A stretch of 35,722 nucleotides of DNA from Tangfeifania diversioriginum (lineage in GTDB: Bacteria > Bacteroidota > Bacteroidia > Bacteroidales > Prolixibacteraceae), in contig CAMCBW010000053.1 in NCBI GenBank assembly GCA_945873105.1, positions 1 through 35,722 of the forward strand, given 5' to 3'. Positions within the stretch are counted from its first letter, which is position 1. Every line of letters starts with the position of its first letter. Both the position numbers and the translations under genes were made by a program. Of the stretch, positions 1 to 35,722 are shown in pieces. The notes beneath the pieces are model-generated. The model worked only from the letters and a program-made list of their open reading frames with translations, ran no database searches and was not told where the DNA came from.

Positions 1-399
1 AAGTCGGGAGATAATCAATCTTTCAATCAACAAAAACCCGGAGTACTCTCTCACTCTTGCGAGCGCTCTCTTGCGAGAGGTGATTTCCTTCGAAAACTTT
101 CCGGGACTTACGAACCATCCGATCTTCGACCTTTCTGCTACAACATTCATAAGAACACTCGGTACCTTTTTGGTGGCCCGGATTGCCCGGATTGCTCCGC
201 CGCTCCTGAACCCCGACCCATCTGTGGCGCGGACCTTGCGACCCGACCGATTTAGCCTCCAGTTCAATTAAGAACTTTTGGCCGCTTCCACCATTTTTGG
301 GTGACCCTTTATGGCTGACCTGATGATTCAAATGTAATGCAATTGATGCTTATCCTCCAATTTTTTTTGACCTTTTATACGAACCTTGTATCAACCAGG

Positions 400-421
400 G
401 TTATCAACAATTGTTGATAAC
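400..421. repeat. Perfect 22-bp palindrome with DnaA-box-like half sites
   Basis: The 11-nt half site GTTATCAACAA is followed immediately by its exact reverse complement. Each half contains TTATCAACA, one base away from the classical DnaA box TTATCCACA. It lies in AT-rich non-coding DNA about 220 bases upstream of the lipid kinase gene. It could be a protein-binding site (repressor or DnaA-like) or a small hairpin. Only the symmetry is certain. Confidence 0.6.
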
Positions 422-560
422 TATTTAATTATAAGTTTCAGATAATGAATAGGATAGATGAGTTGTTTTAAGCTATATCGGTCAATGAAGCTGGAAAATT
501 TTTAAATCGGCATGGATTAAATATTTTTTCAGGAAAAAATAATTGTTGACTAAGGTAGAT

Positions 561-568
561 TATCTTTG
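561..568 (+). promoter_or_regulatory. Possible -7 promoter element for the lipid kinase gene
   Basis: TATCTTTG matches the Bacteroidetes primary-sigma -7 consensus TAnnTTTG. It sits about 75 bases before the start at 643. The upstream TTG at 543-545 is closer than the usual spacing of about 20, so the assignment is weak. Confidence 0.3.
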
Positions 569-642
569 TGTTAATTTTTAGTGTCGGGCCTTGGCAGATC
601 TAATCAGGTAAGAGTTGTGTTTAATTTAGGACTATTCATTGG

Positions 643-1557
643 ATGAAAATTGGTAAGGAAAGCAAAATTGTAGCACAGCGCTATCTATTTATTCTCAATC
701 CCATGGCTGGAGTTGGCGGGAGAAGGGATTTCCTGCAGCTCATTGAGAAAGCATGTACCGCGAAGGGAGTGAAATTCAAAATCCTTTTTACCAGGAGTCC
801 GGGGGATGCAAGAAAGATTATTCTGAAAAAATTTGACAAGTACGACATTTTTGTTGCTGTAGGCGGAGATGGAACCATGAATGAAGTGGCCTCTGCCCTG
901 GCAGGAACAACAGGAATCATGGGTTTGATTCCGGCAGGTTCAGGAAATGCCTTGGGCCGTGAGCTGGGCCTGTCCCTGAAACCTGAGCAGGCAGTTTACC
1001 AACTGTTGGAAGGACACCCGATCCGGATTGATACGGGACTGGTCAATGGACGCAGATTTATGAACGTTTGTGGTGTCGGTTTTGACAGCCATATTGCCCG
1101 TTGTTTCGCGAAATCAACCAGCCGTGGGCCGATTCCCTATTTCAAGGCGGTGATGAAGGAGTTTTTCAGGTACAAACCGGAGACCTATACCGTTGAAGCC
1201 GGTGGGAATATCACCTCCCATACCGCGTTCGTTTTGACCCTGGCCAATACCTCTCAATATGGCAACAATGCCTACATTGCTCCCGGCGCTACAGTGACGG
1301 ATGGTTTGCTTGATTTTTCCGCACTCAGACCATTTGGCCTTCTCGGGGCACTGGGATTGGGATTCAGGCTTTTCAACAGAACCATCCATCGTTCCAGGTT
1401 ATCGACCAGCTTCCAAACCACAGAGGTTGTGATCAATGGAGAAAACCTGAATTTTCATGTAGATGGAGAGCCGGTCAAAAACAACAAGCCCCTGCGTATT
1501 TCCATTGATCCGCTGTCGTTGAATATCGTAGTGCCGGGGAAAGCTATTAGCTATTAG
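643..1557 (+). CDS. Diacylglycerol/lipid kinase family protein (YegS/BmrU type)
   Basis: Predicted cytosolic or membrane-associated lipid kinase of 304 residues, the usual length for the DagK/YegS family, which phosphorylates diacylglycerol or related lipids. Visible motifs are the nucleotide-binding NPMAGVGG (residues 19-26), GGDGT at 74-78 followed by NEV, and PAGSGNALGREL at 97-108. The C-terminal half has the expected beta-rich pattern ending in a VDGEPV-type segment. The start is the first ATG in frame. The gene stands alone and converges with the response regulator. Its last codons (KAISY-stop) are built from the tandem word AGCTATT of the adjoining intergenic repeat, so the natural C-terminus may have been altered by that repeat. 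The lipid substrate cannot be read from sequence. Confidence 0.9.
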   Translation: MKIGKESKIVAQRYLFILNPMAGVGGRRDFLQLIEKACTAKGVKFKILFTRSPGDARKIILKKFDKYDIFVAVGGDGTMNEVASALAGTTGIMGLIPAGSGNALGRELGLSLKPEQAVYQLLEGHPIRIDTGLVNGRRFMNVCGVGFDSHIARCFAKSTSRGPIPYFKAVMKEFFRYKPETYTVEAGGNITSHTAFVLTLANTSQYGNNAYIAPGATVTDGLLDFSALRPFGLLGALGLGFRLFNRTIHRSRLSTSFQTTEVVINGENLNFHVDGEPVKNNKPLRISIDPLSLNIVVPGKAISY

Positions 1558-1676
1558 CTGTTGGCTTTTAGCTAATTGGCCCAATGATAATTAGATTGCA
1601 AATTTCTTGGAGTTCACTCTAACAGCTAATTGCTAATCCCTAATAGCTAACTGCTAACATCCAAAAGCTAACAGCC
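1541..1676. repeat. Inverted word repeat, AGCTAATTG family
   Basis: The left arm (1541-1580) repeats AGCTATTAGCT words and the right arm (1621-1676) repeats their complement (AGCTAATTGCTAA words), with about 40 bases between. It lies between two convergent genes, so it may act as a bidirectional terminator. It includes the stop codon of the lipid kinase gene. A half copy of the same word set lies at 17812-17844. Confidence 0.7.
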
Positions 1677-1688
1677 TGTTTACCTCCC

Positions 1689-2843
1689 TTATCCAACAAA
1701 GCTTTCTATATCCTCTGCTGCAATGGTTTTTCCTCCCAAAATAATCAGTCGCTCTATCACGTTCCTGAACTCCCGGATGTTGCCGCTCCAGGTGCGCAGC
1801 GCCAACATTTCTAGTGCTTCGGGGGTAATCTCTTTGACCGGTTGCCCATATTCACTGCACAGTTGTTCAATAAAATAGTGGGAGAGGAGCGGAATGTCCT
1901 CTTTCCGCTGATCCAGCGACGGTACATGGATCAGGATGACACTCAGCCGGTGGTAAAGATCCTCCCTGAAATTGCCGTGCCGGATCTCCTCCTGCAGCTC
2001 TTTGTTGGTCGCCGCAATCACCCTGACATTTACCTCAACAGGTTTATCACTGCCCACCCTGGTGATGATATTCTCCTGCAAGGCCCTGAGTACCTTGGCC
2101 TGTGCGGAGAGACTCATATCTCCAATTTCATCCAGAAAAAGGGTGCCGCCATCTGCCTGCTCAAATTTCCCTTTTCGTTGCTTGATCGCAGAGGTAAATG
2201 CCCCTTTCTCGTGACCAAACAACTCACTCTCAATTAATTCCGACGGTATTGCCGCGCAGTTGACTTCCACGAAAGGGTTTTCTGCTCTGGAGGAGCGTTC
2301 GTGCAGTCGTCGGGCTACAAGTTCTTTGCCAGTTCCATTGGCCCCGGTGATCAAGACCCTGGCTTCTGTCGGTGCAACCCTGTCGCACATTTCCAGCATC
2401 TTCCTGGTGGCGGCTGATTCACCGATGATTTTGAATTTTCCGCTCACTTTTTGTTTGAGAAACTGCGTCTCCTTGACCAGGGCCGTTTTGTCGGAGGCAT
2501 TGCGAAGGGTTATCAGGAGGCGGTTAAGATCCAATGGTTTCTCAATAAAATCAAATGCCCCCTTTTTGATGGCTTCCACGGCGGTATCGATGGTGCCATG
2601 TCCGCTGATCATCACGATGGTGGATTCAGGTTTGATTTTCATGATCTGCTCGAGTACCTCCAGTCCATCGATCTCCGGCATTTTGATGTCGCAGAGGATG
2701 ATGTCGAACTCGCTGGCCTGGGCCATATCGATCCCGCTTCTGCCATTTTCTGCCAGCTCAACCTGGTATCCTTCAAAGCCCAAAATATCCTTCAGGGTAT
2801 TCCGGATACTTCTTTCATCATCGATCACAAGTATTTTTAACAT
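1689..2843 (-). CDS. Sigma54-type response regulator, receiver plus AAA+, no HTH
   Basis: Two-component response regulator of the NtrC class, 384 residues. The receiver domain (1-120) has the acidic pair D8-D9 and the phospho-acceptor D52. The AAA+ sigma54-interaction domain (about 140-365) has Walker A GANGTGKE (167-174), Walker B FLDE (D238, E239), the REDLYHRL arginine region (293-300) and GNIREFRN near 355. Two things are odd. The sigma54-contact loop reads GAFTSA (214-219) instead of GAFTGA. The protein also ends at SFVG right after the AAA+ lid, so the C-terminal Fis-type DNA-binding domain of the usual ~450-residue family is missing. It may act from solution or through a partner. No histidine kinase gene is adjacent. 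It is separated from the upstream ppx gene by a strong hairpin. Confidence 0.92.
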   Translation of the reverse strand: MLKILVIDDERSIRNTLKDILGFEGYQVELAENGRSGIDMAQASEFDIILCDIKMPEIDGLEVLEQIMKIKPESTIVMISGHGTIDTAVEAIKKGAFDFIEKPLDLNRLLITLRNASDKTALVKETQFLKQKVSGKFKIIGESAATRKMLEMCDRVAPTEARVLITGANGTGKELVARRLHERSSRAENPFVEVNCAAIPSELIESELFGHEKGAFTSAIKQRKGKFEQADGGTLFLDEIGDMSLSAQAKVLRALQENIITRVGSDKPVEVNVRVIAATNKELQEEIRHGNFREDLYHRLSVILIHVPSLDQRKEDIPLLSHYFIEQLCSEYGQPVKEITPEALEMLALRTWSGNIREFRNVIERLIILGGKTIAAEDIESFVG

Positions 2844-2894
2844 GAGAGATTGTTATATGAAACCTCAGACCTACTAGATTATAAAAATTATTTT

Positions 2895-2967
2895 GGTCTC
2901 GCAAAGCTCGCAAAGTTGCGCAAAGGGCGTTTTTTGCTTTGCGTAACTTTGCGAGCTTTGCGAGACC
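2895..2967 (-). terminator. 31-bp near-perfect hairpin downstream of ppx
   Basis: Arms 2895-2925 and 2937-2967 are complementary at 30 of 31 positions, with an 11-nt loop. The arms are themselves made of repeated GCAAAGCTC / GCAAAGTT words. It starts four bases after the stop codon of the phosphatase gene and precedes the response regulator start, so it probably ends the ABC-ppx transcript. The sequence beyond it on the minus strand is AT-rich, with a T run. Confidence 0.65.
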
Positions 2968-2970
2968 TTT

Positions 2971-3900
2971 TTAACTGCACATCTCATACATCACCCCTTC
3001 CTTCAGCGAGAAATGAGTGTGGATCATCTCCCGGATCTCCAGTTTCCGCAGGATGAAATTAATAAATAGGATGGCAATGACGATCATCTCCACCCTGTTT
3101 TTATCCACACCGGGAATGAGGGAGCGTTTTTCCTTCCCCACGGACAACAATTGTTGGTGAATGCGGAAAAAATCATTCAACGGGAAGACGGATGATTTGC
3201 GGAAAGTTGCATCGGGTTCCTTCTCTTCAAGGATATCCATCAGGGTATCGAACGCCCCTGAACATCCTACCAGGATGCGGGGATTGTGAAGGTGGCATTG
3301 TGCTTCAAGTTCAGAAAGGTGTTCCCCGAACCAGGTTTCCACCAGGTTAATTTCCGCTGTTGCTGGAGGGTCTGACAAGGTGAATAGTTCAAGAACCCTG
3401 GCAATGCCGATGTTGATGCTTTTCTTCCAGATGATCCTGTCGCTCTCCGCCAGGATGAATTCGTTGCTACCCCCGCCAATGTCCAAAACCAGGTATTTCT
3501 CCTCCAGGGGAGGGAGCGAGTTTACCGTGCCCCTGAAAATGTATTCGGCCTCCCTGTTTCCATCGATTACCTCTATTGCCCAGCCAAACTGCTGCTTCAC
3601 CAGGTCGATAAATTTATCCCTGTTGGCAGCACCGCGGATGGCTGAAGTACCTATTACCCTTACCCGGGTGGCTCCATATTTTTTGATGTTTTTTTCATGA
3701 AGAGAGAGGGCACTCAACCCTCTCTCGATTGCTTCGGGAAGCAATTTTTTCTTGTGAATACCTCCGCTGCCCATTTTGACGGCAATCCGCTCCTCGTGCA
3801 GTACCCTGAAAGCACCTGGTCCTGACATTTCTGCGATCAGCAGGTTGAAGGTATTGGTACCTAAATCGATAACGGCATTTATGATTTGTAGGTCAGCCAT
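2971..3900 (-). CDS. Ppx/GppA family exopolyphosphatase
   Basis: Member of the actin-fold Ppx/GppA family, which hydrolyses inorganic polyphosphate or pppGpp. It has 309 residues and is the short two-domain form without the C-terminal HD extension of E. coli Ppx. The phosphate-1 motif VIDLGTNTFNLLIAE is at 10-24, the catalytic acidic region NREAEYIFRG at about 115-124, and the phosphate-2 motif VLDIGGGSNEF at 138-148. The start codon lies inside the last codons of the ABC permease gene (22-bp overlap), which suggests co-transcription and translational coupling. Substrate preference is not readable from sequence. Confidence 0.9.
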   Translation of the reverse strand: MADLQIINAVIDLGTNTFNLLIAEMSGPGAFRVLHEERIAVKMGSGGIHKKKLLPEAIERGLSALSLHEKNIKKYGATRVRVIGTSAIRGAANRDKFIDLVKQQFGWAIEVIDGNREAEYIFRGTVNSLPPLEEKYLVLDIGGGSNEFILAESDRIIWKKSINIGIARVLELFTLSDPPATAEINLVETWFGEHLSELEAQCHLHNPRILVGCSGAFDTLMDILEEKEPDATFRKSSVFPLNDFFRIHQQLLSVGKEKRSLIPGVDKNRVEMIVIAILFINFILRKLEIREMIHTHFSLKEGVMYEMCS

Positions 3901-5216
3901 TTGCCCAACTCCTTCCAGGAGGCTTTTTTACCGTACATCAGAATTCCGGTCCTGTAGATTTTACCAGCCGCCCATACCATGCCTACAAATGAGACAATCA
4001 GTATAATCATGGAGAGTGCCAGCTGCCAATAGGGTACTCCGAAAGGAATTCTGGCCATCATGACAATTGGCGAGGTGAATGGGACCATGCTGAACCAAAA
4101 GGCCACACTGCCTTCCGGATTCTTGATGGCACTCATCATTACCATGATCGACAGGATAATGGGCATCATGATCGGCATGATAAATTGCTGAGCATCCTCC
4201 GGAGCATCAACTGCTGAGCCAATGGCAGCATAGAGGGAACTGTACAATAGGTATCCACCGATGAAGAAAAATATAAAACAAAAGATAATCAGCGGGAAAT
4301 TTACAGAACCAAGGCTGGAAAGTATATCCTGCATCTTGTCAAGTTCGGCCGGAGAACCAGCCTGTGCAGCCATTTGTGATTGCGCCATGATCTCTTGGGC
4401 TGTTCCTGCTTTTTCAGCACCTGGTAACATTCCCCTGGCGCCTGAAATAATCGCGATACCAAGGATGATCCATATGGCCAGCTGGGTCAGGCCTACCATG
4501 GCGATACCAATTATCTTTCCCATCATCAGCTCGAAGGGTTTGACGCTCGAAATAATAACCTCTACGATGCGGCTCTGTTTCTCTTCCATGACTCCCTGCA
4601 TCACCATCTGGCCATAAATCAGCAAAAAGAAGTAGATCACAAATCCAAAGATGTAACCCAGAATCATTCCGATTTCTGTGGAACTTTTCTTGGCTTCCCC
4701 ACTTTCTCCCAATTTGATGGTATTGACACTGATGGGGGTTTTTGTGGCTTTGATTCTTGCTTCCAGGTCAGGAATGGCTGTTTGTTTGATCACCTCCGCC
4801 ATCTTCTCCTTTTCGATCACAGACCTGATCTTGTTTTGGATCTGGTTTTTAAGATCAAATGGGATGTTGCTGGTGGATACTAGTTGCACCGTTTTGGTTG
4901 TCAAAATATTGGGGTGAATGATCAACAAAGCATAATATTCTGTTGATTTAAGATTTTCCTTGATCTTGTTGTACTCCTCCTCCGGAATAAACTTGTATTT
5001 GGTATACTCGTTGCTTTCGAGTTGCCCCAACAGAATGGTGGATCCGTCGTAAACGGCAATGGTACGAACCTTGGTATCGTCCTGCGACATGAAGTAGGCG
5101 GGCAGAATGAACATGGCCGCCATAAGCACCGGCATCAGGAGTGTCACGACAATAAACGACTTTTTCTTGACCCTGGTGGTGTACTCTCTGGAGAGAACTA
5201 ATCCTATTTTGCTCAT
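3879..5216 (-). CDS. ABC-2 type transporter permease (NatB-like)
   Basis: Membrane subunit of a two-gene ABC exporter, 445 residues. One N-terminal membrane segment (about 20-42) is followed by a roughly 140-residue soluble, presumably extracytoplasmic, domain. A cluster of hydrophobic segments follows from about 185 to 430, the layout of NatB/ABC2_membrane_3 permeases. An internal linker at about 270-315 is rich in Ala, Gln and Met. The ATPase gene ends upstream of it with a gap of nine bases, and the ppx gene overlaps its end. In Bacillus, NatAB exports sodium; the substrate here is unknown. Confidence 0.88.
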   Translation of the reverse strand: MSKIGLVLSREYTTRVKKKSFIVVTLLMPVLMAAMFILPAYFMSQDDTKVRTIAVYDGSTILLGQLESNEYTKYKFIPEEEYNKIKENLKSTEYYALLIIHPNILTTKTVQLVSTSNIPFDLKNQIQNKIRSVIEKEKMAEVIKQTAIPDLEARIKATKTPISVNTIKLGESGEAKKSSTEIGMILGYIFGFVIYFFLLIYGQMVMQGVMEEKQSRIVEVIISSVKPFELMMGKIIGIAMVGLTQLAIWIILGIAIISGARGMLPGAEKAGTAQEIMAQSQMAAQAGSPAELDKMQDILSSLGSVNFPLIIFCFIFFFIGGYLLYSSLYAAIGSAVDAPEDAQQFIMPIMMPIILSIMVMMSAIKNPEGSVAFWFSMVPFTSPIVMMARIPFGVPYWQLALSMIILIVSFVGMVWAAGKIYRTGILMYGKKASWKELGKWLTYKS

Positions 5217-5225
5217 CTTGTTTGG

Positions 5226-6143
5226 TTATGCGTTTTGTTTGACAACTTTGATAAATACCTCATTCATACTGGGTATCAGTTCGTTGAAAGAAACAATTTC
5301 CACGTGGTCCACCAGATCCTTGATCAGGGAACCCGAACTGCTGCCATTTAGAAACTGAATCTTCAGACTGTTGGTCCGGCCTGTCTCGTCGTGGGCCAGG
5401 ATGGAGTATTTGTTGGCGAACTCCTGCTCTATTTTGGCAAAATCGCCCTTGTAGGCAACATCAAAGATGTTGGATTTGTATTTTTCACGGATGTTGAGTG
5501 TCGGACCATCCAGTATTTTTTTGGATTTGTCGATCAGGGCAATGTGGTCACACAGCTCTTCCACCGACTCCATGTTGTGGGTAGAGAAGATTATGGTGGC
5601 TCCTTCTCTTTTCATACGGAGAATCTCATCTTTCAGAATCTCCGCGTTGATTGGGTCAAAACCACTGAAAGGCTCATCAAAAATCATCAGTTTGGGTTTG
5701 TGCAAGACGGTGCAGATGAACTGAACCTTTTGTTGCATCCCTTTGGACAGTTCCATCACCTTCTTGTCCCACCAGGAAATAATTTCAAATTTTTCAAACC
5801 AGATTTTGAGTTCCCTCATGGCATCCCTGCGGGATAGCCCTTTCAGCATCCCCAGGTAAAGTGCCTGTTCGCCCACTTTCATTTTTTTATAGAGTCCGCG
5901 CTCTTCCGGCAGGTAACCGATCCGGTAGATATCGTCTTGCTTCATGGGACGACCTTCGAACCAGATGGATCCGCTGTCGGGTGCCGTGATCTGGTTGATG
6001 ATGCGGATCAAGGTCGTTTTACCAGCCCCGTTGGGTCCCAGCAATCCGAAAACAGTGCCCTCCGGCACAGAGATGGAGACTTCGGATAGCGCTTTGAAGT
6101 TGGCGTAAGATTTGGTGACTTCCTTTGCTGAAAATAGATCCAT
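5226..6143 (-). CDS. ABC transporter ATP-binding protein (NatA-like)
   Basis: ATPase partner of the adjacent permease, 305 residues. Walker A GPNGAGKT is at 36-43, the ABC signature LSKGM at 132-136, Walker B LMIFDEP with D156 and E157, and the H-loop His at 189. The ABC domain ends near residue 215. The remaining 90 residues form the DUF4162-like tail often found in NatA-type exporter ATPases. It is the first gene of the minus-strand unit ATPase, permease, ppx. No clear TAnnTTTG promoter was found just upstream. Confidence 0.9.
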   Translation of the reverse strand: MDLFSAKEVTKSYANFKALSEVSISVPEGTVFGLLGPNGAGKTTLIRIINQITAPDSGSIWFEGRPMKQDDIYRIGYLPEERGLYKKMKVGEQALYLGMLKGLSRRDAMRELKIWFEKFEIISWWDKKVMELSKGMQQKVQFICTVLHKPKLMIFDEPFSGFDPINAEILKDEILRMKREGATIIFSTHNMESVEELCDHIALIDKSKKILDGPTLNIREKYKSNIFDVAYKGDFAKIEQEFANKYSILAHDETGRTNSLKIQFLNGSSSGSLIKDLVDHVEIVSFNELIPSMNEVFIKVVKQNA

Positions 6144-6537
6144 GCTTCCTGTAAGTTATGGTTAATATCGATTGAACGAAGATAAGAATAAGTATTCATT
6201 TCATCGAAACATTACAGCTCAATTGGAATTTAACTTAATGAAATCCCCAAGAAACAATATTCACACCAACCGAGAATGAATATCTGGGGATTCCATCAGA
6301 CCTTAAAGAAAGCAAATTATATACTGATGAAATGAATACTTAAAAGGATAAAGGGCAAAGGCTAAAGGATAAAGTGGATTTGTTCGTGGCGAATAGACGT
6401 TCTTTTGTACAAGTTTTTTACTTTCCGTATTTAAGAGGATAGTTATAATGCAAAAACGCCACAATCATGACCGCGGCGTTTTTACTTTAACCTTTAACCT
6501 TTAACCTTTAACCTTTAACCTTTATCCTTTATCCTTT
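6144..6537. other. 394-bp intergenic region with stem-loop, terminator and word repeats
   Basis: No gene is seen. The promoter-side half contains an imperfect stem-loop at 6242-6292: AATCCCCA pairs with TGGGGATT and an inner ATATTCA pairs with TGAATAT. The half next to carB is filled by a word-repeat element (6341-6540) that encloses a hairpin at 6452-6483. Confidence 0.6.
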
Positions 6538-6540
6538 TTA
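6341..6540. repeat. Inverted word repeat, TTTAACC / AAAGGAT family (copy 1)
   Basis: The left arm (6341-6376) carries AAAGGATAAAGG and AAAGGCT words. The right arm (6484-6540) carries five tandem TTTAACC-type heptamers followed by TTTATCC units. The right arm directly abuts the carB stop codon. The inner border GCGGCGTT (6473-6480) followed by ACTTTAACC also occurs in copy 2 (12651-12658 onward), so the two copies are related beyond the simple repeat. Confidence 0.7.
6452..6483. terminator. Bidirectional rho-independent-type hairpin after carB
   Basis: AAAAACGCC (6452-6460) pairs with GGCGTTTTT (6475-6483) over nine bases with a 14-nt loop. Both strands end in a T5 run. It lies just beyond the carB stop within the word-repeat element and is a good candidate for ending the carAB transcript. 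Confidence 0.6.
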
Positions 6541-9500
6541 CTTGTACTCATCCCACGATTTGATGCTGATATCATCCATCTCCATCTTGCAGATGGCATA
6601 GATGAAGGCACTGGCCACCCGGGCATTGGTAATCAGCGGAATGTTGAAATCGATGGCATTCCTGCGGATGCGGTATCCATTCGACAACTCACGTTTGGTG
6701 TGGTCTTTGGGTATATTGATGACCATCTCGATTTTGCGTTGTTTGATCAGATCGAGTGTGTTGGGTGACATATCCTCCTCGTCTGGCCAGTAAACCTTCT
6801 CGGTTTCGACACCATTTTCCTGGAAGAAGTGGTGTGTGCCCCCCGTTGAATAGATGGTAAAACCGCGCTCCTGCAGCATTCTGGCACTGGCGAGCAATTC
6901 AATTTTACCTCTTACCGGACCAGAAGAGATCAGAATGGTCTTCTTCGGGATCCTGTAACCAACAGACAACATGGATTTCAGCAGTGCCTCGTAGAAATTT
7001 TCGCCGATGCAGCCCACTTCGCCGGTGGAGGCCATGTCGACACCCAGCACGGGGTCGGCATTCAGCAACCGGTGGAAGGAGAACTGCGGAGCCTTTACCC
7101 CCACATAATCCAGCTCAAACAATGATTTGTCAGGTTTTTCAAACGGAACATCCAGCATGGCCTTGGTGGCAATCTCGATCAGGTTTGTTTTCAAAACCTT
7201 GGATACAAACGGGAAAGATCTGGAAGCCCTCAAGTTGCATTCGATGACCTTGATGTCGTTGTCCTTGGCAAGGTACTGGATGTTGAAAGGACCTGTTATT
7301 TCGAGCGCTTTTGCAATCTTCTTGGAAATCTTCTTGATACGGCGGATGGTCTCCACATAGAGTTTCTGCGGAGGAAAGACGATGGTGGCATCCCCCGAGT
7401 GAACCCCTGCAAATTCGACGTGTTCGGACAGTGCGTAGGCTACAATTTCTCCGTTTTTTGCAACGGCATCTACCTCTATCTCTTTGGCATTCTCGATAAA
7501 TTCTGATACAACTACCGGATGTTCCTTCGACACATGGGCTGCCAGGGCAAGGAAATGTTCCAGCTGGTCGCGGTTGGAGACCACGTTCATGGCTGCACCC
7601 GAAAGGACGTAGGAGGGACGGATCAGTACCGGGAATCCGACTTCATCCACAAATTTGTAGATCTCTTCGATGGTAGTGAGCTGGCTCCAACGGGGTTGGT
7701 CTACCTCCAGCTTGTCGAGCATGGCCGAAAATTTGTTGCGGTCTTCGGCATTGTCGATTTTCTCGGCTGTGGTTCCCAAAATTGGGACATTCATGGCATG
7801 CAGCTTCATGGCCAGGTTGTTGGGGATCTGTCCACCCATGGAGAGTACGGTCCCTTTGGGATCTTCCAGGTCACAAATATCCAGCACCCTTTCCAGGGAT
7901 AGCTCATCGAAATAGAGCCTGTCGCAGTTGTCGTAATCGGTTGAAACAGTCTCAGGATTGTAGTTGATCATGATGGCACGGAAGCCTTCCTTACGTATGG
8001 TATTGACGGCATTGACCGAACACCAGTCGAACTCCACGGAAGAGCCAATCCGGTAGGCTCCGGAACCCAAAACGATGATGGATTGACTGTCGTGCTGGAA
8101 TTCCACGTCGTGTTCTGATCCGTTGTAGGTCAGGTAGAGGTAGTTGGTCTGGGCCGGATACTCCCCGGCCAAGGTATCAATCTGTTTGACAAAAGGCAAT
8201 ATCCCATGTTTTTTGCGGAATGATCTTACCTTCAGGCTTTCCACATTCATGTCGCTGACGGAGGATTTTACGACGATCCTGGCTATCTGGAAGTCTGAAA
8301 ACCCCAGCTTTTTTGCATCCTGCAATAGGTCTGCCGGAAGATTTTCCAGGGTATCGAAGCCGATCAATTGGCTCCTCAGCAGGTAGATATTTTGAAGGCG
8401 CATCAGGAACCACTTGTCAATCCGGGTGATCTCCCAGATTTTATCCACAGAATAACCTTTGTGAAAGGCTTCGGCGATGGCGAAAATCCGGCGGTCAGTC
8501 GGATTCACCAACTCTTCATCAATGTCGATGATCTCCATGTCACCCCTGTTGCCGACAAAACCGTGCATGCCGATGCCAATCATGCGGAGTCCCTTTTGGA
8601 TGGCCTCCTCAAAATTCCGGCCAATGGCCATGATTTCGCCAACTGACTTCATGCTGGATCCCAAATTTTTGGAGACTCCGACAAATTTGCCAAGGTCCCA
8701 GCGGGGGATTTTCACCACGCAATAGTCGAGCGCTGGTTCAAAACAGGCAGTTGTCTCTTTGGTCACCGAATTCTTCAGTTCATGCAGGCCATATCCCAGG
8801 CCCAGTTTGGCAGCCACGAAGGCCAGCGGATAGCCAGTTGCTTTGGAGGCTAGTGCTGAAGATCTTGAAAGTCTTGCATTTACTTCAATTACCCGATAGT
8901 CTTCTGAATTGGGATCCAGGGCAAACTGAACGTTGCATTCTCCAATCACCCCGATTTTTCGGATGATTTTGATGGAGAGGGCACGCAGCTTGTGGTATTC
9001 ATCGTTCGAAAGCGTCTGGGAAGGTGCCACCACAATCGATTCGCCGGTATGGATACCGAGCGGATCAAAGTTCTCCATGTTACAAACCGTGATACAGTTG
9101 TCGAATTGGTCGCGGACCACTTCGTACTCCACCTCTTTCCATCCCTTGATGGACTCCTCTACCAATATTTGACCGGAGTAGGAAAAAGCATTGTCGGCCA
9201 GTTTGTTGAGTTCAGTTTCGTTGGAACAAAAGCCCGAACCAAGACCACCCAAGGTATAGGCTGCACGAATGATCAGCGGATAACCCAGCGTGTTGGCAGC
9301 TTCCCTGGCTTGCTCAATTGAGGTACAGGCGATGCTTCGGGGTGTCAATACATCGATTTCATGCAGAATGCCGGAGAAAATTTCGCGGTCTTCGGTATTG
9401 ATAATGGACTGGACGGGTGTACCTACCACTTTGAGGTTGTATTTCTCCAGGATTCCCTGGCGAAAGAGATCTACTCCGCAGTTGAGGGCAGTTTGTCCGC

Positions 9501-9768
9501 CGAAGGCAAGCAGAATGCCGTCCGGTTTCTCCTTCTGGATCACTTTTTCAACAAAATAGGCCGTAACCGGAAGGAAATATATCTTGTCTGCGATCTCCTC
9601 AGAGGTCTGAATGGTGGCAATGTTGGGATTGATGAGGATGGTATAGACCCCCTCTTCCTTCAATGCCTTCAATGCCTGTGAACCTGAGTAGTCGAATTCA
9701 CCGGCCTCCCCGATTTTCAATGCACCTGATCCGAGAACGATAACTTTTTTGATATTTGTGTTGAGCAT
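6538..9768 (-). CDS. carB: Carbamoyl-phosphate synthase large subunit
   Basis: Makes carbamoyl phosphate from bicarbonate, ammonia (from glutamine via CarA) and two ATP, feeding arginine and pyrimidine synthesis. At 1076 residues it is full length. The two homologous halves each begin with a Rossmann-type segment (VLGSGALKIGEAGEFDYSG near residue 11 and IVLGSGAYRIGSSVEFDW near 570), each followed by an ATP-grasp domain. The last ~140 residues are the MGS-like allosteric domain, which binds UMP or ornithine in other species. It follows carA with a 113-bp gap holding a repeat element, so co-transcription is likely but the gap may modulate expression. Confidence 0.97.
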   Translation of the reverse strand: MLNTNIKKVIVLGSGALKIGEAGEFDYSGSQALKALKEEGVYTILINPNIATIQTSEEIADKIYFLPVTAYFVEKVIQKEKPDGILLAFGGQTALNCGVDLFRQGILEKYNLKVVGTPVQSIINTEDREIFSGILHEIDVLTPRSIACTSIEQAREAANTLGYPLIIRAAYTLGGLGSGFCSNETELNKLADNAFSYSGQILVEESIKGWKEVEYEVVRDQFDNCITVCNMENFDPLGIHTGESIVVAPSQTLSNDEYHKLRALSIKIIRKIGVIGECNVQFALDPNSEDYRVIEVNARLSRSSALASKATGYPLAFVAAKLGLGYGLHELKNSVTKETTACFEPALDYCVVKIPRWDLGKFVGVSKNLGSSMKSVGEIMAIGRNFEEAIQKGLRMIGIGMHGFVGNRGDMEIIDIDEELVNPTDRRIFAIAEAFHKGYSVDKIWEITRIDKWFLMRLQNIYLLRSQLIGFDTLENLPADLLQDAKKLGFSDFQIARIVVKSSVSDMNVESLKVRSFRKKHGILPFVKQIDTLAGEYPAQTNYLYLTYNGSEHDVEFQHDSQSIIVLGSGAYRIGSSVEFDWCSVNAVNTIRKEGFRAIMINYNPETVSTDYDNCDRLYFDELSLERVLDICDLEDPKGTVLSMGGQIPNNLAMKLHAMNVPILGTTAEKIDNAEDRNKFSAMLDKLEVDQPRWSQLTTIEEIYKFVDEVGFPVLIRPSYVLSGAAMNVVSNRDQLEHFLALAAHVSKEHPVVVSEFIENAKEIEVDAVAKNGEIVAYALSEHVEFAGVHSGDATIVFPPQKLYVETIRRIKKISKKIAKALEITGPFNIQYLAKDNDIKVIECNLRASRSFPFVSKVLKTNLIEIATKAMLDVPFEKPDKSLFELDYVGVKAPQFSFHRLLNADPVLGVDMASTGEVGCIGENFYEALLKSMLSVGYRIPKKTILISSGPVRGKIELLASARMLQERGFTIYSTGGTHHFFQENGVETEKVYWPDEEDMSPNTLDLIKQRKIEMVINIPKDHTKRELSNGYRIRRNAIDFNIPLITNARVASAFIYAICKMEMDDISIKSWDEYK

Positions 9769-9783
9769 AGCTATTTGTATTTG

Positions 9784-9903
9784 AGTGCCTAGAGTGCGCT
9801 AAAGTGAGCTAAAGTGCCTAAAGTACTTTCGCCAAATGCAACATTTGTTCGGAGTCCATAACTTTAGGCATTCTAGGCACTTTAGCGCACTTTAGGCACT
9901 TTT
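9784..9903. repeat. Inverted word repeat, GTGCCTAAA family (copy 1)
   Basis: The left arm (9784-9829) and right arm (9859-9903) are made of AGTGCCTA / CTAAAGTGC words and are complementary in bulk. The right arm overlaps the end of carA, whose last codons KVPKVR-stop are written in repeat words. The inner segment GGAGTCCATAACTTTAGGCA (9851-9870) and a 21-nt segment at 9809-9829 recur exactly in copy 2 near 22.1 kb. Confidence 0.8.
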
Positions 9904-10958
9904 ATGTTTGAAATAAAATCGTCAAATAAGAACTCGGTATCCACCGGACCTGAAGAGGCCTCCGGGTGGAATTGGGTAGAGAAGAAGGGTTTCGTCTTGT
10001 GGCGGATTCCTTCGTTGGTGTTGTCGTTCACGTTGTAGAAAAGTGTTTCCCAATCCTCCGGTATTGATTGTGGATCAATAGCATAGCCATGGTTCTGGGA
10101 GGTGATGAAACAGCGGTTGGTCCTGGCAAGCAGTACGGGTTGGTTGTGGCTCCGGTGTCCGTATTTCAGCTTGTAGGTCTTGCATCCGGCTGCAAGTCCA
10201 AGCAATTGGTTGCCCAAACAGATTCCCATGATGGGTTTATCCCGGGAGATGGCTTTGCGGATGTAACCTACCGTGATATCACACATGGTTGGATCACCCG
10301 GGCCGTTGGTGAGAAACAGTCCATCGTAGTCGAGGGTGTTGAAATCATAATCCCAGGGAACGCGCACCACCTTCACCCCTCTTTTGATCAGGCAGCGGAT
10401 GATGTTGTTTTTTACTCCGCAGTCAACCAGCACCACCGTCTTGTCGCCCTCTCCGTAGGTCTCAACACTATTTGTACTGGCTTTGGCCACCAGGTTCATC
10501 AGGTTGGGGTCGACCATTTCTATGGGTTCATCTTCAAACTCAATTTTCCCAAGCATCGAACCCTTTTCCCTCAGGATTTTGGTAAGCGCACGCGTGTCGA
10601 TGCCATAAATTCCTGGAATTTGCTGGGATTTCATCCAATCGGCCAGACTGGTTTGTGCATTCCAGTGGCTGTAACCAAATGAATAATTGTCAACTACAAG
10701 GGCAGTGATGTGAATCTTATCTGACTCAAAATGGCGGTGAAGTCCATTCTCTTTTCTGTCGGAGGGAACACCGTAATTGCCGATCATTGGATAGGTAGAT
10801 ACCAGAATTTGCCCGGTGTAGGAGGGATCTGTCAGACTCTCGGGGTACCCCGTCATCGCCGTGTAAAAAACGACCTCCCCGGTAACAGATTTCTCGTATC
10901 CGAACGATTTTCCTTCAAAGGTTGTACCACATTCCAGTACCAACTTGACTTTTCGCAT
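9882..10958 (-). CDS. carA: Carbamoyl-phosphate synthase small (glutaminase) subunit
   Basis: Glutamine amidotransferase subunit that releases ammonia for CarB. It has 358 residues. The N-terminal CPSase_sm domain covers 1-130 and the class I GATase domain covers about 175-350. The catalytic triad is C247 in GICLGNQL, with H331 and E333 in QFHPEA. The start ATG at 10958 is preceded by a leader of about 140 nt with alternative hairpins and a promoter at 11104-11135. The last six codons are derived from the adjoining intergenic repeat, giving a C-terminus KVPKVR that is unlikely to be ancestral. It is divergent from argR. Confidence 0.96.
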   Translation of the reverse strand: MRKVKLVLECGTTFEGKSFGYEKSVTGEVVFYTAMTGYPESLTDPSYTGQILVSTYPMIGNYGVPSDRKENGLHRHFESDKIHITALVVDNYSFGYSHWNAQTSLADWMKSQQIPGIYGIDTRALTKILREKGSMLGKIEFEDEPIEMVDPNLMNLVAKASTNSVETYGEGDKTVVLVDCGVKNNIIRCLIKRGVKVVRVPWDYDFNTLDYDGLFLTNGPGDPTMCDITVGYIRKAISRDKPIMGICLGNQLLGLAAGCKTYKLKYGHRSHNQPVLLARTNRCFITSQNHGYAIDPQSIPEDWETLFYNVNDNTNEGIRHKTKPFFSTQFHPEASSGPVDTEFLFDDFISNIKVPKVR

Positions 10959-11012
10959 AGCTATTGTATAGTATTATCTCTTTATTGTTTATCAGCACAT
11001 CCTTCATTAAAG

Positions 11013-11067
11013 AAAAAATGCGTTTCCACTACTTTTTTATCAGCAGCAAAAACGCATTTTTTGCGTT
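11013..11067 (-). promoter_or_regulatory. Possible attenuator-like switch in the carA leader
   Basis: In the carA transcript, AACGC (11063-11067) can pair with GCGTT just after it. Alternatively the 13-nt segment at 11050-11062 pairs perfectly with 11013-11025, giving a hairpin that ends in six U. The two pairings exclude each other, as in attenuators. The central segment also contains a five-codon ORF, ATG CGT TTT TGC TGC TGA (11057 down to 11040). A longer out-of-frame uORF (ATG at 11007) runs past the carA start. The stem has few GC pairs, so function is uncertain. Confidence 0.4.
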
Positions 11068-11103
11068 AACAAGATCGATATACCCGGATGTTGTCGCACG
11101 GGT

Positions 11104-11135
11104 CAAAAGTAGGTAATTCTTCCGATCCGACCAAA
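11104..11135 (-). promoter_or_regulatory. carA promoter, Bacteroidetes type
   Basis: Read on the minus strand, TTTG (11132-11135) is followed after 20 bases by TACTTTTG (11104-11111), matching the -33 TTTG and -7 TAnnTTTG consensus with good spacing. It lies about 145 bases before the carA start. ARG-box-like repeats begin 13 bases upstream of the -33 element. Confidence 0.6.
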
Positions 11136-11147
11136 GGAAACCACGAG

Positions 11148-11163
11148 ATTTATAAATATTCAT
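11148..11163. promoter_or_regulatory. ARG-box-like site 1
   Basis: ATTTATAAATATTCAT; its reverse complement ATGAATATTTATAAAT resembles the Bacillus/E. coli ARG box (TGAATnnnnAT core). An identical 16-mer lies 70 bp away at 11218, about seven helical turns. It sits just upstream of the carA -33 element in the carA-argR divergent region. Confidence 0.5.
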
Positions 11164-11217
11164 AAATATTTAACATACGACGAATATTTGACATTTATAT
11201 GCAAAATAATCATATTC

Positions 11218-11233
11218 ATTTATAAATATTCAT
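11218..11233. promoter_or_regulatory. ARG-box-like site 2
   Basis: Exact second copy of the 16-mer at 11148-11163. It abuts the putative argR -7 element TATTTTTG (11234-11241), so bound ArgR would be expected to block argR transcription. Confidence 0.5.
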
Positions 11234-11241
11234 TATTTTTG
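11234..11241 (+). promoter_or_regulatory. Possible argR -7 element
   Basis: TATTTTTG fits TAnnTTTG and lies 38 bases before the argR start. No clear TTTG is seen at the right distance upstream. It is bracketed by ARG-box-like sites 2 and 3. Confidence 0.3.
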
Positions 11242-11250
11242 CATTTTAAT

Positions 11251-11268
11251 ACGAATAAATATACATAA
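11251..11268. promoter_or_regulatory. ARG-box-like site 3
   Basis: ACGAATAAATATACATAA is close to the B. subtilis ARG box consensus (CATGAATAAAAATKCAAK). It would overlap the argR transcription start if 11234-11241 is the -7 element, consistent with autoregulation. Confidence 0.45.
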
Positions 11269-11279
11269 TTCTATTTGTT

Positions 11280-11768
11280 TTGAAAAATAGGGAAGAGAGA
11301 TTTGAGTTGATCAAAAAGATCATCTCGGAGGAAGTAATCAGCAACCAGGATGACCTTCAATTGCGCTTGCACAGCCTGGGATTGGAGGTGACACAGGCAA
11401 CCTTGTCACGCGACCTCAAATCTTTGCAGGTGATCAAGGTCAGTGATGCCAAGGCTGGTTACGCCTACCGGCTGCCAACCTATGGTAGTGGTCAGTCGGG
11501 TCAAAGTGAGTCCAATAGTTCGAGGATGAATTTTCTGGCGGATGGTGTATTGGGGATATCTTTCTCAGGGAATCTTGGGGTAATCAAGACCTTACCAGGA
11601 TTTGCACCCAGCACGGCATTGGCCATCGACGAATCCGGATGTACCGAGATCATTGGAACCATTGCTGGTGACGATACCATCCTGGTGGTGATCAGGGATG
11701 GGGTTGGCCGCAACGATGTGACCAGGGCGCTGGTCGGAATCATGCCGAAACTTGAAAACAAATTATAA
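11280..11768 (+). CDS. argR: Arginine repressor
   Basis: Arginine-responsive hexameric repressor, 162 residues, the usual ArgR length. The N-terminal winged helix (1-70) carries the recognition signature TLSRDLKSL (41-49). The C-terminal oligomerisation and arginine-binding domain (85-160) carries GTIAGDDT (126-133), whose Asp pair contacts arginine in the family. Translation starts with TTG at 11280; no ATG lies in frame near it. The linker at 67-82 is rich in Gly, Ser and Gln. It is the first gene of the plus-strand arginine cluster and is divergent from carAB. ARG-box-like repeats in the shared control region fit control of both directions and of itself. Confidence 0.95.
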   Translation: MKNREERFELIKKIISEEVISNQDDLQLRLHSLGLEVTQATLSRDLKSLQVIKVSDAKAGYAYRLPTYGSGQSGQSESNSSRMNFLADGVLGISFSGNLGVIKTLPGFAPSTALAIDESGCTEIIGTIAGDDTILVVIRDGVGRNDVTRALVGIMPKLENKL

Positions 11769-11801
11769 GATTTAGGTTCTATCAATGATCAAGGAAGAAA
11801 A

Positions 11802-11875
11802 TGGTTTGAAGAGTTTTTTGAGTTTGAAATGTTTGAAAAGTTAAAACCCTTCAAACTTTTTAAACCCTTCAAACA
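11802..11875. repeat. Inverted word repeat, GTTTGAAG family (copy 1)
   Basis: The left arm (11802-11842) of GTTTGAA words is followed by a right arm (11848-11875) of CCTTCAAAC words, with an almost absent loop. It lies between argR and the GNAT gene. Related copies are at 13961-14048 and, as one arm only, at 27031-27075. Confidence 0.65.
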
Positions 11876-11913
11876 TTACAGAAAAAATTTAAATTAGACA
11901 TTACTGTAAAACG

Positions 11914-12558
11914 ATGATATTCAAGAAGAAAAATATTGCAGATAACAAACCGGAAATCAAGGTGTTGCTGGCAGATGAATCCCATCTGAAATATGTGGAT
12001 GAAATCAACGATACCATCGAGAAGGCTTCCAAGGAGCGAGGTACCGGTATAGCGCGGCGTACCTACGAATACATCGCTGGAAAAATCAGCGATGGGAAGG
12101 CAATCATCGCTTTGGACGGGGAAAAATTTGCAGGATTTTGCTACATTGAATCGTGGAGTGACGAGCAATATGTGGCCAATTCCGGTTTGATTGTTCATTG
12201 GGATTACCGTGGCGGCGGACTTGCCCGCCGGATCAAGCACAAGGCTTTTGAAATATCCAGAAAGAAGTTTCCAAAAGCCAAGTTGTTTGGACTGACCACC
12301 GGCTTGGCCGTCATGAAAATCAACTCCGAATTGGGCTACAGGCCGGTTACCTTCTCCGAACTTACAGATGACGAACAATTTTGGAAAGGCTGTCAGAGTT
12401 GCGTCAACTACGACATCCTGCTTCGGATGAAACACTCCAAGTGCTTGTGTACCGGGATGTTGTTTGATCCTGCCTGGCAAAAGGAGAAGAGCAAAATGAA
12501 CATGCCATTTGAGATGTTCAAGGAGTGGCTGGAGAAAAAGAATAAGGCTAAAGGCTAA
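11914..12558 (+). CDS. GNAT acyltransferase, probable N-acylglutamate synthase
   Basis: GNAT-fold acyl-CoA transferase, 214 residues. Its place between argR and argG, with no other ArgA or ArgJ in the cluster, makes it the likely enzyme for the first step, acylation of glutamate. The CoA-binding loop YRGGGLARRI is at 98-107, and GLTTGLAVMKINSELGYRPV at 126-145 is the typical late GNAT region. The C-terminal part adds four cysteines, C160 and C163 (CQSC) and C177 and C179 (CLC), which look like a metal site not found in ordinary GNATs. Whether it uses acetyl- or succinyl-CoA is open; the SOTCase-type ArgF' here favours succinyl. Its last codons (KAKG-stop) come from the adjoining AAGGCTA word repeat. 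Confidence 0.8.
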   Translation: MIFKKKNIADNKPEIKVLLADESHLKYVDEINDTIEKASKERGTGIARRTYEYIAGKISDGKAIIALDGEKFAGFCYIESWSDEQYVANSGLIVHWDYRGGGLARRIKHKAFEISRKKFPKAKLFGLTTGLAVMKINSELGYRPVTFSELTDDEQFWKGCQSCVNYDILLRMKHSKCLCTGMLFDPAWQKEKSKMNMPFEMFKEWLEKKNKAKG

Positions 12559-12717
12559 AGTTTAAAGGATAAAGTGGAAATATGTGCAGGTGGAGGATAA
12601 GAGCTAAAAGTTGCGGGATACGGGAAACGAGTTACGAGATAATATTGATTGCGGCGTTCTTCACTTTAACCTTTAACCTTTAACCTTTATCCTTTATCCT
12701 TTATCCTTTATCCTTTT
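12544..12717. repeat. Inverted word repeat, TTTAACC / AAAGGAT family (copy 2)
   Basis: The left arm (12544-12576) consists of AAAGGCT and AAAGGAT words and contains the GNAT stop codon. The right arm (12662-12717) consists of TTTAACC and TTTATCC units. The inner border GCGGCGTT plus ACTTTAACC matches copy 1. The central 12600-12650 stretch has its own ACGAGTTACGAGAT word doubling. It lies between the GNAT gene and argG. Confidence 0.7.
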
Positions 12718-12764
12718 GAAGGATGATAGTGAGTAAATAATGAATTCAAAATAAATATTGAAAG

Positions 12765-13952
12765 ATGAAAGAAAAAGTAGTACTGGCATTTAGCGGAGGT
12801 TTGGACACCTCTTTTTGCGCTATTTATCTTGCCAAGGAGAAGGGTTTGGAGGTTTATTCTGCAGTGGCCAATACCGGTGGTTTTTCGAAGGAGGAGCTGG
12901 CGGTGATTGAAAGCAAGGCTTATGCCCTGGGGGTAAAGAGTCACAAGGCTCTTGACATCACCGCAGATTATTACAACAAAGGAATTCGCTACATGGTATA
13001 TGGCAATGTATTGAGGAACAATACCTACCCGATTTCAGTCAGTTCGGAACGAATTTTTCAGGCCCTGGCAGTCATAGAATATGCCAAGAAGATTGGCGCC
13101 CAGTATGTGGCTCATGGTAGTACCGGGGCAGGAAATGACCAGATCCGCTTCGACCTGGCGTTTGAGGTCCTGGCACCGGAGATTAAAATTCTTACCCCTA
13201 CGCGTGATCTTGAACTAACCAGGGATGCGGAGATTGAATACTTGCGCAAACATGGGGTGAAGGATAATTTTGAGAAGATGGCCTATTCCGTCAACCAGGG
13301 ATTGTGGGGGACCAGCATCGGCGGAAAAGAGACGCTTACGAGCAACAAGACCTTGCCGGAGAGTGCCTACCCGACCCATTTGTCCAAGGAGGGGGAGGAG
13401 CTGTTGACGCTCGACTTTTTAAAGGGACAGCTAAAGGCAGTCAACGGTAAGACGCACCACACCCCGGTGGATGCGATCTCAGAGGTGGAGAAAATCGGTG
13501 CTGCCTGGGCCATTGGCCGTGACATGCATGTAGGAGATACCATCATAGGGATCAAGGGAAGGGTAGGGTTTGAGGCTGCAGCACCCATGCTGATCATCAA
13601 GGCCCACCACCTGCTCGAGAAACACACCCTCACCAAGTGGCAACAGTACTGGAAAGAGCAGTTGAGCAACTGGTACGGCATGTTCCTGCACGAGGCACAA
13701 TACCTGGAGCCTGTGATGCGGGACATGGAAAAATTCCTGGAAAGCAGCCAGGAAAACGTAACCGGAAGGGTGATTATCAAGCTGTTGCCCTACACCTTTC
13801 AGTTGGTGGGAATTGAATCGGAACACGACCTGATGAACAGCAATTTTGGCTCCTATGGTGAAATGAACAAAGGATGGAGCGCCGACGATGCCAAAGGTTA
13901 TACCAAGATTCTGAGCAACCAGCTAAAAATTTTCTTTTCGGTCAATAAATAG
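12765..13952 (+). CDS. argG: Argininosuccinate synthase
   Basis: ATP-dependent ligase joining citrulline and aspartate, 395 residues. The N-terminal PP-loop SGGLDTS is at residues 9-15. HGSTGAGNDQIRF near 116-128 binds citrulline and aspartate, followed by the conserved SVNQGLWGTSIGG segment near 180-192. It starts at the ATG at 12765, directly after an AT-rich stretch containing TGAATTCA that could hold an ARG-box-like site. The gap from the GNAT gene is 206 bp and is mostly repeat DNA, so it may have its own promoter. argH, the next enzyme, is not in the window. Confidence 0.97.
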   Translation: MKEKVVLAFSGGLDTSFCAIYLAKEKGLEVYSAVANTGGFSKEELAVIESKAYALGVKSHKALDITADYYNKGIRYMVYGNVLRNNTYPISVSSERIFQALAVIEYAKKIGAQYVAHGSTGAGNDQIRFDLAFEVLAPEIKILTPTRDLELTRDAEIEYLRKHGVKDNFEKMAYSVNQGLWGTSIGGKETLTSNKTLPESAYPTHLSKEGEELLTLDFLKGQLKAVNGKTHHTPVDAISEVEKIGAAWAIGRDMHVGDTIIGIKGRVGFEAAAPMLIIKAHHLLEKHTLTKWQQYWKEQLSNWYGMFLHEAQYLEPVMRDMEKFLESSQENVTGRVIIKLLPYTFQLVGIESEHDLMNSNFGSYGEMNKGWSADDAKGYTKILSNQLKIFFSVNK

Positions 13953-13960
13953 GACACCAA

Positions 13961-14048
13961 GGTTTGAAGGGTTTGAAATGTTTAAAATGTTTAAAAAGTT
14001 GCGAACCCAAAACATTTCAAACCCTTCAAACCTTCAAACCTTTCAAAC
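13961..14048. repeat. Inverted word repeat, GTTTGAAG family (copy 2)
   Basis: A perfect 23-bp inverted repeat pairs 13961-13983 (beginning GGTTTGAAGGGTTTGAAATG) with 14010-14032. Extra GTTTAAAATG and TTCAAACC words extend each arm, and the loop is about 26 nt. It fills almost the whole gap between argG and argC. Confidence 0.8.
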
Positions 14049-14060
14049 AGAAATTAAATT

Positions 14061-15041
14061 ATGCCAAAAACGAAAAGTATTTCCATCGGAATTGTCGGGG
14101 GAGCCGGCTACACGGCGGGAGAGCTGATACGGATCCTGCTGTACCACCCCAATGCCGAATTGAAATACATCCAAAGCAGCAGCAACAACGGCGAACCCAT
14201 TGTGGCGGTGCACAAAGACCTGGTTGGTGAAACGGATCTGCGCTTTACGGACATCGACCCCGAACAGGTAGATTTGCTGTTCCTTTGTTCGGGTCATGGC
14301 AAATCGCTGGAGTACATGGCACAATCGGACGTTCCGGAGCATGTAAGAGTGATCGATCTTAGCCACGACTTCAGGCTGAAAAAAGCGGGCAACTCCTTTG
14401 TTTACGGTCTGCCCGAATTGAACAGGAAGGAGATAAAATCAGCTTTGTGCGTTGCCAATCCCGGATGTTTCGCCACCGGAATCCAGCTGGCACTGTTGCC
14501 ACTCGCAGCGGCAGGACTACTTCAGGATGACCTGCATGTGAATGCCATTACCGGTTCTACAGGGGCTGGGCAAGCTCCCTCCAAAACTTCGCATTTTAGT
14601 TGGCGGGACAACAATCTTTCTGTCTACAAGGCATTTGAGCACCAGCACCTTGGCGAGATCTGCCAGAGTCTGGAACAAGCCCAGCCGGGTTTCAACCATG
14701 CGCTGCACTTTATTCCGGTGAGGGGAAATCACACCCGCGGCATATTTACCATGGCTTACACCCGGTATGGTGGAACACTTGCGGATGCTTGCCAGCTCTA
14801 CGCAAATTATTACCAATCACATCCGTTTGTCCATCTTACCGATGAAAATCCGGATATGAAACAGGTGGTCAATACCAACAAATGCCTGCTATACCTCGAA
14901 AAGCACGGTGATCAGCTGATGATCATCTCGTGCATCGACAATTTGCTGAAGGGCGCCTCCGGACAGGCGGTTCAAAATATGAACCTGATGTTCGGCATTG
15001 AAGAGACGGCAGGACTCAATTTGAAGGCGGTGGCATTTTAA
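14061..15041 (+). CDS. argC: N-acyl-gamma-glutamyl-phosphate reductase
   Basis: NADPH-dependent reduction of N-acyl-glutamyl phosphate to the semialdehyde, 326 residues (type 1 ArgC). The N-terminal Rossmann motif GIVGGAGYTAGEL is at 10-22. The catalytic cysteine is C136 in NPGCFATG, and HFIPVRGNHTRGIF near 214-227 carries the conserved catalytic-site histidine region. It follows argG after a 108-bp gap filled by a repeat and precedes argD after another inverted repeat. In a cluster with an SOTCase-type ArgF' the acyl group may be succinyl. Confidence 0.95.
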   Translation: MPKTKSISIGIVGGAGYTAGELIRILLYHPNAELKYIQSSSNNGEPIVAVHKDLVGETDLRFTDIDPEQVDLLFLCSGHGKSLEYMAQSDVPEHVRVIDLSHDFRLKKAGNSFVYGLPELNRKEIKSALCVANPGCFATGIQLALLPLAAAGLLQDDLHVNAITGSTGAGQAPSKTSHFSWRDNNLSVYKAFEHQHLGEICQSLEQAQPGFNHALHFIPVRGNHTRGIFTMAYTRYGGTLADACQLYANYYQSHPFVHLTDENPDMKQVVNTNKCLLYLEKHGDQLMIISCIDNLLKGASGQAVQNMNLMFGIEETAGLNLKAVAF

Positions 15042-15052
15042 CAAAAAAAGTG

Positions 15053-15185
15053 ATTTTGGATTTTCGATTTTGGATTTTGGATTGCGCTACGGTGTAGGTT
15101 AGCAATGTAGTATAGTTTTTTTTATATCGTGGGTATCACAGAAGTTTATATCCCGTGCTTCATTCCAAAATCGAAAATCCAAAAT
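15053..15185. repeat. Inverted repeat, GATTTTGG words, upstream of argD
   Basis: A perfect 22-bp inverted repeat pairs 15053-15074 with 15164-15185; its core word is GATTTTGGATTTTCG. The 89-nt spacer has no other clear structure. It lies between argC and argD and explains why an upstream extension of argD stays open: those extra codons are repeat sequence. Confidence 0.75.
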
Positions 15186-15212
15186 TATTGTAACTTATTA
15201 ATTGAAAATATT

Positions 15213-16343
15213 GTGGAACTATTTGACGTTTATCCCCTCTACGACCTGACTCCTGTTTCGGCCAGCGGTTGCTATATTACCGACGAAAAGGGAACAGAAT
15301 ACCTGGATCTTTACGGTGGTCATGCGGTCATTTCGGTGGGACACTCCCACCCGCATTACATTCAAAGGATCAGCGACCAGTTGAAGAAGATTGGCTTTTA
15401 CTCCAATTCAGTTCAAAATCCGATGCAGGTTGAGCTGGCAAAAAAGCTGGGTGAGCTTTCCGGGTACGGAGATTACAGTCTTTTCCTGTGCAATTCGGGG
15501 GCAGAGGCCAATGAAAATGCGCTGAAACTTGCCTCCTTCCTTACAGGCAAGAAGCGGATTGTGGCTTTCGACAAGTCTTTTCACGGGCGCACCTCTGCGG
15601 CAGTGGCAGTGACCGACAATCCCAAAATTGTAGCCCCAATCAACGATGTGCACGACCGGGTGATTCTTCCGCTGAACGACGTCAACGCCTTGCAGAATGC
15701 CCTGTCTACGGGTGAAGTTGCAGCTGTTTTGGTGGAAGGAATCCAGGGGATTGGTGGTTGCAGGGTGCCAGAACCAGCTTTTTTGCAGGCTGCCAGCCGG
15801 TTGTGCAAAGAGTCGGGTGCACTCTTCATCCTGGATGAAATTCAATCCGGTTACGGCAGGAGCGGAAAATTCTTTGCCCATCAGTATGCCGGAATCCGTC
15901 CGGATGTAATTAGTGTGGCCAAAGGTATGGGGAACGGCTTCCCGGTAGGGGGAGTCCTCATCGCCCCTGAACACCAACCCTGGCATGGCATGCTGGGCAC
16001 CACTTTCGGTGGTAATTACCTGGCCTGTGCGGCTAGTCTGGCTGTACTGGAGATCATGGAGCAGCAGCAATTGGTCGAAAATGCGGCGAAGGTTGGTGGA
16101 TTTCTGCTCGATGAACTTGCTTCTTTCCCGAAGCTCAAGGAGGTCCGGGGTATGGGACTGATGATCGGGCTGGAATTTGAGGAGCCGGTTGTTGTCTTGC
16201 GCAAGCGGTTACTCTTCGAAGAGAAGATATTTACCGGTGTAACCGGAACCCATGTCATCAGGATCTTGCCGCCGCTGACCCTGTCGATGGCTGAGGCAAC
16301 CCGCTTTCTGGAGACCTTCTACAGAGTCTCAAAAAATATGTAA
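15213..16343 (+). CDS. argD: N-acylornithine aminotransferase
   Basis: PLP-dependent class III aminotransferase converting N-acyl-glutamate semialdehyde to N-acyl-ornithine. I start it at GTG 15213, giving 376 residues beginning MELFDVYPLYD, which fits the short Bacteroidetes ArgD N-terminus. The frame is open back to 15129, but those 28 codons lie in intergenic inverted-repeat DNA. The phosphate-binding NSGAEANE is at 94-101, FHGRT at 123-127, the PLP-contacting acid in ILDEIQSG (D208) and the PLP lysine K237 in SVAKGMGNG. proC follows closely. Confidence 0.93.
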   Translation: MELFDVYPLYDLTPVSASGCYITDEKGTEYLDLYGGHAVISVGHSHPHYIQRISDQLKKIGFYSNSVQNPMQVELAKKLGELSGYGDYSLFLCNSGAEANENALKLASFLTGKKRIVAFDKSFHGRTSAAVAVTDNPKIVAPINDVHDRVILPLNDVNALQNALSTGEVAAVLVEGIQGIGGCRVPEPAFLQAASRLCKESGALFILDEIQSGYGRSGKFFAHQYAGIRPDVISVAKGMGNGFPVGGVLIAPEHQPWHGMLGTTFGGNYLACAASLAVLEIMEQQQLVENAAKVGGFLLDELASFPKLKEVRGMGLMIGLEFEEPVVVLRKRLLFEEKIFTGVTGTHVIRILPPLTLSMAEATRFLETFYRVSKNM

Positions 16344-16373
16344 TTTGCAATGGTTACCACAAACTTATCTAAC

Positions 16374-17177
16374 ATGAATATCAACCAGATCAAAATAGGC
16401 ATCATCGGAGGAGGCAACCTCGGAAAATCAGTGGCTGAAGGCTTTCTGAAGGCAGGTATTGAGGCCTCCAAAATTGTAGTTACCCGTCGCAGGGTACATC
16501 TTTTGGCGGATCTTCAGCTGAAGGGGGTTCGTACTGAGAAAGAAAATTCTAAGGCAGTAATCGGTAATGATGTTATTGTTTTGGCGGTAAAGCCTTACCA
16601 GGCCATTGAGTTACTCAGCGAACTGAAGCCATTTCTCAGACCCGGGCAGATTCTCCTTTCCCTGATGACAGGCATCTCTATCGAGGAGCTGAATGAAAAT
16701 GTACCTGAAGGCGTGCTGGTTTTCAGGGTGATGCCAAATACGGCCGTCGCACTTCAGGAGTCTATGACGCTGATTGCAGCACCCGAATGTGATCCGGAAG
16801 TTCAAAAAATGGTGGGTGATCTCTTTGAAACACTGGGGAAGGTTATCTTTATCAACGAAGAGCTGATGGCAGCGGCAACGGTATTGGGAGCATGTGGGAT
16901 TGCGTTTGCCCTGCGCTTTATTCGGGCAGCCATCCAGGGTGGAGTGGAGATTGGCTTTGGTGCGGATGTAGCACAACAGATCGTTGCCCAGACAGTGAAA
17001 GGGGCTACTGAGTTGATTCTTCAAACCGGACGTCATCCGGAGCAGGAGATCGACAAAGTGACAACCCCCAAAGGAATTACCATCTCGGGATTGAATGAGA
17101 TGGAACACCAGGGTTTCTCCTCCGCACTGATCCGCGGACTACTTGTCTCTTACAACAAGTTGAACAATATCAAGTAA
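16374..17177 (+). CDS. proC: Pyrroline-5-carboxylate reductase
   Basis: NAD(P)H-dependent last step of proline synthesis. I prefer the ATG at 16374 (MNINQIKIGIIGGG), about 267 residues, because the Rossmann fold then begins near the N-terminus; an ATG at 16350 would add eight residues. The dinucleotide-binding GIIGGGNLGKSVAEGF is near 9-24. FRVMPNTAVAL near 119-129 and the C-terminal VTTPKGITISGLNEME (the conserved P5C-binding TPGGTT-like motif) identify the family. It lies 30 bp after argD, so it is probably co-transcribed with it, tying proline to arginine genes. Confidence 0.93.
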   Translation: MNINQIKIGIIGGGNLGKSVAEGFLKAGIEASKIVVTRRRVHLLADLQLKGVRTEKENSKAVIGNDVIVLAVKPYQAIELLSELKPFLRPGQILLSLMTGISIEELNENVPEGVLVFRVMPNTAVALQESMTLIAAPECDPEVQKMVGDLFETLGKVIFINEELMAAATVLGACGIAFALRFIRAAIQGGVEIGFGADVAQQIVAQTVKGATELILQTGRHPEQEIDKVTTPKGITISGLNEMEHQGFSSALIRGLLVSYNKLNNIK

Positions 17178-17207
17178 ATCAGGCTATAAATCGATAAAAA
17201 CGAAGAT

Positions 17208-17759
17208 ATGGAAAAGCAAATACTTGAGATCGCCGATCGTCTGAAAAATTTGCGCGAGAAACTGGAATATTCTCCCGAAAAGGCAGCGCAAATCTGCGAT
17301 ATCCCTGTGGTTGATTATCTGAATTACGAGAGTGGTGAAGCCGATATTCCGGTGGGAGTGCTGCACCGGATGGCCAGGCACTTTGGGTTTGATATCACAA
17401 CACTTTTGACCGGAGAACAGCCTCATGTTCATACCTTTGATCTTACCAGAAAGGGCAAGGGAGTGACGGTGCAAAGACGACGCTCCTACAATTATGAGTC
17501 ACTGGCGGCCAATTTCGTCAACCGGAAGGCCGAACCCTATTATGTCATTGTGGAACCCAAAGAGGATCCGGAGATCGTGGTGAATTCGCACCCCGGACAG
17601 GAGTTCAACTACATGCTGGAGGGACAGCTGAAGATTCTTATTGGAGACAATGAGGTGATTCTCAATCCAGGAGACTCTGTCTATTTTGATTCGGCTCTTC
17701 CCCACGGCATGCAGGCGATGAACGGAAGAGTGGCAAGGTTTGTGGCGGTGGTGCTCTAA
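17208..17759 (+). CDS. XRE-family regulator with C-terminal cupin
   Basis: Transcription factor of 183 residues. An N-terminal helix-turn-helix (about 8-65, containing KAAQICDIPVVDYLNYESGEADIP) is joined to a C-terminal cupin_2 domain (about 105-183) with the motifs HPGQEFNYMLEGQLKILIG and NPGDSVYFDSALPHGMQA. Such HTH-cupin regulators (PuuR/SutR type) usually bind a small metabolite. It sits between proC and proB, so it may respond to proline, glutamate or an arginine intermediate; this is inference from position only. The gap to proC is 30 bp. A half copy of an AGCTAATTG repeat follows it. Confidence 0.9.
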   Translation: MEKQILEIADRLKNLREKLEYSPEKAAQICDIPVVDYLNYESGEADIPVGVLHRMARHFGFDITTLLTGEQPHVHTFDLTRKGKGVTVQRRRSYNYESLAANFVNRKAEPYYVIVEPKEDPEIVVNSHPGQEFNYMLEGQLKILIGDNEVILNPGDSVYFDSALPHGMQAMNGRVARFVAVVL

Positions 17760-17811
17760 TATAATTACGAATTAAGTTTAGGATGAGCTTGTTTTTTTGT
17801 GGGAAGAAGTA

Positions 17812-17844
17812 GCTAATTCCTAATTGCTAAAAGCTAACAGCTTG
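17812..17844. repeat. Half copy of AGCTAATTG word repeat
   Basis: AGCTAATTCCTAATTGCTAA and AAGCTAACAGCTT words, as in the right arm of the element at 1541-1676, but no matching left arm is seen here. It lies in the 106-bp gap before proB. Confidence 0.5.
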
Positions 17845-17865
17845 AAGTTTATATAAATAAAATTA

Positions 17866-18957
17866 ATGGTTCATTCTTTGTCATACAAAAAGATCGTTGT
17901 AAAAGTTGGCAGCAATGTGCTGACCCGTGCGGATGGGATGCTGAACATCTCCCGGATGGCACACATTGTGGAACAGATTACACAGCTGAAACGGGAAGGG
18001 GTGCAGGTGATCCTGGTCACCTCCGGAGCCGTGGCAGCCGGTCGTGCAGAGGTAGATCCGGTGAAGAAGCTGGATCCGGTCTCCAGCCGGCAGCTCTGGT
18101 CGGCTGTCGGACAGGTTAAGCTGATCAACCGGTATGCCGATCTTTTTCAGGAGCAAGGCGTTACCTGTGCCCAGGTGCTGACGACGAAAGAGAATTTTGG
18201 CGACAGGCTTCACTACCTGAACATGAAGAACTGTATGCAGACCCTGCTGGAGAATGAGGTGATCCCCATCGTCAATGAAAACGATACCATTTCGGTTACG
18301 GAACTGATGTTCACCGACAACGATGAACTTTCTGGTTTGATCGCCTCGATGATGGACATGGAAGCACTGGTTATCCTGTCGAATGTGGATGGCGTTTACA
18401 CAGCCGCACCCGATCTGCCCGGCAGCGAACTGATCCGCACCATCCAGCACAACAAAACTGCAGAAGGGATCTCTATCTCTGCCAAAAAATCGAATTTCGG
18501 AAGGGGCGGAATGCTGACCAAGTACCACATTGCCGCCAAACTGGCAGGGCAGGGGATTTCGGTCTTCATTGCCAATGGATTCAAAGACCAGATACTGACC
18601 GATATTCTTCACGAAACCAATCAACCCGCATTTACCCATTTTCTTCCAGCTGCGAAAAAATCGAGCGGGGTGCGGAAATGGCTCTCCCATTCGGATGATT
18701 TTGCGCGCGGTGAGGTGGTGATCAACGAAGGAGCCCGCACTGCATTGCTTTCCGACAAGGCGGTAAGCCTGCTGATGATTGGAATTACCTCCCTGTCCGG
18801 TTATTTCAAGGAGGGAGACATTGTCAGGATCAAAGACCTTGGTGGAAATTTGCTGGGTTTGGGCAAGGCCTCCTTCTCTTCCGATGAAACGTCGGTAGAA
18901 AAGGGTGGAAAGAAGACCAAACCCTTTGTACATTACGATTACTTATACCTGATTTGA
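17866..18957 (+). CDS. proB: Glutamate 5-kinase
   Basis: First step of proline synthesis, phosphorylating glutamate. It has 363 residues and contains both the amino-acid-kinase domain (about 8-255) and the C-terminal PUA domain (about 275-350, [22 protein letters not shown]). KVGSNVLT near 12-19 binds ATP, and [13 protein letters not shown] near 132-144 and [10 protein letters not shown] near 209-218 are typical. The stop overlaps the proA start (TGATG), so translation of the two is coupled. Feedback inhibition by proline is usual in the family. Confidence 0.96.
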
Positions 18958-20210
18958 TGTTGGAAGACCTGCAATACAACTTTGAGCTGGCCCTGGCTGC
19001 CAGCAGAAAACTGGGAAGCCTCTCAGGGGTGCAGATCAATGCACTGCTCCTCCGGCTGGCAGATGCAGCTGAAGCATCAGCTAATGAGATACTTGCCGAA
19101 AACCAGAAGGACTTGGATCAGATGGATCCCTCCGATCCAAAATTCGATCGGCTGAAGCTGACAAAATCCCGGATTGAAGCGATCGCTGCAGATATCAGGA
19201 ATGTGGCTGCTTTGCCTTCCCCGTTAGGGAGAATCCTTACTCAAAATACCTTGCCCAATGGGTTAAATATTAAAAAGATAAGCGTGCCTTTTGGGGTGAT
19301 TGGTATCATCTATGAGGCACGCCCCAACGTTACTTTTGATGTATTCTCCCTCTGTATCAAATCAGGTAACGCAGTGGTATTGAAAGGGGGCAGCGATGCC
19401 GACTATTCCAACCGGGCCATTGTGTCCTTGATAAAAAACGTATTGAAGGATTGCGCTGTCGATGAAAATGCGCTGGTTTTACTGCCTCCTTCGCGTGAAG
19501 CTACTACTGCCTTGCTTCACGCCAGGGGATATGTAGATCTGATCATCCCGCGGGGTAGTCAGGCATTGATTGATTATGTAAGGGAGAATGCCAGAATTCC
19601 GGTCATTGAAACTGGTGCAGGTATTTGCCATACCTATTTTGACAGGGAAGGAGATCTGGAGATAGGCAGGAAGGTGGTACACAACGCCAAAACCCGCAGG
19701 GTAAGTGTTTGCAATGCGCTCGACTGTTTGGTTTTACACAGGGAACGAATCGGCGATTTACCCGAACTGGTTGGCTTGATGTCCGGCCACCAGGTGGAAA
19801 TTTATGCCGATCCGGATGCTTTCGCTGCCTTGACGGGGAAATATCCGGCTCATCTGCTGCAACCAGCAGTTCCAGCCTCCTATGGCACGGAATTTCTCGA
19901 TTACAAAATGGCGGTAAAAACTGTATCTTCGTTGGAGGAGGCATTGGATCACATTGCCACCTTCAGTTCAAAGCACAGTGAAGCGATTGTAACTACCTGC
20001 CGGGAAACTGCAGATCAGTTCTTGCGCGACGTGGATGCTGCTGCCGTTTATCTCAATGCAAGTACTGCATTTACCGATGGCGGACAATTTGGATTGGGTG
20101 CCGAAATAGGCATAAGCACCCAAAAACTGCATGCCCGTGGCCCGATGGCCTTGCAGGAGATCACCACCTACAAATGGATCGTGGAGGGGGAGGGGCAGGT
20201 AAGGGAATAA
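18957..20210 (+). CDS. proA: Gamma-glutamyl phosphate reductase
   Basis: NADPH-dependent reductase that takes glutamyl phosphate from ProB to glutamate semialdehyde. It has 417 residues from the ATG at 18957, which shares one base with the proB stop; a TTG three bases earlier is a less likely start. The aldehyde-dehydrogenase fold shows [16 protein letters not shown] at 113-128, and the catalytic cysteine is C252 in [10 protein letters not shown]. ProB and ProA form a channelled complex in other bacteria, consistent with the coupled genes. A word-repeat region follows before argF'. Confidence 0.96.
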
Positions 20211-20350
20211 TGTGAAAATTGGGAAATGTGGAAATTGGAAAATGTGAAAATTCGACTATTCGACAATGAAAGAACACGCTAATGTACATTTTCTGGTAAC
20301 TCCTAGCCCATAACTCATAACTTATAACTCATAACTCATATATCATAACT
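20211..20350. repeat. Tandem-word region between proA and argF'
   Basis: The left part (20211-20265) has repeated TGTGAAAATT / TGGGAAATG words and ATTCGAC words. The right part (20313-20350) is tandem AACTCATA / AACTTATA heptamer-like units. The two halves are not obviously complementary, unlike most other gaps here, so this could be two half elements side by side. Confidence 0.55.
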
Positions 20351-20360
20351 TTCTTCTATT

Positions 20361-21311
20361 ATGCGTCATTTTACATCAGTTTACGACTTGCCAAATCTGG
20401 AAGATGCGGTAAAATTAGCCAGGGAGATCAAGCAGAATCCTTATGGATACCAGCATCTTGGTAAGAATAAAACCATGGTTTTGATCTTTTTTGATTCCAG
20501 TTTGCGTACCCGTTTAAGTACCCAAAAGGCGGCAATGAATCTCGGAATGAATGTCATGGTCCTCAATGTGAAGCAGGATGGCTGGAGCCTGGAGACTGAA
20601 CTTGGTGTAGTCATGGATGGCGATAAGCCCGAGCATCTGCGCGAGGCCATTCCGGTTATCGGCACCTATTGCGATGTGATTGGGGTGCGGGCATTTGCAA
20701 GGTTTGAGAGCAAGGAGGATGACTACCAGGAGAAAATTCTGAATCAGTTTATTGAATTTGCGGGGGTGCCTGTGGTCAGCATGGAGGCAGCTACCCGTCA
20801 CCCGTTGCAAAGCTTTGCCGATCTCATTACCATCGAGGAGTTCAAAAAAAGACCAAAGCCCAAAGTGGTAATTACCTGGGCACCCCATCCAAAAGCATTG
20901 CCGCAGGCAGTACCCAACTCTTTCATCGAGTGGATGCGGCAGACCGATTACGAACTGGTGGTAACCCATCCGGAGGGATATGAGCTGGCTCCTGAATTTA
21001 TGGGTGACCTGAAGGTGGAATACGACCAGAAAAAGGCATTTGAAGGGGCAGATTTTATCTATGCCAAAAACTGGTCTGCCTATGAAAAGTACGGAAAGAT
21101 CCTGTCCAGGGATATGGACTGGACGGTCACCATGGAGAAGATGAAGCTGACCAACAATGCCAGGTTTATGCATTGCCTCCCGGTTCGGAGAAATATGATT
21201 GTAACGGATGAAGTTCTGGACAGCGACAGATCCATTGTTGTGAAAGAAGCAGAAAATCGTGTTTATTCGGCTCAGGCAGTTTTAAAAATGATACTGGAGC
21301 AAATAAAATGA
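20361..21311 (+). CDS. argF': N-succinylornithine carbamoyltransferase type ArgF'
   Basis: Transfers carbamoyl from carbamoyl phosphate to an N-acylated ornithine. It has 316 residues. Carbamoyl-phosphate motif FFDSSLRTRLS is at 43-53, HPLQSFADL at 147-155, AKNWSA with K236, and HCLPVRR at 271-277. Residue 90 is proline (GDKPEH). In published work Pro90 in Bacteroides fragilis SOTCase and Glu92 in Xanthomonas AOTCase set preference for succinyl- versus acetyl-ornithine, so succinyl is predicted here. The ornithine-binding SMG loop of ordinary OTCases is absent. The stop overlaps the argB start by four bases (ATGA). Confidence 0.93.
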   Translation: MRHFTSVYDLPNLEDAVKLAREIKQNPYGYQHLGKNKTMVLIFFDSSLRTRLSTQKAAMNLGMNVMVLNVKQDGWSLETELGVVMDGDKPEHLREAIPVIGTYCDVIGVRAFARFESKEDDYQEKILNQFIEFAGVPVVSMEAATRHPLQSFADLITIEEFKKRPKPKVVITWAPHPKALPQAVPNSFIEWMRQTDYELVVTHPEGYELAPEFMGDLKVEYDQKKAFEGADFIYAKNWSAYEKYGKILSRDMDWTVTMEKMKLTNNARFMHCLPVRRNMIVTDEVLDSDRSIVVKEAENRVYSAQAVLKMILEQIK

Positions 21312-22087
21312 GAGATCGTCTGACAATCATCAAGGTAGGTGGAAATGTGGTGGAGGAAGAATCCTCGCTGAAGTCCTTGTTGAAGGACTTCTCGCGTATT
21401 GCCGGCAACAAAATCCTGGTCCACGGGGGTGGCAAAACAGCCACAATCCTCTCCGAGAAATTGGGAATTGAGAGCAAAAAGGTGGAGGGACGCAGAATTA
21501 CGGATGCCGAAACCCTCAAAGTGGTGACCATGGTGTATGCCGGACTTGTCAACAAAAACATTGTGGCCGGGTTACAGGCACTGGGAAACAATGCCATCGG
21601 ACTGACGGGGGCGGATCTGGATCTGATTAGAGCGGCCAAACGTCCGGTAGGAGAGGTTGATTATGGCTATGTTGGCGATATCAAAACAGTCAACTACCAG
21701 GCCTTGAATGAACTTCTTAACAGTGGAGCCATTCCTGTGGTAGCACCGATTACCCACGATGGTCACGGTCAGTTGCTCAATACCAATGCTGATACGATTG
21801 CTTCTGAACTGGCAGCGGCCATGTCCTACGATTTTGAGGTACAGTTGATTTATTGCTTTGAGAAGAGCGGAGTGCTGATGAATGAGAACGATGAAAGTTC
21901 CAGGATCAACGAGATTAATCCTGAAGTTTTCGGCGAACTCAAAGCCAATGGAGTGGTATCGGGTGGAATGATCCCCAAACTCTCGGATGGTTTTGCGGCA
22001 CTCAACAGAGGTGTAGGAGTAGTAGTTATCACCAATCCTTCCGGGATTTCGGAGGGGTTGAGGGGTACGAGGCTGGTTTTGGAGTAG
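21308..22087 (+). CDS. argB: N-acylglutamate kinase
   Basis: Phosphorylates N-acyl-glutamate, 259 residues, the usual ArgB length. Amino-acid-kinase motifs are KVGGNVVEE near 9-17, LVHGGGKTATILSEKLG near 37-53, GLTGADLDLIRA near 98-109, and VSGGMIPKLSDG near 217-228. It overlaps argF' by four bases, showing translational coupling. The N-terminus lacks the extra helix linked to arginine-inhibited hexameric NAGKs, so feedback inhibition is not evident. It is followed by a GTGCCTAAA-family repeat. Confidence 0.95.
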   Translation: MRDRLTIIKVGGNVVEEESSLKSLLKDFSRIAGNKILVHGGGKTATILSEKLGIESKKVEGRRITDAETLKVVTMVYAGLVNKNIVAGLQALGNNAIGLTGADLDLIRAAKRPVGEVDYGYVGDIKTVNYQALNELLNSGAIPVVAPITHDGHGQLLNTNADTIASELAAAMSYDFEVQLIYCFEKSGVLMNENDESSRINEINPEVFGELKANGVVSGGMIPKLSDGFAALNRGVGVVVITNPSGISEGLRGTRLVLE

Positions 22088-22089
22088 GA

Positions 22090-22199
22090 AGTGCCTAAAG
22101 TGCCTAGAGTGCTCTAAAGTGCCTAAAGTACTTTTTGGAGGGCAAGTTGGGAGTCCATAACTTTAGGCACTCTAGGCACTTTAAATACTCTAGGCACTT
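22090..22199. repeat. Inverted word repeat, GTGCCTAAA family (copy 2)
   Basis: The left arm is 22090-22134 and the right arm 22158-22199. A 21-nt segment (22114-22134) and GGAGTCCATAACTTTAGGCA (22150-22169) are identical to copy 1 near 9.8 kb, including the non-palindromic GGAGTCCATAA part, which points to common ancestry of the two elements. It lies between argB and argE. Confidence 0.8.
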
Positions 22200-22234
22200 G
22201 TCGCATAGGAAACAAAAGTTAATTATAGTTGCCA

Positions 22235-23293
22235 ATGAACCCGGTATTTCTGAATGATTCCATTTCGCTCCTGAGGGCAATGGTAGCCATTCCTTCGTTG
22301 AGCAGGGAGGAGCATGTCGTGGCAGATCTGATGGAGCGCTCTTTGAGGGGGTGGGGGTACCTGCCCTACCGGGAAGGCAACAATGTGTGGATTCGGTCAT
22401 CACATTGGCAGGCTGACAAACCTACCATCCTGCTGAATTCTCATGTTGATACGGTTCGGCCTGCAAAAGCCTGGAGTTATGACCCTTATGGTGCAACGGA
22501 AGTTGACGGTAAGCTGATAGGTCTGGGCAGCAACGATGCCGGTGCTTCAGTCGTCTCTCTTTTGGCCGCTTTCAGGCATCTTGAACTAAAACAGCAATCC
22601 TATAACCTGATTTTCTGTGCCAGTGCAGAGGAGGAGATATCCGGCCTCAACGGTGTCGTCTCGGTACTGAAGCACTTTGGAAAGATCGATCTGGCAGTGG
22701 TAGGTGAGCCTACCGGGATGCAGATGGCAGTCGCAGAAAAAGGGTTGATGGTACTGGATTGCGAAGCCAAAGGCAAATCCGGTCATGCAGCCCGCAACGA
22801 AGGGGTTAATGCCATCTACAAAGCCATGGCGGATATACAAACCCTGGCTGGATTGTCTTTGCCCAAAATTTCAGATATGCTGGGGCCTGTAAAAATTACG
22901 GTTACCCAAATTGAGGCAGGAACCCAGCACAACGTGGTCCCGGATTCCTGCAAGTTTGTGGCAGATGTTCGGACCAATGAGTTGTATTCCAACGAAGAGG
23001 TCTATAAAATTATTACCGAAACCATTGAATCTGAAGTGAAGCCACGCTCCTTCCGGCTAAATTCTTCCAATATCCCCCTGGATCATCCGCTGGTGCAGCG
23101 CGGGATTTCTCTCGGCTTATCCCATTACGGTTCTCCGACTACTTCTGATCAGGCCGTCATTCCCTGTACCTCAGTGAAGATTGGGCCAGGCGACTCTGCG
23201 CGCTCGCACACGGCTGATGAGTACATTTTCCTGGATGAAATAAGGAGGGGGGTAGAGATTTATTTGGAATTGTTGGATCAGCTACAGATCTAA
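22235..23293 (+). CDS. argE: M20-family N-acyl-citrulline/ornithine deacylase
   Basis: Zinc-dependent amidohydrolase that removes the acyl group, in this pathway probably from N-acyl-citrulline. It has 352 residues from the ATG at 22235; a TTG at 22229 would add two. M20 metal ligands are H70 and D101, with D72 next to H70 (HVD). The catalytic base region AEEE is at 131-134, E158 lies in VGEPT, and a late His is in GPGDSARSHTADEYI. The dimerisation domain is roughly 165-275. With a GNAT at the front and this deacylase at the end, the pathway is linear, with no ArgJ recycling. Confidence 0.9.
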   Translation: MNPVFLNDSISLLRAMVAIPSLSREEHVVADLMERSLRGWGYLPYREGNNVWIRSSHWQADKPTILLNSHVDTVRPAKAWSYDPYGATEVDGKLIGLGSNDAGASVVSLLAAFRHLELKQQSYNLIFCASAEEEISGLNGVVSVLKHFGKIDLAVVGEPTGMQMAVAEKGLMVLDCEAKGKSGHAARNEGVNAIYKAMADIQTLAGLSLPKISDMLGPVKITVTQIEAGTQHNVVPDSCKFVADVRTNELYSNEEVYKIITETIESEVKPRSFRLNSSNIPLDHPLVQRGISLGLSHYGSPTTSDQAVIPCTSVKIGPGDSARSHTADEYIFLDEIRRGVEIYLELLDQLQI

Positions 23294-23308
23294 ATTAATA
23301 GAACGGGT

Positions 23309-23336
23309 GTAGAGACGCACGGCCGTGCGTCTCTAC
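23309..23336. repeat. REP-like palindrome 1 (perfect, 28 bp)
   Basis: The half site GTAGAGACGCACGG is followed directly by its exact reverse complement. It lies immediately upstream of the RAYT gene, 18 bases before its ATG. It is the reference copy for the four others nearby. Confidence 0.85.
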
Positions 23337-23354
23337 GAAACAAACCGACATCAA

Positions 23355-23936
23355 ATGTCAGATAAATTTGCAAACAGATTTCGGATACCCTCTGCCCGAT
23401 TGAAGAATTGGGATTATAGCAGCGAAGCAACCTATTTTATTACCATTTGCACCGCGGGCCGGGAATGTTTGTTTGGTTCAATTACTGGGGAGATAATGAA
23501 TCTTTCTCCTATTGGTCAGATTGTCAAGGAGGAATTTGAAAAATCATTCGCCATCCGTGCCGAATTGTTCTACGATGCTTTTGTTATCATGCCTAACCAT
23601 TTACATGCCCTTTTGCGCATTGAAAACGATCCTGTAAACTATCAATTGCAGGATGTAACCGCTGTAGAGACGCACGGCCGTGCGTCTCTACCACCATCAC
23701 CAAATTATGGAATTGCGTTTAGGGCCAAAAAATCTATTTCATCTTTTGTGGCTGGATTCAAATCAGCGGCGACAAAAAGGGTAAACCAATATCGCCAAAT
23801 GCGCGGAATGATCCTGTGGCAGGAACGGTTTCACGACCATATTATCAGGAACGATGCAGAATATCAACGAATTTTGGAATATATTGAAACGAATCCGACC
23901 CATTGGGAAACAGATTCCATGCGAGATCCCTTGTAG
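23355..23936 (+). CDS. REP-associated tyrosine transposase (RAYT, Y1 HUH)
   Basis: IS200/IS605-like Y1 nuclease of the RAYT group, which nicks REP hairpins; 193 residues. The HUH motif is MPNHLHALL (H82, H84). A nucleophile candidate is Y146 in NQYR, and the C-terminal YIETNPTHW (177-185) is typical of RAYTs. I start at ATG 23355; the frame is open upstream only through the REP palindrome. A second perfect REP copy (23664-23691) lies inside the gene and encodes VETHGRASLP (104-113). A third supplies the TAG stop. The gene is thus bounded and interrupted by its presumed substrate. It appears intact, so it may be active. Confidence 0.88.
   Translation: MSDKFANRFRIPSARLKNWDYSSEATYFITICTAGRECLFGSITGEIMNLSPIGQIVKEEFEKSFAIRAELFYDAFVIMPNHLHALLRIENDPVNYQLQDVTAVETHGRASLPPSPNYGIAFRAKKSISSFVAGFKSAATKRVNQYRQMRGMILWQERFHDHIIRNDAEYQRILEYIETNPTHWETDSMRDPL
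23664..23691. repeat. REP-like palindrome 2, inside the RAYT gene
   Basis: Identical to palindrome 1 over all 28 bases, in frame within the RAYT coding sequence. The encoded ETHGRASL stretch sits in a loop between the HUH strand and the tyrosine helix, where an insertion would be tolerated. Confidence 0.85.
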
Positions 23937-24066
23937 AGACGCACGGCTGTGCGTCTTCCCCGAACAGGGCGAATAAATATTGATTACAGAGACGCACGGC
24001 CGTGCGTCTTCCCCAAACAAGGCGAATAAATATTGATTACAGAGACGCACGGCCGCGCGTCTCTAC
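23933..24066. repeat. Three REP-like palindromes with a 53-bp tandem duplication
   Basis: Imperfect copies lie at 23933-23961 (contains the RAYT stop codon), 23986-24014 and 24039-24066. Copies 3 and 4 have CTTCCCC in place of the closing CTCTAC on the right side. The unit starting GCGTCTTCCCC at 23951 is repeated at 24004 (period 53) with few changes, so this array grew by tandem duplication. It lies between convergent RAYT and DUF4494 genes. Confidence 0.8.
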
Positions 24067-24077
24067 CGTGCGTTCTA

Positions 24078-24614
24078 TCAATTCAGCGACAGATCATCCT
24101 CTTCCTCAATTTCTTCTGTATCATCCCCCCCGAAAGGGTCATCCCCATTGATGATTTTGGTGAAATTATCAGGCATTTTCTGCACCTCAGGGACATAGGG
24201 GAAAACATCCACGATCGGGCTTTCGGTGATCCCGCCAATTTCGAAGTCGGCCATCATTCCTTTCATCGCTTCGATGACCTGGTCGTAGGCACTCTTCACG
24301 TTGTCTGAAAAGACCAGCACAAACTGACTGACCCTCTTCTCCTTGCCATTCTCTTCGTCGAAAGTGATGAAAGTGACCTTTGCCTTGTACCATCGGTCGC
24401 CCATTTCGGAGGGAATGATCTCTGCCAATTTTGTTTTGGAGATACGGGTCACTGTAAATTCTCCGCTTACCATGGAAACCAGCTCCTTGTAGATGCGTGT
24501 CTCTGCTTCGGTGAAGGAGACCGCATCCAATAGGTAGGTCTCGCTAACTTTTTTCTCGCGGCCATCTTCGCCCATCTTGGCATATTTTGCCGTACATTCA
24601 AACCAGGTATTCAT
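24078..24614 (-). CDS. DUF4494 family protein, unknown function
   Basis: A 178-residue, probably cytosolic protein of the Bacteroidetes family DUF4494. It begins MNTWFECTAKYAKMGEDGREKKVSETYLLDAVSFTEAETRI. It has no signal peptide or membrane segment. The N-terminal 140 residues look like an alpha/beta fold with repeated KVxET and FVLVF strands. The C-terminal ~35 residues form an acidic tail (GGDDTEEIEEEDD). Function is unknown. It stands alone between the REP array and a repeat region. Confidence 0.85.
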   Translation of the reverse strand: MNTWFECTAKYAKMGEDGREKKVSETYLLDAVSFTEAETRIYKELVSMVSGEFTVTRISKTKLAEIIPSEMGDRWYKAKVTFITFDEENGKEKRVSQFVLVFSDNVKSAYDQVIEAMKGMMADFEIGGITESPIVDVFPYVPEVQKMPDNFTKIINGDDPFGGDDTEEIEEEDDLSLN

Positions 24615-24651
24615 TTTCTATATAATTATTTTGTATGCTTTAATTGGGAAG

Positions 24652-24812
24652 TGACTAAAGTGAACTAGAGTGACTAGAGTGCCTAAAGTATTTGGCGCCC
24701 TTGGCCACGAATAGTCTGAGCCAAATCTAATTCATTTTACTTCAATGCCCACTTTACCCCTTATCCTTTACCCTTTACCCTTTACCCTTTAACCTTTACC
24801 CTTTATCCTTTT
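24652..24812. repeat. Chimeric word repeat: half GTGCCTAAA, half TTTAACC family
   Basis: The left part (24652-24690) carries GTGACTAAAGTG / GTGCCTAAAG words without their complement. The right part (24750-24812) carries TTTACCC, TTTAACC and TTTATCC units without theirs. It looks like half of each of two families joined around a ~60-nt spacer. The right part encodes the C-terminus of the adjacent GDSL hydrolase. Confidence 0.6.
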
Positions 24813-25514
24813 ACTAATCTCCGCCTTCACCAAAGCACTCCAGATCTTGTATCCTTCGGGGTTGAGGTGAAGCAGGTCACTGCGAAAAAGTTCGTTGCGG
24901 GGTTCCCCCTTTTCGTTCAGGAAATGCTGGGCTGTCTCGATGAAATAGACTTTTTTCTCTTGTTGGCAGATTGCTTTCAGTTTGGCATTGTCTTCCTGGA
25001 TGACACTCCATTTCTTCCACCGGCTCCCGGTAGGCGTGATTTCGATGAGGAAGATGGGTTGCTTCTTGTATTTGGCACGAAGGACCCTGATAATTTTCCG
25101 GAAGTTTTCGCTGCTCTCCGTGGGAGTAAGATCATTGGGGGACCCTGTAATGTCGTTGGCGATAAAAATCACGACTCCAGCCAAATTATGGGGATAGGCA
25201 ATCCGTTCAATGTATTGTAATACGGCAGGGGAATTGGATCCTCCAAAACCTCTCTGAATGACAGGATAAGGCGCCATATCCTCCTTCAGGGTACTCCACA
25301 AACGGATACTTGAACTCCCGGTAAACAGGATGGAGTGGCCGGAATATTTCTCCGTCTGGTTGAGCTTGTCGAAGGCAGCAATTTCGCCTTCCCATTTGGT
25401 GGTTGGTTGAGCCTGTTTTTCCTGTGCAATAGCGGTGGAAATGAAAACCAGCGTGGCGAAAATCAGTGTTGATAATCTAATCAATGAAAAAGCTCTTCTC
25501 TTGTTCATAATCAT
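24789..25514 (-). CDS. Secreted SGNH/GDSL-type hydrolase
   Basis: Predicted exported esterase or acetylhydrolase of the SGNH fold, 241 residues. The signal peptide covers 1-30 (hydrophobic LIRLSTLIFATLVFISTAIA, then Q). Block I is FTGSSSIRLW with the nucleophile Ser near 67-68, block II is the Gly in RGFGGSNS, block III the Asn in IANDI (N120), and block V is D213-x-x-H216 in SDLLHLNP. Members often deacetylate sugars or cell-wall material; the substrate is not known here. The last residues KRIKGKG are encoded by the adjoining AAAGGATAAAGGGT repeat. An alternative start is the second ATG, six bases in. Confidence 0.88.
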   Translation of the reverse strand: MIMNKRRAFSLIRLSTLIFATLVFISTAIAQEKQAQPTTKWEGEIAAFDKLNQTEKYSGHSILFTGSSSIRLWSTLKEDMAPYPVIQRGFGGSNSPAVLQYIERIAYPHNLAGVVIFIANDITGSPNDLTPTESSENFRKIIRVLRAKYKKQPIFLIEITPTGSRWKKWSVIQEDNAKLKAICQQEKKVYFIETAQHFLNEKGEPRNELFRSDLLHLNPEGYKIWSALVKAEISKRIKGKG

Positions 25515-25530
25515 TGGTCTATTTTTTTGT

Positions 25531-25687
25531 TTATCCGCTACGCGGAAATCTACTTGATGGTTATGTCATTCTACCATACTTAATCAGCTACGCGGAAAAT
25601 AATGTGTAACTAATTAATCTTGAGGCATATGATTGCCAAATACAGAAAAGGACAGTTCTAAAAACTAGTTTTCCGCATAGCGGATAA
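25531..25687. repeat. Second REP-like family, three copies
   Basis: Copies of TTATCCGCTACGCGGAAA lie at 25531-25548 and, slightly changed, at 25581-25599. A third inverted copy with TAG in place of TAC-type centre lies at 25669-25687. Each has a CCGC...GCGG stem. The outer copies face each other, so the whole 157 bp could also fold as one large hairpin. It lies between rimO and the GDSL gene. The sequence is unrelated to the RAYT palindromes. Confidence 0.7.
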
Positions 25688-25730
25688 GGTATTGTAGAAA
25701 ATATCGTTTCAGTGAGGGAAATTACCAAAA

Positions 25731-27020
25731 TTAAACGATTTCGCCATAGAGGTCAAACTCTTCGGCATCAGTAATTTTCACCTGATAGTACGCCCCAATG
25801 GTAACGCGTTTTCCGCTGATAAGCACCTCTCCGTCCACTTCTGGTGAATCAAACTCGGTACGTCCAATAAAATAGTCTTCCTCTTCCCGGTCGATGACCA
25901 CCTTCATGATAGTCCCTATTTTCTTGCGGTTGATCTCCAGGGCAATCTCCTGTTGGATGGCCATGATCTCTTCGGCACGTGCCTGTTTTACCTCCTGCGG
26001 GATGTTATCATCATACGTTTCTCCGGCATAGGTATCTTCTTCATGGGAATAGGGAAATACCCCAAGTCGTTCGAACCGCATCTCCCTGACAAACTCCTTC
26101 AGCTCTTCAAAATCTGCTTCTGTTTCGCCCGGGTGACCCACAAGGAGAGTGGTTCTGAGGTGAATTCCCTGTACCTCTTCCCTGATTCTGCGAATGAGGG
26201 CAATGGTCTCAGCCTTGGTGATATTCCTGCGCATCAGCTTCAGTACCTTGTCGCTACAATGTTGCAAAGCGATATCCAGGTAACTGGCAATATTTTCGTT
26301 TTCGCGCATTACCGGCAAGAGATCGTACGGGAATTTGGTGGGATAGGCATAGTGCAGCTTAATCCATTCGATTCCGGGGATGGCTGCCAGCTTTTGTGTC
26401 AGCTCAGCCAATTTCTGTTCCTTGTAGAGATCTATGCCATAGAACGAGAGATCCTGGGCTATCACCAACAGCTCTTTGACCCCTTTTTCTGCCAGGGCAG
26501 TTGCCTCATTTACGAGATCATCCATGGATATGGACTGGTGTTTGCCGGTCATTCTCGGGATGGCACAATAGGAACACTGCCGGTTGCATCCTTCCGAGAT
26601 CTTGAGATAGGCATAGTGGGCCGGTGTGGTTTGGTAGCGTTGGTGGGAGAGGCTCATCCGGTATTCGGCCTTCAGATCCTCCACCATCTTCTTTACCTGG
26701 AATTTTCCGTAGAAACCATCTACTTCCGGTATCTCCCTGAGCAAGTCATCCTTGTATCGTTCAGTCAGGCAACCAAATACGAATATTTTGTCAATTTCCC
26801 CCCTGCTTTTTGCTTCGACAAATTCCAGGATGGTATTGATCGACTCCTCCTTGGCATCCAGGATAAATCCACAGGTATTGATGGCTACTGTACGGGCATC
26901 CGCAATTTCTCCATCATGAACTACCTTGTAGCCATTGGCCGCCATTTGTGAAAGAAAGAGCTCCGAATCAACCAGGTTCTTGGAGCAACCCATGGTGACA
27001 ACGTTGATAGATTTGGCCAT
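25731..27020 (-). CDS. rimO: Ribosomal protein S12 methylthiotransferase
   Basis: Radical SAM enzyme adding a methylthio group to Asp of ribosomal protein uS12, 429 residues. The N-terminal UPF0004 domain has the second-cluster cysteines C12, C50 and C84. The radical SAM CxxxCxxC is C145, C149 and C152 (EGCNRQCSYCAIPRMTG). The C-terminal TRAM domain covers about 365-429. The MGCSKNLVDSE start and overall length match RimO rather than MiaB. It follows ftsY with a 159-bp gap containing repeat words and is near ribosomal protein genes, which fits its role. Confidence 0.95.
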   Translation of the reverse strand: MAKSINVVTMGCSKNLVDSELFLSQMAANGYKVVHDGEIADARTVAINTCGFILDAKEESINTILEFVEAKSRGEIDKIFVFGCLTERYKDDLLREIPEVDGFYGKFQVKKMVEDLKAEYRMSLSHQRYQTTPAHYAYLKISEGCNRQCSYCAIPRMTGKHQSISMDDLVNEATALAEKGVKELLVIAQDLSFYGIDLYKEQKLAELTQKLAAIPGIEWIKLHYAYPTKFPYDLLPVMRENENIASYLDIALQHCSDKVLKLMRRNITKAETIALIRRIREEVQGIHLRTTLLVGHPGETEADFEELKEFVREMRFERLGVFPYSHEEDTYAGETYDDNIPQEVKQARAEEIMAIQQEIALEINRKKIGTIMKVVIDREEEDYFIGRTEFDSPEVDGEVLISGKRVTIGAYYQVKITDAEEFDLYGEIV

Positions 27021-27030
27021 AACACCGGGA

Positions 27031-27183
27031 ATTGTTTGAAGGGTTTCTTATGGTTTGAAAAGTTTGAAAGGTTACGGGTTGCCAGCCAGAGTTCCCATTC
27101 AGTCGAAGAATAGAGATGTTGCCAAGCGTACTTCAGTCCCTGTCGAATCGTCGAATTGTCACATTGCCGAATGGTCGAATTAT
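27031..27183. repeat. Half GTTTGAAG repeat and GTCGAAT words between rimO and ftsY
   Basis: 27031-27075 has GTTTGAAGGGTTT / GGTTTGAAAAGTTTGAAAGG words of the family found at 11802 and 13961, but no complementary arm. 27141-27180 has three GTCGAAT words running up to the ftsY stop. ATTCGAC words also occur at 20250-20265. Confidence 0.5.
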
Positions 27184-28127
27184 TTGAAGAGCGAATCGAC
27201 AAATTCTGTGCGGTGGAAAAGCTGCAGGTCGTCCAGTCCTTCCCCGATGCCGATGTATTTGACCGGAATTTTGAACTGATCAGAAATACCGATAACCACA
27301 CCGCCCTTGGCAGTACCATCCAGTTTGGTGAGGGCCAATGCGGTCACTTCCGTAGCGAGGGTAAATTGCTTGGCCTGCTCGAAGGCATTTTGTCCGGTAG
27401 AGCCGTCCAGAACCAGTAATACTTCATCCGGAGCATTCGGGAATACTTTCTGCATCACCTTCTTCACCTTGGACAGTTCGTTCATCAGGTTGATCTTGTT
27501 GTGGAGCCTGCCCGCTGTGTCGATGATTACCACATCGGCGTTGGTTGCCTTTGCCGAAAGCAGCGTATCGTAGGCCACTGAGGCCGGATCTGATCCCATT
27601 TGCTGCCGGACGATCGGAACCCCGACCCGGTCGGCCCATATCTGAAGCTGGTCGATGGCTGCCGCACGAAAGGTGTCGGCTGCACCCAGGATCACTGATT
27701 TTCCGGCTGCCTTGAACTGGTGTGCCAGTTTCCCGATGGTGGTCGTTTTTCCCACCCCATTGACACCCACCACCAGGATCACGTAAGGTGTATCCGTCTT
27801 GGGAAGATCAAAATCCGCCACTTCATCGGAGTTGTTCTCTGCCAACAGTGCGGCTATCTCGCTGCGCAGGATGCCGTTTAACTCTGAGGTACCGACATAT
27901 TTGTCGCGGGCTACCCGCTTTTCAATGCGGTCAATGATCTTGAGCGTTGTGTTGACTCCAACATCCGAAGAGATCAGTATCTCCTCCAGGCTGTCGAGCA
28001 CCTCCTCGTCCACCTTCGTTTTGCCGATAACGGCACGCGAAAGCTTGGAAAAAACACTCTCTTTCGTTTTTTCGAGACCTTTGTCGAGACTCTCTTTTTT
28101 CGATTTTGTGAAACTGAAGAAACCCAT
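27180..28127 (-). CDS. ftsY: Signal recognition particle receptor FtsY
   Basis: SRP receptor GTPase that brings ribosome-nascent-chain complexes to the membrane. It has 315 residues from the ATG at 28127 (MGFFSFTKSKK); the frame extends 13 codons further but without conserved sequence. The A domain is very short. The N domain covers 20-100 and the G domain has GVNGVGKT at 121-128, DTFRAAA at 151-157, DTAGR at 203-207 and TKLDGTAKGG at 267-276. An intrinsic terminator lies upstream (28203-28239), so it probably has its own promoter. rimO follows. Confidence 0.96.
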   Translation of the reverse strand: MGFFSFTKSKKESLDKGLEKTKESVFSKLSRAVIGKTKVDEEVLDSLEEILISSDVGVNTTLKIIDRIEKRVARDKYVGTSELNGILRSEIAALLAENNSDEVADFDLPKTDTPYVILVVGVNGVGKTTTIGKLAHQFKAAGKSVILGAADTFRAAAIDQLQIWADRVGVPIVRQQMGSDPASVAYDTLLSAKATNADVVIIDTAGRLHNKINLMNELSKVKKVMQKVFPNAPDEVLLVLDGSTGQNAFEQAKQFTLATEVTALALTKLDGTAKGGVVIGISDQFKIPVKYIGIGEGLDDLQLFHRTEFVDSLFK

Positions 28128-28202
28128 GTTGCTATTGGTTGAGGGAGGTTCCAAAGATAGGAACAAAATGGTTGTAAAACAGGGGGATGATTTGGTTCGG
28201 GT

Positions 28203-28239
28203 AAAAAAAGAAAGCTCTCATCAAAACTGACGAAAGCTT
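28203..28239 (-). terminator. Rho-independent terminator after rpmB-rpmG-DUF4295
   Basis: On the minus strand a 12-bp stem (28228-28239 with 28212-28223, two G-U pairs) has a 4-nt loop and is followed by T7 at 28203-28209. It sits 25 bases beyond the DUF4295 stop. Confidence 0.8.
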
Positions 28240-28263
28240 ACTTTTAATATTTTAAGGCATGAA

Positions 28264-28419
28264 CTACTTTTTGGCAAAATAATCTTTTACCATTTCGTTG
28301 GGAACGATCTCCTCAACAAAAGTATATGCACCGGATTTCTCCGATTTAACCATTTTGATAACCTTGGAATATGCTTTTCCGGCACCTTTCTGAAGTGATG
28401 CAACTACTTTCTTTGCCAT
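28264..28419 (-). CDS. DUF4295 family small protein
   Basis: A 51-residue basic protein, MAKKVVASLQKGAGKAYSKV to KDYFAKK, of the Bacteroidetes family DUF4295, which is found next to rpmG and rpmB in this phylum. It has about ten lysines in 51 residues and no cysteines. It begins seven bases after the rpmG stop, so it is co-transcribed with the ribosomal proteins and is expected to be ribosome-associated. Function is not established. Confidence 0.88.
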   Translation of the reverse strand: MAKKVVASLQKGAGKAYSKVIKMVKSEKSGAYTFVEEIVPNEMVKDYFAKK

Positions 28420-28426
28420 AACTCAA

Positions 28427-28609
28427 TTATTTTATTTCGCGGTGTACGGTTACACGCTTCAAAATTGGATTGTATTTTTTCAATTCAAGACGTTCCGGAG
28501 TATTCTTCCGGTTCTTTTTTGTTACGTATCTGGAAGTACCAGGAAGACCACTCGCTTTATGCTCGGTACATTCCATGATAATCTGCTGTCTGCCAGTTTT
28601 CTTAGCCAT
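28427..28609 (-). CDS. rpmG: 50S ribosomal protein bL33
   Basis: Ribosomal protein of the large subunit, 60 residues. It shows [21 protein letters not shown] and ending [14 protein letters not shown], the typical L33 pattern (LELKKYNP). It carries one cysteine only, so it is the zinc-free form. It sits 13 bases after rpmB in the same transcript. Confidence 0.95.
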
Positions 28610-28622
28610 TGTTCAGTGCGTA

Positions 28623-28865
28623 TTAAAAAGTTTCGATGAAGCCTTTTGCTTTCGCCTCTTTCAAGGTGACGTTCAGGCCGTTTTTATTAATTGTTCTCAA
28701 CCCGGCGGCTGATACATTCAGTTTGATCCAACGGTCTTCTTCCGGAAGATAAAACCTTTTGGTGAAGATGTTCACCATGAATTTCCTTTTGGTTCTCCGC
28801 TTTGAGTGGGAAACGTTGTTCCCAACCATCACTTTTTTACCTGTAATCTGACAAACTCTAGACAT
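28623..28865 (-). CDS. rpmB: 50S ribosomal protein bL28
   Basis: Ribosomal protein of the large subunit, 80 residues. It begins [29 protein letters not shown], the family signature, and has one cysteine, so it lacks the zinc ribbon. It is the first gene of the rpmB-rpmG-DUF4295 transcript, with a promoter at 28912-28943. Confidence 0.96.
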
Positions 28866-28911
28866 TTCGCGTATTTTTTAAACTTCTGTCCTACTTTTTT
28901 TAAACAGTGTG

Positions 28912-28943
28912 CAAAGTAACTACTTTTTGTTTTAATAATCAAA
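28912..28943 (-). promoter_or_regulatory. rpmB promoter, Bacteroidetes type
   Basis: On the minus strand TTTG (28940-28943) is followed after 20 bases by TTACTTTG (28912-28919), one mismatch from TAnnTTTG. It lies 47 bases before the rpmB start. Confidence 0.5.
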
Positions 28944-29000
28944 CAATGGCAGCGATTTTATTCCAAGTTTTTTTGCATCAGGATTATTTCTCTTTTTAAT

Positions 29001-29008
29001 TACATTTG
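29001..29008 (+). promoter_or_regulatory. Possible -7 element of the CPBP gene
   Basis: TACATTTG fits TAnnTTTG and lies 22 bases before the chosen ATG at 29030. A TTTG at 28972-28975 is five bases farther than ideal. If right, the TTG at 29006 cannot be the start. Confidence 0.3.
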
Positions 29009-29029
29009 GATGGATTTCAGTCAGCAAAC

Positions 29030-29839
29030 ATGCAGCAAAAAACATACAAATATTATCCCACTTTTTGGCAGGCAGTCAACCTGGTAGTGCTCTATACTTT
29101 TTTGCAATCGATCATCGATTTTCCGTTGGCGCTCTACGATTACAACCATGGAACCGATTGGTTGCAAGAGCCATGGCTGAAATTGCCCGTCTTCTTTGGT
29201 ACTACTTTTGTCATACTTTTACTGGGGGTCCGTTTTTCCGGGTTGCCCTACCGGGAGATTTTCCCATTGAAGCCTTTTCACTGGCTGGTCGTTCCTGCCT
29301 TGTTGATTTCTTTGGTTTCACTGCAGTTCTTCATGAATGAAATATCCCTCAGGGTGGATACCCTATTGCCCCCACCCGGATGGTTTATGGAGCTTTTTGC
29401 CCGTCTCTTTGAATCTGACAAAGGAATCTGGGCAGGCGTGTTAAGAGTAGTTATTTTGGCTCCGATCGTTGAGGAGTTGATATTCAGGGGGGTCATCTTT
29501 TCCGGATTCCAACGGATCTATTCCGCCATTTGGGCCATTTTCTTCTCTGCACTGCTCTTTGCCCTTTTTCACCTCAATCCCTGGCAACTTGGACCCACCT
29601 TCCTGCTTGGTCTGCTGCTTGGATTCGTTCGCTTGCGTACCGGCTCTTTGCTGGCCGCCATCTTCACCCATGCCCTGCACAATGGGATGATTTTTTTGTC
29701 GGTTCTTCACCAGGAGAGCTACAAAAGCGTTGGCTGGTTGCAGACCGGTAAGGTTCAGAATTATGCAGTACATATTTTGTTGCTGGCCGGAGGAATGGCA
29801 TTAATCTGGTATGCCAGCCGAAAACGTATTATGAAGTAG
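29030..29839 (+). CDS. CPBP family intramembrane metalloprotease
   Basis: Multi-pass membrane protein of the CAAX protease/Rce1-like (CPBP, ABI) family, about 269 residues from the ATG at 29030. Hydrophobic segments lie near 14-35, 54-68, 85-103, 135-150, 166-181, 189-200, 205-222 and at the C-terminus. The three family motifs are all present: EE-x3-R (E148, E149, R153 in VEELIFRG), F-x3-H (H181 in FALFHLNPW) and H-x3-N (H214, N218 in THALHNG). Members cleave membrane or prenylated substrates or help bacteriocin immunity; the role here is unknown. Its 3' end overlaps that of the convergent PIN gene by 11 bases. Confidence 0.9.
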   Translation: MQQKTYKYYPTFWQAVNLVVLYTFLQSIIDFPLALYDYNHGTDWLQEPWLKLPVFFGTTFVILLLGVRFSGLPYREIFPLKPFHWLVVPALLISLVSLQFFMNEISLRVDTLLPPPGWFMELFARLFESDKGIWAGVLRVVILAPIVEELIFRGVIFSGFQRIYSAIWAIFFSALLFALFHLNPWQLGPTFLLGLLLGFVRLRTGSLLAAIFTHALHNGMIFLSVLHQESYKSVGWLQTGKVQNYAVHILLLAGGMALIWYASRKRIMK

Positions 29840-30257
29840 AATTGTTGGATAGTTTCAGAAGAAAGTCTTCACATCCAATCACTTCTATGTCACTAAAATA
29901 AAAGTCTTTCTGGTTTTCCGTTACGATGAAATCACATTTGTGCTGAAGGGCTGAATAGTATTCCATCCCATCTTCAAAGTCATGGATGAGTCTGTTTTGG
30001 ATGGCCTGGGTGGTTGTCTTCTCATCCATGGAGGTGGTTCCGATGTGCTGTAGCAGCAAGCTGATTTTTTCTCTGGCCACCTTTTCTCCACTTTTTTTGC
30101 TGGCAAAGTAAAAGGCAATGGCCAGGCACAACGGTGAGGTTAACAGTGCGATGTTCTGTTTCCCCTGAAGGCTCAGCAGCCGGGAGGACCAGGTATAGAG
30201 CGGATACTCTTTGTTGAGGGTTGCCACCAGGATATTGGCATCGATGAAAAGTCTCAT
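29829..30257 (-). CDS. PIN-domain ribonuclease, toxin of a VapBC-like pair
   Basis: Predicted PIN-fold RNase of 142 residues. Acidic residues fit the active site: D6 in MRLFIDANIL, D93/D96 in HDFEDGMEY, and D118 near IVTENQKDF. The start overlaps the antitoxin stop by four bases (ATGA), the usual toxin-antitoxin arrangement. The target RNA is unknown. The 3' end overlaps the convergent CPBP gene. Confidence 0.85.
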   Translation of the reverse strand: MRLFIDANILVATLNKEYPLYTWSSRLLSLQGKQNIALLTSPLCLAIAFYFASKKSGEKVAREKISLLLQHIGTTSMDEKTTTQAIQNRLIHDFEDGMEYYSALQHKCDFIVTENQKDFYFSDIEVIGCEDFLLKLSNNSTS

Positions 30258-30505
30258 TTGGCCTGGCCGAAGAATTCGTCTTTCAGTTCTTTTCTGGAGC
30301 GCCGCTTGTAGACCGCTTCCCCTTCAGCTACCTGATTGACCCATGCAGCAACCGGAAAATCTTCGATGGTTTTGTAGTTCCCGGAGGTAATTTGGCGGTA
30401 AAGAAATTCTGTCAACCTGGAGAGGCTGGTATTGTTGGCCGCTGCAAATTCCTTGGCTTTCTCAATCACCTCCTGGTCGAAATGAAGTGTTAATTTTGTT
30501 TCCAT
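30254..30505 (-). CDS. Antitoxin, DUF6364-like ribbon-helix-helix
   Basis: An 83-residue small protein. METKLTLHFDQEVIEKAKEFAAANNTSLSRLTEFLYRQ reads as a ribbon-helix-helix DNA-binding half (beta strand 3-8, helices about 11-24 and 28-38), followed by a charged tail that would wrap the PIN toxin. It is the first gene of the pair. A TAnnTTTG element and flanking ACGT inverted repeat just upstream (30510-30543) suggest autoregulation. Confidence 0.82.
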   Translation of the reverse strand: METKLTLHFDQEVIEKAKEFAAANNTSLSRLTEFLYRQITSGNYKTIEDFPVAAWVNQVAEGEAVYKRRSRKELKDEFFGQAK

Positions 30506-30509
30506 ATGT

Positions 30510-30543
30510 TTTTACGTCAAATATAATTAAACTCTACGTGAAA
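30510..30543 (-). promoter_or_regulatory. Toxin-antitoxin promoter with operator-like arms
   Basis: The minus-strand TATATTTG (30518-30525) fits the -7 consensus and lies 13 bases before the start, giving a very short leader. Arms TTTTACGT (30510-30517) and ACGTGAAA (30536-30543) are inverted with one mismatch and bracket it, as expected for an autorepressor site. Confidence 0.45.
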
Positions 30544-30679
30544 TAAAAATTTTGGATCTGTTTTTTAATCGCCAGATTATGGATTGTGAATATCATGCAC
30601 CAGAGACAATTTTAGCATCTATCGATTTTTTTGGCAACACCAGATGTCTGCAGCGGATTGTTGACATTCACCTTCTTTG

Positions 30680-30686
30680 ACATCAC
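30680..30686. other. Loop of an 8-bp perfect stem (30672-30694)
   Basis: CTTCTTTG (30672-30679) and CAAAGAAG (30687-30694) pair with a 7-nt loop in the gap beyond the glutamine synthetase stop. The T run lies on the plus-strand side (ATTTTTTG at 30711 onward, not adjacent), so terminator activity is doubtful. The rest of the 242-bp gap shows nothing else. Confidence 0.35.
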
Positions 30687-30747
30687 CAAAGAAGACTGTT
30701 GATTTTTTGTCGCTAACGGGTTAAAAGTTCCAGTTTTGTCTCATTGT

Positions 30748-32253
30748 TTACATGCAATGAAAATAGGCATCTACCAATTTCCCGATTTCTTCATTTTTTC
30801 CATACAGCTGTTCGCTGAGATGCTGGTCATCATACGATTTAAGCAGGCGAATCATCCTGTCTATGGCCCCTTTCGGGAAGATGTTTTTCTGTTCGTAGAA
30901 ACTCCGGTCTGCCTCCAGGCATTCTGCTGAACTCCAGCAAGAATCGGGAAGATGTCTTAGCTTTTCCATTGTTCCTTTGTTTTCTTCCTTGAAGATGTTG
31001 ACTCCCACGTAAAGCTGTTTTGCCTTCTTCAATGCATCTGGCATTTCCAGTCCAAGCTGCGCCGCCATGATGAGTCCGGCTATTAAAAGGTAGAGATCGG
31101 CTGAACCGTCGGGTGCACGAAATTCAACGGTTTGTTTGCCCGGAATATAGGGAACATCGTACCGCTCGTGCGGATTGGCGTCTTTGATCATGTGGGTCTT
31201 TGCAATCCAGCCAAGCGGTACGCGGACCAAAGCGGAGCGGTTGGTATCTCCCCAGCAGATGTTGGTGGGAGCCTCCTGGTGGGGCACCAGGCGCAGGTAG
31301 GAGAGGGGTATGGTATTGCCGAAGGCGGTAAGTGAAGCAGCTCTTTCAAGCAGTCCGGCCATGATCTTGCGCGCAGTATCGCTGATGGCATCGTCTGCTA
31401 CCATGCAATTGACCCCATCTTTTTCAACCATCATGTGAATGTGCAGTCCGCTACCCGCCTTACCGACGGTTATTTTCGGGGTAAAACTGACATTTACCCC
31501 ATATTGCTGACCCAACATGCGCAAGATCCATTTGGCAATCAAAAGTTGTTCCACCGCCTCTTCCGGTTCTACCGGCTGAAATTCAATTTCATGTTGCTCG
31601 TAATAGTGGGTCTCAGTCGTGAAATTGCCGACTTCAGAGTGGCCATATTTAATTTTGCCCCCCGCATGCGCAATCAGGTTCATCGCTTCAGTACGCAGAT
31701 GCTCCCATTTGGAGAAGGGAGGCGAATTGTGGTATCCTTTTTGGTCGATGGCCGGATAGTGTGAATCCACTTCACTTACGATGTAAAATTCAAGTTCGCC
31801 CATGGCCTTGAAGGTGAGTCCGGTAGCCATTTTGAACTCGTTGTATGCTTTTCTCAGGATGTATTCAGGCGCACTTTCCAGTGGTTTTCCCTCCTTGGTG
31901 TAAAATGAGCAAAGCAGATCAAGCGTTGGCACTTCAGCGAACGGGTTGACATAGGCTGTCCTGAATTTGGGGATGACATAAAGATCGCTGGAGTCGGCCT
32001 CGATGTAGGAAAAGAGGCTGGATCCGTCCACTCTTTCTCCGGTGGCCAGAATGGATTCGAGGTAATCCTTGCTGGTAATGACAAAGTTGAGGGTTTTCAG
32101 TTTGCCATCTTCACCGGCATAACGGAAATTGACCATTTCGATGTTGTTCTCTTCAATGTATCGGATGATGTCATGCCTGTTAAATTCGGAGGCAGGTTTG
32201 CGGAGGTACTTTACCAACTTGTTGGGATTGAGTACAATTTCAAGTTCTCTCAT
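30748..32253 (-). CDS. glnA: Glutamine synthetase (class I type)
   Basis: ATP-dependent amidation of glutamate, 501 residues. The beta-grasp domain is at about 30-110 and the catalytic domain follows. Metal and substrate motifs: MGELEFYI (E153, E155), EVGNFTTETHYYEQHEIEF near 207-225, GSGLHIHM (H271), RLVPHQEAPTNICW (321-334), NRSALVRVP (338-346) and VEFRAPDGSADLYL (376-389). It lacks the recognisable Tyr adenylylation segment of enterobacterial GlnA, so it is probably not controlled that way. The VPHQEAPTNICWGD form differs from the NSYKRLVPGYEAP form of typical GlnA, so a related GS-like ligase cannot be excluded. It stands alone in its transcript. Confidence 0.85.
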   Translation of the reverse strand: MRELEIVLNPNKLVKYLRKPASEFNRHDIIRYIEENNIEMVNFRYAGEDGKLKTLNFVITSKDYLESILATGERVDGSSLFSYIEADSSDLYVIPKFRTAYVNPFAEVPTLDLLCSFYTKEGKPLESAPEYILRKAYNEFKMATGLTFKAMGELEFYIVSEVDSHYPAIDQKGYHNSPPFSKWEHLRTEAMNLIAHAGGKIKYGHSEVGNFTTETHYYEQHEIEFQPVEPEEAVEQLLIAKWILRMLGQQYGVNVSFTPKITVGKAGSGLHIHMMVEKDGVNCMVADDAISDTARKIMAGLLERAASLTAFGNTIPLSYLRLVPHQEAPTNICWGDTNRSALVRVPLGWIAKTHMIKDANPHERYDVPYIPGKQTVEFRAPDGSADLYLLIAGLIMAAQLGLEMPDALKKAKQLYVGVNIFKEENKGTMEKLRHLPDSCWSSAECLEADRSFYEQKNIFPKGAIDRMIRLLKSYDDQHLSEQLYGKNEEIGKLVDAYFHCM

Positions 32254-32456
32254 GGAAAGGGTCTGTTTTGGTTCGAATTGCGGAGTGCAAGTTCAACAAT
32301 AACTGACCCTTTATCTATGACGATTCTCAATATTTTGAATAGAAATCATTGAGTAAATCCTCTGAAGGAAGGATCGACATTAAACTGAGGATTATTTAGC
32401 AGGGCCAGATGGAACTCCCATTCATCCTTGTCACTTTTATGAAACACTTTTACGGG

Positions 32457-34016
32457 TCATTTAAGTCGATTGGATTCCATAAATACTTCCAGCTGATCAG
32501 GTTTCCTGATTGCATGTTTGGCTTCACTCAGGTCATTACCAATCAAGGAGATGTTCCTGTTGTTCAATCCACTGATGGACAGGAATAGTTCAGTCCCTAC
32601 TGGTGCCCTGCAGGATTGAATCATTGAATTCCGAACATCCCTGAATTGCAATTCAGCCTCTTTGCCGGTCATAGCTTTGATGCGATGCAATTCCAAATCA
32701 GCAACATCCTCAAAAACCATGGCAGGACGGGCATCAGGCATAGTGAATGACACCTCAACATCTTTAAAAACCAGATTTTCAGCGTGACGGCAGTAAAATC
32801 CATAGGCCGGGAGCATCCCAAACATCCTGAATTCTGGATATTTTTCCGGAATTTCCGGAATTTCACGGGTCACAGATTCCTTTGTTCCACCACCTTCGAA
32901 AGTTAGTCTAATGTTACTCAGCATTATATTCTTCACCGGATATCCGGGCAAACCTGTAATTGAACAGCCGATATTCCCAACATTGGTGGCCTGGATATCG
33001 CTAAATATGACGTTGGATAAACTTCCCATGCCGGGTTTATACATTTTCTCCAGGAATTGACGTGCCCTGTTCCCCAAACGTATGAAGATTGCAGCGCCAA
33101 CATGGTTCATGGTAATGTTGGATACTGAAACCTTGTCAAGGATACCTCCATCTACCAATTCGAGACAGATCCCCCCCAGTTTGGTATCATAAATAACACT
33201 GTTCGAAAATGTTATGTTCTCAAATCCCCCATTTGATTCTGTCCCTAATTTAAACCCATTGCAATTGGAGCTAATCACGCAATTGGTCACTACAATATTT
33301 TTACAGGGTTCGTTGAAGGTGCTTTTCAATACGATGGCATCATCCCCGCTGAGGATTTCACTGTTTGAGATGCGTACATTCTTGCATCCGTCGATGTCAA
33401 TTCCGTCATTGTTTACAAAATCCCGGCGACTATCAACGGTGATACCGTCTATATTGATATTCTCGCAACCCAGGTAGTGTTGTACCCACATGGGAGAATT
33501 CAGGAGGGTAATGTCCCTGACCAAAACATCTTTGCAATTGACCATTCGGATCATGTAGGGGCGCACTTTGTAAGGACCCTTGAAAGCTGTCCCGTTGCCA
33601 TTCAGCGTGCCATCCCCGATTATACCAATATGTTGCAGATCCTCCCCATAAATGAGGCTCTTATCTGTGTAATTATCGGTATAGGAACGCAAAGATGGAA
33701 CTGTGACCGGATAGTCATTGAGATCTCCGCTTCCGATTAAAACTGCTCCTGCATCCAGAAGCAACGTCAAGTTACTTTTCAGGAAGAGCGTGCCTGAGAT
33801 GTATTTCCCGGCAGGAAAATAGACCGTACCTCCACCAGCTTTGGCACATTCGTCAATGGTTGATTGTATATACTTTGTGTTAAGTGTGGAACTATCTCCT
33901 TTGGCTCCATGGTCGTGGATATTAAAATAGCGCTGTTTGGGAGATGCGGATAGATTTAAAGTGAAAAACAGGGAGGTTATCACGAAAAAAATTGCCACTG
34001 AGCAGCTGTACTTCAT
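32457..34016 (-). CDS. Glycoside hydrolase family 28 (polygalacturonase-like)
   Basis: Exported right-handed beta-helix glycosidase acting on pectin-type galacturonans, 519 residues. The signal peptide is about 1-24. The FNIHDHGAKGDS (31-42) and AKAGGGTVYFPAGKY motifs start the fold. Catalytic aspartates are D204 or D207 in NNDGIDIDG and D225/D226 in SGDDAIVLKS. The usual GHG is replaced by NGFKLGTES (253-261), and the substrate-binding RIK by FIRLGNRAR (311-319), both seen in bacterial exo-acting relatives. Its start faces the IS110 transposase, so insertion may have affected its promoter. No SusCD or other pectin genes are present in the window. Confidence 0.9.
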   Translation of the reverse strand: MKYSCSVAIFFVITSLFFTLNLSASPKQRYFNIHDHGAKGDSSTLNTKYIQSTIDECAKAGGGTVYFPAGKYISGTLFLKSNLTLLLDAGAVLIGSGDLNDYPVTVPSLRSYTDNYTDKSLIYGEDLQHIGIIGDGTLNGNGTAFKGPYKVRPYMIRMVNCKDVLVRDITLLNSPMWVQHYLGCENINIDGITVDSRRDFVNNDGIDIDGCKNVRISNSEILSGDDAIVLKSTFNEPCKNIVVTNCVISSNCNGFKLGTESNGGFENITFSNSVIYDTKLGGICLELVDGGILDKVSVSNITMNHVGAAIFIRLGNRARQFLEKMYKPGMGSLSNVIFSDIQATNVGNIGCSITGLPGYPVKNIMLSNIRLTFEGGGTKESVTREIPEIPEKYPEFRMFGMLPAYGFYCRHAENLVFKDVEVSFTMPDARPAMVFEDVADLELHRIKAMTGKEAELQFRDVRNSMIQSCRAPVGTELFLSISGLNNRNISLIGNDLSEAKHAIRKPDQLEVFMESNRLK

Positions 34017-34285
34017 GTTTTATTCTTTTGGTTACGAGTTTAATTCCATTTATTCAAGGATGGAGTGTTATCGGGGATTTCTCTCCGGCAGCATGCTGCT
34101 TGATCGTTAAATGGGCTAATGTGGTGCAACCATCTTCGACCAATTTGGTTAATAACCATTCTATTCAAACGTACATAAAAAATGATTTACACACGCACGT
34201 AATAAAAATCAAGCCCGCATCCGTAATTTTAATGACGAGCTCGAAGCTCAATTAACATTTATTGTTTCACTTAAAAACAATTGTT
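34017..34285. ncRNA. Candidate bridge-RNA region upstream of IS110 transposase
   Basis: IS110-group elements encode a structured bridge RNA in the non-coding DNA next to the transposase. This 269-nt gap holds a 12-bp palindrome (GCAGCATGCTGC, 34088-34099), a GGTTAATAACC hairpin (34157-34167) and GAGCTCGAAGCTC near 34236. No fold was computed, and the left end of the element is not defined, so part of this gap may be the GH28 promoter. Confidence 0.35.
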
Positions 34286-35625
34286 ATGCAAACGGTATGC
34301 GGACTTGACGTACACAAAAGTATGATACTCATGTGTATCCTCAAAGGAAATGGGTCAAAAGTTATTCAAGAATTTTCAACTTTAACCTGCGATGTAGAAT
34401 CAATGCGAGATTTAATGAAAGAGCACGGAGTAGAGGAAGTAGGAATGGAAAGTACAGGTGTTTACTGGATTCCCATTTGGCGGATTTTGCAGGGTCAATT
34501 CGAATTAAAGTTGATCAATCCCTATTTCATTAAACAGTTGCCGGGTCGAAAGACGGATGTTAAGGATTCAGAATGGATTGCTACGGTCGTTCAAAAAGAA
34601 CTGGTCCGTGGCAGCTATGTTCCAGGCAGGCGTATTCAGGAACTGCGCCAATATGAGCGCAGGTATGTAAGGCTTTGTGAGCAGTCAACGCGCATAGAAC
34701 AAGAGATAGACCGTCAACTGCACCGATGCAATATCCAGATCACAAATTATGCGACCAAGATAGGAAGCACGTCGGTTATTAATGTTGTGAAGGCCATTAT
34801 TGCCGGAGAGACAGATCCTGTTCAATTGGAAAAGCATGTACACGGACGGATCAAGAACAAGCATAAAGAAAAAATTGCAGCAGCTCTTACCGGTGTTATA
34901 TCCCATACAGACAGATTTATTTTCGGCCAAAACATCAGGGAATACGACATGATATTGGTACAACAGGAGGAGTGCTTAAAAGAAATGAGCCAGTACTGCG
35001 AGAAATATTTCCAAAACGAACTGCTGTTGCTTTGCACTATCCCGGGGATCCAAAAATTAAGTGCGATGATTATTATTGCAGAACTTGGGGTTGATTTAAA
35101 AGCATTTGTTACCGCTGCTGCATTGACCGGATGGGCAGGGCTGCGCCCAAGAAATGATGAGAGCGCAAAGAAAATTAAAAGTCATAAAACAACCAAGGGC
35201 AACAAATACCTGCGACGAATACTTGTTCAATGCGCATGGGGAGCTTCCCGACAGAAAAACTGCTGGTTAAAGACCAAATATGACCAACTTTGTGTTCGCA
35301 AATCAAATAGAAAAGCACTTATTGCAATAGCTCGTAAACTGTTGGTAATTATATGGAATGTCCTTGCAAAGCAAGAAGCATATCACGATTTTGTACCCAA
35401 AATTGATCCAAAACAAAGACAGAAAAAAATTGATTATCACAACAGGCGGCTTCAAGAGCTGACAGTCGAAATTTAGTATCGCATTACAGAAGTCGGGTAA
35501 ATTTGTGGCGGTTCGTCCCCGTTTTCAAACTGACTGATATTTTCAAGCACACGCACGTGAGTCTCGAACTCGCAGAGGAAATTGTTTCATAAACTCATGA
35601 TTTTAATGAAGTTAAATTAACTTCA
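34190..35625 (+). mobile_element. IS110-family insertion sequence, ends uncertain
   Basis: CACACGCACGT occurs on both sides of the transposase (34190-34200 and 35548-35558), as does TTTTAATGA (34227-34235 and 35601-35609). These direct matches may mark related ends or the flanks of the element, but spacing differs (37 versus 53 bases). IS110 elements lack terminal inverted repeats, so the true ends cannot be fixed here. A perfect TGAAGTTAA inverted pair (35607-35625) follows. Confidence 0.4.
34286..35476 (+). CDS. IS110-family transposase (DEDD, bridge-RNA guided type)
   Basis: Recombinase of 396 residues from the ATG at 34286 (a TTG at 34262 is less likely). The N-terminal DEDD RuvC-like domain has D8 in CGLDVHK, E55 in MESTGVYW, and D91 and D94 in GRKTDVKDSEW. 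A coiled-coil-like central part (about 110-245) precedes the C-terminal Transposase_20 domain with IPGIQKLSAMIIIAE (252-266) and a serine candidate S293 in LRPRNDESAKK. All four acidic residues and the serine are present, so it seems intact. It is divergent from GH28. Confidence 0.94.
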   Translation: MQTVCGLDVHKSMILMCILKGNGSKVIQEFSTLTCDVESMRDLMKEHGVEEVGMESTGVYWIPIWRILQGQFELKLINPYFIKQLPGRKTDVKDSEWIATVVQKELVRGSYVPGRRIQELRQYERRYVRLCEQSTRIEQEIDRQLHRCNIQITNYATKIGSTSVINVVKAIIAGETDPVQLEKHVHGRIKNKHKEKIAAALTGVISHTDRFIFGQNIREYDMILVQQEECLKEMSQYCEKYFQNELLLLCTIPGIQKLSAMIIIAELGVDLKAFVTAAALTGWAGLRPRNDESAKKIKSHKTTKGNKYLRRILVQCAWGASRQKNCWLKTKYDQLCVRKSNRKALIAIARKLLVIIWNVLAKQEAYHDFVPKIDPKQRQKKIDYHNRRLQELTVEI

Positions 35626-35722
35626 GAGTGCAATATTATGTCCTCATTTAGGACAGAAAGCTACATTGACTTGATAATGAGATATTTTCAAAAAGATTAT
35701 TCAAAAGATTTATAGAGGAAAT
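35477..35722. other. Non-coding tail after the IS110 transposase
   Basis: No gene supported. It holds the second CACACGCACGT match (35548), a short GAGT-ctcga-ACTC hairpin after it, and the perfect TGAAGTTAA / TTAACTTCA pair with a one-base centre (35607-35625). A 25-codon frame from ATG 35639 runs to a stop near the window end but resembles nothing I know. In IS1111-type relatives the guide RNA is on this side. Confidence 0.45.

Follow-up and report, generated by a model that had tools for sequence, protein, structure and literature searches.

The hairpins lying between genes in the window (the whole analysed stretch of 35,722 nucleotides of Tangfeifania diversioriginum, contig CAMCBW010000053.1) are probably MITE-like, non-autonomous copies, lacking the gene of the 23S rRNA intervening-sequence protein (IVP), of a small mobile stem-loop element that bears this gene in its full form. 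Their kinship with IVP elements is very likely, and we lean towards the view that an IVP recognises its own word. The window holds no IVP gene; cousins with the same words lie elsewhere in the genus, where IVP/S23 (PF05635, TIGR02436) genes sit between inverted word arrays like those of the window.

Inverted word arrays in the window and in related genomes

Inverted repeats of tandem 7–10 nt words, as described in the initial annotation, were present at coordinates that were exact or off by a few bases (Table 1). Inverted word pairs occupy nine gaps, and halves or mixed arms four more; some families, with 7-nt words, are tandem intergenic heptamers, and others have words of 8–10 nt. A mechanical detector applied to window gaps of at least 40 bp found a tandem array in 14 of 21 and a scored inverted pair in 7 of 21. 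Of 465 gaps elsewhere in the genome sample, 115 held an array and 25 a pair, which places the window above the average. Across 1.08 Mb of the window's genome, 38 inverted pairs were located in gaps. Thirteen stretches (276 kb) contained 92 intergenic arrays and 20 pairs, compared with 4–6 arrays and no pairs in each of three dinucleotide-shuffled versions of these gaps. The claim that most gaps are occupied holds for 1.5–27.2 kb but not for 28–35.7 kb, where there are none, and many elements separate co-directional neighbours within the arg/pro gene run, which corrects the stated placement between transcription units. An Rfam scan of the window returned nothing reaching the gathering score.

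The proposal that the word families are dispersed was borne out: the three-word AAAGG pattern had 226 matches in the genome (reversed control, 0), and AGTGCC-family spacers from unlinked loci reached SW ≥15 in 13 of 105 pairs (shuffled, 0 of 105). The words behave as genus dialects. Comparison of orthologous gaps, which the initial annotation had named as its refutation test, left the proposal standing, with relatives differing in presence, absence and family; in a related species the corresponding gap may carry a matching family, a different one, a single arm or no element at all, and arg-run gaps that hold elements here are empty in relatives.

Table 1 Word elements and other features of the window, with the state of the same gap in relatives
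Feature	Position	Strand	Gap	Remarks
TTAGCT/AGCTAA inverted pair (AGCTATT, 1542-1655)	1541..1675	.	yegS/ntrC, convergent	present in G006 too, absent from G002
CTCGCAAAG-word hairpin, inverted pair	2895..2967	.	ntrC-ppx	missing from the initial annotation's list
AAAGGNT-word inverted pair	6342..6543	.	abc1-carB	
AAGTGCCTA-word inverted pair	9784..9902	.	carB-carA	G002 and G006 have this word family too; the two outgroups have 8 bp
AT-rich array, not counted as word element	11148-11170		carA-argR, divergent	mechanical detector
GTTTGAA-word (GTTTGAAGG/GTTTGAAAT) inverted pair	11803..11880	.	argR-GNAT	
AAAGGNT-word inverted pair	12544..12716	.	GNAT-argG	single arm in G006
GTTTGAA-word (GTTTGAAGG/GTTTGAAAT) inverted pair	13959..14048	.	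argG-argC	15 bp long in G006; G003 and the two outgroups have 5 bp
GATTTTG-word inverted pair	15052..15185	.	argC-argD	GATGAAT words in G003 (with IVP gene) and G005
Lone arm, GCTAA words (TTAGCT family)	17812..17842	+	xre-proB	
Mixed: GGAAATGTG arm left, CATAACT arm right	20209..20350	+	proA-argF	
AAGTGCCTA-word inverted pair	22089..22199	.	argB-argE	AAGTACTT dialect in G003 and G006
Y1_Tnp gene, RAYT-like	23325-23936			
Mixed: AAGTGCC-family and AAAGG-family arms (24649/24752)	24649..24811	.	duf4494-gdsl	
Mixed: GTTTGAA and GTCGAAT arms (27034/27141)	27034..27181	.	rimO-ftsY	

IVP genes between word arms

The full element consists, in order, of a G-rich tandem-word arm, an untranslated stretch, an IVP gene of ~120 codons and a reverse-complement word arm. 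With arms called at an SW score of at least 16 between 400-nt flanks, inverted arms were found at 41 of 50 IVP loci of the genus (25/30 and 16/20) (controls from the window's genome: 7 of 673 genes, and 0 of 131 for short ones). Outside the genus, 7/30, 9/30 and 5/10 IVP loci had such arms (nulls 0/231, 1/231 and 4/73), and the architecture around IVP was seen in Bacteroidota, on cyanobacterial plasmids and on one Gemmatimonadota plasmid (plasmid matches, n = 18, with H17 and H18 left out).

For eight of the nine window word families the genus contains a cousin that bears IVP; none was found there for the CTCGCAAAG family. The window's own genome contains IVP genes with inverted arms of AAAGG, AAGTGCC, GAAATG and GACAATTCG words, GATTTTG words occur at an IVP gene on its upstream side only, and IVP-less copies outnumber those with IVP. 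Both kinds of copy have the same words and the same polarity, the G-richer arm lying upstream at 68 of 72 IVP loci (1 C-first, 3 ties) and in 60 of 65 IVP-less gap-family cases. Insertion into few-base gaps was seen at argG-argC and other gaps and in one Nostoc strain (pNsp_a/pNsp_c), where two IVP-type elements occupy separate gaps of 3 bp in the same duplicated operon. The overlap measures 5 nt (TTCTA) at one Nostoc site and 3 nt at another; TTCTAG may belong to the element end, and no clear target-site duplication was seen. IVP-rich genomes outside the genus had few IVP-less pairs (2 in ten genomes, 40 kb each) and IVP-free genomes of the phylum had none (eight genomes, 40 kb each), a weak difference.

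Related IVPs tend towards related words (Mantel r 0.41, with 0 of 5000 permutations as high) among 72 of 120 IVP loci, the other 48 having been dropped for lacking SW 14 and a tandem segment; loci L295–L299 and L339–L344 were examined after this test and stand outside its sample, and L300 was left out. Close IVP pairs with unlike words also occur, namely L176/L180 (protein score 0.81, word cosine 0.10), L205/L209 (0.74, 0.06) and L226/L228 (0.71, 0.00). When four word patterns were tabulated across eight genomes, at least five matches were found in 11 of the 12 cells that had a matching IVP and in 1 of the 20 that had none, the threshold of five being chosen post hoc, the IVP types assigned by eye, and G006 and G007 taken as AAAGG-type via word variants; before the last IVPs were added, the table gave 9/10 versus 3/22 (p = 7e-5). 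Inheritance of gene and arms together could produce such an association without recognition.

Candidate mechanism and alternative origins

We envisage that each IVP would bind the word array that belongs to it, in the form of folded RNA or of single-stranded DNA, and would help the hairpin to copy into further intergenic positions, whether or not its gene goes along. Survival of copies would be most likely behind stop codons, in positions that allow the transcript to fold; the folded transcript may then be cut by RNase III, as in 23S rRNA intervening sequences (IVSs), and we give such processing about an even chance. Several variants were rejected. The IVP-less elements do not look like simple internal deletions, since their spacers scored a mean of 8.2–11.0 against IVP-element interiors and 8.0–10.0 when shuffled (best single match, 24). 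A reverse-transcriptase model was abandoned for the window's genome (G000), which had 0 RVT_1 matches; such matches occur in 5 of 8 genus genomes, with no reverse transcriptase seen linked to elements. Arm co-evolution was set aside as a main argument, within-locus matching being only weakly above between-locus matching: the observed mean was reached in 57 (AGTGCC), 64 (GAAATG), 93 (ACGCAAAG), 162 (CACAAAG), 472 (TTAGCT), 954 (GATTTTG), 1723 (AAAGG) and 1728 (GTTTGAA) of 2000 permutations. The reading of words as a supply of stop codons was dropped because GATTTTG and CGCAAAG words, by eye, contain none.

Among the functions offered in the initial annotation, mobile hairpins, with IVP as their likely partner, fared best of three; for terminators and RNA-stability elements, the bias towards 3' ends was seen, and the arm mismatches of co-directional gaps showed no excess of G.U, so compensatory pairing was dropped as evidence of RNA selection. 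Convergent gaps are favoured over divergent ones (pairs in 11/57 versus 1/82, p = 2e-4; co-directional, 20/311; gaps of at least 60 bp), eight elements gave strong RNA folds (z −2.4 to −12), and the spacer at 6342–6543 encloses a terminator-like AAAAACGCC..GGCGTTTTT hairpin, this being the only spacer in which a T run was recognised by eye behind a GC-rich hairpin. These observations speak for selected 3'-end elements, that is, bidirectional terminators or RNA-stability hairpins of expanded words, in which an IVP gene would now and then be a passenger. We nevertheless regard this origin as unlikely, given the arm mismatches in co-directional gaps, where G.T is no commoner than A.C (49 versus 68), and the emptiness of the arg-run gaps in relatives; it also leaves unexplained the inverted arms at most genus IVP genes and the association of words with proteins.

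Slippage during replication, together with switching of the template at hairpins, could instead have built the arrays in place, with neither mobility nor function and with shared words reflecting a mutational taste. Slippage of heptamers has already been proposed in the literature (as quoted in PMC4679880), arm lengths are unequal, and inverted copying could yield like arms. Such an origin is nonetheless quite improbable, as unlinked loci have spacer cores in common, words form genus dialects, polarity is nearly fixed, and arms of one locus match each other barely better than they match the arms of other loci. The presence of a RAYT-like Y1 transposase gene in the window raises the further idea that it mobilises the hairpins as REP-type repeats; we give this very little credence, since the gene has GTAGAGACGCACGGCCGTGCGTCTCTAC palindromes of its own on either side, and the palindromes at 23308–24066 form a family apart from the tandem words.

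Should each IVP read its own word, its function would be open to simple binding and mobility assays; the same premise would provide a single explanation for many puzzling intergenic tandem-word repeats and a self-spreading source of RNA hairpins within operons. We know of no catalytic function for IVP, a point against the mobile-element reading. More tentatively, at somewhat below even chances, the elements could belong to a minimal class of mobile elements common to Bacteroidota, Cyanobacteriota and further phyla. In it, a non-enzymatic four-helix protein of 120 residues would recognise, as lock and key, a subfamily-specific word carried in both inverted arms and would spread hairpins behind stop codons with or without the gene; 23S IVSs would be one habitat, and several unexplained tandem-heptamer repeats of bacteria would be footprints.

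Comparison with known systems

The statement that the repeats fit no described family stands for their intergenic form in the literature searched, but their architecture matches that of 23S rRNA IVSs. According to PMC4990558, the terminal inverted repeats of IVSs fold into a stem and some IVSs carry an IVP gene; the fold of this S23/IVP 'four helix bundle protein' is solved, and its function, like the origin and role of IVSs, is there described as not established. The window elements likewise have stem-forming terminal inverted repeats (nine window gaps; eight elements folded) and the IVP family in their cousins, but they lie between protein genes and not inside a 23S rRNA gene, and they comprise many word families in many copies, with arms of tandem 7–10 nt words. 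IVSs without an IVP gene exist.

TAACTGA heptamer repeats of Beggiatoaceae, Cyanobacteria and some Bacteroidetes are intergenic and tandem, in one orientation by start codons, with one set reversed and 3' of a stop codon (PMC4679880). Unlike the window elements, they are described as a single word repeated directly and inverted in one case, and we noted no IVP link in their description in PMC4679880. MITEs resemble the window elements in having inverted ends common to a coding element in the same genome; the partner here is a small non-enzymatic four-helix-bundle protein, not a transposase, and the arms are tandem words. REPs are extragenic palindromes with a preference for 3' ends. They are single palindromes of 20–40 bp that carry a GTAG/CGTC tag and stand next to a RAYT gene, a structure that the word arms lack. 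Diversity-generating retroelements differ in that G000 is without an RVT_1 match. Their Avd protein is a four-helix-bundle pentamer and IVP-like. A relative of IVP with a published structure is a pentameric ring.

Inverted word pairs in intergenic gaps

The window, contig 53 of a 5.36-Mb draft in 99 contigs, carries yegS, an NtrC-like regulator gene, ppx, an ABC pair, carB, carA, argR, a GNAT gene, argG, argC, argD, proC, an XRE-cupin gene, proB, proA, argF, argB, argE, a Y1-transposase gene, DUF4494, a GDSL lipase gene, rimO, ftsY and others (10 proteins were Pfam-checked; the remaining names come from reading of the translations). The inverted pairs of arrays of 7–10-nt words that the initial annotation had placed in its gaps were borne out at their positions: 20 pairs were counted in 13 stretches, versus 0 after a dinucleotide-keeping shuffle of each gap (three repeats). 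Across 53 stretches of the source genome (1,075,722 bp, window included), with genes called by a simple purpose-made caller and word families set by eye prior to pattern counting, we found 38 pairs, each mostly intergenic, and arrays in 130 of 714 gaps, element density being higher in the window than in the remainder of the sample. Among gaps of at least 60 bp, a pair was present in 11 of the 57 between convergent genes, 20 of the 311 between co-directional genes and 1 of the 82 between divergent genes.

Features of the window with their coordinates
Position	Gap or gene	Feature	Related genomes
2895-2967		CTCGCAAAG hairpin, additional to those initially annotated	
6189-6205 and 6326-6342	abc1-carB gap, adjoining AAAGG element	Perfect 17-nt inverted repeat TAAGTATTCATTTCATC	Mostly kept in G006, there beside a 2.8-kb gap
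11148-11227	Divergent carA-argR gap	AT-rich ATTCATAAATATTCA repeats, putatively similar to the ArgR operator consensus	
23308-24066	Flanks of Y1-transposase gene	GTAGAGACGCACGGCCGTGCGTCTCTAC palindromes, two within a 53-bp tandem unit	
23325-23936	Y1-transposase gene	Y1/IS200-like (RAYT-like)	Partial copy in the gap of G007; absent from G002 and G006
25531-25687	gdsl-rimO gap	Palindromic GCTACGCGGAA/TTCCGCATAGCGGA repeats, a family distinct from the word elements	CACAAAG words in this gap of G002 and G007
29829-30505	PIN-domain and DUF6364 genes	Tandem, toxin-antitoxin-like	
34262-35476	Transposase gene	IS110-family	

The arms have a polarity. Fixed word patterns were counted over the source-genome stretches and eight genus loci, in gaps with one family on both sides, and the G-type word preceded its reverse complement in 60 of 65 gap-family cases (42 of 42 for AAAGG, AGTGCC, GATTTTG, GTTTGAA and TTAGCT combined), the five exceptions falling in CACAAAG (3/7) and GAAATG (2/11). 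Single arrays in co-directional gaps conformed in 20 (G-rich, near the upstream stop) and 10 (C-rich, near the downstream start) cases and broke the rule in 7 and 3, with 5 ties; at other Bacteroidota loci, 21 and 36 conformed, 8 and 12 were opposite and 4 tied. Arm mismatches in co-directional gaps comprised 68 A-C and 49 G-T, which shows no preference for wobble pairing on the transcribed strand. Arms of one locus matched each other at most marginally better than they matched arms of the same family elsewhere. Different AGTGCC loci have a spacer core in common (13 of 105 spacer pairs at an alignment score of 15, versus 0 shuffled); the corresponding counts were 3/21 versus 0 for AAAGG, 3/10 versus 0 for GATTTTG and 3/28 versus 1 for GAAATG.

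Word use forms local dialects. Matches to a three-word AAAGG pattern numbered 226 in the source genome and between 2 and 82 in five of the seven other genus genomes, and only 1 of 117 other Bacteroidota (phylum sample) had any. The AGTGCC pattern, among 61 relatives, matched only the source genome, G003 and G007, plus one in G022. Comparable inverted arrays of different, genus-dependent words also occur in arg-region contigs of named Bacteroidota, Pedobacter and Bacteroides among them (loci L031, L035, L037, L074, L078), with pairs in L035, L037, L074 and L078 and L031 not among the positives.

IVP genes within word-armed elements

The GATGAAT element in the argC-argD gap of the related genome G003 contains a small gene matching PF05635, '23S rRNA IVP' (intervening-sequence protein), and four further genus IVPs matched TIGR02436, 'four helix bundle protein'. 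PF05635 scored above cut-off in all eight genus genomes (55 of 61 matches). In the wider samples it did so in 52 of 60 genomes (family) and 74 of 99 genomes (phylum), and none of the 14 control genomes gave such a match. IVP genes are bracketed by word arrays, which stand as inverted repeats on either side. When the two 400-nt flanks of each gene were aligned, a score of at least 16 was reached at 25 of 30 genus loci in one set and 16 of 20 in a second, compared with 13 of 235 flanks paired across different genus loci and, in the source genome only, 7 of 673 control genes (0 of 131 short ones). One of five additional genus matches, L295, was armed (score 34); the others, L296-L299, which are short or broken or lie close to the end of a contig, did not reach the flank score. 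Beyond the genus, where only the highest-scoring IVPs were sampled, the threshold was reached at 7 of 30 family-sample, 9 of 30 phylum-sample and 5 of 10 plasmid loci (nulls 0/231, 1/231 and 4/73), the score being blind to a pair whenever the IVP stop codon falls within an array, as at L272. Six more cyanobacterial plasmid loci gave four at score 16, two of these being one element. The genus thus shows the full signature clearly, and a minority of the loci sampled elsewhere have it.

The upstream arm was the G-richer one at 68 of the 72 loci that have a tandem inverted pair and the C-richer one at a single locus, with 3 ties; IVP-less elements show this polarity too. None of the 19 genus IVP loci with both neighbours called lay in a divergent gap. 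On three cyanobacterial plasmids (L265, L269, L341), IVP genes sit within CRISPR gene runs, twice as cas6-IVP-cas4 and once as cas10-IVP-cmr3.

Association of word type with IVP type

Among the loci read, all nine word families of the window except CGCAAAG have an IVP-bearing cousin.

Words and the IVP types found with them
Word	Window word	IVP type	Where found
TTAGCT		M(R/K)(N/D)(F/Y)	Three genus loci; phylum-sample locus L246; Pseudanabaena and Calothrix plasmids (Calothrix: upstream array only)
AAAGG		NDLQ.RLF	Source genome (two), G002, G003; word variants in G006, G007
GATTTTG		MENQIKIRTK	G004, G007; source genome with upstream array only
GAAATG		NNVIV.KSF	Source genome, G003, G004; G007 broken and one-sided
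AAGTGCC		FEIRTRKFAISI	Source genome
AAGTACTT		Sister type of FEIRTRKFAISI	G003; one-sided in G006, G007
GTTTGAA			G002
ATGAGTT	CATAACT		G002
GACAATTCG	GTCGAAT		Source genome, G007
TTGACAA			G007

In a Mantel test over 72 loci, protein and word similarity were correlated over all pairs (r = 0.41), for pairs with a protein score below 0.6 (r = 0.197) and between sample groups (r = 0.155), with 0 of 5000 permutations in each case. The nearest protein neighbour from another genome had a word cosine above 0.3 at 34 of 72 loci, versus 2.9% of all such pairs; the remaining 38 did not reach it, and close proteins with dissimilar words occur (L176/L180, L205/L209, L226/L228). Joint descent could produce such an association, since the permutations keep neither relatedness nor base composition. 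Between related elements, mean per-base conservation was higher in the words (0.44) than in the untranslated stretch (0.26; shuffled 0.16). In a table of four word patterns by eight genomes, with a threshold of five hits per cell chosen afterwards and IVP loci supplying part of the hits, at least five hits were seen in 11 of 12 cells having the matching IVP versus 1 of 20 without (p = 1e-6). The exceptions both concern GAAATG: G003 has the IVP and 4 hits, and G002 has 11 hits with no IVP seen. Two loci, L295 and L299, were examined only after words with no IVP then known had appeared in G003 and G007.

Turnover at gaps and a possible mechanism

The dispersed character ascribed to the elements agreed with a comparison of 17 orthologous gaps in up to nine genomes, in which both presence and family varied. 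An AGTGCC element occupies the carB-carA gap of the source genome, G002 and G006; in G001 this gap is free of words, and in two outgroups it measures 8 bp. The source genome has a GTTTGAA element at argG-argC, a gap of 15 bp in G006 and of 5 bp in G003 and in each of the two outgroups. At argC-argD the words are GATTTTG in the source genome, G002 and G007, and GATGAAT in G003 and G005. A TTGACAA pair is present at proC-xre in G007 only, and G006 has a short fragment there. Elements are therefore gained and lost at gaps only a few bases long, and different families can fill one gap. In Nostoc sp. ATCC 53789, plasmids pNsp_a and pNsp_c have a three-gene stretch in common (91-97% identity): between genes 1 and 2, pNsp_a carries an IVP element of about 413 nt with AGTCAGA words where pNsp_c has 3 bp, and between genes 2 and 3, pNsp_c carries a different one of about 498 nt with AAAAGGG-type words where pNsp_a has 3 bp. 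Alignment overlaps measure 5 nt (TTCTA) between genes 1 and 2, and 3 nt between genes 2 and 3; TTCTA could be a target duplication, though ATTCTAG is also the end of a related Aulosira element.

Common architecture, polarity, word-protein association and presence or absence at tiny gaps form the basis of the mechanism we propose, in which an IVP would bind its own word array and aid hairpin spread in cis and in trans; acting in trans, it would carry along IVP-less copies with the right arms. The initial suggestion of non-autonomous mobile hairpins appears largely right, with the IVP as candidate partner protein. The interiors of IVP-less elements hardly resemble those of IVP elements, and IVP-less pairs do not abound in IVP-rich genomes beyond the genus: at 40 kb per genome, ten such genomes gave 2 pairs and 24 arrays, and eight IVP-free ones gave no pair and 16 arrays. 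RVT_1 had no match in the source genome and matches in five of the eight genus genomes.

Element RNA forms long stems on folding, with z between -2.4 and -12 for the eight elements, of nine, that were folded. Sequence comparison gave 2rld as the solved relative (E = 3e-17); PMC4990558 describes a Xanthomonas homologue as a pentamer and reports RNase III cleavage of 23S rRNA intervening sequences (IVSs). If RNase III cuts the elements likewise, operon insertion would do little harm. We regard the elements as being of the IVS type, and they may represent a broader class. Our search of open-licence literature found no paper that ties genes for IVP/S23 to arms of tandem words or gives a name to these intergenic elements; the nearest systems in that search are the TAACTGA repeats (PMC4679880) and the Coxiella IVS (PMC4990558).
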